Source: Chaetoceros tenuissimus
Lineage: Eukaryota; Bacillariophyta; Thalassiosirophyceae; Chaetocerotales; Chaetocerotaceae
Reading direction: 5' to 3'
NCBI GenBank assembly: GCA_021927905.1
Contig: BLLK01000020.1
Span: forward strand, 2,294,001 to 2,358,000
Length of the DNA: 64,000 bases
A program made the translations under genes and the position numbers. This document shows, one piece after another, positions 1-64,000 of this stretch (positions are counted from its first letter, which is position 1; every line of letters starts with the position of its first letter). The notes under the pieces were generated by a model. The model did not search any database. It saw only the letters and a list, made by a program, of their open reading frames with translations, and had not been told where the DNA came from.

Positions 1-263
1 CCTTTCTGCCTTGTAGTATTTAAAAGAGATGGTAAAGAATAGATTGCCGAGCAGAAAGGAAAAAAATATTTTGTTTACCATCTGTAATTCTTGATTTTGT
101 ATTATACAAGCAGTCATTGGTTTTTCCGTACTACATCCGTACGTATTAAACATAGGTTTTGTTATCCCTAAAGGAAATGGTAGAAAATTTTCACTTTGTC
201 GCATTAACTTCGTACAATAGCCCCCCAAACACGACTGGCAATGTAGCGGCAGGTAGAGTCTAG
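1..263. repeat. Dispersed repeat copy 1 (pseudoknot-bearing element)
   Basis: About 265 bp recur with roughly 80% identity at 24668-24938 in the same orientation. The element may extend left of the window. The first 83 bases contain two interleaved stems: 1-9 pairs with 51-59 (CCTTTCTGC/GCAGAAAGG), and 27-36 pairs with 74-83 (AGATGGTAAA/TTTACCATCT). This is the order of an H-type pseudoknot. The 3' half is the better conserved part and includes CCGTACGTA at 137-145 and a TTTGTTATCCCTAAAGG block. There is no long ORF and no visible terminal duplication. It could be a non-coding RNA family, a SINE-like element or a shared regulatory element. Function is unknown. Confidence 0.8.
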
Positions 264-677
264 CTCGCTTGGTTGATCTTGCTTTTTCACCTAGAGCCTA
301 AAATGGCTATCTTGTTGGCATCCGTTGGGTTTTGTTTGACTTTTTTCACTCGCTTTTCGAATCTGACTCAACAACTAAACAACACCTGTATATATCTATC
401 CATCAATATCCATAGTAGATAATCTGTTCAGAACATGTCTAGCGTTTTCATCTGAAAAAAGTAGCTGAAATACAAGAAAAATATTGAAAAATTTCATTTT
501 TCAATTTGGCTAAATTAGCTTCAGTCCATTGCACGTCATTGTCCAAAAACTTTGCGCTTAAATTCTAATAGGTAACTTCCTTGCCTTACCTTAATTTAAA
601 TGAGAGCTTCGGTAACTTCAAACTTTTTCTGCCTTCAATACTGCTCACTATATAAATAGAAACAACACCACAAAATC
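264..677. other. Intergenic, 5' flank of methyltransferase gene
   Basis: AT-rich spacer without a credible ORF. A TATA-like run TATATAAATA lies at 649-658, about 20 bp before the ATG at 678. It is close enough that it may be in the leader rather than a true TATA box. Nothing else is recognised. Confidence 0.4.
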
Positions 678-1511
678 ATGCAGAAGGAAAAGACGTTGCA
701 GTTCTGGGATGATTTTTATGAGAAAGAGGAGCAGACAAAGGAATGGATAGTGCAGCCTTCACAACATATTTTGAATATGATAGAGGAGCATCTTCCATCC
801 TCTTCGGATGTAGCCGATTCTCTCCATATCCTTGAAATTGGATGCGGAAATTCCCAATTTTCTTTGATATTATGGGAGTATCTCAACAACAAAATTGAAT
901 GTAATGAGATTGATTTGGAAAGCGTACACGTTACTGCTACGGATGTAAGTAGTGTTTGTATAGATAGTAATCTACAACGAGATTCGGAACGAATGAAGAA
1001 GTTTGGACAACATTCATTTCATTATAAAATTTTGAATGTTTTGCAAGAAAATCAAAGTTGTCAACACAAATTTCATTTGGTGCTGGATAAAGGCTGCCTT
1101 GATACATTTTTGTTCCGTAGTGGGAAGAACGAAGAAACTTCAATATTGCACACACTACTCGACAATGTACATTCTTGGTTAAAAGATGATGGAAAATATA
1201 TTATTTTTTCTCCGAGACAAAAGATAAAAGCCCTTAGGGATTATAATGGGTTTGCCTCCGTCGAAAAGGTGAAGATAGCTTGCACAGGAGACTTGGATGG
1301 AAAGTCAAGTGATGAAGAGACTATCTACATACACATATGTACCAAAAATAAACTTTATCAAATAGGAGATGTTCCATTCCGAAGCAACATGAATAACGTT
1401 CCTGATTTTTGTTCATCATGTAAAATATCTTTTCACGAATTTAGAAAAGGCGAAGCCATGTCTGGAAAAAGAGAGACGTATTGGTTTCGAACATGGATAA
1501 ATCATACATGA
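678..1511 (+). CDS. METTL12/METTL13-type class I SAM-dependent methyltransferase
   Basis: A single-exon 277-residue protein. The SAM-binding motif I is LEIGCGNSQ at residues 52-60. A downstream VLDKGCLDTF block (about residues 135-144) is the signature of the METTL12/METTL13/EFM4 group, whose known members methylate lysines on proteins such as citrate synthase and eEF1A. The N-terminal segment with FWDDFYEKE matches the usual start of this family, and the length is typical. No targeting peptide is obvious, so a cytosolic site is likely. The substrate cannot be told from sequence. The ATG at 678 follows a short AT-rich leader. Confidence 0.75.
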   Translation: MQKEKTLQFWDDFYEKEEQTKEWIVQPSQHILNMIEEHLPSSSDVADSLHILEIGCGNSQFSLILWEYLNNKIECNEIDLESVHVTATDVSSVCIDSNLQRDSERMKKFGQHSFHYKILNVLQENQSCQHKFHLVLDKGCLDTFLFRSGKNEETSILHTLLDNVHSWLKDDGKYIIFSPRQKIKALRDYNGFASVEKVKIACTGDLDGKSSDEETIYIHICTKNKLYQIGDVPFRSNMNNVPDFCSSCKISFHEFRKGEAMSGKRETYWFRTWINHT

Positions 1512-1758
1512 CACTGTAGAGTATAAATTTAAGGGAATACAAAGAGCATTGTGTTCAAATCAAACCAGTGTGAGGGAAGGCACAAATTTTAAGAGAAAAA
1601 GTATGTTTAAAATATAGAATGCCGTCTTCGTCTGGCCGTCTCTATGTAAGGTATATATGTACGTACTAATGGTTACTGGTATTTCAACTCAAGTCAGTCC
1701 TTAACACCATACGAGGTTTAATTCAAAATCATAGCTTGAGATATCTTCCATTGAAACA

Positions 1759-2415
1759 ATGTCTAGTGAAACGAAGGCTTCTAATGAAGGATTTAAACTT
1801 CCTAAAGTTGTCCCTCAAAATGTGAGTTTGAAAGCTCCTAAGAGTAGGGAACAACAAATGATTGAGAAACAAAGAGAGATTATGTCAAAGCTAATATTCC
1901 CGTCGCATGTAATATCTGAAAAGGCTCATCCTAATGTCTCATCGTACAAAGAACTGATTCGAGAACTTGAGTTGGCAGCGAAAGATATCATGACCGAAGC
2001 TGGCGAGGAAAGATTGTTCACAAAAGACGACTTCCAAAAGTTGAGTAAATCAGGCCAAACTTTTGAAGATATTAAAACTGTGAAGAACAAGTGCGATGTA
2101 TTTTTGCGCCGATCAAAGATATTTGAGAAGCAAGCCAAGGAATTAAATGAGCAAGGTGCTGATAGAAGTAAAACCGTCGAAGCAGCATCTATGTCAAAAA
2201 TATTCAATATGAACCATTCATACTGTGTTGCTACTGTATCATGCCCCCAGCGGATGGCAGTTTTAAACCATTGTTTTAGTCGATACCCTCCTGACGTCGT
2301 TAATGCATTGCTAAAAGCTGGGCAGCATGAATACCTATGTGGAAAAGAACGGAGTGCTGTAGAACGATGTATAGGTCAAAAAGTTCAGAAAACAATGTCA
2401 AAAATTCTAGAGTAA
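1759..2415 (+). CDS. Twin CX9C (CHCH-like) protein of unknown function
   Basis: A 218-residue single-exon protein of no family I can name. The last third carries CPQRMAVLNHC and CGKERSAVERC. Both have exactly nine residues between cysteines, and a 21-residue linker separates them. This is the twin CX9C pattern of CHCH proteins, which are imported into the mitochondrial intermembrane space by Mia40 and locked as helical hairpins. The N-terminal two thirds are charged and helical, with a basic Q/K-rich start and no presequence. A mitochondrial location is inferred from the pattern only. Its stop lies 30 bp from the stop of the convergent rRNA methyltransferase gene. Confidence 0.6.
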   Translation: MSSETKASNEGFKLPKVVPQNVSLKAPKSREQQMIEKQREIMSKLIFPSHVISEKAHPNVSSYKELIRELELAAKDIMTEAGEERLFTKDDFQKLSKSGQTFEDIKTVKNKCDVFLRRSKIFEKQAKELNEQGADRSKTVEAASMSKIFNMNHSYCVATVSCPQRMAVLNHCFSRYPPDVVNALLKAGQHEYLCGKERSAVERCIGQKVQKTMSKILE

Positions 2416-2445
2416 TAAAGTAAAAGAGCATAAATATTTAAGTAT

Positions 2446-4145
2446 TTAATTCTTTCCATTAAGGAAGTGCCAGAGCATGATACCTCCAGTTACACTGACA
2501 TTTAAGGAGTCAACACCAGCATTTGTATTTCCTGCAACAGACGCTGCTTCACTTCCTGGAATTTTAACAAAGCCAGTGCAACTTTTTGATACCAATGTTC
2601 GAAGGCCATGACCTTCTGACCCCAATACTAAAATGGTTGGAGGCTGTGATTCTCCAACTTTCACATCTTGTAAGTCAAAGCATTCTGCATTCATCCCGCT
2701 TGGAGCAGAAGCTGCTGCTCCCAAAATTCTCCACCCTTCTTCTTTTGCTGCTGATAATGTTCTTGGCAAATTACTTGTAGAATATACTTGGCATAATTCA
2801 AGTGCTCCTGCACTAGCTGCTGAACTGATTGCACTAGCCGGAGCGGAGTTTTTCGAACAAACCATGATTCCAATGGATGCATTTGTCTCATTTTCTTTAC
2901 CTGGAGATGCCCCTCCCAAAAAATATGCAGATCGAAGCAATGCTCCGAAATTCTGTGGGTCTACAACTTCATCTAATACTAGCCAAAGAGATGGCGTATT
3001 TTCATCTTCTTTTGGATATGGGATACGTGTAATTGGTTCAAATTCTAATGTTCCTGCTCTCAAGACAAAACCCTATCAAGATTGCTGTGAGTAAAAGGAC
3101 CGTAGAAAATTGTATATATTATCTAAAAGCATATATACCAATAACTTACCTGATGAGGACGATTTCCACAGAGAGTGTTCAAGACCCCCTTATCTACATA
3201 AGCTACAGGCACATTATTTTCTTTTGCGAGTTGTTCAACTTGCTCTGCAGTCACAGCTTTGTCTCCAGTCTTTCCTCCCGACCCATGTTTGTAATTTTCT
3301 TGTACAAACAACCAAGGTGAATATTGCGCTTCAGGTTTTCTATCTCTTTGTCTCATCTCGTGCTCCAAGTCTTCGCCTTCCAATAAATCAAGATTAATAT
3401 AATTGTCAGGACTGACAAGATCTCTTTTCTTTGCAGTCAGGGCATTGATGACTGGAGCAAGTCCATACAAATGAACAAATCCAGCCTTTTCCAATGCTTT
3501 CATGTTAATTTTCATGTCAGCAGCTTCCTTTTTGTCATCTGGACTCTGAGCAGTGAAGCGATTTCTGTCACCACCACCTCTGCCTCTACCTCCTCCTCTT
3601 CCTCCTCGTCCGCCTCTTCCACCACGACCTCCTCGTCCACTGTTTCCTCTACCTCCTTTTCTTCCAACACGGGGATCTTCCATGACACTACGGCTTCTAC
3701 TTGAAGAAGAATCATTTACAAGCCCACCCCAGTCATCACTTTGTCCGCCCCAATCATCAAAAGCATCTCTATTTGTTTTTTTAGGAGCTGAACTTTCACC
3801 CCAATCATCATCAAAACTATCTCTATTACCGCGTGCATTTCCCTTTTTCTCTACAGGATTGCCCCAATCATCAAAACCATCTGTGCTACGTCTACGACGC
3901 ATCTTCCGTCCTTGATCATTTATTGGAATTCCAGGCATGGAAGGCTTTGAGTCTTCAGGTGCCTCACCCCACATTGAAATGGTATTGCGGAACTTTCTGC
4001 CTGATCTTGAAGTCACTTTCGTCGCAACAGATTGTTGAAACGGAGTAGATTTTGCAAGAAAGGAGAATGCTTTCACTTGGAATGTACGTGACAGCAACAT
4101 CGTCAGACCAAGGCAGGCTAAATGCTTACTAGTTTTACCAATCAT
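2446..4145 (-). CDS. MRM1-like SpoU/TrmH 2'-O-ribose rRNA methyltransferase, organellar
   Basis: Two exons, 4145-3150 and 3072-2446, with a 77-nt GT-AG intron; joining gives 540 residues. The C-terminal SPOUT domain has all three motifs: DEVVDPQNFGALLRSA, LVLGSEGHGLR and IPGSEAASVAGNTNAGVDSLNVS. The join restores NRPHQGFVL, the MRM1/RlmB substrate-binding hallmark. MRM1 methylates a guanosine in the peptidyl-transferase loop of organellar large rRNA. The ATG at 4145 is preferred over one at 4280 because it opens a targeting-like segment (MIGKTSKHLACLGLTMLL, then VKAFSF, resembling a diatom plastid A/F cleavage site). The middle is odd for the family: four DDWG/DDDWG-type motifs followed by a long RGG box. 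Plastid versus mitochondrial location is unresolved. Confidence 0.85.
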
Positions 4146-4447
4146 ATGCTGAACTATGGATGGATAGAATTTATAGATTCTATGCAAAGTTTTAAAATAG
4201 TATGACAAAGATAGGGAAATAAAGTGGTATGCACAGTATGGTATGCAGATGAATGTTGTGTTCTGTTCATTTGATGTCAATACAATGACGTTATGTAGAC
4301 CTTAGAAAAAATGAATGGCTGTCAAGCACCCGACTGACGGATATGATCACAAATCTAACAATGATGAGCCGTCAAATTGATGAAATGTTCTGTACATAAC
4401 GCACACAACGGCCCGTCACTTTATTTTTTTTAATTATTTCCTAAGAG

Positions 4448-5958
4448 ATGAGTAGAGTATGGCATATGAACTTGCTTGTGAGGTGCCTTCTTTCGAAAAG
4501 ATCGCCTCTCCATGCTTCGCAAGGCCAACGGCGTCAAATAGCAACGATTGTAGCTCCATTTCATCCCCAGTCATATCATCAATCTGAAACTCTTGGCCAT
4601 TTCTTTACCATCAGAAAATTTTCGACAAACGAGTCATCAGACTCACCAGATGAAGCCGCGCTCAAGGATTATGTATCATCAGCAATCGCAAAACGAATAA
4701 TCACAATGACCTGTCGACATGACGAGATTATGACATCCTTGCAAGAATCAGGCAACAGTAATGATACCAAAGAATTATCATCTCTATCGCCAGTTGCACG
4801 CTTATATTCAGATTTTAAAGATATAAGAGGAGAAATTGAAGCTATACATGAATTACAGAAGCAAGCAGAAGAACTTGATGATAATGAAATGTTGGAAGAA
4901 TGCAAAGAAGAAATTGAAGGATTATTGTCGCAACTGAAGCCGATAGGTGAAAAAATGACTGAAGCTGTTTTACCAAAGAATGATGATGATTTTGGAGCAG
5001 ATGCAGTGATGGAAATTAGAGCCGGTACAGGTGGTGACGAAGCATGTTTATTTTGCAGTGAATTATTGGATGCATATGAAAAGACTGCAAAGAGTATGTC
5101 ATGGACCTTCGAGATATTGAATATCACAAAGACTGATATTGGCGGAGTAAAAGAGGCCGCTGTTGCCATTAATGGTAGAGGAGGAGGGTATGGTGGTTTT
5201 GGAGATGATGCACCTGCATTAGGACCGTATGGATTCTTCAAATTTGAGTCAGGAGTGCATAGGGTGCAGAGGGTCCCCGTGAATGATGTAAGAATTCATA
5301 CAAGTGCCGCTTCAGTAGCAGTTCTTCCTGCACCTTCCGACAATGGCAATGATAATGAGCTCCTTCCACAGTCAGAGCTCAAGATAGAAACAATGCGTGC
5401 ATCCGGAGCGGGGGGTCAGCATGTTAAGTGAGTGTGTTCTTCGGGATGAAGACAGTACTACACTCACGAGTGCGTTCTTCTCGACTCTTACTTTTGCGTT
5501 CATTTTTACATGCTTTTTTTTCCAACACTCATGAACTCATACAACACCTTTACTTTACCATCAGTACAACAGACTCAGCAGTTCGTATCACACATATTCC
5601 CACTGGTATTACTGCTTCTATTCAAGACGAAAGAAGCCAACACAAGAATCGCGCAAAAGCTATTAAATTGATTTCAGCACGTGTAAAGGATAAATTACAA
5701 GCAGAAGAAGCAAAGAAAAGAGGAGATGCTAAAAATGCACTATTAGGAGGAGGTGATCGTAGCGAAAGAATTAGAACATACAACTACCCTCAAGATCGTG
5801 TGACAGATCATCGCAGTAAACAGTCAGAATTCGGGATTGTAAAGTTACTATCTTTAGGAGGTGAAGATGAAGGCCTTGTAGGTGTATTCTCTCCAGATTT
5901 GAGGTCGATGGAAAGACAAGAGCTACTATCCCAAATAGAAGAAGATGAGCGAAGATAA
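4448..5958 (+). CDS. Organellar peptide chain release factor 1 (RF1 type)
   Basis: Two exons, 4448-5427 and 5565-5958, with a 137-nt intron that splits the Asn codon right after GAGGQHV; 457 residues. The catalytic GGQ needed for peptidyl-tRNA hydrolysis is intact, and the RF domain ends [15 protein letters not shown] as in bacterial RF1. The N-terminus (about 60 residues, Arg/Ser-rich, few acids) looks like an organelle presequence. The codon-recognition loop is unusual. Bacterial RF1 has RVPATESQGRIHTS, whereas this protein has [12 protein letters not shown], two residues shorter and without the PxT tripeptide. It clearly groups with RF1 (RVQR...RIHTS...AVLP) rather than RF2 (no SPF). Its stop is only 9 bp from the stop of the convergent FkbM gene. 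Confidence 0.9.
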
Positions 5959-5967
5959 AAATAGATA

Positions 5968-7095
5968 TTATTTTTGAGATCCATCTACATTCCTTATTGG
6001 TTTTCTCGCAAGCATTTCTGCTAAATGATAATTGGGATTATCTTCAAGCACTTCTTTCCCATTCTCCCGTGTTACTTGAAACCCATACTTTCTTAATCTA
6101 GGTAATAGGTCTTCGCACTTTTGACCATCTAGCCATTTCTTGGCAAATTCAAACTTAATAGAGTCAATTTTACCAGCAATACTCTTCCCCATTCCTTCTA
6201 AAATTTTGCATTCAAATCCTTGACTATCTAATTTTAATAATGGCACATTCACATTGTCCAAGTCCAGAACATCATTCAAACGTTTGACATATACATCAAA
6301 TTGGAATTCTTCTTTGGCAACTTGACTCTCTGCATCTTTAACAAATGTACCAATATTCGAATTCCCCAAGTTATTGTGTCCAGAATATATTCTTGACTTC
6401 ATTGTTTGGTCCCCTAAACCGATAGGAAACAGGACAAGTCGTTTTTGATATTCTTCTGGCATTCTAGATAATGTACTCATCAAATTGAATTGATTCATGG
6501 GATGTGGTTCGAACGCAATAATGTTTGCATTTGTAGAGAGTAGCATTTCTACAACACATGAACCTATATTAGCACCAATCTCAAGATACAATGAATTTTC
6601 GTCGATACTCTTTTCATTCCATAATTTTGGTAATGCATCGCAGTCATACCATCTATGCTTATTTCTTATTCTTGCACTTACAATATCTCTAAACGGATGA
6701 GTACAAAACTCTGTTGTTTTACCAGTAGTAGAGTTGAATGTAGTCCAATCACAAGAAAACTTTGAATCCCGTATTTGCTCTTGGAACGACTTTCTTTGCC
6801 ATGATTTCTGAATGCTTTGTTCAAATGCTTTTGTGAGCACAGGATTTGGATCTGTGTGAGATATTACGAAATATTCATGACCATCTTCAGCTCTTTCTTC
6901 ATTGGAGCTACTGGTAGGCGCCTTGGGGGTTGACACAAAACTAAGTAGCTGATCTGTGACAGTGTTATCCTTCTTTTTGTTGTAGCGATCAAGAATAAGA
7001 TATAAAGAAAATGCAACCAAAAGTATGAATATCTTCTTGTTAGCGAAATTCTTTCGAGTTCTTCTCTTGCGAGGGATTCTGCGGGGAAATGGCAT
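5968..7095 (-). CDS. FkbM-family methyltransferase, type II membrane protein
   Basis: A single-exon 375-residue protein. A very basic N-terminus (PRRIPRKRRTRK) precedes one membrane span (KIFILLVAFSLYLILD, about residues 25-40), giving a type II topology with a lumenal catalytic domain. The methyltransferase core shows LYLEIGANIGSC (motif I), IIAFEPHP (acidic ribose-binding Glu) and LLKLDSQGFECKILEGM, all hallmarks of FkbM O-methyltransferases. Members methylate sugars or secondary-metabolite hydroxyls, and a Golgi glycan substrate would fit the topology, but this is inference. Its 3' end is nearly contiguous with the RF1 stop. Confidence 0.8.
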   Translation of the reverse strand: MPFPRRIPRKRRTRKNFANKKIFILLVAFSLYLILDRYNKKKDNTVTDQLLSFVSTPKAPTSSSNEERAEDGHEYFVISHTDPNPVLTKAFEQSIQKSWQRKSFQEQIRDSKFSCDWTTFNSTTGKTTEFCTHPFRDIVSARIRNKHRWYDCDALPKLWNEKSIDENSLYLEIGANIGSCVVEMLLSTNANIIAFEPHPMNQFNLMSTLSRMPEEYQKRLVLFPIGLGDQTMKSRIYSGHNNLGNSNIGTFVKDAESQVAKEEFQFDVYVKRLNDVLDLDNVNVPLLKLDSQGFECKILEGMGKSIAGKIDSIKFEFAKKWLDGQKCEDLLPRLRKYGFQVTRENGKEVLEDNPNYHLAEMLARKPIRNVDGSQK

Positions 7096-7444
7096 TGTTG
7101 AAAGAAATAAATAGACCAGGAAGTTTGTTCAGAAGTTACACACGCATCACACTTCTCTTTTGAGGCAATACACACACTACGGTGGACTACTTCTCACACT
7201 TTCGTGCTCGTCTGCTGAGGTAATCAACAACAATACTGTAAAATGTAGTAAGGTATGTAGTAATCACAAAACCTTTTTGTTCTCCCTTTTTCATTCGTCT
7301 TCAGCCATCACGTACGTAATACCGCTTCCGTTGAGAAAATTTATAAACATGGTTGTACTAATTTAGTTTATAAAATAAAAAGAGTCGTCATGCGACTTAA
7401 CATCCCATAGTAATCAGTAATCAAAAAGCTGAAAAATATGTTTT
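7096..7444. other. Intergenic, between two minus-strand genes
   Basis: The 5' flank of the FkbM gene and 3' flank of the LNR gene. ACGTACGTA lies at 7310-7318. A diverged short direct repeat (AAAAGAGTCGTCATGCG at about 7378-7394, against AAAAGAGTCATCATACG at about 7448-7464) spans the 3' end of the next gene. Nothing else is seen. Confidence 0.4.
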
Positions 7445-8519
7445 TTAAAAAGAGTCATCATACGGTCTGGTTATTATTCCACTGTTCAATTCCAGCATGA
7501 ATAATCCTTGTGCATGTGAAGATCCACTATAGAATAATACACCTAGTTTATTCATAAAAGCGATTCATATATGAAAAAAAATGAGCAAATTTGAACATAT
7601 AGATTGAAAAATAGTTATTCGGAAAATAGATATAGACTCACCAATGACACTGACTGAGATTACAAAATATGGAGAGGTATACCATGAAGACAGGCAATCT
7701 CCGCCATCGAATGCACAGTCTCTACTATTGTACAAACTATCATCGCAAACTTCATTCGCCAGCAAATGGGGATATTGGATTTGACACTTGGACAGAGTCG
7801 CATTGAATCTATCGATATCAAAATCAAAGCAATCAATGTTGGGTGTGCAATCATTCGGAAAGGTCCCATTAAAGTCTCCATTGTAATATGAAGTGCTGAA
7901 ATTACCCCAGCATTCTGTGCAATTACCATCAAAACGGTTGGGGAAAAATTTTGTGGCAAAATTATCATGCCTGCTGTCCAATTGAAAGCTTACATTGACT
8001 ATGAATATGCCCAATAAACCAGCTAACAGTGCTTTCATTCCGTATGCAAATCTGGGAATTGCAACCATCCATGATTCATATAAAGCTACACCAACTAAAC
8101 CGGATAATGAACAACACATGAATATTGAAAGAAGTGCATAGCTTGTCCTATCTGGAATGGTAAGCTCTATAAAGTTACCAGGTTTTGTTGCAGTGATTAT
8201 AAAACCTACGAGATCTGTAAAGATAGAAATACAGTTGAATACAATACATGCCAGTCTTCAAAAGAATCAAAGGAAGTTAGGAGCCGATGTATAGTAGACT
8301 AAATGTCTGTAAGTGCTATTTGAATACTCGTACGTACCTTGAATCCATCGAACAAAATTTTCTGGCTGCATGTTTTGAGTTATTATTCCCAAAGAGACTA
8401 CTTAGATCATTTGCTACAAATGAAGGATTATCGTTTCTAGTCACGTCCCTTGTGACACCAAGATCTACTTCAAAATTTTTCTGGGCAGAATTTCCTCGAA
8501 GAGGAGTTTTTGTTTCCAT
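7445..8519 (-). CDS. Multi-pass membrane protein with a Notch/LNR-type Cys repeat
   Basis: Three exons, 8519-8338, 8255-7642 and 7542-7445, give 297 residues; introns are 82 and 99 nt. The soluble N-terminus is followed by a hydrophobic segment (LACIVFNCISIFTDLVGFII), then spans beginning YALLSIFMCC and MKALLAGLLGIFIV, an extracellular Cys-rich loop and a final span (PYFVISVSVIG). The loop holds ECWGNFS and CDDSLYNSRDCAFDGGDC, the calcium-binding pattern of Lin-12/Notch repeats, plus several N-glycosylation sequons. The 3' exon (GVLFYSGSSHAQG onwards) is the least certain. The splice choices are those that keep the frame open. Function is unknown; surface calcium-dependent interaction is conceivable. 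Confidence 0.6.
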
Positions 8520-8874
8520 TTTATTCTAATCGATTCACTTCAATCCTTTCAGTAGTGCGTACAAGATGTGAATACGTTATTGAAAATGAAAGGGAATGCA
8601 TCTAATGTCGAGCGAAAATACTTCATCAAACATCATGCATGCATAACATCGCAACCGAGATACTGTGATAGTACGTACAGTATAATTTCAAACTACCGGT
8701 TGTTTACCCGTTAGAAGATGATAATTTTTTACCCTAATAATAGACAATTCTTTATGGATTCCATCATACTTTCATGTGTAGGTGGAAGCAATGAAACTGT
8801 GGGAAGAAACAACTTAAATTTAATTATTCCTCATGATCTATCGTGATTTAGTTTCGTCTCTATAAAAACTATGA
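8520..8874. other. Intergenic, 5' flank of the LNR gene
   Basis: AT-rich spacer between the start of the LNR membrane-protein gene and the 3' end of the RRM gene. It contains GTACGTAC at 8671-8678 and no credible ORF or RNA gene. Confidence 0.4.
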
Positions 8875-9811
8875 TTAACGTTTCATTCTCTTTCCATTAC
8901 TTTGATCATCATAGACGCTGCCATGTTGCGCTTGCCATAGCTTTCCTTCTCCATTTCTGAAACTTCCCTTCATCTTTCCCTCTTCGTAATCGACTCTGCA
9001 TGGTCTGCCTTTCAAGTGAAGAGTTCCTTTATGTGCTCTTTGAACTGCTGAGAAAGCTCCTTCTGGATTTTTAAATTCGACATACCCAAATCCTTTTAAT
9101 TGTTTAGTCTGATAGTTTCTTGTAAGACGAACGCCACCTTCAACAATTTTTCCACACGATCTAAACAAATCAGCTACATCTCTCTCATCAATTCCATTAT
9201 ATGGCAAATTCCTCACAAAGATAGTTCTGCATCCTTCCGGTTGTGCTCTAGGTCCCTTGGATGATCCTTCTGGGCCTCCACCATTACGATCTTTTGCAGC
9301 TTGAATATTCAAGTAACGATTCTGCAAGTGTTTGCCATTTAGCTCATTAATTGCTTTGTTCCTAGACTCAACACTATTGAATACAACATGACCAAACCCA
9401 CGTAATCTTCCAGAATCTTGCCATCTAATGATAAATATGAGTATCTTGTAAACTACTTGTAATACATACTATATTTGATGCATCAATAATTACATACCTT
9501 GGAAGACGCATCTCAAGAATGTCAGTAATACCATTGGAAGTGAAAAATTCTTTCACTTGTTCTTCAGAAGCTACAAAGGGGATACCCTCCACAAACACAG
9601 TATGCTCGACAGAGTCAGCTTTATTAGTTGCATCAGTAGATACTCCAACTTCCCCACTTTCATCTGCATTCTCATTATTTTTCTTTTTACGTTTTCTCTT
9701 TCTTTTGCGTTTGGATTTACCCCCTTCTTCCCCTTCATTTTCAGCCTTTTCTTTGTCTTCTTCTTCTTCCTTGACTGGATTTTCTGATACTTCTTTCTCG
9801 TCGTCTGACAT
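8875..9811 (-). CDS. Two-RRM nucleolin-like RNA-binding protein
   Basis: Exons 9811-9498 and 9424-8875 are separated by a 73-nt intron; 287 residues. The N-terminus is acidic (EEEEDKEK) and then strongly basic (KRKRKRKRKKK), a nucleolar-type signal. RRM1 starts HTVFVEGIPF and has RNP1 as RGFGHVVF, which is created by joining the exons. RRM2 has TIFVRNLPYN (RNP2) and KGFGYVEF (RNP1). The C-terminus is basic with Gly and Arg. The acidic/basic tail plus two RRMs resembles nucleolin/Gar2-type ribosome biogenesis factors, but a specific orthologue is not assigned. Confidence 0.8.
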
Positions 9812-10137
9812 ATTTTATACACTAATAGATATTACAAATGCTTTTATATATTTATATACGGTAGGTTAGTATTGATATCAAAGTTATTGCCGATTGATTG
9901 CAAATTGCCAACATTTCAATTTTGTTCTGTAGAAATGGGTGGCTTTCAACCTCTCCAAAAGAGTGTCATAAAGGGCCTATAGCCAGCAAGACGAGGGCGT
10001 CAAGTTGTTGTGGAACCTCCCATCAAAAAATCAATAACGCAATAATGAAAGATGCTGCCGTTGAAAACATAATATTGAACCTACCAGCGATTCTTTGTTA
10101 AAACTTCGTAGATATTGAAATTAAATATATTTTGAAA
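9812..10137. other. Intergenic, divergent promoter region
   Basis: A 326-bp spacer shared by the minus-strand RRM gene and the plus-strand unknown gene at 10138. A short ORF at 9898-10101 has no recognisable content. No defined promoter element is seen. Confidence 0.35.
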
Positions 10138-11157
10138 ATGAGTTGCAGTATAACTTTAGCACTGTTGCTGTTCCTTGGTCTGGTTCCAACTTCGGTTGCA
10201 ATTGGATACGTTCCAAGTGGCAAAAACACATATTTTATGGAAAGCAAACTCTTTCCAAATGTTCCATCGAAACATGTAGTTGCATTCATTCCAAGAGGAG
10301 GAGCATATGACTATGATACGGATTATGATAGTGACTATGATGATTATGATCCAGAAGAATTGTTTGAATTGGAACATAGACCAACAAGACGACCACCGAA
10401 TAGACCTCCACCCAACAGACGTCCAACGCAATCAAGACCTCCAAACAGATCATCAAGGTATCCTCCTCGACCACAAAGAAGAAATGGGCCACCAAGGAAA
10501 CCAAGGCCATCTGTAGCAAATGTTGCTTTGAATCAAGCAAAAGATCTTACGCAAAAATCCTTATCTATGGCTACATCTGCCACTGTTTCTACTTTGAAAA
10601 CGAGTGGGAAAGCAGCATATTACTTGACAGCACCAAAATTTGTAACAAAAAGGGAAATCGTTGGAGTTTGGCGATTAGATCAATCCATTGGCCAAGCAGT
10701 ATGTGCTGCTAATATAGAGTTTACTCCTCAAGGAGATGCAATCACAAAATACAAGGGTGAAGAAGATAGTCATGGCTACTTGTTTCAATCTAGATCTTGG
10801 CCTAGAAGCTGTACTATTGAGTTTGAAGCAAAAGCATTTCAGGGACCTGGGGATGAAGTGCCAGTTTCTTATTACTACAAGGGATATTTTCGAAGAAAGA
10901 TTGCAGATAAGAACGTGATCAAAATTGTCGGTAAAATTTATGAAATTCGTAGAAGCAAATTTGGAAAGGGGCGTGCTAATGCTGGTAGAGAAGTTGGAAG
11001 TTTTGTAGCGAGAAGAAGACTCACAGCAAGCGATAGAAATAGGATAAGTGATGATAGAAGTTCTGAAGGACGTTCAAGTGACTTTGAAGATGGATATGAT
11101 GTGGAAAGCGACTTTTATGATTCTGATGGATACGATGATTATGATACAGATTATTAG
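10138..11157 (+). CDS. Secreted or plastid-targeted protein with acidic Tyr/Asp tracts and a Pro/Arg-rich segment
   Basis: The ATG at 10138 gives 339 residues. The N-terminus is a signal peptide (SCSITLALLLFLGLVPTSVA). A later HVVAFIPRGG resembles the A/F-PRGG context common in diatom plastid precursors. The middle region is ordered as acidic YDTDYDSDYDDYD, a Pro/Arg-rich linker (RRPPNRPPPNRRPTQ), a helical stretch and a compact 130-residue domain (KREIVGVWRLDQSIGQAVCAA... FEAKAFQGPGDEVPVSYYYKGYF). The C-terminus repeats the Asp/Tyr character (DSDGYDDYDTDY). The compact domain is beta-rich and reminiscent of small plastid or lumenal proteins, but I do not recognise the family. Location is either secreted or plastid. 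Confidence 0.6.
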   Translation: MSCSITLALLLFLGLVPTSVAIGYVPSGKNTYFMESKLFPNVPSKHVVAFIPRGGAYDYDTDYDSDYDDYDPEELFELEHRPTRRPPNRPPPNRRPTQSRPPNRSSRYPPRPQRRNGPPRKPRPSVANVALNQAKDLTQKSLSMATSATVSTLKTSGKAAYYLTAPKFVTKREIVGVWRLDQSIGQAVCAANIEFTPQGDAITKYKGEEDSHGYLFQSRSWPRSCTIEFEAKAFQGPGDEVPVSYYYKGYFRRKIADKNVIKIVGKIYEIRRSKFGKGRANAGREVGSFVARRRLTASDRNRISDDRSSEGRSSDFEDGYDVESDFYDSDGYDDYDTDY

Positions 11158-11508
11158 AATGTGATGAAATCCGTGTTTTTTGTGCAAGGAACAAGAGTGG
11201 GGAGATATACCTATGATGCTAAAAAAATAACAATAAAGACAAATGGAAATAATACAGAAGTTGTAGTATGAAAAAAGCAAAAAGCATGTAGTTGCATTGG
11301 TTTTGTTTATCCAGCTAGACATTTTGAAAATTAAGTGGCTATACAAAAAATAGCACAGGTTGATCATCTGTAACGGTCAACACACACACACAAGCTTCGC
11401 TCAAAAAACGCGAAGAACATCTAATAATTACGCTTTGTTCAATCTTAGAAAGGGTTCACAAAGCCAACATCAATTCCTTGTTTCTCTACAAAGAAGCATA
11501 TATAAACC
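11158..11508. other. Intergenic, 5' flank of the TM9SF gene
   Basis: A 351-bp spacer with a short CA run near 11382. TATAAA at 11501-11506 abuts the ATG, so it is part of the leader rather than a TATA box. Nothing else is seen. Confidence 0.35.
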
Positions 11509-13669
11509 ATGAAATATTTATCACGGGTCTGTGCCAGCTTGGCATTGACAATTGCTGGACTGTCGAGTGTGAATGCTGACGAATATAATCATAGGTATTC
11601 CAAGGGTGATAATGTGAATTTCTATGTGCACAAGGTGAGTTAGTTTTTTTCTATTGAAGCTGGTCAGGGTTAAGAAAGCCTATAGAGATGATGCATCATT
11701 TCATGTCCTCTGAGCGCATGAAGTGGTATATGTCATAATCGCATTTGTGATAGACATGAAAGTGGCATTGGCACATTGCCTCTCATATGTGCAATTCTAT
11801 TGGAGCCCTCTTTGCTAACTGTATTCACTAAACTATGATTTCCTCTTATAGGTTGGACCATATGCAAATCCGCAAGAAGGGTACAACTATTACTCCCTTC
11901 CATTCTGTGCACCTGACAACGAGCACCATCCAGAAAAACCAAACTCTGCTAAAAACGAGGGACTATTCAATAAACTCAGATCAAACTCCATCGGGGAATA
12001 CCTAGGAGGTCATGCTCTTCGTCATTCAGGTCACTCTGTTCAATATGCACCTGATGCAGCATACACTGAATCGTGTACCAAATCAAGTCTGACAAAAGAA
12101 GAAGCTGATAAATTCATCAAAGCGACAAAAGACCAATGGCTTTATCAAATGTACTTGGACGACTTGCCAGTATGGGGTATGGTAGGAGAAATGTATTCCA
12201 AAGATGAAGATACTGCCAAAACCCCACATGTTTACACACAGCGTGCTGTAGTGGTGCAATACAATAAAGATCGTATCATTGAGGTTGATCTTGTTTCGGA
12301 TCCTGATTCTCTTGTGGAGATTAAGCCTGGTATCGAGTTGAAATTTCAGACCAAATTTGTCTGGGAGCCTAGTACCAAGGAGTTCCGTTCGAGATTTGAT
12401 AAATATTTGGATAAGCCATTCTTCAAGCATCATATCCATTGGTTCAGTCTTTTCAACTCTTTCATGATGGTTTTATTTTTGATGGGATTGGTTGCACTTA
12501 TTCTTGTGAGAACTCTTCGAAAGGATTATGCTAGATATGCACTCAGCAGTGGAGATATCGAGGAAGATGCAGAATACGATGAAGATGGTAAGCCTATTGA
12601 GACTGAAGGGTTAGTCAAGGGTGGAAATGATGACTACGGTTGGAAGCAAGTACATGGAGATGTCTTCCGTTCTCCAGCTATGTTGACTATCTTCTCTGCA
12701 GTTCTTGGAACTGGATGGCAGCTTATTGTTTTGACTCTTGGAGTTATCCTCTTTGCTGTTGCTGGACCAATTCATGGAGAAGTTCATGAGGATCGTGGAG
12801 AAATGCAGCATGCAATCATCATGTGCTACTGCTTCTCTAGCATTGTCTCGGGTTATGTCGGTGGATCTTATTTCAAACTTTACAACACAACAAAGTCAGG
12901 AGGAAAGAAGGGATCAGATTCCAAGTGGCAGGTGGCTATGTTTTTGACTGTTATCTTATTCCCATTGGTTGTTGTTGGAATCCTTTCTATCTTGAATGGA
13001 ATTGCACTTGTTTACGGAACTGTGAACTATGTTCCATTCCTTGTTATTGTAAAGGTTTTTTTCATTTGGATATTCGTTTCAGTTCCACTTTGCATCTTTG
13101 GAACTTTGGCAGGAAGACATGCGAAGATTGGAGGTGTCAAGGGAACAGCAGGATGCCTTTCCACCACTGACTTTCCTTGTCGCGTAAATGCTATTGCTCG
13201 CCCAATACCCGAGGATGCTCCATGGTATGGAAAGCCAATGAACCTCATACCGTTTGCTGGATTACTCTCATTTGGATCAATCTTTATCGAACTCTACTAC
13301 GTACTCACCTCGATTTGGAACTACAAGATTTACCACGTGTATGGATTTCTTCTTGGAGTGTATGGTATTCTTGCAATTGTTGTTAGTATGACCACCATCA
13401 TCGTAGTTTATTTCTGTCTCAATGCTGAGAATTACTTGTGGCAATGGACCGCATTCATTTCCGGAGGAAGCACAGCAGGATATGTTTTCTTGTACGGAAT
13501 CTATTACTTTATGTTCAAGACCGCTATGACAGGATTCATTCAGACCATGTTTTATTTTGGATACATGAGTTTAATGTCGCTCACATTAGGTATGCTTTGT
13601 GGAACTATCGCACACTTTTCTGCAAATCGCTTCGTGAGAACCATCTTCCAAAATGTCAAGCTGGACTAA
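11509..13669 (+). CDS. Transmembrane 9 superfamily (TM9SF/EMP70, nonaspanin) protein
   Basis: Exons 11509-11634 and 11852-13669 are separated by a 217-nt intron between whole codons; 647 residues. The first exon supplies the signal peptide (about residues 1-24, ending SSVNA). A lumenal domain of about 230 residues follows (VGPYANPQEGYNYYSLPFC is the conserved start), then nine predicted spans beginning FNSFMMVLFLMGLVALIL. The family blocks GWKQVHGDVFRSP and RPIPEDAPWY are present. The C-terminus ends NVKLD, matching the KxD Golgi-retention signal of this family. TM9SF proteins act in Golgi sorting of membrane proteins. It converges with the trypsin gene with 91 bp between stops. Confidence 0.93.
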
Positions 13670-13760
13670 GTATCTAAAGCAATGACTATGTAGCATAATT
13701 ATTCTGAAAAACAAAATAAAAATCAGTAATTTTCATCTTTGTTTTTATTGTTATGGTTGT

Positions 13761-15484
13761 TTACAATAGCAAGATTGCCCCTGTAGCTAGCAATGTAATC
13801 AGAACCAAAGAAGTCCTCAAGTTAGAGCTGCCAGAAATAACGGCTTCACGATATGATGAAAAAAATCTTCCATTCAAGTCAGTTTCCCTAAGGATGATAT
13901 CTCCAAAGCTATCATACAGGTATAGTTGAGTGTATCCCAAATCCTGTGATGCAATTGTATATGTACCATCACAAAGATCAATATTGTACTCATATTCGGT
14001 GTTGGGTAGCAGGGAAGAAAATGTGTAAGGATACATCTGTTGATCATTTTCATTAGCGATGATCGCAATAATCAACTCGTCAAAACTTCTTATTGTTCCT
14101 GTTACAATTCTCAATTTGTACTTGACCAATCCACAGACCGACTCAGCCGCACAATTTTCAGCTGGAAAAAGTATAGATGTTCGATATGAGTCAAAGACCG
14201 TTTCAGTGTTGACTGTTTCCCCATTGAATGTAACCGTGTAGTCATCACCACTCGTTTCAATTCCATCACCAATATAATCATTAAGATCAAATCGAAAGCA
14301 GTTACCTTCATCAACAGAGACGCAAAGTTTTGCTGAATGCTTTTGATTCCCCTCGAATTCTTCTAAAGGTAAAGCAATTGTATCTAGTTTGAGTAAATCA
14401 GTGAAATACCATGACAGTTCTTCTGGATATTGATCTGCAGATATCATTATTTCTACTTCAGAATCTTCACACCAATTTTCATCTTCAGGAATGCTTGTGT
14501 CCTCTTTGAAGTCTAAAGCACACAAATCTGCGTTCTTATCATCAAGGCACACATTAAATTGGATCCAATCAAATTGATCCGATATTCTTGCATATACTCC
14601 AGGAGTTGTTGAAACGCATAATGGATCACCATAGCTGGTGATACCAACTAGTACATCATTGCTTTCATCGTACAAAGGTCCTCCAGAATCTCCACTGCAT
14701 GCGTCACTCCTCTTTGTTGCATCCCAAGCACAAATAGTGGAGCGATGAAGAATGGAGAGACCAGATTCATCTTGGCAAATTTCACCAGAAACATAGTCAA
14801 GTTCAACTTCCTGGAGCTTTGTTGCTATTTGTGAATTAGTATAGTCTGTTTCTACTTGCACAAGTCCAAGACCAGCTGCATATAACTTTTTCCCATTTTC
14901 ATAATTTGGTGCAAAATCTCCATTGTCAATTCTCACCGGCGCAATGTTGGTCACTGCTTGATCCAGCTCAATCAGAGCGAAATCGTGAGCCAGGTCATAA
15001 GTTAAGCTTCTATCATACTCTGGATGAATGATGACATTTTCTACCAATGCCATGTCATAGAACTGACCACAATTCATGGTGTCAGATGGACAAAGTGCTC
15101 CGACAAATACCGTGTCACCCTTTGCTGGTGTACAATGTGCAGCTTTTGGGAGTTATTAAAGTGTAATTAGAAATAATTTAAAATTATATGCGTAAATAGA
15201 ACAGACTTTCACCTACCAGTCAAGACATAGTTTTCACTAATCAAATTTGCTCCGCAGTAAAACTCATATTGAATAATTTCACCTGTAAAAGAATCTCGAA
15301 CAGGCTTATACAAAGCTGTATACCATGGATAACTTCCAGCTGCAGCATTAGATCCTCCAACAATTTTCGCTGTTTTCCCAATATTGAAGGCATTTTTGTC
15401 CAGTGAAGTAGCAGCATTTGAAGAGCCAACTAGGATAGCCAACACTGAGATTGCTTGATATATGTTTAAAATTCGCATCTTCAT
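13761..15484 (-). CDS. Trypsin-like (S1) serine protease with C-terminal extension and GPI-type tail
   Basis: Exons 15484-15217 and 15142-13761 (74-nt intron) give 549 residues. There is a signal peptide, then zymogen cleavage site K/IVGG. Catalytic residues are His92 (TAAHC), Asp143 (AHDFALIEL) and Ser242 (GDSGGPL). Asp236, six residues before the serine, sits in the S1 pocket and predicts Arg/Lys specificity. The join restores TAAHC, which supports the splice. After the protease comes a Cys- and Asp-rich extension with FRFDLNDYIGDGI and LYLYDSFGDI, similar to the YDSYGDG modules of marine extracellular proteins. The protein ends in a hydrophobic stretch (SLVLITLLATGAILLL) after small residues, typical of a GPI anchor signal. 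Likely a cell-surface protease. Confidence 0.88.
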
Positions 15485-15804
15485 GAATATTTTCTAATGA
15501 GTTGAAGAGGAAAGAATGCTTCGCGGTACGTAGGTCTTGCAGTCCTGTACTGTTAATTCTTTTATGATTCTCCAATGTTTCAAAAGAACACTCAAGAAAG
15601 GCAAGACTACGTATGTTTGTTGACTGTTATTTTTTGGTCCCGTCGTTGCTCAATGCTTATTATGTCCAACCAACTCCGGAGTAGTCATGTGCAATGCCAA
15701 AATACCGTTAAATATCGGTTTTTGTCTATTTTAGTATTGTGATATTTTTAAACTAAAAGTGGGACTGGATACTGGCGCTTTCATCCAAAAACTAAGCAAT
15801 CAAA
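15485..15804. other. Intergenic, divergent promoter region
   Basis: The spacer between the protease start and the direct repeat upstream of sulfatase A. GGTACGTAGG lies near 15525. No ORF or RNA gene is seen. Confidence 0.35.
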
Positions 15805-15950
15805 ACAACAAAACAAAACTGAATTATTAGAAGAAGAATCATCATCCATTATTGTACTTGATTATACGAGTATTACTACGCAAACAAAACAAAACTGAAT
15901 TAGAAGAAGAAGAATCATCCATTATTGTACTTGATTATACGAGTACTACT
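15805..15950. repeat. Tandem ~70-bp direct duplication upstream of sulfatase A
   Basis: Two adjacent copies, about 15805-15877 and 15881-15950, share CAAAACTGAATTA, GAAGAAGAATCATC and CATTATTGTACTTGATTATA in order. They differ by small indels (TTA and ATC triplets) and a few substitutions. The duplication ends 44 bp before the sulfatase ATG, so it probably lies in the promoter or 5' UTR. It looks recent. Confidence 0.85.
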
Positions 15951-15994
15951 CTTTGTCCATCTACACATCTTGGTAAACCGATAATTAAAAAGAA

Positions 15995-18013
15995 ATGAAG
16001 AGAAACAACTACATAATACATTTCCTTTCCATACTATTGTCTATCGTCACAGCTCAAGACAAGCCAAATCTTGTAGTTGTGTACACAGATGAACATAATC
16101 TTCGTACCATTGGAGCCTATCGAGAATTGCAATCCAAGAAAGTAGCAGAACCCTGGGGAGATGGAGTTGTTGTTGATACGCCAAACATAGATCGTCTTGC
16201 AAATGAAGGGTCTATATGGACTTCATTCTACACTGTTGCTCCGCTTTGTACACCTAGTCGGGCTAGTTTCATGACTGGTCTGTATCCAAAAGCAACTGGA
16301 GCACATTTGAATCATAATGAAATGTACGAAACGATGACAACTTGGGCCAAAGTATTGAAACAAAGAGGATACCACACTGGATATACCGGAAAGTGGCACC
16401 TCAATGGGAACGAAAAACCAGGTTGGAATTCAGGCAAGAAGTATGGTTTCATAGATAATAAATGGCAGTACAATCGAGGACATTGGAAATTCTTTGAGGA
16501 TCATCCTACTCTAGGTCCTCAGGCATATGAATGGACAGATGAATCTGAAGCCAAGTTTGCAAAAACAATGGATAAAAACTATGTTACTGACTTCCTCATG
16601 GATCGGGGCATTGAAACCATGCAAGACGCTATCGATCAAGACAAACCCTTTGCAGTTATGATTTCAATACCGTAAGTAGTATGCGCGTATTTGTGACTTG
16701 ATATCCGTCCTCAGTTTCGACTTATGTTTACTCAACACTTTCGCTATAACAAATGGTTCCAGAGATCCACACTCTCCCAACATAGTTCGTCCACCATATA
16801 ATTCAATGTATCAACATTTTAAATATGAGGTACCAATGACAGGAAAAGCAGCATTGAAAAAGAAACCTGCTCTTCCTGGTTGGTCTGCTATTAGCTTGGA
16901 TATATCTGAAGCAAGTGCGACGATTAAATCCATGGAAAGTGACCCCATTAGACATGGATATTATGCAAACATTTTTGGTATGGTGAAGTTGATTGATGAT
17001 CAAGTTGGGAAACTATTTCAATTTCTCGAGAACAATGGAGTCTCGGATGATACAATTGTCGTTTTTACATCAGGTAAGTGCTTAGCGAAGATCCCGTTTT
17101 TTGTATCCATAATCTCAATTGACGCAATGTTCTCATACCCTTCACCGATATAGATCACGGAGATCAGCTTGGAGAACATGCAAAGCATAACAAAGGACGA
17201 CCATATGAAACAAGTGCAGGTGTGCCTTTTTTAATGAGGTGGCCAAATGGTATAGAAGCAGGCAAGGTAATCAACACAGCTTATACAAGTGTGGACTTTG
17301 CTCCCACTATATTAAGTATGATGGGAATCACAAATCCAAACATGGAATTTCATGGCATTGATGGCTCGAAAGAAGTTCTCTCTCCAAATAAGAATACAGA
17401 CTCATACATCACCAAGAAGCAAACAAGGTTTATTACAGATTCAGCCACAAGTAAATGGGCGACTGCTGTACGAGATGATTTCAAACTTACGCTCTCTAAT
17501 GGAGAACCATGGTTTTTTGACTTGAGTACTGATCCCAATGAACTTCATAATGTGTACACCAATGCAAACTACACGTCAATAATTGAAGAGATGCAGAGTG
17601 ACTTGTATGATACAATGTTTCAACATCAATTTCCACTTGCAGAAAACGATGTTATATTTTTCTCACAACCATCCTGCTGGGACTCAAGAAGTCAAATATC
17701 TGCATGGAATAAGAGACTATGCAACGAGCTGACAGATATCAAATTTAGCCCAGCTTGTACATGGCGAAAGATTTATGAGGAATGCCCAAATGCGTGCAAT
17801 AGATGCTGTGTAGATTCACCTGGCAAAATCTTTATCAATGGTCAATTGAAAACCTGCAATGAAGTATCTGAATATTGTGAAAACAAAAAGGTGCAAAATT
17901 TTTGTCCAGTGAAATGCAATGCATGTCCAAATCAAAGATCAATGTCTACAGGAGATGAAGAAGAGTCATCTAATTTGAATGAATTTGAAGATGACGACCT
18001 TCGACTTTTGTAG
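15995..18013 (+). CDS. Secreted sulfatase A with two C-terminal ShK-like Cys modules
   Basis: Three exons, 15995-16671, 16763-17073 and 17154-18013 (introns 91 and 80 nt), give 615 residues. Signal peptide ends near VTA (residue 20). Cys85 in CTPSRASFMTG is the type I sulfatase site converted to formylglycine. NLVVVYTDEHN supplies N-terminal metal ligands, and the exon 2/3 join creates SDHGDQLGEHAKHNKG, the second metal site. The fold resembles choline/iduronate-2-sulfatase-type enzymes. After the catalytic domain come two six-Cys modules (from CWDSRS and from CVDSPG) with ShK-like spacing, then an acidic tail. Substrates are probably sulfated polysaccharides or esters outside the cell, which is inference. 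A paralogue lies at 29916-31933. Confidence 0.9.
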
Positions 18014-18205
18014 AATTCAAAAAGCTATAATTGACTTTAGGTTGAAGTAATCAATATATTTAATGTTAAAGACTAGTATACAGATTTTAATGTGCAATAT
18101 GAATGCAAGAGCATGAGAGAAGATTTATTCTAAAAAGTCTTGGTCTCTCAGGCATTGCAATATTACATTGGATGATAATTATACATTGAGAGAATCATTT
18201 AAATC

Positions 18206-18922
18206 TCATGGAGAAATCCTCTTCCTAGCAGCCGAAATCTCATTGGTGGGAGAATTAACGGCATATGATCTTGTATATTCACCTTTCGCATGCATGTTTG
18301 GTGTAGATAGCTGTCGTTTAGGGGTTTTATTATTGCAGTGTGACAACGCCCGATTTGAATGGTCACACTTTAGAAATCTTCTTTTCTTTGGCAGAGGCTC
18401 TGTCGATGGTAGAAAATCGATGTACTGGCCCCAGTCTTCGTGACCTGGAAAATTAGCGTCACATCCTTTGCGAGAATGATGATGCAGAGGTTGATGAATA
18501 GAACAAGAACCAGGGCATGACTCGGATGTCACCTCATCTTTCCAAGCCATATCATCTTCAGAGACACTTTGAATGGTTTTTCTTTTTCGTTCTGTTGTGG
18601 TACACTGCTCCTGCAACAGATTGAGGCCCCTTGTCAGAGTATGCTTAGATGTCAAGCCATGTTGATTATGGGCCGCTTTCTTGGAAAGTGTCAAAGGAGA
18701 AGCGGCTGTGCTAGCAGAAGGGGAACAACATGAATGTTGACAAGAGGAAGGAGTAAGGAATCTAGTGGTAACATCTGTATCATCACTTGAGTTAGGAAAG
18801 TCATCGAAGGAAACTCTCCTTGCAGCAGCAGCTTGACTGTGGCTGAGCCCTTCTGACAAGTCACTCTCTGAATATGAGCTAAAGAAGTTTCTAGACTGTT
18901 TTCTCGATGGTAGTTTCGGCAT
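18206..18922 (-). CDS. Small Ser-rich nuclear-type protein with RVSF motif, unknown
   Basis: Single exon, 238 residues from the ATG at 18922. No catalytic family is recognised. It is Ser/Thr-rich with basic nuclear-localisation-like clusters (TERKRK, PKKRRF, RKRI). RRVSFDDF near residue 40 matches the RVxF docking motif for protein phosphatase 1. EDWGQYIDFLP near residue 167 looks like a conserved short motif. It also has Cys/His-containing stretches (CQHSCC, HQPLHHHS) without clear zinc-finger spacing. A nuclear regulatory role is a guess. It is divergent from the kinesin gene. Confidence 0.5.
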   Translation of the reverse strand: MPKLPSRKQSRNFFSSYSESDLSEGLSHSQAAAARRVSFDDFPNSSDDTDVTTRFLTPSSCQHSCCSPSASTAASPLTLSKKAAHNQHGLTSKHTLTRGLNLLQEQCTTTERKRKTIQSVSEDDMAWKDEVTSESCPGSCSIHQPLHHHSRKGCDANFPGHEDWGQYIDFLPSTEPLPKKRRFLKCDHSNRALSHCNNKTPKRQLSTPNMHAKGEYTRSYAVNSPTNEISAARKRISP

Positions 18923-19424
18923 CTTAGCAATTAGCAATATTTCTGTTTCCTTCTTTCTAGAAAGTAATAGCAGGGAAACGTTTGATATGGAGATTTTTAT
19001 AATAGCTTCATCACTTTAAATAAGTGAGACTATGGAGTTGTTATGTAAAAATCGCTTGGGTGACAACCACCTGATTGGTTTGAAATACCCTCTAGTTCGC
19101 AATCATTGATGTTCTGCATCAACAGCAACAAAGTGACAACTTGAAGCTGACACTTTTGAGAAGAGAACTAATGGATGAAACAATCTCAGGCGATGACATC
19201 ATTCACTACTAAAACTCTACTTGATTACGACTTTTTCTCAACGGATAAATTTCAACCAATTTAGTGAAAGGATTCTTTTTTGTGCGAACGTGGTTATTAT
19301 TATTGTCTCCATCAATGCACCATATCACATATCAAATCCTTCTTCCAACTACGAGTACATCTTCATCTGTTGTATGTTCTTCAACAACAGTGACCATTGG
19401 TACAACAATATTCATGAATGAACA
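18923..19424. other. Intergenic, divergent promoter region
   Basis: A 502-bp spacer between the minus-strand Ser-rich gene and the plus-strand kinesin gene. There is no coding signal, RNA gene or repeat; promoters of both genes must lie here. Confidence 0.4.
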
Positions 19425-22400
19425 ATGGAAAATGATATAGGTAGTAGACGACAAGGCCGTGGAACAAATGATGCGAGAGATGGAACAGCTGGAGACTCCA
19501 CCATGATGTCTGGAGGAGAAAAGATAAATGTGTTTCTTCGTCTTCGACCCATGAATAAAGTTGAGCTTTCATCTAGAAGTAAACGATGTATAGAAGTTCA
19601 TGAACAGGGAAATGGGCTGAAGCAAGAAATTACAGTTCATTCACAATTAGATGGAGAGCATGACTTTAGTTTTAGTCAGATATTTGACGAGAAAGATTCT
19701 GAACGGAGAGTATACAATGATGTGGTTGCACCATTGGCCACGAAATTTATACAAGGAGAAAACTGTACATTAGTTTGTTTTGGACAAAGTCAGAGCGGTA
19801 AAAGTACTCTATTATTAGGAAGAAAATCGTCCAAAACTGATAAAACAATATCGCAAAGTCAGAATGGAAGTAGTGCAAATGCAAGCATAAGTTTAGGTAG
19901 TAGCATCTCAGATGAAAAAGATGGACTCATAGCAAGACTTGCTTATGATATATTTGATAGGATGAAGGGATCGCCAAGCACAATAGAATTCAGTGTGAAA
20001 CTTTCCTACATTGAGATATATTTAGAAATGATTAGAGACTTGTTGGTTCCTTCGAAACGATATCTCAAAATTTTGGAAGATGATGAAATTGACGAGGAGT
20101 ACGATTTGAAAAGAAGTCCAACGCCCAAGATCGAAGGCCTGAGTCATATTTCATGCATAGATGCAAATGATTTGATAAAGTTAGTGAATCGTGCGAACGC
20201 ATTTCGATTAGTTAGAGATGAAAAGAATCAAACTGATCTAGGACGATCGCATTCTATATTGATGATAGACATTACGCAGAAGAATATTGTAAATGATGAA
20301 ACAACCACGAGTACATTTATGATTGCTGACACAGGAGGCAATGAAGTGGATGGAAGCAAGGATAAAGCAAGAAGCTTGTTGACAACGCCACATTCATTGC
20401 AACTTGAAACAGCATTGGCAGGGAAATCTCATTCTGCTTTGAAAACAGTTGTGAAGTCTTTAGAATCAAGTGCAAGTACCGACTACGGGATTTCAAGGAT
20501 ACCCAAAACACAATTTTTGGAGTCAAAGTTAACTACAATGTTGGCAGAAGCTCTTGGTGGGAACTCACACTGTTCCTTCATATTAGCTGCATCTCCAGCA
20601 TCGTTGAATGTGACACATACTCTAAATACATTACGATTTGGGAAAAGACTATTGAGTATCACAAATTATCCCACTATTAATATTGAGCCTTCGCCAAGAG
20701 AATGTGCTATTGAATTGGAGAAATCAAAGAAAATTCAGTCAGACCTATTACGTTTGATGAAAAAGGTGACTGAAGAAGTGCAGAATCTCAAAGGGAAAGA
20801 ATCGGATGTTCCAATTGCCGATGATATTTGGAAGAGTTTGAATGATTTATGTTTGAACAATAAATATGCAGTCGAAACCATTATCAAAGATGATATTAAT
20901 GTCTCTGACAATGTATCGTCTGCTGACCAACTTGAGATAGAGCGCGGAAAAATCAAAAAGCTCAAAGAAAAACTTGCAGACATTCGTGACGCCAAAAATA
21001 TGGCCCAAAATGCAGTTGACATGCTTCAAGGGGAATGTCTCTTTCTCCGGAAAGAAAGCGATGAAGTTCTTCAAGCAAAGAAGAAGAATACTATAGATTT
21101 GATTGAAGCCCAAAATGATATTCAAATGCTAACTCAAAAGAAGCTAGAGGCTGAACACAAACTATCAACGAGCAGGTTTCGTGAAATTGAAGCTGTGCGT
21201 TTTCTCAGACAGTATCGCAACTTTCACAGGCAATTAGTTGAAAGTATGACAGTAAATAGATCCGAGAACGAAATACCACCATTCAATGTAGATGATCTTG
21301 TGGATATTGACCAATTCTTAAAAGATGCTGGCTTCATAGAAGGCAATGAAGTTGGGAAGTTAGCGAAGATCGACGAATACCAACCAAGTGATGAAGCGCT
21401 GATGAAATCAACTAAATTTGCAGAGTTCCATAGAAAAATTTCTCCTGTTCAACCTTCATTGAAGAATAGTCCTCCGTCTTCTCGATATTCAAGTTCGGGG
21501 GGAAGCAGTAGTGAAATATCTTCTCTAACCACAAACCAAACACCGTCGTCAAAGAGTTCTAGTATTATACAACTAGAGGAGGCAAGGAATAGATTGAACA
21601 ATGCAATACAAAACCAAAGTTCGCCTGCCAATAGCAACGAAGTTAATTCAACAATAGATACTGTGAGTACTTTGACAATCCCATCAGATTTCCCTGTCGA
21701 TTTTCACCTATCAACACCAGGATTGAGCCTGGACCCAAATGAATTGGATAGCAAAAATAATGAAAACCAGACTCGTCAAACAGGGAGTACAAATATCGAA
21801 GATCTTTTGCGAAAGGCGAATGAAAAAGTATCATCCATGAGGCCACCTCGTGGAGGTTCAACCAGTAATCCGTACGAAAAGAAGCAGCTAACACCTGCAG
21901 ATATGTTGGTAGACGCACGACTCGAAAAGGCTCAGAAAGAGTTGATTGAAATGACGAAACGTTGTTTGAATTTACAGAATCGTCTGAATAACCAAATTGA
22001 TGAAAACTCAGAAAGTTCCAAGAAAATGATTGCAAACCAGCAACTTACTGCTGATGTAACGGGTTTAGAATCTGGAATCAAGACAAAAAGCCCTGATCTT
22101 GACGAGGTCATCTTGAAATTGAAAGAACTGGACCTCGTTAACAAATCATATAGTGATCGTTTGAAGAATAGGGATCAGCATATTACTTATCTTGAACAGT
22201 CTCTCAGATCTTTGCAGGATAAGCATTGGAGAAGTGTAAATACTCAGATTGAGGATGAAAAGAGATTGAGGGACGAAATTGAAGAAAAGACGAATGTAAT
22301 TGAGTCTCTGGTGACAAAGATATGGCAAGAGGGGAATGCAGAGGTGCCAATTCAAAGCAGAATCACTGTTCCGTTCCAAGGCTCTAAAGTGGAAGAAAGA

Positions 22401-22874
22401 AATGACATATCTTCTACAAACAGGAATAGAGCTGAAGTTAGGGATGAATTTACAGCAAAAAAGAAAGACTTCAAAAGTCAGAGTTCCTTACCACTTACTA
22501 CCGTTGAAATAGGAGAAGCTGAGGAAGATATGAGTCCGTACATAACGGGAGGGAAAAGCAATGAATATAAACCAATAAGATTTTCACCAAAACGCGGTCA
22601 TGAGGTGAAGTCTGCAATTTCGCCTATTTCTGCGCCAGAGTTAGATGGGATCGTAAACAACTCTTCCAAATCGATCATTAGTAACCCCTTGGTGACACCA
22701 TCTATTATTGACAGCATACAAAGAGAACAATTATCGGTTCCTTCTTTAGTGATGTCCTCAAGCAGCATGAGCGATAGTGTCGACTTGGCAACAATTCGGG
22801 AACAATTGAGGCAATTGGATGTTTTGACCAAAACATGGAAGGAGAAGCAACCTGGAGATTCTCCTTCAAGATGA
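19425..22874 (+). CDS. Divergent kinesin motor protein
   Basis: A 1149-residue single-exon protein. The N-terminal motor (about residues 30-415) begins INVFLRLRPMN. The P-loop is GQSQSGKS at 120-127 (canonical GQTGSGKT). The switch I region reads QTDLGRSHS instead of NxxSSRSHS, and switch II reads IADTGGNE instead of LVDLAGSE. ALGGNSHCSFI and TLNTLRFGKRLLSI match the end of kinesin motors. Coiled coils follow (about 510-610, 805-960), interrupted by Ser-rich linkers. The N-terminal motor implies plus-end transport if active. The altered switch residues suggest weak or absent ATP hydrolysis. I cannot place it in a numbered kinesin family. Confidence 0.85.
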   Translation: MENDIGSRRQGRGTNDARDGTAGDSTMMSGGEKINVFLRLRPMNKVELSSRSKRCIEVHEQGNGLKQEITVHSQLDGEHDFSFSQIFDEKDSERRVYNDVVAPLATKFIQGENCTLVCFGQSQSGKSTLLLGRKSSKTDKTISQSQNGSSANASISLGSSISDEKDGLIARLAYDIFDRMKGSPSTIEFSVKLSYIEIYLEMIRDLLVPSKRYLKILEDDEIDEEYDLKRSPTPKIEGLSHISCIDANDLIKLVNRANAFRLVRDEKNQTDLGRSHSILMIDITQKNIVNDETTTSTFMIADTGGNEVDGSKDKARSLLTTPHSLQLETALAGKSHSALKTVVKSLESSASTDYGISRIPKTQFLESKLTTMLAEALGGNSHCSFILAASPASLNVTHTLNTLRFGKRLLSITNYPTINIEPSPRECAIELEKSKKIQSDLLRLMKKVTEEVQNLKGKESDVPIADDIWKSLNDLCLNNKYAVETIIKDDINVSDNVSSADQLEIERGKIKKLKEKLADIRDAKNMAQNAVDMLQGECLFLRKESDEVLQAKKKNTIDLIEAQNDIQMLTQKKLEAEHKLSTSRFREIEAVRFLRQYRNFHRQLVESMTVNRSENEIPPFNVDDLVDIDQFLKDAGFIEGNEVGKLAKIDEYQPSDEALMKSTKFAEFHRKISPVQPSLKNSPPSSRYSSSGGSSSEISSLTTNQTPSSKSSSIIQLEEARNRLNNAIQNQSSPANSNEVNSTIDTVSTLTIPSDFPVDFHLSTPGLSLDPNELDSKNNENQTRQTGSTNIEDLLRKANEKVSSMRPPRGGSTSNPYEKKQLTPADMLVDARLEKAQKELIEMTKRCLNLQNRLNNQIDENSESSKKMIANQQLTADVTGLESGIKTKSPDLDEVILKLKELDLVNKSYSDRLKNRDQHITYLEQSLRSLQDKHWRSVNTQIEDEKRLRDEIEEKTNVIESLVTKIWQEGNAEVPIQSRITVPFQGSKVEERNDISSTNRNRAEVRDEFTAKKKDFKSQSSLPLTTVEIGEAEEDMSPYITGGKSNEYKPIRFSPKRGHEVKSAISPISAPELDGIVNNSSKSIISNPLVTPSIIDSIQREQLSVPSLVMSSSSMSDSVDLATIREQLRQLDVLTKTWKEKQPGDSPSR

Positions 22875-23262
22875 AGTCAATAGAGTAAAATTTACATATT
22901 TTTGTTTTGATATGTACTTTTCCACGCACGCACAAAAGCAATAAAATGATTTTTTGTTGAAATGAATGTTTCTTTTGCTACACTTCTCAAAGCTTCATTC
23001 ATCCTACTATTTTAGATATTGTTGTCATAGTCCGTCTTTTCTGAAGCTCGTGCAAAGTGCAAAACCAACGCATGTCATCATCCTCACCAGCAGCCTTTCA
23101 CTTGCTTTGGACTTTTCATTTTTGACAACAACACAACAACATCATCGGCAATTCGCACTTTTCTTTCATTCTTGAAAAATAGATTCATTCCTCTTGCGAG
23201 GTATTTTGATCCAGTTTCAAGCAAATGCAATAGTCTAAGAGGCTAATATCTAAGAAGCCAAT
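22875..23262. other. Intergenic
   Basis: A 388-bp spacer between the kinesin stop and the next gene. An AT-rich 3' flank is followed by a 5' flank without recognisable elements. No credible ORF. Confidence 0.35.
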
Positions 23263-24227
23263 ATGATAGGCAGTGAAATCAAATTTTCTGATGACTCTGC
23301 ACAGAAAGATTCAAGAAGAAGGAGTTGTTGGACTCCAAAATCCAATTCCGAATTTTGGCTAACAATCATCTGGATTGTAGTAATACCTCTCGCTGGCATC
23401 ATCACCGGAATGGTAAGTTTCATCCTGATTACGTGGATAATTTGCAATACTAGCCATCTAATATCCTAACTCAATACCTATGCTCTCCCTCCAGGTCTTC
23501 CTTGGATTAGGTATTCAGAATAGAGAATCTAGCAAAGATTTAGATTCTAGTGTAGACTTTGTTCAGTTAGAAAATAAATGCACAATATCTGAGATTGTAA
23601 GTAGCATCGTATTTCATGTCGATAGCAGTATTTTTGCTGAGTGAGATTTTTGCCATTGCAGTAGATTTTCGTCACTATTCAAACGCTCACAATTTTCTTT
23701 TTCGTAACTTTTGACTGTATTAGACATTTATCAAAACAATCCAAAAGACAGGAGACAAGGGAAAGAAAACAGGCTGTGAAGATGTCTATCAATATTGGTT
23801 CACAGCACTCAATCTACAAGATGAAGATCCAGTATACCAAAACATTACAAACGATACATTCGTCTCGTTTGATAAGCATCAGAAGCGTGACACAAATGAT
23901 TGTAGTAGATCGACGCGTGTAGACCCATTGTTAGAAGTCAATGATGAGGTAGACTGTTGGCGACCAAGTCAGCCCGGTACCGATCTTAATAAATGGTACA
24001 GATGTGGAAATGAAGAATGCATCAAGGTATTCCCACCGGCAGACGATGTAGACAGAGCAAGAAATATCGCCGGATCGCAATACCTCGGTGGAATAATAGC
24101 CTTAAGTGTTAGTTCTGGGATGCTAGTTATTGGAAGTGTCATAACATGGTGGTTACGAAAAAAGTATTATCCCGAAACCATTGCTTCCAATCGGAATCTA
24201 CCTACCGCTAGATTTTTATGGGACTGA
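23263..24227 (+). CDS. Two-span membrane protein with Cys-containing loop, unknown
   Basis: Three exons, 23263-23412, 23495-23596 and 23724-24227, all phase 0, give 251 residues; introns are 82 and 127 nt. A short basic N-terminus (SRRRS) precedes span 1 (LTIIWIVVIPLAGIITGMVF, completed by splicing). A ~140-residue loop with seven cysteines (ENKCTI, KTGCEDVYQYW, CWRPS, WYRCGNEEC) follows, then span 2 (GGIIALSVSSGMLVIGSVITWW) and a basic tail (LRKKYY). The pattern suggests a plasma- or endomembrane protein with an extracytoplasmic disulfide loop. No family is recognised. Splice sites are supported by frame continuity across all three exons. Confidence 0.6.
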
Positions 24228-24667
24228 AAGGGGCTTAAGTAAAGTGCTATTTCTACGACATTTTCTTCAAAACGAAGTTGGTTAGCATTGAAAAACATTG
24301 TATTCCTAATGAAACTATGATAATAGAACCTGCTACAATCAATGATCTGTTTTTATTGACTCTTACCTACTGAAGAAGCAGGATGGATTTGTCATAGGTA
24401 TTTTTTTTATTAGATTTTTCAGCTCAAGTGAGAACCAACTTCGTAGGACTCACCTTCACACAAAAAAAATGTAAAAATCAAGTGATTATTATTTTTTCAT
24501 TTTTTGTATGAGAATCAAATCACTATACATAAATCGATATTATATATATTAAAGAGCATCGTGGAAGTGTTCAATATTAAATTTTGTTGATATATGATTT
24601 TCATAAGCAAAACTCTATAGTGCAGATGTAGTGATAAATATCTTATGCAATTTTCAATGAAATTTTT
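24228..24667. other. Intergenic with a 12-bp inverted repeat
   Basis: ACGAAGTTGGTT at 24272-24283 and its reverse complement at 24433-24444 bound a ~150-bp AT-rich segment just downstream of the two-span protein. No coding potential. It may be a decayed element or 3' UTR structure. Confidence 0.4.
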
Positions 24668-24938
24668 CCTTTCTGCCTTCTGACATACAAAGCAGATGGT
24701 GAAGAATACATTGCCGAGCAGAAAGGAAAAAAATATTTTGTACACCATTTGTATTTTATGATTTTCTATTTTTAATGCAGTCATTGGATTTTTCATACGA
24801 CATCCGTACGTATTGAACATACCTTTTGTTATCCCTAAAGGCAATGGTAGAAAATTTTCACTTTGTCGCACCAACTTCGTACAATAGCCCTCAAACACGA
24901 CTGGACACGACTGGCAATGTAGCGGTAGGTAGAATCTA
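24668..24938. repeat. Dispersed repeat copy 2 (pseudoknot-bearing element)
   Basis: Second copy of the element at 1-263, same orientation. Stem A is unchanged (24668-24676 with 24718-24726). Stem B (24694-24701 with 24743-24750) carries a double substitution that keeps pairing: A34-T76 of copy 1 is G24701-C24743 here. It also has a G-T(U) pair at 24695/24749 where copy 1 has G-C. A 10-bp internal duplication (CACGACTGGA) near 24897-24912 is specific to this copy. The conserved 3' half again includes CCGTACGTATT. The G-U pair is compatible only with an RNA read from the plus strand. No ORF. Confidence 0.8.
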
Positions 24939-25626
24939 ACAGGTGAAACTATTGTATTGTAGTGGAACAACAAATTGAAAATGGGGATAGATTTTCTATC
25001 GAAAGATTAAGTTTTAATAATGTACACAGATAGATGTTGGTACATGGGCTGAAGAATGATAAGTTATTTTCCAATATAATTATATGTACAAAGTGTGAAG
25101 AGAGTAAGAAAACATTGAATAAAGTTGACTATGAATAGAGAAAAGTAAAGCTATTTATTGTTACTAGACTACTTGTGTTTACAAATTTGAGAATAAGAGA
25201 AAAAGTAGTCTATGCTCTACACGTTCTTTTTATAATATGAAAACTGCATTAGCATTTAAAATTCTGGAATTGCCTTCCGCTATTTCTTTTACTAGTGCTA
25301 GAATCATTTTTCATATCCAACAATCCAACAATGGAAAAAATGAATGACATCAAAAAGGCCTGATGAAGACGTGTCTTCAAGTCTTGTTAAAAATGGAGCG
25401 CGCAAGAATGAAACATTTGAAACACAGCACATGGTGAGCCTCTTTGAACTTTGAATGGAGAGTATTATGACGAACAGCAGATCAACTACGAGTCTTAATG
25501 CAATTAATACAAAGAGGCGAGAAGGAACAGTAAAAACTCCTCTCTATATCGATTAGTTCATCCGTTACATCACGCACACAATACAAGTAGGATTCTTGAT
25601 CTCATTCCGCAATCTTCCAACAAACA
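24939..25626. other. Intergenic, 5' flank of the large disordered-protein gene
   Basis: A 688-bp AT-rich spacer with no credible ORF, tRNA or tandem repeat. Presumably promoter and 5' UTR. Confidence 0.35.
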
Positions 25627-28600
25627 ATGGCCACCAACGAACCATTGCATTCTTATCGTTCCTCTAAATATAATCGCGAATACGAACGTCGAGCATCATC
25701 TCCTACTCCTAATAGCTCAAGGCGGGTGACAAGATCACCATCTCCTACTAGATTTCGAAATGATTATTCGAGAAGTCAGCACCCCATTACTCCCAGTCCA
25801 AACAATGATAGATATGCACAAAGTGACATTGGACAACCTTCTAGTAACTTGAATTTTGGAGAAAACTTGAATCAAACTAAAGATGATTTGCAGATTGAAA
25901 AGAAGGAAAACAAATTAAATGTCAAAGAATTGGCCATGAGGCTGAATGGAAATAGTAAGAGCAGCTATAGGCCGCCTTGGTTGAAGCAGAAACAAAAATC
26001 TATGGAGAAAAAAGAGGAAACGAGTAAAGAGCAACTGATGGATGTTCCGGTACATGATGAACCAATATGGTCACCTAGAACGACTGCAACTGCTCTTCAT
26101 AAATCTATTGCTGCAGTTTCACCGGATAAATCACCTATAGAGTCCAGTCCGTCATCTTCGTCTCTGGAAAAGGATGCTTCGGATCCTATTGAGCTGAAGA
26201 AAGCCAAGACTGTTCAGAATGCGGGTATTGATAGCGATTCAAATGAAAGGGGTGTGTTGGGAAAAGCACAATTTTGGAGAAACCAAACAATGAGAAAAAG
26301 ATCATGCTCTCCGAAAAGGGATAGACTTTCTGGTGAAGACAGTAAATTGAGTCATTCCTCACGAGGAAGAAATGTAGATACATCTATTACTCGGGAACGA
26401 TCAAGGTCTATTCGCAAAGCATATGATATACAAAGAAGGATATCAAAATCGCCCATACGTAAGACTAGAGAGAATATAGATAAAGAAGAAAACGAAGCAA
26501 AGAAAAATGAGATTTCGATTGTTTCGACTCCAAGTAGAGTCAAAGAGATCCAGGAAAGGTTCGGAGGCACACCTAGCTCCAAAACGGATAATAGGACATT
26601 TGAGAATGAGAATAAAGATGATTTAGAAAGCGAGGTAAAGAAAAAAGTGATTACTTCTGAACGCGGACGTGTGGATAAAAGTCTTCTTCCTTCTAGAGAA
26701 AGATCTAGATCTATTCGAAAAGCTTATGAAAGACAACAACGTTTATCCAAGTCTCCTGTCCGTTCCAGAGATGTTGTTGGAGACATCAAGTCCAACGAGA
26801 AAAAAGAAAATGAAAGAACGGCTACTGTAAATGAGAGTGTAGACGTGTCGGAATCTGTTATACTTTCTCCTACTAGAATAAGATTGAAAGCTATTCAAGA
26901 AAGATTTGGAGGATCAGTAGAAAGAGCTCCAAAGACAGTATCAAATAACTCCAAAACTTTGGACCATGATGTAAAAGAAGTGAATGACGATCAAAGTGGA
27001 GTTGTCTCAATGGCATCCCAAGAATCTAGTGGCTCGCACAAGATAGAAACTCCAATCGGTCAAAAATCTTCTCCGTTCAAATCTAGAATTGCTCAGTTTT
27101 CAACAGGGTATGCTATCTCTGAAACACCTAGTCGTGGTTTTCATGTATCGAGTCAAATAAGAGCTCCTCGGAGTCAAGATGAAACTAGATCATCAGAAAA
27201 AGTGTCTGAACATGTTGAAAGCAAAAGGGAAGAGTCTATTTCTAGAAATATTGAATCAAATATAATTGAGAAGCGAGTGGCCGAGGATCGATCGAGGGAA
27301 AACACCGGTGTTTTTTCTGAAACTGGGGTGAAAACATTTATCAAACAGTCAGTCGCCTCGGAGAACTTTTTAAATGAAAGAAATGAATCAAATGGATCCA
27401 GAACTAATTTTGTGCAGAAAGCCAAGTACTGGGGTAATAATAAAACGGAATTGGTGGATCCGAACAAGACATCGGTAGCAAATTCCAAATCAGATGAAAC
27501 TAGTTCGCCAAGTTTTCGTCCCAAGATTGATGAGCGAGCACAATCTAGTTCCATCAAGGGCGAATCTCAAAAGTCCTCAGAATCGCAAGCTTATGCAGAC
27601 ATGGATAACCAAGATCAGGGTCGTGCAATAGGGAAAGCAGTAGTGGACAAAGTTGACAATATGAATGACTATGCTCAATACCTCGGTAGGCATAGATCTA
27701 ACAAGAAGAAAGAAATGCCCATGATTGATGACTCTATGGATGTTGATGAACATGAAAACTTCAGCAAACTCATAAAAAATACATTACAATCTTCAAATTG
27801 TAGAAAAAGTGGCGATGGCTCTTTGCTCTCTAGAAATATAGATCACCAAAGTACTGATGAAATTACAGGTCTGCAAGAGAAAAGTTACAATCAAGGCTGT
27901 TCCAATGAACTTCGTCAAAAGCTTGTTTCAAGGCTACCTGATATAGATTTGAGTCCAGATAGAGACAAGATAGAGAAACTTTCTCCTGGACCTCCAAAGA
28001 AAGATTTAAACACAAATTCGAACGTATCGGAGCAAACTCTGGAAGAAACTGCGAATCTTGTGTCAAAGACAGTGAAGAAAATGAGTGTCCCATTACCCTT
28101 GGCAGCTGACAGTAACAAATACCAGGATCAGAAATTAGTGGATTTTGTCACCAATGCACGCTCACAACTTCGTAAAGTGAAAAAAGAAGACGAAAGTGCC
28201 TCGGTAGAACAGAATTTCAAGAAAGACCTTGATCCAGTAAAACTGGTGGAAAGTAGAGATTCTAAACATGTACCTGTGTCTCCTCCTAAGAATAATCTGG
28301 TTAGAACTCACGATACTGTAGAAGAACAAGAACATGAAGAAGAGCGATACCATGAAAATGAAACTATTGTTACAGATACTTCTTCATTTCTCTCGGTTCA
28401 GGAAGTAAAGAAACGCTTGTGGGATGACGGAGAAAAGTTGAAATGGCAAGGTCATAAGAAAGCAGAAATACCTCAACCTCCCAAATCTGCATTTAGAAAT
28501 AAGTACTATCATGCTGCTGAAGTTGCCCAAAAACAATCTGGATGCAAATCAGCAATGCCAACTGATTTCAAAGAGCAGCGAAGAGGATTGGAGACGATAG

Positions 28601-29763
28601 GAATTCAGCGATCTAAACCAAATGATGATGAAGCTATGAAAAAGTTGATTGCGAAACTTAGTGCTGTGAACCAGAATGATCCAGATGCTGCTTTAGAAGC
28701 CATTAACTCTATCCTCGACCAACATAATCAACAGAATCATTTCAATGCATATTCATCCAAAGAGAGGAATGACGATGATGACTTGCACAAGGTCCCCCCT
28801 CGACGCAGTTCATATAATTGTGGTGAATACGACGACGATGATGATGATGATGATGAATCAACTTCATCTGATGAAGATTCTTCGTACTCTGATGATTCTA
28901 CTGTGAGTTCGATTACGAATCCAACTTATATGAGTGGCTACATGGATATGAGGAAGATTACTTCCAAACACGGGAACCTTCATGTAGGAAATTTGGTACA
29001 CAAACAAAATCCTGGTAAGCTTTCATCTCGACGTCCTGCACCACAGTCTGGAAATGAATTTCAGATGCAACAGTCAAAACTTGCCCCACGACAGCCACTA
29101 GCTATCAGGACTTCAGGTCGGCCACAAGTTGAAGCCCCTAGAGACCTCCAGTCTCATGGGCAGCCAAAGATTAGCCAGCGTATTCAACATCAAGCCCAGC
29201 ACTTCGAGTCTCCTACTAGGAAATTGAAGAAGCATATGGAGCGGGAATCACCGTCAAAGCCCTTGTCTGCTGGTGGGTCAAGTTCACATAATAGAGGCCT
29301 TCTTCACAAATTCAAAAATCTTGGTTCTGATAGTGATAATGAAAAGGAAGACTTTTGTCATCGCCATGAACAAAAATTTGCGCAATGTTTACCTGAATCA
29401 CCTTCGGACCGCCTGAAGAAGCTAGCGAAGAAGATTGATGATAAATCTCCAGCCTGCCGTAGTTCATCACCAAAGAGGTTTCTTTATCCACCCAAACAAG
29501 CATCTGCACAGAGGCAACGGGAGCCTTCAAATCGTACAGCTATGAGTAAAGAAGAAGATGCTGCTTGGGGGAGCGGGAGATATTCCGAGGAAAATTACTT
29601 CGTTTTTGACGGTAATAGATCAAACCAAAAACCTCACCTGAAGGCAAAGAACGATGTTGTATTTGATCCTTTTGAAGCTGATAATTCCAGAAACAATGAT
29701 TTTGCAAATCAAGTTCTTGCTGAAAAATTTGCAATGATGGAAAAGTCGTATAGGCAGCGGTAA
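25627..29763 (+). CDS. Large intrinsically disordered protein with repeated SR and ERFGG modules
   Basis: A 4.1-kb single-exon ORF, 1378 residues, with no known domain. It is Ser/Lys/Arg-rich. A composite module occurs twice: RERSRSIRKAYDIQRRISKSP then VKEIQERFGGTP (about residues 258-318), and RERSRSIRKAYERQQRLSKSP then LKAIQERFGGS (about 357-437). A shorter KAQFWRNQ/KAKYWGNN/RLWDDGEKLKWQ element also recurs. SP dipeptides suggest Cdk/MAPK sites. There is a poly-Asp run (about residue 1075). The C-terminus is more ordered (ENYFVFDGNR... VVFDPFEADN... QVLAEKFAMMEKSYRQR). Scaffold, cytoskeletal or RNA-associated roles are all possible. The open frame over 4 kb makes it a real gene. Confidence 0.7.
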   Translation: MATNEPLHSYRSSKYNREYERRASSPTPNSSRRVTRSPSPTRFRNDYSRSQHPITPSPNNDRYAQSDIGQPSSNLNFGENLNQTKDDLQIEKKENKLNVKELAMRLNGNSKSSYRPPWLKQKQKSMEKKEETSKEQLMDVPVHDEPIWSPRTTATALHKSIAAVSPDKSPIESSPSSSSLEKDASDPIELKKAKTVQNAGIDSDSNERGVLGKAQFWRNQTMRKRSCSPKRDRLSGEDSKLSHSSRGRNVDTSITRERSRSIRKAYDIQRRISKSPIRKTRENIDKEENEAKKNEISIVSTPSRVKEIQERFGGTPSSKTDNRTFENENKDDLESEVKKKVITSERGRVDKSLLPSRERSRSIRKAYERQQRLSKSPVRSRDVVGDIKSNEKKENERTATVNESVDVSESVILSPTRIRLKAIQERFGGSVERAPKTVSNNSKTLDHDVKEVNDDQSGVVSMASQESSGSHKIETPIGQKSSPFKSRIAQFSTGYAISETPSRGFHVSSQIRAPRSQDETRSSEKVSEHVESKREESISRNIESNIIEKRVAEDRSRENTGVFSETGVKTFIKQSVASENFLNERNESNGSRTNFVQKAKYWGNNKTELVDPNKTSVANSKSDETSSPSFRPKIDERAQSSSIKGESQKSSESQAYADMDNQDQGRAIGKAVVDKVDNMNDYAQYLGRHRSNKKKEMPMIDDSMDVDEHENFSKLIKNTLQSSNCRKSGDGSLLSRNIDHQSTDEITGLQEKSYNQGCSNELRQKLVSRLPDIDLSPDRDKIEKLSPGPPKKDLNTNSNVSEQTLEETANLVSKTVKKMSVPLPLAADSNKYQDQKLVDFVTNARSQLRKVKKEDESASVEQNFKKDLDPVKLVESRDSKHVPVSPPKNNLVRTHDTVEEQEHEEERYHENETIVTDTSSFLSVQEVKKRLWDDGEKLKWQGHKKAEIPQPPKSAFRNKYYHAAEVAQKQSGCKSAMPTDFKEQRRGLETIGIQRSKPNDDEAMKKLIAKLSAVNQNDPDAALEAINSILDQHNQQNHFNAYSSKERNDDDDLHKVPPRRSSYNCGEYDDDDDDDDESTSSDEDSSYSDDSTVSSITNPTYMSGYMDMRKITSKHGNLHVGNLVHKQNPGKLSSRRPAPQSGNEFQMQQSKLAPRQPLAIRTSGRPQVEAPRDLQSHGQPKISQRIQHQAQHFESPTRKLKKHMERESPSKPLSAGGSSSHNRGLLHKFKNLGSDSDNEKEDFCHRHEQKFAQCLPESPSDRLKKLAKKIDDKSPACRSSSPKRFLYPPKQASAQRQREPSNRTAMSKEEDAAWGSGRYSEENYFVFDGNRSNQKPHLKAKNDVVFDPFEADNSRNNDFANQVLAEKFAMMEKSYRQR

Positions 29764-29915
29764 TTCTAAGGAAATCAATTATCTTTTCACTTTCACAGCT
29801 CAAGTTGGTACCTGTATGTTTATGTTGGGTATACGAAACAAAATATAAAAGGTTTGAAAAGTAAAGAACAAAACTAAAAGAACTATTTTTTATAACAATC
29901 TAGTACAAGATGCAT

Positions 29916-31933
29916 CTACTGAGGGCATAGTCCACATGCTTTCGGGCAGAATAGTTGCGCTGCTTCTTGTCTGCAAAAACGAATATCCGAAGTCATATCT
30001 GCGCAAGTTCGAAGTGCTTTGAAAAGCCAAATTTCACCTTCTGAATCGCTACAACATTGGCCGCAAGTTTTTGGACAAGAATTTTGAACGAAATCCCACA
30101 CTTGACATGCTCCTGAAAACTCAGAGGAACTCACATCTTCGCAAACTTTACCTTGCCAATTTTCTATCTCGTCGATACTATCTTTACAACTGGGTGTATT
30201 TGCAATGAAAGACTTTTTGTTGATAGAAAATTTATACTTCTTTGAGGCTTCGATCAATGGTCCCTGAAGCATTGCAACTACATCTGCATAGTTTGGATCA
30301 TCGTAAAAATTCAAGATTTCATCTGGATCAACTTCCATGTCAAAAAGCCAAGGAGAAGATGCTGAAAGAATTAGTTTGTAGCGATTTGTAATAGCAGCCA
30401 TCCAGTCTCTTCCTTTCGAGTCAGTGAGAAATCTGATTTGATTTTCATTTTTGGAAATAATTTGATCTCCCAATATTTCGGAACTTGCATCGATACCATG
30501 AGTAGTGGTTTGAGTTGAAATTCCCATTAGTCCCAAGATTGTAGGAAGGAAATCAACTGATGTATAAGGTGTTTCGACCACTTTTCCTGGCTGGATTTTC
30601 GCTGGCCAACGAATAATAAATGGAACTTGTGCTGATGATTTATATGGGACACCTTTATTAACGCGACCGTGCTCTAGCATCTAAGTGTATGATTTGAAGG
30701 CAAAAAGTGAGGCAAAAATGATAAACTATAAGGGATACAGAAAACCCATTGAACTTACCATATCTCCGTGGTCAGAAGTGAAGACGATGACCTAAAGTAA
30801 AATTGAAGAAGGAAGAAAAATATAAGAATGAATGAATGAAATGCTTTGAAAAATAGTGAAAAATATTCGGACTTACTGTATCATCTTTAATGCCTCTACT
30901 CTCGAGGAAATCCAACATTTTTCCTAAGCTATCATCAATTAATTTGATCATACCAAATGTCTGTTGCAAAGCAAAGTTCAGGTTAGAATCAATATCACGA
31001 CTAGATCCTGAAGAATCAGTCAGCATTGAACCCTCGCCTAAATATGCCCACTCGGGGATTCCAGGTTTCCTTGCCCTTGCCATTTCAGCTGTCTTTGGTA
31101 GTTGAAATTGTAAGTTGCTGAACATGGATGCATATGGTTCTCGAACGAAGTTTGGATCGTCTAATCAATAGAATCGTCATTAGATGCTTCATGATATAGA
31201 AGTTGAGCACAAAATCAATTATTCACTTACGAGGATCGGCGATAGAAAGCATCACGGCAAACTTCTTCCCATTCTGTGACTTCTTATCCATAAAATCAAT
31301 TGCCTTTTGAAATAAAAAGTCTGTTGCATAATAATCTTCTTCGTTGCGTCCATTGGATATGAACTTTTGTCTTGCATCCCACTCATATGCAGTGAGATTG
31401 GTTGCAGTTTCCTCGAAGTACTTCCAGTGTCCTCTATTGTATTGATAGTCAATGTCCTGGAAGCCAAATTTTCTGTTGGGATCGCCAAAGTCAGACGTGC
31501 TCAAGCTTTTCCCGTTCAGATGAAATTTTCCGTAATATGCTGACTTGTACTGATCTGATGAAGATATGATTTCCTTTGCAAATGTTCTTATTTTCTTTCT
31601 CAACTTTCCATGATTTTTCCATGAGGATCCAGTAAATTTGGGATATACTCCTGTCATGAAACTTGCCCTTGAAGGGGTACACAGAGGAGTTACAGCATAA
31701 AAGTTATTGAACAGGACTCCTTCCTTTGCAAGGGAATCAATATGAGGAGTATCAACCTTAACTCCTTCGCCCCATGGAAATGCTTGTTCATTTGACATTA
31801 AATCTCGATATGCTCCAATCGTTCGTAGATTGTGTTCATCCGTCATGATGACTATAAGATTAGGAGCATCTTGTTCTTGTGATGTTACAACTGTAGAGCA
31901 CAATAGAGTGCTGAGAAAATACGCCAACTTCAT
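29916..31933 (-). CDS. Secreted sulfatase B, paralogue of sulfatase A
   Basis: Four exons, 31933-31231, 31160-30877, 30791-30759 and 30680-29916, give 594 residues; introns are 70, 85 and 78 nt. Exon 3 is a 33-nt micro-exon encoding VIVFTSDHGDM, the second metal-binding block. Signal peptide, then NLIVIMTDEHN, formylglycine site Cys85 (CTPSRASFMTG, same residue number as in A), YGKFHLNG and DPHDPNFVREPY created by splicing. The C-terminal two six-Cys ShK-like modules (from CKDSID and CSDSEG) match A. The intron after the DPH region is shared with A, and B has one extra intron around the micro-exon. The pair lies ~12 kb apart on opposite strands, so it arose by duplication with inversion or transposition. 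Confidence 0.9.
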
Positions 31934-33009
31934 ATCAATCTGCTTGTTTTGTAAAAGTATTTCTAATTAGAAGTATTTGAAAAGATAATGAGAATATTGT
32001 GAAGTGAATTCTTTTTACTTTAGTTCGTAAATGCGATGCGTTCGTGCTGCTAGCTACGACTGTGTTGCTTCTTTCCTTGGCATCAACTTTAGACGATTTT
32101 CTTAAATGGCTCTGGTTATAGCTACATAGTTCAAGTTAATCCTCTCTCTGCTGTGAACGATCTTTTTTTCAACATCATCCACCGACAGTTGTAGATTTTC
32201 CTTTTGCTGAACATGCTTGTCCGATGTGACACGGTACTAGTCAAATATGAAAAAAATCAAAACACCGCAGTACATTTCATTTTATTTCCAACCATTGTTT
32301 TCTCTACTACTATGCAAATCTATTTTATTAAAAAAATAATAGCCATCATAATTGTGCGTGTGTTACCATACAGGCCAAATGAAATTCCGAAAACTTTTTA
32401 TTCTTTTGTTCTAAATACTCCGAGAGCAAACTACGTACAGCAAAAAAGTCTTTCATACAACGGTGCATGAAACAACCACCTTTTCTCTTTTCTATCTTTT
32501 TCTATTTATGTCTTCGTATATAAGTACGTACGTATTATTTTAAACCAATGTCGTCTCTAAGTGCCTGCGGGTCATTGTGTAAACTTTTCCTGGTTTTATT
32601 TGTACGTAGGGGCCATTCTAAAAGTCACTGTTGTATGGGAAGAGCTTTTAACGTTGTATGGGAGAAATTTTGGAAACGAGCATAGTTTCGTCCGCCAAAT
32701 ATGTTTTAACTTATGAATTGCTAGTAAAGTATCGTCAGCATAGTAAAAAGGTGAGGAGACAGCAACTTGTACCAAGTATCTTTCCATTCAAAAGAAACTC
32801 CATGATCCAGACCCAGAATGACCAATAATAATTGGAGACCAATGACCTGTTCATATAAAGTCATTGTCCAATGTGGAACGGAGTTGCTTTTTTCACGCGA
32901 TTGAGTTTCCAGTTTCCTCTGAGTCACTTTTCATTGTTACTCTCCTCCTCCCATAATATCACACTTATTCACGCAGCTCCAAAGCAGTCCATTCCCTCAA
33001 AGCAATATC
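31934..33009. other. Intergenic, divergent promoter region
   Basis: A 1.08-kb spacer between the sulfatase B start and the VTC gene. Small ORFs lack recognisable content. GTACGTACGTA lies at 32524-32534 and TGTACGTAG near 32602. No RNA gene or repeat is seen. Confidence 0.4.
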
Positions 33010-35916
33010 ATGAACTCGACGACACACCACCCTTCCCCTGTCTTTACCAACAAAGCAGAAATCGATGCTTTTGTCAAAGAAGCTGAAGCGAGGATTAGAG
33101 ACGAACTACACAGTGTAGAAGCAGATGCTAAAATTTTGCTCGCTGATCTCTCTGCTCTCGGAGAAACTACCTCTTTCCTTTCAAGAAAAGAAGTTGAAGC
33201 GTTCAAGTCTCATGCTGATGAAATATCAGCGCGACTTGTTAGCCTCAAAGACTCCACTGCATCTTCTATGCATTCACTCCTAGCAAGATCTCCGGATAGT
33301 TTTCACAGTTATTCCAAGTCTCAAGTATCTGGACATCCATGGGCGTCCATTTTCGGTGGCACTAGAGTGATCACAATTCTCAGCGAGATCTACTTGAAAA
33401 TCAGATGCCTCTACGAGAACGATGCATCAAATGCAAATCAGGAATGGGTCCCTCCTTCTGTATTTGACAGATCTACCCATAAGTATTGGATTGAGCAAAA
33501 CAATCTCACTGAGGTTATGCTAAAATGTCTTGGAGAAGTCCCTTTGCTTGTATATGGTAAGTTTTCACCACTCCCTCACGTGTAGTTTCCCTTCTTTCGT
33601 CTCTAACACAGCAATATCCTTAAACCTTTGTTGACAGGTAAAGATCCATCCAAGATTTCAAACATCAGCTCAGAAGAGGACATTTGGGATACCATTTCTA
33701 CTTCTATTACATCCATCTATTTTGACTCTCCAAAGACTATGGTTCTGTATAAAGACCGCATTGCACGCGTAGAGGCTGCGCAGCTATTTCGAATCAGATG
33801 GTACGGGAACAAGCCCTCAGACCATGAGCTGATCTTTTTAGAGCTAAAAACTCATCACGAGCGTTGGGTGCAAAACAAGTCTGTCAAAGAGCGTGTTGCT
33901 TTAAAGGCATGCGATCTCTCCGAAGTTCTTCTACGTGATGGACGCCAATGGTCGAAGGACATTGCAACTGAAAAGGTCAAAAATGCAAAACCTAAAGCTA
34001 CAGGAAAGGAGCTTGAAGATGCTATTGCTCTACTCCTTCGCATCCGCAAATTGGTTATCAAGAAGAACCTACAACCACGTGTGAGGTCTAGCTATCGTAG
34101 AGTAGCATTTCAGTCCAATACAAATAATGATCTCAGATTCACAATTGATAGAGATATTGAGCTTTCTTCTGAGGAAGGAGCTGCACTAGGAGCTTGGTGT
34201 AGACACGATGATAAAAATGTAAATCCAGTAATGATGCCGGTTGGAGTGTTTGAAGTGAAGCTTGGTGGAGTAGCAGCCCCAGAGTGGGTTGAATCTCTTT
34301 TGCAAGAAGAAAAAATTCAAGATGGTCACAAGTTTTCCAAATACTTGTCAGGAGCATCTATTCACTTCCAGAAGGATGTGAAAACGCTTCCATATTGGGC
34401 ACAGTATCCTCTTTTCACACAGTTTTACTACAGTGCTGATGATGATATCGAGGCTAACTACAACAAGGATAATAGCCTTGACAATAGTGAAATCACTCGC
34501 TTAACTCTTGAAAGTGAAACAGATTCTTTGTTAAGGAATGAAAAGAAAGGAATCTTCAAAAATATTGCTTTCCGTTGCGTTCCTCGTGGTAAAAAAGAAA
34601 AAATGGTAGCTCCAAAGAGCAGAGCACGAATTGAGGTAAGTTTCAAAAAATATTGTAATAATACTTAGTGGTTTTCGTCTGACACTTTCCTTTCTTAACT
34701 TGTATAGCCAAAAACTTATTTTGCAGCGGAAAGAACTTTTATCCAGTGGATATCTGCAGCATTGTTGCTTGTTACTGTTTCGGCGTTACTTTTTACGCTT
34801 GCAGAAACACACGCTGATAATGGTTCAAAGATCAATGCAAAGATTCTTCTTGTCGTTGCACTATTTCTTGCATTGTATGCATTAGCAGTCTATTTTCGAC
34901 GTCTACATTTGATGAAGAATAGCAAGCCATATGGTTACACTGATCATCTCGCGCCAATCATTCTTACCCTTGCGATTGTCACTGGAATCGGTTCAATCTT
35001 GTATCATGCATTACCATCAAATAGTATTAAAACAGTTCGTGAAAGCGAAGGACAATGTCACAGAGTACCATACTCGGGAATTTCTCTTCTTGAATTTCAA
35101 CCAAGTGATATTACAATTGACTCTACGAGAAATAATGCGATTGTTCCTTCAAATAATCAGATTACAGCAATTAATCTTGGATCTGGTGAACACGAAGTCC
35201 ACAGTCTATCTTCAGTTGAGTTTGGTGATTTCGAAGCTACAGTTCTCGTGGGAGATATACTATTTGCAATATCTGAGTATTCTATCGATGAACCTTCAAA
35301 GCTATTCGCTTTTGAAATGATAGGATCAAATAAGCCCAAGGCAGAGTTATTAGGAAGCTGGAAGCTTGCTGGCAGCGTCAAAGGCTCTGAAGGAATTGCA
35401 CATAGAGAGGTTGATGGAAAAGGCCAGCTTCTTATTTCGTCATATGATGCTCTTATGAATATTTCTCAGATTCACATCTTTGAAATGCCTCAACTTGACT
35501 TCAACGACGACTTGGAAGGCCCAAAGCTTCATCCAATTTCCCGTCTCAATGAAAAGATCATGTCTGCTGGTATTACCAAGACAAAGATATCTTCGATGCA
35601 GGTTTTCGAGGATACTCTTCATGTTCTCTATGATAACGCAATGATGATCAGGAGCTTTGACTTGTATTCTGGTGAAATGAAAGGAGAGATCAAGCTTCCT
35701 TCTGTTGGAACAACCTATGATAAGCAGTGGGAGGGACTATTTTTTGAAAGACTGCAAAGCTCTCAAGCTCTTGATGGAAGTAATCTACGCGGATCTTCTG
35801 CTAAGGAAGGGGTCGTTCTTCATCTTGCTTTGGACTCTCCACCACAGGTCTGGCAGTTCTTCATGAATGAAGAAAAAGATGGAACTTTCACATTTCCAAA
35901 ATGCGCTGCGGCATAG
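33010..35916 (+). CDS. VTC-type polyphosphate polymerase fused to a C-terminal propeller-like domain
   Basis: Three exons, 33010-33556, 33638-34635 and 34708-35916, give 917 residues; introns are 81 and 72 nt. The VTC tunnel domain (about 200-515) has FRIRWYG (Arg234/Arg236, matching yeast Vtc4 Arg264/Arg266), FLELKTH, SSYRRVAFQ, FEVKLGG and KFSKYLSG, so catalytic residues appear kept. A DUF202-like three-span region follows (FIQWISAALLLV, ILLVVALFLALYA, APIILTLAIVTGI). The first ~110 residues are helical and lack the usual SPX start. After the membrane comes ~290 lumenal or cytosolic residues rich in beta strands, with DFEATVLVGDILFAISE, GSEGIAHREVDGKG and QWEGLFFE, reminiscent of phytase/esterase-like or SdiA-regulated propellers. 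VTC makes vacuolar polyphosphate from ATP. Confidence 0.88.
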
Positions 35917-36261
35917 AGCTAGTTGGTATTTGAGTGCCATACTATATAATAAATTTACTTACATTTAAAGTTATATCTGACAAAATCATAGTAACTATGA
36001 GTATGAATCATCTAGCCAGTATCGACAATAACACTTTGAGGGAAAAGGCGCCTACTTACCTTTCTCTCCAATAATGTAGCATAAGGTACTCTACTTTACT
36101 GTATTTTTGTGAGAGTAGTTTCAAGCAAGTCATAAAGGTTTATGAAAACTGATTGGAATGAGAAAAAGAAGAGGTCTTGATTGTGCTAACTACAAGCTAC
36201 AAGCGCTGATCAGCATTGTCAAGACGTCAAGCAATAAATTTAGTGGAAAAACATTCGGACT
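35917..36261. other. Intergenic
   Basis: 3' flank of the VTC gene up to the tRNA terminator. No credible ORF or repeat is seen. Confidence 0.35.
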
Positions 36262-36266
36262 AAAAA
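36262..36266 (-). terminator. RNA polymerase III T-run terminator
   Basis: Five A residues on the plus strand, read as TTTTT on the minus strand, lie 8 nt downstream of the tRNA-Pro 3' end. This is the standard Pol III stop signal. Confidence 0.75.
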
Positions 36267-36274
36267 GATAAACG

Positions 36275-36345
36275 GCCCCGACGGGGATTTGAACCCCGGA
36301 CCTCCTCCACCCAAAGGAGGAATCATACCACTAGACCATCGGGGC
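36275..36345 (-). tRNA. tRNA-Pro (anticodon UGG)
   Basis: A 71-nt cloverleaf with a 7-bp acceptor stem (GCCCCGA/TCGGGGC). The D arm is GTC/GAT around TAGTGGTAT, the anticodon stem CCTCC/GGAGG with loop TTTGGGT (anticodon TGG), and the T arm CGGGG/CCCCG around TTCAAAT. The A box (TGGTCTAGTGG) and B box (GGTTCAAATCC) are intact, the CCA is not encoded and there is no intron. These are nuclear tRNA gene features. Confidence 0.97.
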
Positions 36346-36556
36346 GATCTTGGTTTTCCAGTGCCATCATAAAAGTAAAAAATCTACACTTTTCAAAATC
36401 AGAGATAGTTTACGAATGTTGATGAACGAAATCTTGGTGAGAAACTTTACTTCGTAATTTTCCTTCGAATATGCGTTTTTCTTCGTGCCGAACGACAAAG
36501 TATTGTTTAGTTTATGTCGATGATGATAAGTGTCTCCATAGTTTTTCTTTACCATG

Positions 36557-38533
36557 TTATGTATCCTTCGTGTCATTGTTTTTGTTAGGTACTGATTCAT
36601 CTTCTGTCGTTGATTCAAATTTTTCTTGTCTTTCTACAATAGACTGAAATTCTGATGCAAGCTCAATGTCATCTTCAAGTTCTTTCTCGAATGCCTTTCG
36701 TTCTGCATCCCAATTAGCATCGTCGTCATCATTGTCCTCGCCACCGAATCCCATGCGACCAAGTGACTCACTTAACTCTTTCATTTTCCTCTCTTGCCTT
36801 TGTTTACGTTTTTCTCGTCTTTTTGAAGCACTAGACTTTGACTTAGTCTTTGGTTCTGATGTCCCTTTTTCTTCATACAAGTCATCTTCCTTTCTAGGTT
36901 TTGCTTTCTTCACTAGGACAACATCTGGCATGATAAAAGATGAATTGAAAGAGTTATTCATAGACCACTCATCACCCCCTGTCAAGACAGAAGAAACTAA
37001 GTCATACCCCTCCACTGTATCGCCAATATCAAGGATATTTCCAAGATGGGTCGTACAATGAAAAGTTTCATCAGAAACTCCGAAATCCGATTCCCTGCAG
37101 ACAATGACATCAGCAAGAGAATATTTCTTTGCCAAATCACTCGGAGGCCCAGATTTGTAATCATGATCTTCATCACATAATTCAATATCCATGACTATGA
37201 AGCGTATGAGTCTCTTCTCGGAAAAGATTATTCTGTAAAACTTTTCACCACCCTTCCAGTATCTTTCGGGATAAAGATCACCAAAACATTTGTCAATACT
37301 GGTTCTACTTGGAGCTGCATCAACTAATTGAAGAGTCCTTGAAACTTTGTTTACTAAACACATTCTTCCATTCAGTGAACCAGCACTGCAACCCTCCTTT
37401 GCAGCTCGTTTGTCACAAACAATCAAGTCGTGTCTGTTCAATGAAACCATATCGCAAGTTGTTGTTGTTTTTATGTTTGCTGTATTGTTTCTTCGATCTT
37501 CACTCACCAATTTCTGACTATATTTAATTTTCATTGGATAGACTGTCGATAGGTATGAAGAAAATGCATGCGCGTGCATATTCTCCATAAAATAAAAGTC
37601 AAATCCATTTCTACTGGTATCAACATTGAGCACATGCTTACGAATCTCTGAATTTTTTGCCAAGGCCATTTCTACCAAAACAAGGGCTTTCTTCGATTCA
37701 TCCTGGCGTTTTTGTCGGAGCTGAACCAAAGCATGCCATGTACGATTTGTATATTCACGATTACAATCTGGACACATTTTCCATTGCACATGAAATTCGA
37801 CAGGGAGACGCTGTTGGACAGTTACGGCTCGACCTGATTCACCTACATCTGCTCGAACTGTAAGTCTGACCTTCAACCTCATAGAATGCGGTTCAGTCCA
37901 AATCCACATGGAATCTAACAAAGTCAGTCCGGCGAGATTATTCGATCGATGTGTATGAGTGGAAGTCAAGGATGGAATATTCTTCAAACAAAGTGCCAGC
38001 AAACTGGGCGATTCAGGATCATGATACACATAATAGTTGTCTGTATGTGAGTAACGTCTACATTGTCTACATTGATGTATTACTAAATCACCGCCCCCTG
38101 GTCCTTTTTGCATGATGGACTGGAAAATAAATGATGGCACGTGAGTAATATTCAAATTGAACATATTGAGAAAGTACCACGATATCTTCGACATGAAATG
38201 TTATCGTAAACAACAACAGTAGTGCGTATTGAAAAGATGACTACCGTTGTGCGTTACGATATTACTATTGCACCTGATTTGCAACCGGCGACACGGAAGA
38301 GCCTCTCGGCCCGTCGCACGGGGGGGATTGCAACAGATGCTACCATGAAAGATATTCTTTAAATCACAATCACGAACGATTCTCGTCTTTGATTGTTTCT
38401 TACTCACTTTCAAATCGACCAGCTGCGCAAGGCAGCTTCCACACTGGTTAGCAGGGTTTGGATTGATTAAGGTACCACATAGGCAACAGGGTATTTGAAT
38501 TATAGTTCTAGGCTGGCCTGTAGATGAATTCAT
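36557..38533 (-). CDS. NMD3: 60S ribosomal export adaptor NMD3
   Basis: Exons 38533-38408 and 38119-36557 are joined across a 288-nt intron after a Lys codon; 562 residues. Exon 1 holds the first zinc pair (CCLCGTLINPNPANQCGSC) followed by AQLVDLK. Exon 2 gives CRQCRRY, CPDCNREYTNRTWHALVQLRQ, FDFYF, the eIF5A-like middle and the C-terminal domain ending in a lysine-rich, then acidic tail. These are the diagnostic NMD3 blocks. NMD3 binds the nascent 60S subunit in the nucleus and recruits exportin Crm1. The tail (KELSESLGRMGF) may contain the nuclear export signal. The intron is longer than its neighbours; a missed small exon is possible but not needed for the alignment. Confidence 0.92.
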
Positions 38534-38724
38534 TTGTAATGATGTGATGAAGTGTGTCAGTTTGTGGAGAGAAACAGAGTGGAAGAGAGAGGAGCAGAAG
38601 CGTCCTCTCTTTGATCCCCCTACCCGATACGGCTCATTTTTCATACGACGGATATTTTTCTCTTTTTTCCAAAGATATATATGTTCCATTCATAATTGAG
38701 CTTATTGTACTTGAACTTTGTCTA
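38534..38724. promoter_or_regulatory. Short bidirectional promoter, NMD3/LRR gene
   Basis: Only 191 bp separate the two divergent start codons (38533 minus, 38725 plus). Both promoters and 5' UTRs must fit here. No consensus element is recognised. Confidence 0.5.
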
Positions 38725-39834
38725 ATGGCTGAGGTGAATAGTGCTGAGCAACTAGCACAAGAGATATTGGGATTCAAGGGCGAAAAAATTCGGATCATAG
38801 GAAGAGCATACAAAGCCAAGGATGATGACAAGAGATATCCACCTAAAGGCACAATTTATGTCAATGTAGCAGAGAGAAATGGCAATACCCTTCATGATAT
38901 CATTTATGAAGCATATGAAGAAATGGAATACTTGCTTCATCGCTATCCTGGACAGATGGATAATGTCGACCAGATATTGTTTATGAATTTCATAGATTGT
39001 TCCTTTGAGCAACTGCCCATCAACATTGGATGCATACACAATCATATTCAATATTTGACCTTCTGGAACTGTTACAACTTATCTTCACTTGAATCTTTGA
39101 AACAGTTTTCAAGTATGAAAGTACTTGTTTTTCAAAATTGTAATTCCATCAAGTCTCTAAATAGCTTTCAGAATTTTGACTCGAGTTCGAATTTGTACAG
39201 TGTTGCATTCAAGCAGTGTGGACTGGAAGTAGACAAGAATGATGATTGGAGCAATGGTATTAAATCTTTGAGCGGAATTAACAGTGACCGTTTCATTTTG
39301 ACAATACAAGAATGTAACAATCTGAAATGTTTACCATCTTGTATTTATCAATTAGGTGAAGAGAAGATTTTGAGGCTGAATTTGTTGGACAATGACAGTC
39401 TATGGAAGCTTCCTAGTTTCTCTGGTCATGTTAAGCCAATGATTGATAGAATCCATATTGCCAAATGCCCAAACATGGCATACATACCAAATTTGCAATG
39501 TAGGAGGAATGTACCAACGGTTTTGAATATCGTTGGATGTTCAATTTTGATGAAGCATTTCAAGGAATCAGGCGTATTCCAAGACGATGGAGTCATGAGT
39601 AGTTTGGGGCTTGAAGAGAATACGAAAGCAATAGGTGAGCTTCATCATTTTGGAAAATACTTCCAAATGTGTGGTAGAAAATTATTCTTCAGAGTAGCCC
39701 TGCTGAAAATGTATATTAGAAGAGAAAGATTGTATGTTGTTGATAGATTCTATAGACCTGGGGGTAAAGGCTATGAAATCTGTAGGGATAGATTTGAAAA
39801 GATGAATGAAACAGCTGTAAAGAAGAAAATGTAG
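38725..39834 (+). CDS. Leucine-rich-repeat-like protein
   Basis: A 369-residue single-exon protein from the ATG at 38725. An upstream in-frame ATG at 38554 is less likely because the extension is low-quality and would overlap the NMD3 promoter. An N-terminal alpha/beta segment (AEQLAQEILGFKGEKIRIIGRAYKAKD) precedes irregular repeats of about 22-28 residues with L/I-x-N/C patterns (QLPINIGCIHNHIQYLTFWNC, SLESLKQFSSMKVLVFQNC). They resemble the Cys-type LRRs common in diatoms. A basic C-terminal helix region ends the protein. Probably a protein-interaction module; partner unknown. Confidence 0.65.
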   Translation: MAEVNSAEQLAQEILGFKGEKIRIIGRAYKAKDDDKRYPPKGTIYVNVAERNGNTLHDIIYEAYEEMEYLLHRYPGQMDNVDQILFMNFIDCSFEQLPINIGCIHNHIQYLTFWNCYNLSSLESLKQFSSMKVLVFQNCNSIKSLNSFQNFDSSSNLYSVAFKQCGLEVDKNDDWSNGIKSLSGINSDRFILTIQECNNLKCLPSCIYQLGEEKILRLNLLDNDSLWKLPSFSGHVKPMIDRIHIAKCPNMAYIPNLQCRRNVPTVLNIVGCSILMKHFKESGVFQDDGVMSSLGLEENTKAIGELHHFGKYFQMCGRKLFFRVALLKMYIRRERLYVVDRFYRPGGKGYEICRDRFEKMNETAVKKKM

Positions 39835-39952
39835 ATTAAAATGTAAAAAGTATTTTTGACTTCACTTTAGAACCTAAAATGACAAGCAGATAAATGCGCC
39901 GCTGAGAAAACAATGTATTGAAAATAGCCAAGTCAGATTTGCCAAAACCTCA

Positions 39953-41215
39953 TTAGTAAGAAAATGAATATGCTCTTTCCATGAAATCTCTTTCTTTCTT
40001 CTTCCTGCTAGTGAAGCAACTGCTGAATGCTCTTCTAATGCGTTCCCATTTTTCCTCTTTAGGCATTTTGTAAAGAGTCTGCTTTGTTTCAAGTTTTTCA
40101 AATCTAAGTTTGTCGTTTTTCTTAATTTCGGAGGAAATTTCTTTGATGGTGTGCCCAGCGTTTAGCAACATATCAATACGGATATCTTTTGGTATCTTTA
40201 GCTCTACCATATTTCTTCTTTCTGGCACACGAATTCTTTCATGCTCATCAATTGGCACTTGCACAAAATGAGATGAATCCCATTCAACAGTTAATGGAAT
40301 ACCTCCAGAGACACTTGGATTCGAACCAATAGTATATGGATATTCTTTCACCTCCACAACAGAGAAAGTAACTCCTTTAGTTTCCTTTGAAGGTGACGGG
40401 CTAATGTCAGCCTTTAGATCGAAATGGTCAACGACTCTAGGCTTGTAAAAAGAAACCGAGTGACCTGTCTGTTCCATCATCTCCATGGAATCTCTGTGAT
40501 TGAAGCCACGACGTGGAGGTGCACGAGCAAATGACTTGGAAGTAGGAAGTTCCGGACGAGAAGGTGCTTCCTCTTCGTCATCATCTTCCTTGACAACATT
40601 AAGTTTTCTCATTGAAAAGGATCGTAGACTCCTTGCTCTGTGCATTAGCTCACTTGTAGGTTTTCTTTCGTTCAAAGCTTCATCTGACCAAAGATTTTTT
40701 TCGTCTTTATGTCCTGTATCATCTACATCTTTCAAACCACGAAAACTCATCTCCTTCTCGACTAGTTTTGCTCTGCCGATTCGAGATTCGGCCTCTACTA
40801 AGCTCTTACGAATTTCAGCTGCATTTTTCGGCAATTTCTTTCCAGTAGATGAGTTTTTAAGAATTCCTCCGCCTGTCTTCTTTGTTTGGGTTTTTGTATC
40901 TTGGTCAAAGGAAACCTTTCGACTTGGAGCAGCAGATGCAAACGACTTGATGTTTTCTGACGGAGATTTACTGGAATTATATTGTTTTACATTCTCCTTG
41001 TCATCAGCAGCAGAAGAATCAGATGTTGCAGTTTTACCTGGAGATGAAGGCGTTGAAGGAAGTCCAACTAGATTTTTCATCTTCTCATACATTGCCATCC
41101 TAGCTTCCGGCGAATCAATGAAGTCGTCACCGTTGAGGTCCTTTCCATGAGAGTGAAGAGAGATATCCATTTTATGCTCGCCGTTTACAGATTCGGAAGT
41201 ATTCCAAAACAACAT
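39953..41215 (-). CDS. Protein with conserved VKEYP-GSNPSV-W motif, unknown
   Basis: Single exon, 420 residues. The N-terminal ~250 residues are disordered and Ser/Lys-rich. KDLNGDDFID resembles one EF-hand-like calcium loop but lacks a partner. SRKVSFDQ matches an RVxF-like phosphatase-docking motif. The ordered part starts VTFSVVEVKEYPYTIGSN, then PSVSGGIPLTVEWD. The same arrangement occurs in the gene at 43822-44409 (IRQYERSIGDNPSVSSGPAVSLGW). I know this block as recurrent in diatom and other stramenopile proteins but without an assigned function. The C-terminus is a basic helix (KMPKEEKWERIRRAFSS, SRKKKERDF). Confidence 0.6.
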   Translation of the reverse strand: MLFWNTSESVNGEHKMDISLHSHGKDLNGDDFIDSPEARMAMYEKMKNLVGLPSTPSSPGKTATSDSSAADDKENVKQYNSSKSPSENIKSFASAAPSRKVSFDQDTKTQTKKTGGGILKNSSTGKKLPKNAAEIRKSLVEAESRIGRAKLVEKEMSFRGLKDVDDTGHKDEKNLWSDEALNERKPTSELMHRARSLRSFSMRKLNVVKEDDDEEEAPSRPELPTSKSFARAPPRRGFNHRDSMEMMEQTGHSVSFYKPRVVDHFDLKADISPSPSKETKGVTFSVVEVKEYPYTIGSNPSVSGGIPLTVEWDSSHFVQVPIDEHERIRVPERRNMVELKIPKDIRIDMLLNAGHTIKEISSEIKKNDKLRFEKLETKQTLYKMPKEEKWERIRRAFSSCFTSRKKKERDFMERAYSFSY

Positions 41216-41891
41216 AGTTTGTTTTTAACTTTGTGTTGAACTAGGGCGATCGGATTGTTGGGATCATCCTGCTTACTGGTACCCAGGGTGGAAATCTTCC
41301 CACATATGTGGAACACTGCAGTAGTGAAAAACGTCCAATCTCTTGGCCGATGTGCAAAATTATGTCATTTATAGGACATTTAGGAGTTAAAAACGATTGG
41401 AGGTACAGGATAGTGAATTTTGATTGGCTGGAAGCTTTGACACAAGGCGATTCCGCCTTTCTGAAACTTGAAACGTCAGAGAAACTGTTGAAACTGCTGA
41501 TTGCAAAGGAAGGTAAATCAATTTGATACGACCAATCTCGACTTAGAAAAGACTAAATTTGCTTAGCCAAGATTCATCATGAATTTCAATGAAAATACAG
41601 AAATTTTAGTATCTGTCTCTGGCGCGCAAAAAAACAATGCAGACTTGAAATTCTATCTATTCCAATAACAATAATGCGGTCCTCTGCTAAGCAGTGTGTG
41701 AATGATTTTTTAGGTTAGGATTTTCTAGGTATTTTTGTTGACGGATTACGGACTGACGTATTATTTGCCGTTTAGCAGTACTGTATGCTCTTTGTGTAAA
41801 ATGAAATATTCACTAGAGAAATATGAATGTAAAGCAAGATGATATCTTTCACAGTGTTTGAGTAGTGATACGTCAAATTTTTGTAGAAAAT
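41216..41891. other. Intergenic, divergent promoter region
   Basis: A 676-bp spacer. A 72-codon ORF at 41308-41526 has no recognisable content and no splice partner, so it is not called. No repeat or RNA gene is seen. Confidence 0.4.
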
Positions 41892-42890
41892 ATGATAGGG
41901 AAGCCTTCCACTGCATTTTTCCTTGGACTGACGAGCTTGAAAAGGCAATCATTTCATGAGATTAGCTCCCTGAAAGTTACAAACTCAATCGCAAATGAAG
42001 TAGAAAAGATTTTCAATGTTGATCCTAAAGAAAACCTTCTTGGACCGCCAAAGTCATTGGAGTCTTTAAAGATTAATGAAAGCATCATTGCAAGGAATTC
42101 TTTTTCTGGTGACATCACTATTCAAAGGCTCTCTCGGGATCCTGATATTTTCCTATTAAAGAGTGTCCTGAGCCCTGAAGTAACTACATCCATTAAATTG
42201 TTCGCACAGGAGCAAGGTCTCAAAATAGCAGGCACTAGGAAAAGTGATGAGAACTCTATTAGAAAGAATTCTCATTTGACATGGCTTGACAAAGTTGATG
42301 CTACATCGGATCGGTACTTTGAAATCGTAAAAAATATGGAGGACCTTGCAGTAACTTTTGTTCATGAAGCTCTGCGCTCTCAAAGTGAAATGTATGACCT
42401 AGAATCTTTACAAGTTGCAAAGTATGACCAAGAAGGCAAATTCGATTTTCATCATGATGATTATGGTAGATTTGCTACAGTTCTATACTACTTGAATGGT
42501 GTGGGAGGCACTTACTTTCCCTATGCTCAGACAAGAGAAAATAATGACATTATCTCATTACGAAACTTGGATATTGAAAAGACACACATTCCAGGTAAGG
42601 ACGGGCTTTTGATTGTTGGGAAAGAAGATCCAAAGCACTATATACATTCGGAATTGACAGGTGAAGAATTTGATTCAGCATCTATAGCATACATTGAACC
42701 TGGAGATGCGGTTCTATTCTATAACTATCGTCCTGGAGAAAAGATTGAAAATTCTCTCCATGGTAGTCTACCTGTCCCTTGCGAGAAGTGGATTGCTACA
42801 AACTGGATTCGGAGCGAGAAATTGACAAGTAGTTTTGGACACTTGTATGCCGATCAAATACTTTCAGAGGGTCTTGGTTTGTACATGTAG
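41892..42890 (+). CDS. Prolyl 4-hydroxylase-like Fe(II)/2-oxoglutarate dioxygenase
   Basis: A 332-residue single-exon protein; the ATG at 41892 is the first in frame. The C-terminal dioxygenase domain has FDFHHDDYG with iron ligands His187 and Asp189, distal His290 (SLHGSLPV) and Lys299 of EKWIATNWI for 2-oxoglutarate. This is the P4Hc arrangement. VLYYLNGVGGTYFP is the conserved strand after HxD. GDAVLFYNYRPG precedes the distal His. An insert between the two iron-binding blocks (ENNDIISLRNLDIEKTHIPG) is larger than in plant P4Hs. The N-terminus is mildly basic with no clear signal peptide, so ER residence is not proven. Confidence 0.85.
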   Translation: MIGKPSTAFFLGLTSLKRQSFHEISSLKVTNSIANEVEKIFNVDPKENLLGPPKSLESLKINESIIARNSFSGDITIQRLSRDPDIFLLKSVLSPEVTTSIKLFAQEQGLKIAGTRKSDENSIRKNSHLTWLDKVDATSDRYFEIVKNMEDLAVTFVHEALRSQSEMYDLESLQVAKYDQEGKFDFHHDDYGRFATVLYYLNGVGGTYFPYAQTRENNDIISLRNLDIEKTHIPGKDGLLIVGKEDPKHYIHSELTGEEFDSASIAYIEPGDAVLFYNYRPGEKIENSLHGSLPVPCEKWIATNWIRSEKLTSSFGHLYADQILSEGLGLYM

Positions 42891-43099
42891 AAAGTTTTAT
42901 AAATATTATTCATGAATATACAGTAGTGAATATACAGTAGAGTTATGTCTGTAGAGATTTCGAGTGTTTCTTCTAATTTGATTCGATTCGATAGATTGAA
43001 CGTTCAGGTTGTAGAAATACTGAGAGTCTGATTGCATATTCACATGTTGTTACCGAAGAACCATATCCAAGTCCATATGGTACCGTATAAAGGCAGTAT

Positions 43100-43420
43100 T
43101 TACTCTTCATCTGTGGTATCAATACATATGTCTTCTTCATAACAATTTCCATCTGATTCTCTTACATATCCTTCTTTACAAGTACATCCGCTTTTGCAAT
43201 CTCTTGTACAAGGTCTCATTTTCGTTGGTTCGAGGACGTCATCACATATCTTATCAAAACAACTAGATGATTTACAAGTAGTCCATTCTTCATTTTCTCC
43301 GCAAGAATCCTCAAGGTCGCGATTATGCCTTAGAGTTGCTGCATCTGCCTGGACTATATCATGCATGATCATTATAATCAAAGCCATTAGAAAAATAATT
43401 ATACTTCTAGGCTTGGTCAT
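43100..43420 (-). CDS. Secreted TIL-type (trypsin inhibitor-like) cysteine-rich protein
   Basis: A 106-residue protein. The signal peptide IIIFLMALIIMIMHDIVQADA is followed by a ~60-residue domain with ten cysteines. It starts SCGENEEWTTC and continues CFDKIC, RPCTRDCKSGCTCKEGY and GNCYEEDIC. The ten-Cys pattern with the C-x-C-x(n)-G-Y core is that of TIL domains, found in Ascaris-type protease inhibitors and in VWF-like proteins. The likely reactive loop lies between cysteines 5 and 6 (CTRDC). The acidic tail is short. Inhibition of secreted serine proteases is inferred from the family. Confidence 0.75.
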   Translation of the reverse strand: MTKPRSIIIFLMALIIMIMHDIVQADAATLRHNRDLEDSCGENEEWTTCKSSSCFDKICDDVLEPTKMRPCTRDCKSGCTCKEGYVRESDGNCYEEDICIDTTDEE

Positions 43421-43821
43421 TTCTGTACTGATTCGCTTCTAATTTTGAAACTATAGTGAAACTATTTTCGTGTTGTGTGATTGAAAATATTAATGAATAT
43501 TTTGAAAGCAGTAGATTGTATCGTATGCACAATGTTCATATCGATCGATGAACGATTGAATGTGATCAAAATGGAAGCTTCTTTTTCAGTTTTTCAGTTT
43601 TCAGGGGAAAAAAGCTCCTCTTCTTGCAACGCTTCATAATACTATTTTAGTTCTAGACTCTTGAAGATTTAGAGAACTGACGTAATCCTAACAACGCGTC
43701 AAACATCAGGGTAAATTCTGGAATAGTTCACTAAATTCTCTGAAAGAGCTGCCCAGAACAATCATCACTGCAATAGATACTCTTCCCGCTTCGCAATACA
43801 ATACATAACATTATTGATGCC
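43421..43821. other. Intergenic, divergent promoter region
   Basis: A 401-bp spacer between the TIL gene and the GDNPSV-motif gene. AT-rich with a TTTTTCAGTTTTTCAGTTTTC short repeat near 43583. No coding signal. Confidence 0.35.
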
Positions 43822-44409
43822 ATGCCACAAATAACAATGAACCCTACAAATAAAGAAAATCATAGAAAATCTGTGGGCTTTGATAAGATTCATATCAGGC
43901 AATATGAAAGATCTATAGGTAAGGATTGTAGGCGCGCACCGCACTAGAAATATTCCATTATTGCATGGTATGATATGATATGTCCACTCTAACGAACGCT
44001 TCTCAATCTATAAGGTGATAACCCATCAGTATCTTCAGGACCTGCAGTAAGCCTAGGATGGAAATATGATCCAGCAGAGCAACTTGCATACTCCCTAGAC
44101 GAATACGAAAAGCACAAAATTCCGACCTTGAGTGTTCCGCGTATTCCACGCCCAGTTCGTGAATCTCTTTTGAGAAAAGATTGTGGATACTCAAGTCGAG
44201 AGCTTGCGCAGTGTGTGAGAGAAATCAATGCAATCAAGGCGCAGAGAAGACAAACCGTAACCAATCTTCCGAACCACAAGATGGAAGAAAAAATTGAAGA
44301 AATGAAGAATGCGCTCAAGGCTGCAACGTGCCGTACCAAAGCTGATGAAGTTGAGTTCCAAAAGATTTGGAACTCTACCTCAGATATATACGGAGACACA
44401 TCAGCTTAG
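43822..44409 (+). CDS. Small protein with conserved IRQY-GDNPSV-LGW motif, unknown
   Basis: Exons 43822-43918 and 44015-44409 (96-nt intron) give 163 residues. The splice joins RSIG to DNPSV and so completes the block VGFDKIHIRQYERSIGDNP, then SVSSGPAVSLGW, which is shared with the gene at 39953-41215. The remainder is helical and basic (PRIPRPVRESLLRKDCGYSSRELAQCVREINAIKAQRRQ), resembling the tail that often follows this motif in diatoms. No enzymatic residues are visible. The exon 2 start is supported by the motif, because reading only the longest open frame would lose it. Confidence 0.7.
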
Positions 44410-45201
44410 TGTTTTACCCTTTTGCCAAATCAATTTTGTATTTTTGCCACGTGTGCTTTGTTCATTTTTTGTTCATATTATTTTTAAAAGTGGTATTTTG
44501 GAATGTGGACATTTTTGTATTTAATTTCGATATACTTCTACTTCAGCTTGTAAGACCAATTTTGCATTACACATACAATATTGAAGTAGTATAGGTTGTG
44601 CATATTTATTTGTAATAAAGAATAAATCAATTTTTAATTTTGATTAAAACTTCTTTCAAAGTTCAATTCATTTTTTGTTCATCTCAGTGGATTTGTTCTT
44701 GAAGGAATTCGGAATTTCTGTTTACCTTTGACCCTAATTCTTTTCCGGTATTTTATATACGTACGTACAATGAAGAAAAGTAATAATTTTTCAATTTCAT
44801 TAGCTGCTTTATTTATGTGAAATAAAATTTTCTTTATCCTCTTCAAATATCCAGATATTTTATTATATTATATTTTCATTTTATGTGCAATGATTATTTG
44901 AACAAACTAATTTGATTTTTATTTGGCCGGCCTAAAACATTGTATTGAATGGAGAGTCTAAGAAGAGGTGGTACTCGTAGTACGTAGTACGTACAATTCA
45001 ACCAACCAGCACCAACACAACAAGCCACCACGCCACCACGCCACCACCACCATTGAAAAATGAAGGCAGGATAGTACCTCAGCCTTTCATTCAGTCAGGG
45101 TACTATCGAGACCATTCAAAGAAATAAAATCTGAATTCAAACATTGAATTCACAATTCTACTCATATAAATATCAATACTAGAAGTACTTGACTTGCAAG
45201 C
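44410..45201. other. Intergenic, 5' flank of the HA-repeat gene
   Basis: A 792-bp AT-rich spacer. GTACGTAC occurs at 44761-44768 and 44987-44994, the second within TACGTAGTACGTAC. A CACCACGC triplet-like run (about 45024-45053) follows. No ORF or RNA gene. Confidence 0.45.
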
Positions 45202-46734
45202 ATGGAAGGAAGTGAAATGAATGCCAAAGGATCAACCGAGATAAACTCAGCAATAGAAACTAGCACAGTGGATTCTTCAGCAGCTAATCCTTTGACTGCT
45301 AGTCTAGATCTTGGACCTGAAGTGCCCATCGACAAAGATGCAGAATGGGAGAAGCAATTCCAAGCCGTCAAGAGTATTATTGATAATAGTCAAGAAAATG
45401 TTGAAAGAACTCAAGATGTGGACATGGGTGTAGATTTAAATTCACAGCCAGTGCCTACCCTGGCTGAATTACGCAGTCAAGACCTTAAATTAGCAAGATG
45501 GATTGAAGAACAGAGAAATGAAGCTTGCAACTGGGAGGCAGGGATTGAAACAAAAATGACAGCGGAGCGTATTGGAAAGCTCAATTCTGTGGATTTCTTT
45601 TCGCATTTCGTGAGTAAATGGGATCAGACATGGAATGCATTTTACAATAAATTGAAGGAACATTATGACTTGCACAAGAATTACAACGTCGGAGATCCAC
45701 ATTTGAAAGGCTGGATAAGAAGACAAAGAGATGAATATCAGGCATATCAAAAACTGACTAGCCTTGGTTTGAGTGTTGCAGTGAATAATACTGTTGGGAA
45801 CGAGCCGTCTCTACCTGTAGACACGAACGCAAACAGAAACAAGGTTGACTCTGCACTTGCTGCAACAGAAGAAGTATTAGATAATATCGTAGCCACAGCT
45901 CTTGACCCTTTGGATGGATCATTAGCAACAACTGCTAGAGAAAATCCACTGGAAGTACCGCTGGTATCTACCATAGCTGCGGCACCCGTTAAAACAAAAC
46001 TGACGAGAGAAAGAATTGACAAACTTGAACTAATCAACTTTGGTGAATATATGGAAAAGATCAAGTCGAAATCATATCTACAAAAGTTAGACACTCGCAT
46101 TGAAGAGCTCATTGCCTACAAACAGATACATGGTAACACCAAAGTCCCAAAAGTTTATAATCAGAATAAACCCCTTGGTCGATGGGTTTCTAGAATTAGA
46201 GGAGAGTATAAGCAATTCAAATTAGGAAAGAAAACAACGCTCACAAAGGAAATGGTTGATCAACTAAACGACATAGGCTTTGAATGGGAGTCCACGTCAA
46301 AGTATTCTGCTAATTTCACATGGGAGACAAGATTTAAGGAATTGTGCGAATACAAGGCTAAAAATAACAATACAATGGTACCGAAAAAGTACTCCAAAAA
46401 TCAAGCGCTTGGAACATGGGTGAGGAATCAAAGATGTCAGTATATGGCAAAAGTCAGAGGAAAGTCAAGTCCAATCACTGATGAGAGGATTCGTAAATTG
46501 GAAAGTATTGGATTTGTGTGGACTCCATTCCAAAGAAATTCAAGCAAGGTTTCAGTAGAGAAGGGAAAAGGTGCTAAAGTTTCCACTACTGAAGCGAAAC
46601 AGACAGAGACTAATGACATGAGTTTACCTCCTCCATTGAATTCTCCAGGTAATGGAGATGCTATCATGGAGCAAAATCCCACCGAAGAAAACAACAATGA
46701 AAGCACAAAATCTCAGAATGTCTTCCAAATCTAA
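45202..46734 (+). CDS. Helicase-associated (HA) domain repeat protein without helicase
   Basis: A 510-residue single-exon protein with at least three HA domains (PF03457 type). Each has W-x(3)-F..L..Y...(H/N)..V/T.VP......LG.WV..QR..Y. The units are WDQTWNAFYNKLKEH to WIRRQRDEYQ, LDTRIEELIAYKQIHGNTKVP to LGRWVSRIRGEYK, and WETRFKELCEYKAKNNNTMVP to LGTWVRNQRCQYM. Each ends in a GFEW/GFVW-type box (RIRKLESIGFVW). An N-terminal fourth unit is degenerate (LARWIEEQRNEA). No helicase motor is present. Free HA-repeat proteins are abundant in diatoms and are presumed DNA-binding. The C-terminus is disordered. Confidence 0.85.
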   Translation: MEGSEMNAKGSTEINSAIETSTVDSSAANPLTASLDLGPEVPIDKDAEWEKQFQAVKSIIDNSQENVERTQDVDMGVDLNSQPVPTLAELRSQDLKLARWIEEQRNEACNWEAGIETKMTAERIGKLNSVDFFSHFVSKWDQTWNAFYNKLKEHYDLHKNYNVGDPHLKGWIRRQRDEYQAYQKLTSLGLSVAVNNTVGNEPSLPVDTNANRNKVDSALAATEEVLDNIVATALDPLDGSLATTARENPLEVPLVSTIAAAPVKTKLTRERIDKLELINFGEYMEKIKSKSYLQKLDTRIEELIAYKQIHGNTKVPKVYNQNKPLGRWVSRIRGEYKQFKLGKKTTLTKEMVDQLNDIGFEWESTSKYSANFTWETRFKELCEYKAKNNNTMVPKKYSKNQALGTWVRNQRCQYMAKVRGKSSPITDERIRKLESIGFVWTPFQRNSSKVSVEKGKGAKVSTTEAKQTETNDMSLPPPLNSPGNGDAIMEQNPTEENNNESTKSQNVFQI

Positions 46735-47075
46735 GACCGCTATGCTTGTTAGTTATATACTATGTCTAAAATTAGTCTAAGCTCTTCAAGCCACATACAC
46801 TGATAATCTTGTAAATATGTTCAATGTTGATAAAACCAAATTTCTTACTCGAACATCTTTTTACTCTTTAGATAGATTATTACTTAACAGATAGAATAAA
46901 ATTGTACAGTCATTTTCGTATGTCTGGTTGTACAGTGATCTCGACCTTTTTAGTCGTACCAAATACGACTTGAAATTTTTCAACTTGTAATCAGAAAAAA
47001 AGCAAGAAGCACTTGGAATACAATCTGAGATGAATGAAATAGAGGTGATCTTGTATAATTTAAATAAAGCGAATA
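46735..47075. other. Intergenic
   Basis: A 341-bp spacer between the HA-repeat gene and the HSF gene. Nothing recognised. Confidence 0.35.
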
Positions 47076-48184
47076 ATGGAGCCCCGATGGAACATTACAA
47101 TGGATTCTACAGCTAGGGCTGCATCGGCATTGGAATCCATGAAGAGCAGTGGAAATACCAGTAAATCAGCAATGACCAAATCGAATTATTGTATTCTATC
47201 CCAGAGCAATTTCAGAAGGCAAGATAGGGAAGAAATGTGGCAAACGAAATTGGTTAAGGCACCATCCAAGTCATATCGAACTTCGAAGCCAGTTCGTTCC
47301 ATGTTTTTGTTCGAGGTAAGCTATAATTTTGTTAAATCAGGATATCAAAAGCTTAGAATTTTCTCACCGCTTGAGCTATAGCTCTACTGCATACTTAACA
47401 ATCCAACATATTCTAAAGTCATCACTTGGAGTAATGATGGAGGTTTCTTTTACGTGCTAGATTGTATGTCCTTTGAGGAGTTGGTCATGCCTCATCATTT
47501 TACTGAAATATTACCTCGATATGAAGAATTTCTTCAGCAGGTAAGTTCTTTCCTTATCTACCTAGATCTCATGACAATGGTGGTAATCTAAAGTTATAAT
47601 TCAATTTTTCAAGCTGATCGCATTGGGATTCACAAAGTTCTACAATAAGAATGAGACTTTACTTCCATGCTATAGAAAGAAGGTGAGTAATCTTGGTTGC
47701 GCGAGTGCCATAGAGATTTCAAGCTATTCCCTCACAATGAGCATTCTAGTCTTTTTCTCGAAGTAATTTTATCTCTATGAAGCAAGAAGAAGATGTGTAT
47801 CATATAGGAAGGTGTGCAACTTTTTCTTTGTTGCCGAAACATAGAGCTTACAAGAGAGTAGGAAGGAAGCCATGTCTATATAGTCAGGATGAAGATGGTC
47901 GCTTGTCTCTAAAACAGAAATACCTAGAGAAACAGAGTGTTAGGCAGTCAAATTATATAATGCCCGAGAGCAAAGAGGAGTTATTTCGGTCATGTAGGAG
48001 TCTTAAGTTCAAAGCTTACAGAAACACTCTAGAACTTAAAAGGCATATCCTGAAATGCCGACGAGACCATAAAAAGATATTTCATATTGCCAGTTCATTC
48101 TTACTTCACTCGCTAGTCAAAAAGAAACGGAAAAGGAACGCACTATTTCTAAAACAGTATGATATTCATCAACATGATTCGTAA
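47076..48184 (+). CDS. HSF-type transcription factor
   Basis: Four phase-0 exons, 47076-47315, 47382-47540, 47614-47682 and 47783-48184, give 289 residues; introns are 66, 73 and 100 nt. Splicing assembles an HSF DNA-binding domain: SMFLFELYCILNNP, then VITWSNDGGFFYVLD, SFEELVMPHHF, EEFLQQLIALGFTKFY and YHIGRC. Canonical HSFs read FVRQLNxYGFxK in the recognition helix; here it is FLQQLIALGFTKFY, so the DNA contacts may differ. No hydrophobic oligomerisation repeat is obvious after the domain; the tail is basic (KRHILKCRRDHKK, KKKRKR). HSFs are the largest transcription factor family in diatoms. Confidence 0.8.
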
Positions 48185-49462
48185 CACTGCCAAGGAAAAC
48201 AAAAGGACTCTTGCACTTCCAACTTCGGCTTCTTGGAGAGAGAGAGCATGTGCCCTTTTATTGATGATGTCATTTCAACATGTTGTATCTCTCCTACAAT
48301 ATAGAATAAACTCTACAACTTACATAAATATAGAAATCATATATTATTCTTTCTCAATACCCTTCTAAGTGCTCACTGCCTCCTATACGAAGTTGATTTC
48401 AATTTTCATGGGCTCTGAATTGATGACAGACCATCGAAAATTCTTGACATACAGAAAGTTCACCTTTATGCATATTCTATCTACTTATATTCAAGATCGA
48501 AGTCAAAGCTGACGTATTCACATTCTTCAATCGAAATTGTTTGATATTATAGGATGGATTGTCTACATGAGACCATGTGCTTCGATATTATTCGATACGC
48601 CTGCATGTGATAATCTGAAACAAAAGCACACAAGACTTACGATGCAGTCGAAACATCGAAATCTAGAGAAATATGCTTGTTAGTAATTCATTGATAAAGG
48701 GAAAAAACTAGCAACAAGAAAGATTAAATTCAATATGTAGAGCAACACATGGTATCAACCTGACTACAACTCCGCCCATCCACTGGCAGAGATGAAATTC
48801 AGGATAGCCAAACTAATAATCAGACGTTCCACTTGGACGTAAATGCTTCTTCTTTCGCTTGAAGGTAGGTAAGATGTGGTGACGCTGTTGTCTCCAGCAA
48901 TGAAAGTACTTCAACTCTCGACGCAAATGGATGTTCTTTGAAAGTCTTGATCGCCGGGAAAACTGTGGAAGAAGTAGATCAATGGTGAATCCCCAGGAAT
49001 AGAGAGAGCTAAATGGAGTTGAATTTCCTGACAGACAAAAGAGGTTTATCAATGATTTTGGTATTTCCTTGTTTTTTGACAAGTAAACAAGGTACAATTT
49101 CAAGCAAGCGAAATTGCAAAAGTAAAAGAGAAAGAACACTCTTTTCTTTAGGAAGTAAGGTACTTGAACGTTGAACCTTGAGATACAGAACTTCACTAAA
49201 GAATTACTCTAAAAAAAAGTTTTGAAATAAATATTCCTGGGTGACATTTACTCGTACTCGGTGTTTATTTCGTGAGTCTGTTATGATTTTCCCCTGATTA
49301 CTGTACTTGTTTCCTTCTGACAAAGAGATGCTGTGCCATGACATGATTCATTTCCAATCTGGATTTGTGAACAATTTCAATTTTGGAGATAAAGTTTGTC
49401 AACTTTTCCTCTCCCTTGACCGAAATACAAAAGTCACTATCCTCATTTCATAACCATTCATC
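48185..49462. other. Intergenic, 1.28 kb
   Basis: Short ORFs on both strands show no recognisable content. No repeat, tRNA or splice-linked frame is found. It holds the HSF 3' flank and the promoter of the coiled-coil gene. Confidence 0.4.
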
Positions 49463-51034
49463 ATGGCTGTTGTTCTTGGCCCAGAACTTGATGTTTTCTT
49501 ACGAAACATTGGTCAGGATCTAAAAGGCAAGACAAAGATCAACTACGTGGATCCCGACACACTCCTAAATGCAGTGTCCTATCAAAACAAAGTGATATTG
49601 ACTCTACAAGAAAACATTCTCCGAATGCAAGAACGTGAAGTAAAAATGCAGCAGTCGATTCTGAAACTTGAGGGTAAGATGGTAGAGTTTGACGAAAGCG
49701 TAAAAAGAATCGAGCATATGGAAAACGTACTCTCTGAAAAGATGCCTTTGCTTGATAAATTAAATGATGTTGTACAGGATCATAATTGTAAGCTGGATTT
49801 GTTGAGCCATAGAATCGAAGAAGAGTCGAATACAAGGCGAGTCTTGGAAGAGGAGTGTACGAATAAAATGAATGTTTTAGAAGCAAACATCGACGAGGAA
49901 AGGAATCGAATTGAGGACTTACGAATCGATTTATCACAGGAGAAAAAGGTATTGCATAATGGTCTAAGGCAGCAGCAGGATTTTGTGAACCAACAGGGTG
50001 CAAAGATTGAAAACGAGGCAAAGAAATTAGGAACATTTGTTTTACAACAAGAAGCATGGAATAGCCAGGTCGATGAGACCATGGAAAAGCATGATACTTG
50101 GATAGAGAAACAAAAGAATGTCGACCTTGCCATTATTAAAACTGTGCAAGATGAATTAGTCAGCACTATAGAACTACATGGAAAACAATTGATAGACAAA
50201 ATGTCTGTGCAAGACGCACAAAGAAAATTAGACCAGCAATTCAAGGAAATAGTAGATCATTTACAATCAGCCCTCGAGGCAGTCGAAAAAGATGAAGGCG
50301 ACTTCAATTCAATCATTGAAACATTGAGTTCCATGTGTAAAACGCTACGAGAAAACAAGGCTGATAAATCCGACATCAATGCGCTTCGAAAGCAATTTAT
50401 CGAGAATCAGTTAGACATTGAAGAAAGTGTACTTGGAGGCGTGTCACAGTCTACACTGCCCTGTTTAGACAATGAAAGTTTGCGCAAAATTTTGAAAGAA
50501 TACACCACAAAATCTGCATTGAAGAAGAACCTTGACTGCAAGATGGATCAACAACATGCAAATGAAGAATTTGCTAGAATAAACAGAAGCCTAGGACTGC
50601 TACAGGATTTAGTAAAAGAAGTTGTGAAGAATCATGATTTGAGTGTAGAAGAAAATCTAATTGAAATTCTTCACAAGGGCCTAGATAACTTGGATGAAAT
50701 AGGAGATACGATAGTAGAAGACGAGAACGATGACTCTAATGATAACGGTACATGTAATAAAGTGCGGAAGAAATGTTCGTTTCCATCATCCAATCTGATT
50801 CACGAGTCGAGCCCTTTGGCAAATATTCCAGCAAATGAAGAAAGTTTGAAATCTTTCCAACGTCGAAAGAGAGGTACTTCTACTTTGCACAGCTCCACTC
50901 ATAGGAAGTGTAGGCCATCCTCTGCACCATCATATCACAAAGACAAGACAAAGACACTATCCAAAAAGCACTCGTTACCTACTCTTATTACAGCAATATC
51001 GTCGACAATAGTTCCACGAACGAAAAAACGGTAG
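49463..51034 (+). CDS. Coiled-coil protein, unknown
   Basis: A 523-residue single-exon protein. Residues ~40-310 are nearly continuous heptad coiled coil (LQENILRMQEREVKMQQSIL; LEANIDEERNRIEDLRIDL), with short breaks and another helical segment at ~330-410. A globular start (AVVLGPELDVFLRNIGQDL) precedes it. The last ~110 residues are disordered and basic, with RKRGTSTLHSSTHRKCRPSS and repeated Ser/Lys. Composition suggests a structural, cytoskeletal or centrosomal/flagellar-type protein. No orthologue is recognised. Confidence 0.65.
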   Translation: MAVVLGPELDVFLRNIGQDLKGKTKINYVDPDTLLNAVSYQNKVILTLQENILRMQEREVKMQQSILKLEGKMVEFDESVKRIEHMENVLSEKMPLLDKLNDVVQDHNCKLDLLSHRIEEESNTRRVLEEECTNKMNVLEANIDEERNRIEDLRIDLSQEKKVLHNGLRQQQDFVNQQGAKIENEAKKLGTFVLQQEAWNSQVDETMEKHDTWIEKQKNVDLAIIKTVQDELVSTIELHGKQLIDKMSVQDAQRKLDQQFKEIVDHLQSALEAVEKDEGDFNSIIETLSSMCKTLRENKADKSDINALRKQFIENQLDIEESVLGGVSQSTLPCLDNESLRKILKEYTTKSALKKNLDCKMDQQHANEEFARINRSLGLLQDLVKEVVKNHDLSVEENLIEILHKGLDNLDEIGDTIVEDENDDSNDNGTCNKVRKKCSFPSSNLIHESSPLANIPANEESLKSFQRRKRGTSTLHSSTHRKCRPSSAPSYHKDKTKTLSKKHSLPTLITAISSTIVPRTKKR

Positions 51035-51399
51035 TACTAATGGTGGCATTTTTTCTTGATTTTAATGTAATGCTATACTTTGCATGTTCCACTCAGTGTG
51101 TAGGGTTGCATTTTCTCACTATCAAGCACCATGCTGTTTCATGTTGTCATTTCTTCCGGCCTCACTTGATATCATGATGTTCCTCAAATAAAAACGAGCA
51201 GCATTCCTCCGCATGAGTTTTATCGTAACTTTATATAAGCAGGTACGCTGGATAGTTGAATCACAGAAGAAGAAACGGTCCATGATAGCTTCGTGCTTTG
51301 TTTGGATGATTTCGTTGCGGGTCATTGTAGAGTACCATCCTCGATGCATGCTCAATTACACATTTCTCTCTTGTTCAAAACGAAGAAGTAAACGAAGAC

Positions 51400-52078
51400 T
51401 GAGTGTGGGACAAATGAGAAAATGGAGACTGAAAAAAGAAAAAGCGTCAGGGTGAACTTAGTGAGCCTTGCTACAACAAGGAATGTGAAATTGTGGAGAA
51501 GGACGATAATGGGGACTGGCTACTTGAGTTCCAATGTGAATACAACGGATGCAAGAGTAGAAAGCAGAGGGGTGGACTTTGCAATCCTTGCTACAGGATT
51601 TATTTGAAAAGGACAAGAATGGGAATTGGCTACTTGAGTTCCAATGTGAATACAACGGATGCGAGAACAGAAAGCAGAAGGGTGGAATCTACAATACTTG
51701 CGAAAGGGGTCAATAAGTAGTTCACACTTCGAATCTGTCTTCCTCATAACACTCTTTCTCATGGCCATTTGAATCAAATAACAAACGTAATCTACTAATG
51801 GTATTTATCAAACTATTCTTTTGACATCTGCTTGTCTTGCCAAGAGTAATGCAGCTAAAGAACGCTGGAGTAAGATGTCAGAAGAGAGTAGTCAGGAGAC
51901 TCTTCGTGCCATGAGTAATGCATATAAAGCTCGGCGTAGCAAGATGCTAGAAGAGAGTCGTCAGGATACTCGTGTTGCAAGGAGTGACGCGATAGCAAAA
52001 TATCACTATGGAGTAACAAACCTTGCTACAGAAGAAATTCTTTTTGAGGGCTGCACACTGAAGCAGGTTGGGGAGTGA
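51400..52078 (+). pseudogene. Decayed gene with Zn-type Cys repeats and 23-residue tandem repeats
   Basis: Two modules remain. At about 51460-51716 a Cys-rich unit (WLLEFQCEYNGCKSRKQ, then GGLCNPCY) is present twice, 110 nt apart. The period would be 111 nt (37 residues), so a single-base loss has put the second copy out of frame; a still more degenerate third copy lies upstream near 51420-51480. At 51845-52013 a 69-nt repeat encodes SNAAKERWSKMSEESSQETL, then SNAYKARRSKMLEESRQDTR, then SDAIAKYHYG, and is open to a stop at 52078. No start codon and no frame link the modules. C-x4-C/GGxC patterns recur in diatom zinc-repeat proteins. Boundaries are approximate. Confidence 0.55.
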
Positions 52079-52958
52079 TTTTATAGTGTAGTGAAATGCA
52101 CTAAAACAACATCACGCTCATCGTTAGTCAAAAGTGACATAGGTCTGTACGTTTGGACATGTTTGGTGTTGACTATCGAATTGAGAAATATTACAAAACC
52201 TAATTTAACATCGTTGAGGAGAAGTAATCTACCCTTATAGTAAATACTTTTTGGAATCCTAACTAGAGTATAGTATTACAGTACAAACAATCACCAAACG
52301 GCAATCATTGGATTGCCATTCTCATTATCTGAACAGATACTATTACATAGCATCTGCTCACTCATTACCATACCTCTATAATACAATTTTTTATAATCTA
52401 CTCGTACACGTAAAGTTCAAGTCTACTCGGAGATTTTGTCTCTGCAATAAAAATAAGACTAACCCTAGCTAGGCTCTCGTAAATCATCTCAATTGACCTC
52501 GTGAGTCTACTTTGTCCCCTACTTTCTCAATGAATGAGTATTGTAGTGCCCATGATTTATTATTAGTAATAAATTAAATCATTGAATTGTAGTGCCCATG
52601 ATATGTCTTTGTAACGCGTGTGAATCACAAAGATTTTTTTGTATCGAAGCGAATTATTGTAGGTTGCAAACTCCAACTACATCATATCGGCATACTACAG
52701 GCAAAGATATCTCATCTTCAAATTGAATAGCTTCAAATAATTATACCAAATACTCTAAAAAGCTTGTCAAGAATGTTACCTTGGGAGCAGACAAGTAAGG
52801 ACAAGGTTTCTTCTTCTACTCATGACATAGTATTTACATGTATACGAGTATTTCAAAAGTTAAGTAAGATTGTTTCCCAATTTTATAATATTATTAATAT
52901 TTCTTAATTTTCATTGTCATTCCCATGTTGAAGCTTGTGTCACAAGTACACATAAGTT
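52079..52958. other. Intergenic, 880 bp
   Basis: AT-rich. ATTGTAGTGCCCATGAT occurs twice (52540-52556 and 52586-52602). No ORF, tRNA or larger repeat is recognised. Confidence 0.4.
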
Positions 52959-54356
52959 TTAAACAGTCACTTGTACTTGTTCCTCAGGCGCTGCCACTTC
53001 TGCACTTGGTTCAGCTGGAACATCAACAGCCTCCATTTGCACATCTGCAACAGCTACCTTTGCCCCTTCAGTGGTTTCAGCTACTTCCTTTGCAACTTCA
53101 GCTACCCCATCTCCAGGTGTAAGGATGTGCTCTGAGAGATTCTCAGAAATTTCCTTTGCTACTTCCTTCGCACTCTTGTAGGTAGCGCACTTGACTTGGA
53201 TATCCTCCAACCCCTTATTCACCAACTCACAAAATGCATCATCTAGCAAATCACCCTCACGAATGATGCCATCCAAAGCAATGCGCATCTTGTCTCCTCT
53301 AGCCTTCTTTTCGATAAGATCATGGTCAACTTCAATCTTTGGTTTCTTTGGGATAGGTGCCTCAGTATCAAAAGCAGTAACCCCGTAGTCCTTTTCATTC
53401 TCAGAAGGTCTCAACTCATGCCCTGTGTGTCTGATGAATTTATCCACCACCATGAAGAAGCAGTGCTCATTCTCGTATATTCTAAAGACACATTTACATC
53501 TGCTACCTTCATCCACAGCTCTACAGGACTTTCTTCTTCTCTTGACCTCCTTCTTCTCCTTAGATTTACGCACAGGTTTCGCACGGAAGCAGCACATACG
53601 GTATTTGAAGTATCCTCCTTTCGGTCCATACTTTTCACATCCATTCATGATCATCTTTTCTGCACATTTGGACATACATGTAGCCTTGATCAAGTTGAAG
53701 AGAGGCTTGAAAGCATTGGTCGCTTCTTCACGAGTTCCATCTGTTTTCGGCTTGTACTTTTCAGGATTAAACACGTAGACAGAAGGGTACTGTACAGAAT
53801 TGATTCCAACCTTTTTCACAGTATCAATCATTCCCATAGTGTTGACTCCAGCAAGGGTCTCAGCTGCCTCAATGGTTGCAGGAGTAGCAACTTCAGCGTA
53901 AGATCTTTGAAGCATCATGTTGCGATCGAGGTATTCTTGATCAGGTCTAAAGATGTCAACTTCTTGGTATGGCAAGGAAGGATGTGGCTTGATCTCGGTC
54001 TTGTTGGTGTTCATGTCTTTATTTCCAGGAATAACTTGGACATCTGGAATAACACACATAGCATTGTATGCATGATGATGAAGACTGTGTACATTGATTG
54101 CAGGAACAGTAGGAAGTGGCGGAACCGCAGCCACATCAGGTTCCACAGCCTGGGTCTCCATAACAGCATCTTCTGGCTTTGCATCTTCAGGAGGTCCTAA
54201 AGGAGGCAGAACAGTAGTTCCATCCAGAGTAGGGCCAGCGGCAGGAGGAGGTACAGGTTCAGCAGCAGGAGCATCAACTGCAGCAGGTACAGGTGCAGGT
54301 TCTTGCACTTCTTTCGCTACATCTAGCGGTGGCATGGATTCTTCAGGCTTGGACAT
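52959..54356 (-). CDS. FAR1/WRKY-GCM1-like zinc-binding protein, possible transcription factor
   Basis: A 465-residue single-exon protein from the ATG at 54356. The N-terminus is Pro/Ala/Glu-rich. The middle (about residues 215-330) has clustered Cys (IKATCMSKCAEKMI, NGCEKYGPKGGYF, YRMCCFRAKP), a basic stretch (KKEVKRRRKSCR), then SRCKCVFRIYENEHCFFMVV ending FIRHTGHEL. The Cys...HxGH ending with basic residues and a short beta hairpin resembles FAR1/WRKY-GCM1 zinc domains derived from MULE transposases. No transposase domain is present. The C-terminus is a helical Ala/Glu/Val-rich tail. DNA binding is inferred. Confidence 0.5.
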   Translation of the reverse strand: MSKPEESMPPLDVAKEVQEPAPVPAAVDAPAAEPVPPPAAGPTLDGTTVLPPLGPPEDAKPEDAVMETQAVEPDVAAVPPLPTVPAINVHSLHHHAYNAMCVIPDVQVIPGNKDMNTNKTEIKPHPSLPYQEVDIFRPDQEYLDRNMMLQRSYAEVATPATIEAAETLAGVNTMGMIDTVKKVGINSVQYPSVYVFNPEKYKPKTDGTREEATNAFKPLFNLIKATCMSKCAEKMIMNGCEKYGPKGGYFKYRMCCFRAKPVRKSKEKKEVKRRRKSCRAVDEGSRCKCVFRIYENEHCFFMVVDKFIRHTGHELRPSENEKDYGVTAFDTEAPIPKKPKIEVDHDLIEKKARGDKMRIALDGIIREGDLLDDAFCELVNKGLEDIQVKCATYKSAKEVAKEISENLSEHILTPGDGVAEVAKEVAETTEGAKVAVADVQMEAVDVPAEPSAEVAAPEEQVQVTV

Positions 54357-54794
54357 GACAGGTGTTTTCAATCAGTTAATCTCCTTGATGCAGATGAAAG
54401 CTTCTTGATGAATAAGGCTTTCTCAAAAATTTAAATTGAAATGTGAGATCAATTTCGGCTCGGTCGAGGTGGTAGGTAACTAGCTATGTATTACCAAAAG
54501 TGTATTTTATGTTTTGTGTGTGAGTGCAGCGAGCGAGTAGTGTTGTGTTCGTTCAGCTCTCTCTCTAGCTAGAAGTAGAACACCACGTCGCCGAGGAGCA
54601 GTTGAATGGCTGGCGCCATTGCCATTTTTTTGAAACGAAATGTCTGCTCATGATTGATTCAGTCCCATATACTCCGTTTTTTACTCACACTTTCATTCTC
54701 TTTTGCATTGAATTGGACCACTTGCCACTGTCTCTATCATCAGACACAGTACTTATGTTTATCGCCGCAATCAAAGAAGTATATCCTTTTACAA
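54357..54794. other. Intergenic, divergent promoter region
   Basis: A 438-bp spacer with an upstream open frame that lacks an ATG until 54795. GAGCGAGTAG and CTCTCTCTAGCTAG runs near 54530-54575. No defined element. Confidence 0.35.
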
Positions 54795-56255
54795 ATGTTT
54801 GACACACAGAAGCAAGATAAAGATGAGATATCCTCTCTCTTTGTAGGATCTTTCAACATGAATGGCAACAACATATCGAAAATTGATGCAGACAAATGGT
54901 TGAATAGAAGTACATCTTACAAGATAAAGATTGATGATGACAAGAAAACTCGTACACTCAAGAATCATACAAAAGCTATTGAGTCTGACTTGGTAATTCT
55001 ATCGTTACAAGAGTGTCCGACTGCACCTAGTCAAGATTATTTTTCATCTACAGACCGATATCAACCAATAGTTCAAAGAATGACATCGACCATATCCTCT
55101 ACGAAACAAACCAAGGATCAAGTACCATCTGTGATTAAGTCTGTTTTATCTAGAAAACATACTCTAGTTGCAGACCTAGCCATGGGTGAAACACCATGTC
55201 AAACATCGAAATGGTACGGATATATTCGTTTACTAGTGTTTGCAAAGCGAAATGTACTTCATCACATTCATCCATCGCCATCGTCGCCCAAACGATGTTC
55301 TACGACTTCCCTTGAAGGAAATGAAATGCATTCCTCGAATAAACGTCATTGTGGAACATATCACAATGCAAGCAGAAATATAATACCAATTCTTGTTCCA
55401 GCTGGAAGAAAAGCAAATGATAAACCAGAATATCATCCTTTCTACAAACAGAATCAGAGTCCTGATAAAGGGGCTGTTTGTCTCTATATACCCAAACTGG
55501 AATGGCTGATTTGTTCCATGCATTTATGTGGAACTAACCAATACAATGTTCCAGAAGATCATTTTGATGCTATACGCGTGAAGGAAATCAATACAATTGC
55601 TGAAACTTGTGTTACAACGTTGAGAAATGCTGAAGTTATAGATGAAAATACCAATTATTCGACTATCCTTTGTGGTGATTTGAACTTTCGGGTTGAAGTT
55701 TATTCAGAACCAAAAGAGAAACATCGTGGTGGGAGAGATTTTCAAGCTGTTTCCAATGTTTTGAATCTTTGTCAAATGAGCAATGACAAGAGTGATACAA
55801 TACAATTGAATTCATTGTTTCATGATCATGATAGATTAATCAAGCTATTGCGTTACGTTCGAGACAATCAAGGCAATCAAGATTCTTTGGAAGTTTCACC
55901 TTTCTCCAGTCTAAGCGCTTTTGGCAAAAATCTAATGAATGCCAATGATACAATTCAGCTATTTGCTCCATCATCAGATACCTTCATCCAACAACATCAT
56001 GTTATTTTTCCTAGCTTTACTTTTCCTAAAGCACCTGGAGACACTCGTAAAGAAGCTAGCAATATTTCTTCAAGTATGCCACATCGCAAATATGCAGATA
56101 AGAGAACTCCTTCTTGGACAGATCGAATACTAGTCAACGATCTTTTTCTTCAATTAGGATGGAAGATTGACTCAAGCTATGCTAATCACGATATCTTATC
56201 TTCTGATCACGTCCCTGTCAGCGCATCTTTTCATTTCAGCCATAATATAGTGTAA
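54795..56255 (+). CDS. Inositol polyphosphate 5-phosphatase
   Basis: A 486-residue single-exon protein. The endonuclease/exonuclease/phosphatase fold begins FVGSFNMNGN (metal-ligand Asn) and LVILSLQE (metal-ligand Glu). The family signatures ILCGDLNFRVE (canonical WxGDxNFR) and KRTPSWTDRIL (canonical RxPAWCDRIL) are present, as is SSDHVPVSASF near the C-terminus (catalytic Asp-His). The Cys of PAWCDR is Thr here, which occurs in some members. A ~90-residue insertion after YGYIRLLVFAKRNV is disordered and specific to this protein. It removes the 5-phosphate from inositol phosphates or phosphoinositides; lipid versus soluble substrate is undecided. No membrane-targeting domain is attached. Confidence 0.9.
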   Translation: MFDTQKQDKDEISSLFVGSFNMNGNNISKIDADKWLNRSTSYKIKIDDDKKTRTLKNHTKAIESDLVILSLQECPTAPSQDYFSSTDRYQPIVQRMTSTISSTKQTKDQVPSVIKSVLSRKHTLVADLAMGETPCQTSKWYGYIRLLVFAKRNVLHHIHPSPSSPKRCSTTSLEGNEMHSSNKRHCGTYHNASRNIIPILVPAGRKANDKPEYHPFYKQNQSPDKGAVCLYIPKLEWLICSMHLCGTNQYNVPEDHFDAIRVKEINTIAETCVTTLRNAEVIDENTNYSTILCGDLNFRVEVYSEPKEKHRGGRDFQAVSNVLNLCQMSNDKSDTIQLNSLFHDHDRLIKLLRYVRDNQGNQDSLEVSPFSSLSAFGKNLMNANDTIQLFAPSSDTFIQQHHVIFPSFTFPKAPGDTRKEASNISSSMPHRKYADKRTPSWTDRILVNDLFLQLGWKIDSSYANHDILSSDHVPVSASFHFSHNIV

Positions 56256-56433
56256 ATAAGTGTGTACATAGATTTTACATATTCTATATTTGAAGCGAAT
56301 ATGACTTTATACTTTTGATTTAGCTCTTTGACTATTTCGTAAAATTTCAAGGAATAAAAGCCAATATTCTCTTGTTTCAATCATTTACATAGGAAATCAC
56401 TGTGTGGGTGTGTGGTATGTCTCAGATAGCAAA

Positions 56434-57704
56434 TTAACCTTCAAGATCAATTGGGTCAATCAAGTTCTCAGAGAATTGCTTGAGCTTATCTACTCCACGT
56501 ACTTCATAGTCCAACAATGGCATCAAAGTTACATTGAAATCATCTCCGTAAAGATCAAAGCACTGTCCAATGTATTTATCTTGCATCTTCTTTCTCGCCA
56601 TCATTTTTGCACAGATTTCTTGTGCTTCCTTCGGAAGAGAAGCTGTGTTTTCAGCCAACCATTCACCCAATTCTTCTGCATCCTTTTCTGGGAAAAGAAC
56701 CTGATTCACGACAATGTTATGAGAGTCAATTCCGAACTTGGACAACTCCTGAACCAAACGCTCAGTCTCAAAAATGGAGAGGAACTCAGGGATACAAACA
56801 CAAACAAAAGTGGTAAGTTCTGGGTCCTGGAATGCATCATTGACCTTGTTAATGATCGATCTAGTTTCTTCCAATCTTCCCAACATCATATCCTGCATCT
56901 GTCCAGGGTTTCCTCCTCCAAACATTGCAGAAGCTTGTCCAATCAATCCTCCAAAACGATCCTTCAACTCCATAAGTTTTCCAAGTGCCTTCTCGAGAAT
57001 AGTTGGGAATGACAAAAGACGAAGGGTATGCCCAGTTGGCGCAGTATCAAATACTACAACGTCGTAATCCAAAGACTGAACTTGCTTCATCAGTTCAGAA
57101 AAAGACATTGCTTCATCAATACCAGGAATAGAAGAGGTAAGTTCTGCCATGAGTGCATTGATTCCTGAATCATCTTCGGATCCAGAGGATTCTACCATCG
57201 ATTCTTGCATTTTTTCCATGTCGTCATTAGCATCGATTTCCATAGCGGATAGGTTATCGAAGCCATTAATTGGAGTTGGCTCGCGTCCAATCTTTTGGCA
57301 GAATGCATCGGAAAGGTTATGTGCTGGATCAGTAGATACAATCAATACCTATGATAAAAAGAGTGATGACAGAGACAATGTTAAAGAATGAAAAGAAATG
57401 AGAAACGACAAGATTGATATGACAATTTTTTCCTCAAGATTAAGTAATGTATAGAGAGACACCAATGCAGAACAGAATTTCATTATCTCATATCCTGGGT
57501 GGAGTCTACAGTAAATTCAATACTAAAAGGACAAAGAGAACGCACCTTCTTTCTGTATTTAGCAAGCTGTGCTCCAAGGCAACATGAAGTAGTGGTCTTT
57601 CCTACTCCTCCCTTTCCTCCAACGAATACCCATTGAAGAGACTCCTGGTCGATAATATTCTTGAGGGATGGCTCAGGAAGATCAGAATCGTCAAAGTCTG
57701 CCAT
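56434..57704 (-). CDS. GET3: Get3/ArsA-type ATPase for tail-anchored protein insertion
   Basis: Exons 57704-57546 and 57348-56434 (197-nt intron, starting GTGCGT) give 357 residues. Walker A is the deviant [12 protein letters not shown] (residues 29-40). The join gives [16 protein letters not shown] (switch I). [16 protein letters not shown] is switch II. Gly/Met-rich helices around [16 protein letters not shown] correspond to the client groove. [17 protein letters not shown] is the Get3 C-terminal signature. The zinc-binding CxxC that dimerises fungal and animal Get3 is reduced to CAKM, so one cysteine is missing. Get3 delivers tail-anchored proteins to the ER. No transit peptide is seen, which supports a cytosolic form. 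Confidence 0.92.
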
Positions 57705-58270
57705 TTTGAATTTGTTTTTAGTTTTAAAATAGGATTAGATGGTCCTTCTTCCTTGTGTATCTATTGGCATCGATAGTTCATCAACCGTCACGAAAGGGAG
57801 TGCATTTGAACGCAACCGTACATTTTCATCCACATCAAGTAGGGTTCAGAAATGGGATTCGATATGAACCTGTTTTGTAACTATTCCAATATGCATTATA
57901 GTAACAAGTCTGTATTGTAAGTACTTAAGTACGTACAGAATAAATAAAAACAAGGTTTTTCCAAGATGCACAATCAACCACTGACACAAAAAGTCAAATG
58001 GATTGGTTCCTTGAGTAGTATATTTTCATTCCCATCCCTTTGCATCTCCATTTTCTATTTTCTATCAACAATCCATACTGTTGCTTGTTGCTTATGTCTG
58101 CTGTTGAAAGGCCAGAAATTTCGCAGGACGGAACGTTGTTCTGTTCTGAAAAAACGATGGAATCTTTTGTCGCTGTGTCTTAGTAAGGCTTGATGATCAG
58201 CCTTTTTCTGAATTTCCTCGAGGATGATGACCATGACTCTATTTTTTTTTCATCCTTATCCAGGTCTGCC
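57705..58270. other. Intergenic, 5' flank of GET3
   Basis: Spacer of GET3's promoter side. GTACGTAC at 57929-57936, next to a weak AGTACTTAAGTACG palindrome. No credible ORF. Confidence 0.4.
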
Positions 58271-58312
58271 AACATTTCCCAATCAACATTTCCCAATCAA
58301 CATTTCCCAGCG
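58271..58312. repeat. 14-bp tandem repeat (AACATTTCCCAATC x 3)
   Basis: Three consecutive units, the last ending in AG after ten bases, with no mismatch. A short minisatellite in the intergenic region. Confidence 0.9.
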
Positions 58313-58571
58313 CTAGCAGCGAGGAGAAGAAGCAATTGGATTCTCTCTTGAGGATGCCATGAATGCTTTCTACGTGTGTTTTACTTCTACAGTGTACAAT
58401 GAACAGAAATTTCCTAATTATGTATAACTAATATAAATTTAAGTTTATGAAGGTTTATGAATAAGTAGCAGTGATGTAGTATTCTTCACCAAGTAATGAA
58501 TTCTAAAAAGGGACGGGACAAAACATGAAATATGTACAAGTTGCAAGGAGAAACTTCCTTACTCATGAGTT
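58313..58571. other. Intergenic, 3' flank
   Basis: AT-rich tail of the spacer before the stop of the Ser-rich gene. Nothing recognised. Confidence 0.3.
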
Positions 58572-59549
58572 CTAGAGTGCACTCGCAAAGGATAAGAGAC
58601 TGAGTTCATCATCGTCTGGAAGTGCATCTTGTCCAAAGTGTGGTTCATAGCTTTCTTCATATGTAGAAGATGGGAGGTTGTTGTAACTTCCAGTATTCGA
58701 CACAGCTGCAATGGAGCGTTCTTCTGCACAAAAGTTGTTCATAGGTCTAGTAGGAAGATTTGATGAATATGATCTCGAACTTGCTTCTTTCGAGGAGTTC
58801 AAGTGGTCCATACTCACACATCTCTTTCCACAGTTGAAAGAGTTACATGAAGAGCAGTCATGGAAGTCATAGCCAGCACTTCGTTCTCTAGAGGAATTGG
58901 ATACATCAAATGTATGGGACCTATAGCGCTTAGATGGAGAAGACCTTATGAATTCTTCATTTGCATAATGGCAGAACTCTCTGGTTTGTTCGAAGGGGTA
59001 GCAGTCATGGTTGTCGTGCAAGGAGCGACTTGAACCTCTTCTAGAAGATGATGACGCATCGAATGTTTGAGACCTGGAGCGTTTACTTGTTACGGAAGTG
59101 CTCATACAGTCTTCTTCACAGTAGAAGTTCAATTCTTTTGCATAAGTTTTTGTAGAAGGTTGCATAGGTGATGCTCTTCTACTACCCAGAGACAGCCGAG
59201 AGTCGTTGTTGTCAGCATGTACAAGATGGAGATCGTTCATCGTCTTGGGAGAGGAAACAGACACATCAAATGAAATAGACTTCGTACGAGAACGCTCGCT
59301 GATATCTAAGTCACTCTTTGTTCTTCTAGAGGATCTCTTCACTTTAAGTGAAGGTTTCTTTTGAGGGGAAGAAGAAAACATAGCCATTTGTCGGTCCAGG
59401 AAAGCAATTTCACCATGCGAACACATAGCTCTTGCCTTCTGAACTAGCTTCCTACTCTCGTCAGTCTTATCCATTAGCTTTAGCAAGCGTTGTGGATGAG
59501 CGTTGTAGGAATCATCGTAATCTTGTGGAGCTGTATTAGTGGTGCTCAT
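58572..59549 (-). CDS. Ser-rich protein with repeated RxxS-(I/T)F-D motif, unknown
   Basis: A 325-residue single-exon protein from the ATG at 59549. It is Ser/Arg/Asp-rich and disordered. A short unit occurs three times: TKSISFDVSVSSP, RSQTFDASSSSRRGS and YRSHTFDVSNSSRERS. Each offers basophilic kinase sites. Between units are Cys/His-rich stretches (CYPFEQTREFCHY, DFHDCSSCNSFNCGKRC) of unclear structure. The N-terminus has one helix (HPQRLLKLMDKTDESRKLVQKAR). The C-terminus is DDDELSLLSFASAL. Likely a phosphoregulated protein; no family recognised. Confidence 0.5.
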   Translation of the reverse strand: MSTTNTAPQDYDDSYNAHPQRLLKLMDKTDESRKLVQKARAMCSHGEIAFLDRQMAMFSSSPQKKPSLKVKRSSRRTKSDLDISERSRTKSISFDVSVSSPKTMNDLHLVHADNNDSRLSLGSRRASPMQPSTKTYAKELNFYCEEDCMSTSVTSKRSRSQTFDASSSSRRGSSRSLHDNHDCYPFEQTREFCHYANEEFIRSSPSKRYRSHTFDVSNSSRERSAGYDFHDCSSCNSFNCGKRCVSMDHLNSSKEASSRSYSSNLPTRPMNNFCAEERSIAAVSNTGSYNNLPSSTYEESYEPHFGQDALPDDDELSLLSFASAL

Positions 59550-61083
59550 TTTAATTTGCAGTTCTATGTGCAAAACAGTATTATGTCGTGTGCTCAGTGA
59601 ATGTGATATATTTTTTCGTTCGACGCACGGATGTTGGATCTGCCTCGGCAGCAGAAGAAGTTGGAAAATTCTTAAAGATTCACGAGAACTATTGAATGTG
59701 CAAATGCCAGAATGACATATTTGAATGTGTAATGACATAAAATAACCTAAATAATCTTCGTTCACGACTATAGTTTTACCGATTTCGACCGGAAAAAGAA
59801 GAAATAAGATTTACTAAGACAAAGATGGTGCCAATCATGGGAAGCTCACTGCTGAGTCATCCAGGTCCGCTGGAAGTTGATTGGATGGTAGTAAAGAACA
59901 ATTTTTATGGTTCGAAATCAGAACGCATACATTATGAGACTGTTAAGACTTCATACAGGGACGGACAATATTTTTTATTATTTATCCGAACCAATGCTTT
60001 GTTACCTTTGAGTGGAGTCTAGCTGATGCATGATGTGTAATCTGACTTTCGAATACGTTCATGGAAACTTGTGGTCCACTTCAACTCTTGTTTGAGATTT
60101 CTTCCCATGTGCTTTGACTTTTGCGATCTCGAACATGGATGGAACATGGATGGAAATACTAAAATGTTGCTACTTTCTTAGGTGGTCAGGATGTATTGCA
60201 TTAGGAAGGATGGAATGTGTTAGGAACGAAAGCTTCCTATATTGTTGAAGTTAAGTGCTGTTCAACTGCCGACGATATTGTACTACATACTTCATGCATA
60301 TTTCCTTTGCTTAGGAAGGTTGCCAATTGCCAAGAAAGTTAATCACATGGTTTAGAACATATTATTACTATCAAAGATAAAATCCACCATACTTGAATCA
60401 TTCACCAGCAAGCTACTACACATGTTCATAATTCTGAGAAAACTCTTTTAACACATGGTCATTGGTCATCATTACATCAAAATTACATCACCGATCGACT
60501 ACATCAACAACCAGTACAACTCGTCTGACGCATTAGTAAGTTGAATGTCCACCACCAACCTAATAGCTACTTATTACTCAAATAATGATAAATGATATAT
60601 GTACAATGTTTTTCTTCCATCAACTAAGGTGCTGTACTAGTAGGTATGCAGTATTTTCTTTTTTCCTTTTTTTTAAACATACTCGTACAATTTTGCTGCT
60701 ATCTACTCTGTCAGCCATAGGCCTTTTCTTGTCACTATGTGATGCTGCCTTCTATACAATTTTGCTGCCGAAGCACATCAATGCAACTCTAACTACTGCT
60801 ACATCATGCAATGAGAAGAACCTCTACTACATCGTGCTCCTAAATAATTCCATAAACATCCAAACTTCAAAAAGAATTAAAGGATCTCATTTGCATCTTC
60901 ATCTACTACGGGTAAATTCTGCCAAAGTATTCACACTTCGGAGAAACAAATAAATACTCCAAAAGGATCAGTGATTCAAGTGACAATCTCGGCAGCTCGG
61001 TAGTACCAAATTATTATTTTCTTCCGCAGTTCCGCAGTTCCACAGTTCCGCATTCCTTCCCTTGAACGTTCAAACACATCATC
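59550..61083. other. Intergenic, 1.5 kb
   Basis: Two short ORFs (59825-60022 and 60585-60953) have no recognisable domain. A 10-bp GTTCCGCA-type short direct repeat lies at about 61027-61052 before the next start. No RNA gene or repeat longer than ~30 bp is seen. It holds promoters for both flanking genes. Confidence 0.4.
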
Positions 61084-62362
61084 ATGACAAGCAGCGCTTC
61101 TTCTCTGCTAGCAAAGTATACAACACTCACTTCTTCTATAGAATCTAACAGAAAAGCAATTCAAAATGCCGAACTTGAATTGGACGCATTGCAAGCCCGG
61201 CATGAAGCACTCATTGATTCAAGCAATCAGATGAATCAGGAACTACAAGTGGCTAGAGAGGAAACGCGTGAATTATCCTACGCGCTATCGAAAGCATCCA
61301 ACGAAAAGAACCAACTCTGTGAAAACAAGAGGCATCAACAAGAGTCGATTCTCGAGATTGAAAATTTGAATCGGAAATTGCAGCTTATTCAGAGACAGAG
61401 GAGAGATGAGAGAAATAAATTCTTGCGTTATTGTTCTAATTTTAGAAATGTTTTGAAAAGAAATAGAATCGAGTTGGCACATGAGAGTCAAATCACTGTT
61501 TCTGATTCCGAAGATGATGACTTGATCAAAGCAAAAAATGATTTGGAAGCATCCATTCAAGCTTTGGAAGATGCAAGAGAATCTCATGCGGAAATGAGCG
61601 ACAAGAGACAAAGACTTGAAAAGGAAAAGGATGATAGGGAGGCTAATTTGAATCAGCAAAAGAAGCAGTTGGAGAAATTGCGCCGAGATATTGATTCCCA
61701 GAATGGTGAACTGAATGATTTGCAAAATTCTACTATTGAATGTGAAGAAATGGCTTCAGCGTATGAAAGAGGTGAGTGTTGGAAACTTTTCCAAAATGAA
61801 ATGATTATAAATAGATCCTGTCAACTCATATTCTCGAACACAAATAATACTTGTCATGTCCACTTTAGATGCGAAAAGGCGCAGACTCCAACAACAGCAA
61901 TCTGGAAGAACACCATATAGACAAACGCAATTTACGACGCCTCGAAACCAATCCAATACTTCTGTCGGTATTACTCCGCGATCAAACACGATTTCAAATC
62001 CATATCGTAAAACTACATCAGCATTACCCATTCAGAATCCATATAGCCGTAGTGAAGTGCAACAACAGCATCCTCATCGTGCTGGAAGGATTCGTGTAGA
62101 TCGTCAGTTTTCTACCCCAGTTTCAATCGCTGATTTTGGAAATACAACGAATCAGAATTCTGTCACTGTTGAGAATGATCAAGGTCGTGAGAATAATGCT
62201 TCTTCACAAACACCAAGAAATGATGCGATTGTAATGAATCCAATGTCATTCGATAGGATCTCTTCCATTTCCATTGGTAATTTCGAGAGTGATTGCGACA
62301 ATGACGATAGTAGCAGTAGTGCAAGTGACGATATTTTACAATTTGCACCATTTGACCACTAA
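61084..62362 (+). CDS. Coiled-coil protein with disordered C-terminus, unknown
   Basis: Exons 61084-61771 and 61869-62362 (97-nt intron) give 393 residues. Residues ~1-230 are continuous coiled coil (LELDALQARHEALIDSSNQM; DKRQRLEKEKDDREANLNQQ), interrupted at ~150 by acidic VSDSEDDD. The splice joins YERG to DAKRRRLQQQQ, a basic and Gln-rich start of a disordered tail with TPR/TPYR repeats (TPRNQ, TPRSN). Acidic end (CDNDDSSSSASDD). The architecture recalls coiled-coil subunits that bind nucleic acids or microtubules; CCDC122 or similar could not be asserted. Confidence 0.6.
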
Positions 62363-62537
62363 AAAATGGAACAGTATCATTTGACTGTTTCTTGATAGAT
62401 TTGTCTTTGAACACCCCAAACTTTCTACAAAATGAATGATATTTACAATGGGAATGAATGTAAATGGAAATTATGTAAATATACTAGAGAGTAAAATAGT
62501 CTAGAATCACAGGAATGTTCTTGTAGCCTAATCTCTT

Positions 62538-64000
62538 TTATTTCTTCCTAGATTGACTCCTTGTTGATCTTGTAGACCTCACGGACGATTCAGATGCTGC
62601 TGAATTTGATCTCTTTCTTCGTTTAGGTTTTTCATTGTCATCTTGGGTCTTTTTCAAATTCGATGATGGTGGTTTCGGTGGTCTTCCAGCCCTGCGCTTA
62701 CGCTCATTAGCGACGCTTCCTCCTACCCCTGGAACAGTCAACGCCGAGACGGTGCTTTGTGCACTAGGAGAGTTCATCGCAGATACTGTGGAGTCAGGTG
62801 CTTCCAACTTGATATGTTCTGGAATGGTTGGAGTTGACATCTTCTCAATCCCCTCTTCTTCGTCATCAGAACTGAGAATTTCTGTCACTTCCACCATTGC
62901 TTTCGCAGGTTTCTTGCTCTTTGGAGAAAAGAAACCAAAGACTTTGCTAATCAACGAAGTAGAGGTTTGCTTATCCTCTGCATCATTATCAGGGTTCTCA
63001 ATAAATGTAGTTCTTGTCTTGAGCTTTTTTGGTTTATTCTGTTCATAGGCACTTGGTTTCCTATCACTGTCTTCCGATTGATCATCCTCCTCCTTGATAG
63101 GTTGACTTACATCACCAACATTAGTACTATTTTTGTTTCGTAATCTTTCAATAAGAACGTCTCTCTTTCCTGATGCTTTCAAATTATTGCTCTTGCACAT
63201 ATCTTGAAGTTCTCGGTAGGAAATTGTGCTGAGATCGTCATTACCTTCATCATTATCATCATCACTATCATTATCGTTCTCGCTTTCCGTATCCTCTTCG
63301 GAATTTGCACTCTTTGTCCGCAAACGTTCCAAAATGTCAGCTTTCTTTCCTTTTGCACTTATACCATGGGCAACACAGTAACTCCGCAAATCCTTGTATG
63401 ACATTGTACTGAAGTCTTCACTAACTGCACTATTGTTATCAACATGGCTTGCCTCCTCTTCTTCTTGATTACCACCGATCTCAGCTTCTTCCTCGTGTGA
63501 CTGCTCCAAACGATCAAGAAGTTGATTAGTACTGCCCTTTGCAGAAAGGTTCCTCTTTTTGCATTCATTTTGTAGTTCTCTGTAAGACATTGTACTGAAG
63601 TCTTCACTATTCGAATCTTTGAGTCCAGCAGCTGCTTGAACGAAAGCCTGTTCTTCTTCTTCAGCCTTGACTCTAGCAGCTTCTGCTTTTTCTTCAGCTT
63701 CGATACGGAGACGTTCTTGTTCTTCTTTTTCAGCCTTTAGTCTAGCGGCTTCTGCTTCTTTCTCAGCTTCGATACGAAGACGTTCTTGTTCTTCTTCTTC
63801 AGCCTTTAGTCTAGCAGCTTTTTCTTCAGCTTCAATACGAAGACGTTCTTGTTCTTCTTCTTCAGCCTTTAGTCTAGCAGCTTCTGCTACTTTCTCAGCT
63901 TCAATACGAAGACGTTCTTGCTCTTCTTCTTCAGCCTTTAGTCTAGCAGCTTTTTCTTCTTTCTCAGCTTCGATACGAAGACGTTCTTGTTCTTCTTCTT
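62538..64000 (-). CDS. SAP-repeat, AT-hook chromatin-type protein (5' end missing)
   Basis: Open from the window edge to the stop at 62538, about 487 codons visible, with no start in view that is likely real. Reading down: a Glu/Ala/Arg coiled coil with five copies of an [12 protein letters not shown]...AARLKA unit (63-69 nt periods, 63640-64000). Then come three SAP motifs ([54 protein letters not shown]), an acidic region and an AT-hook ([11 protein letters not shown]), then basic KRRKRSN and an [13 protein letters not shown] end. SAP domains bind scaffold-attachment DNA. A role in chromatin organisation or DNA repair is inferred. The Ser-rich tail after each SAP has casein-kinase-like acidic Ser sites. 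Confidence 0.75.

Follow-up and report, generated by a model that had tools for sequence, protein, structure and literature searches.

A MITE-like DNA transposon with a conserved internal hairpin and a 5-bp GANTC target duplication in the diatom Chaetoceros tenuissimus

Introduction

DNA transposons of the hAT superfamily usually carry CAG-type ends. The hAT5 elements make target duplications of 5 bp, IS3EU elements make 6-bp duplications and have TAYGG ends, and CMCT elements end mostly in CA..TG and encode proteins with C(2)C and H(3-4)H motifs (PMC12730594). Pangu-type PIF/Harbinger elements, reported in the brown alga Ectocarpus, make 3-bp ANT duplications (PMC12477816). Template switching, as outlined in PMC8794818, can both generate paired changes in hairpins and preserve them.

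Here we describe a short element from the diatom Chaetoceros tenuissimus that can be set beside these systems. A preliminary description of the window (the whole 64-kb stretch of DNA analysed) had reported a ~265-bp element in two copies that keep two interleaved stems, and had suggested a structured non-coding RNA family or a small retroelement.

Results

When matches to a 271-bp segment were fetched with their flanks from the window's own genome (41 Mb, 68 contigs), homology ran far leftward and then ended abruptly on both sides, at ends common to about 25 copies with unrelated flanks. By this flank comparison the true unit is an element of 722-733 bp, and the 265-bp segment is only its right-hand third. 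Both sequences of the preliminary description are thus present as right ends of a larger unit, and its count of two gives way to about 25 element copies, recovered by a genome-wide search such as it had proposed (26 matches to the 271-bp segment, mostly in two identity bands, 97-100% and ~83%). The two window copies have the following features:

24199..24931, plus strand: complete non-autonomous element, window copy 2, 733 bp, clade 1; ends placed by loss of homology, inverted repeats and target duplication
24194..24198, unstranded: left target duplication GAATC of copy 2, identical to 24932-24936
24932..24936, unstranded: right target duplication GAATC of copy 2, identical to 24194-24198
24199..24210, plus strand: left terminal inverted repeat TACCTACCGCTA, reverse complement of 24920-24931
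24920..24931, minus strand: right terminal inverted repeat, pairing with 24199..24210
1..255, plus strand: right part of window copy 1, clade 2 (C14:2293534-2294255, 722 bp in all)
256..260, unstranded: right target duplication GAGTC of copy 1, with the same 5-mer at the left end (C14:2293529-2293533)

Copy 1 starts at C14:2293534, 467 bp ahead of the window, and its left 467 bp lie outside. A 22-copy alignment separates three clades, with identities of 97-100% within clades and 86-90% between them; the within-clade identity points to recent copying. The ends are fixed and carry 12-bp terminal inverted repeats (TACCTACCGCTA...TAGCGG[TC]AGGTA). Flanking 5-mers are identical in 33 of the 36 elements scored (30 GANTC and 3 AANTC, the latter at L056, L057 and L074) and unmatched in three copies. 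Since the AANTC cases show the first base duplicated, the target duplication is 5 bp and not a 3-bp ANT.

The short element has no transposase of its own. Its longest frame, which in clades 1 and 2 measures 130-166 codons, lies on the minus strand, where in copy 2 it runs across most of the element's right half (24515-25006, 163 codons). A coding explanation for this frame is not supported, because its dN/dS is ~0.59 (0.137/0.233), it is broken in clade 3 and it is shortened in L031.

Several other features were seen around the copies. One copy (L035, C58:832900-842500) is split by a long insertion with a 1736-codon frame that, judged by eye, has a Copia-type gag-pol likeness, and another (L032, C32:2093903-2096168) is longer by ~450 bp, a stretch bordered by a 5-bp repeat and probably another small insertion. 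Two candidate further ends, C34:1190116 and C44:721979, were rejected, both lying inside a longer duplicated repeat. At L074, outside the transposon copy, two 30-bp arms form a perfect inverted repeat around a 3-nt loop (1672-1734). Elsewhere the genome contains 11 silicon-transporter matches (best E 2e-211), which mark it as that of a diatom. At C17:442278-446357 three such matches follow one another in tandem within a single long frame, and the last of them reads through two stops.

A pattern search for the end motif found a single 3.8-kb element (L034, C34:2212923-2216730) that carries both ends of the short element in the same orientation, with GAATC on each side. It matches the last ~100 bp of the short element at 80-91% identity and the first ~90 bp at 80-84%. 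Only these ends match; ~540 bp of the short element's interior have no counterpart, so that simple deletion of L034 does not account for the short element. The open frame of L034 is uninterrupted over 1105 codons (~1,100 aa). Common ends, orientation, GAATC flanks and a long frame amount to the standard relation between a MITE and its autonomous partner, and L034 is, on this evidence, the likely autonomous mobiliser of the short element.

Searches with the L034 protein gave weak, mostly coiled-coil Pfam matches far below cut-offs, no PDB match by sequence, and in a PDB profile search only keratin-like coiled coils, DNA polymerase beta and OxyR (E>0.06). NCBIfam and PHROGs held nothing consistent for it, and no relative of the transposase was found in viral and prokaryotic collections. 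Its position inside the element and its conserved D, D, CxxH, RW and E (including D376, D449, C479/H482, R554/W555 and E834, P0001 numbering) mark it as a putative transposase, one in which no known transposase domain was recognised.

Relatives of the L034 protein were found by protein search within the genome, and they sit in two further element families with 5-bp duplications of the GANTC/AANTC type. One comprises 4.0-kb elements with TACCTCCAGCACG ends (L039 and L040), of which L040 is flanked left and right by GAGTC and L039 has damaged ends; several shorter deletion derivatives occur alongside. The other, L047, measures 6.1 kb and carries TAGTGGGCGGGG ends with GAATC; its frame is broken by one stop. 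Opposite that transposase-like frame, on the minus strand at 7348-8595, lies a 416-codon frame that is repetitive, Glu/Ala-rich and free of Pfam matches. For a further protein relative, L046, element ends were looked for and not found, and the repeat adjoining its gene was rejected as supplying them, being a separate TTAA-flanked family. This ~1,025-bp repeat (L046 1846-2869, at least 7 copies) has TTAA at its ends and CCCTTTCCTAGACGGGAGATCG inverted ends; it is piggyBac-like by target and directly adjoins the P0005 transposase-like gene. A 741-bp element with family-2 ends (L052) has no BLAST similarity to the window element.

The interior of the short element contains two interleaved stems, located in the window as follows:

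24663..24676, plus strand: stem A, 5′ arm TTTTTCCTTTCTGC, of a 14-bp inverted repeat that is perfect in all clades
24718..24731, plus strand: stem A, 3′ arm GCAGAAAGGAAAAA, partner of 24663..24676
24694..24701, plus strand: stem B, 5′ arm AGATGGTG, 8 pairs including one G-U in clade 1, interleaved with stem A
24743..24750, plus strand: stem B, 3′ arm CACCATTT, partner of 24694..24701
1..9, plus strand: visible part of the stem A 5′ arm of copy 1, the other 5 nt lying ahead of the window
51..64, plus strand: stem A 3′ arm of copy 1, 14 nt, pairing with the arm begun before the window
27..36, plus strand: stem B 5′ arm of copy 1 AGATGGTAAA, 10 bp in this clade
74..83, plus strand: stem B 3′ arm of copy 1 TTTACCATCT, partner of 27..36

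Stem A has 14 bp, spans 69 nt in the window family and is perfect in all three clades, with one T-A pair changed to C-G in clade 3. It is indeed unchanged in both window copies, as first described, and its length is 14 bp rather than the 9 bp then given; in copy 1 it looks shorter because the window edge cuts it. In stem B, of 8 bp, two pairs are altered in clade 1: an A-T has become G-C, and a G-C has become G-U. The two interleaved complementary segments in both copies, the compensated stem B pair (A-T at 34/76, G-C at 24701/24743) and the G-C turned G-T were all read correctly at the outset. Independent compensatory events number only two, one per stem; the stem A event, found in clade 3, was observed independently of the first reading, which covered clades 1 and 2 only. 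One copy, L019, is without 32 nt of the knot.

The hairpin is not a chance product. Among perfect inverted repeats of the window that span 20-130 nt, stem A alone reaches 12 bp or more, and column-shuffled alignments gave helices of at least 12 bp in 0 of 60 shuffles. With the observed substitutions placed at random, 1.3% of trials left stem A paired and 0.15% left both stems paired; in none of 2000 were both paired and compensated. This is in line with the earlier view that interleaved stems would rarely survive by chance; the figures for both stems are optimistic, above all for stem B, because the stems were chosen for being paired. In a 500-shuffle control the paired cells, whose counts are inflated by relatedness within clades, and the covariation score were each reached in 0 of 500 shuffles, and the number of pairs changed on both sides in 156 of 500. 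The element holds 8 conserved, GU-allowed helices of at least 8 bp and span <100 nt, stems A and B among them, against 2.7 expected. The length of stem B alone is not unusual; the compensated pair sets it apart.

Folding z-scores are modest (-1.1 to -2.7) on both strands, and stem A folds about equally well on the minus strand. The proposal that only a plus-strand RNA would tolerate the changes finds its one G-T pair in stem B, but pair 491/532, just beyond stem A, points the opposite way, being C-A on the plus strand and a would-be wobble on the minus strand. Rfam gave no match in the window copies at gathering threshold and none at E<=1 in L009, L021, L023 and L034.

Hairpins of similar kind occur elsewhere. 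L052 has a perfect 14-bp arm pair with a span of 73 nt, set about as far from the GGGGCTTAAG-type end as in the window family, and at the corresponding place L073 has a different stem of 11 bp in Watson-Crick pairs, or 16 bp with G-U. Hairpins related to that of L052 lie at L071 and L072, where T-A is replaced by G-U and G-C at one pair; for these two, location inside a transposon is not shown. Both are on C33, ~10 kb apart, each with a 15-bp hairpin that spans 75 nt and resembles the one in L052; at L071 a gene starts close by. An identity as SNORD70 was rejected, the weak score coming from a terminal stem and a box-C-like stretch only, with no box D. The second-family hairpins are suggestive of a kept structure; the families are few, and the likeness in size may partly be chance. 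In an unrelated TTAA-flanked repeat, the arms of one clade pair perfectly over 13 bp; in sister sequences 9 of these 13 pairs are Watson-Crick.

Discussion

Inverted repeats at fixed ends, a target duplication, no transposase of its own and the same-ended partner L034 identify the short element as a MITE, and its mobilisation by the L034 protein is what we infer from these common ends. Taken together, judging from sequence, it is very probably a non-autonomous, MITE-like cut-and-paste DNA transposon mobilised in trans by an L034-type protein. In our model, the L034 protein would be a DDE/RNase-H-type transposase that makes a 5-bp staggered cut at the near-palindromic GANTC and would act on the short elements through the common ends. 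The internal hairpin is a real, preserved feature of the interior; we think template switching in the DNA the likeliest reason why its arms have stayed alike, perhaps together with selection on an RNA or DNA hairpin.

Template switching between inverted-repeat arms during replication could produce the compensatory changes at the level of DNA, with no RNA function, and we tentatively place this explanation first, at somewhat short of even probability. The mechanism is published for paired hairpin changes, as sketched in PMC8794818; it would explain perfect 14-bp arms on either strand, and the one-clade perfect arms of the TTAA-flanked repeat provide a parallel in the same genome. Stem B, which is short (8 bp) and interleaved, is harder to explain in this way, and the T-A, G-U, G-C series in family 2 looks stepwise. 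We hold template switching ahead of RNA selection because folding is alike on both strands, Rfam gives no match, hairpin-less derivatives exist and a single wobble pair carries the strand cue, in addition to the published mechanism and the TTAA-flanked repeat.

The interleaved stems may instead be a selected RNA pseudoknot, the element or a read-through transcript acting as a structured non-coding RNA. Both stems are intact in three clades with two compensatory changes, wobble pairs are tolerated, and a hairpin comparable in size and position recurs in a second family that differs in sequence and whose relatives at L071 and L072 show T-A, G-U and G-C at one pair. Against this stand the small number of independent compensatory events, the equally good minus-strand folding, the loss of part of the knot in L019, the lone wobble within the stems as a cue to strand, and related short derivatives that have proper target duplications with no such hairpin. 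We regard RNA selection as unlikely. Of the structured non-coding RNA family first proposed, the keeping of stems beyond chance has held and gained a new compensatory pair in clade 3, but two events, modest z-scores and the lack of an Rfam match weigh against the rest. A small, SINE-like retroelement copied through RNA, the other early suggestion, would fit a short, non-coding, dispersed and internally structured element but is refuted, with scarcely any probability remaining, by fixed ends with inverted repeats, a constant and identical 5-bp target duplication, and ends common with a transposase-like DNA-transposon partner.

The element is a MITE with a partner of unassigned superfamily, and two placements of that partner can be weighed. 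Instead of forming a lineage of its own, it may possibly be a hAT transposase that has diverged strongly, a placement that we make tentatively. Its order of D, D, CxxH, RW, long insert and E resembles the hAT DDE core, a resemblance only. The TACC/TAGT ends are unlike the CAG type, and the transposase-like proteins have no hAT Pfam domain, neither the dimerisation domain nor any other Pfam match appearing in any member. The duplication is 5 bp here, against 8 bp as the hAT criterion and 5 or 6 in hAT5 and hAT6, so that it fits hAT5 alone; the 5-bp duplications of hAT5 (PMC12730594) would favour the placement.

Slightly less probably, the ~1,100-aa, Pfam-less transposases, TACC/TAGT ends, 5-bp GANTC insertion and short members with a conserved ~70-nt hairpin that keeps its pairing as sequence changes would represent an undescribed lineage at superfamily level. 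No eukaryotic GANTC-targeting lineage was found in the literature searched (Repbase lay outside this scope, and such an absence is weak evidence), where GANTC and target duplications occur together only in bacterial or unrelated contexts; the transposon lineage may therefore be undescribed.

A strict 5-bp GANTC target, three divergent families and a transposase that libraries do not recognise form a clear signature by which other algae could be searched for the lineage. Recent activity is suggested by the near-identity of copies and by the intact frame of the partner, and the system could make a diatom insertion tool. The hairpin is also a warning case, in that two-copy 'covariation' in a transposon can arise from DNA-level arm copying.

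Compared with known superfamilies, the GANTC element shares with hAT and hAT5 the 5-bp duplication (hAT5) and a similar order of acidic, CxxH and RW positions, and differs in its ends, its strict GANTC target and its lack of a hAT Pfam domain. With Pangu-type PIF/Harbinger it shares the central ANT of the target, whereas its duplication, fixed at 5 bp by the AANTC cases, exceeds the 0-3 bp required of PIF/Harbinger (PHIS), and the ~1,100-aa protein has no Harbinger-type DDE Pfam match. Ends that start with TA recall IS3EU, which is rejected on the 6-bp duplication and TAYGG ends of that group. Duplications of 2-5 bp are common to Transib and the CMCT group, and TACC/TAGT ends and CxxH set the element apart from CMCT. 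KDZ (Zisupton and allies) is rejected because the duplication is 5 bp and not 7-8 bp, and piggyBac because the target is GANTC and not TTAA. As in other MITEs, the element is short, with no conserved gene, terminal inverted repeats, a target duplication and a same-ended partner; it differs from them in its unassigned superfamily, its larger interior unrelated to the partner and its conserved internal hairpin.
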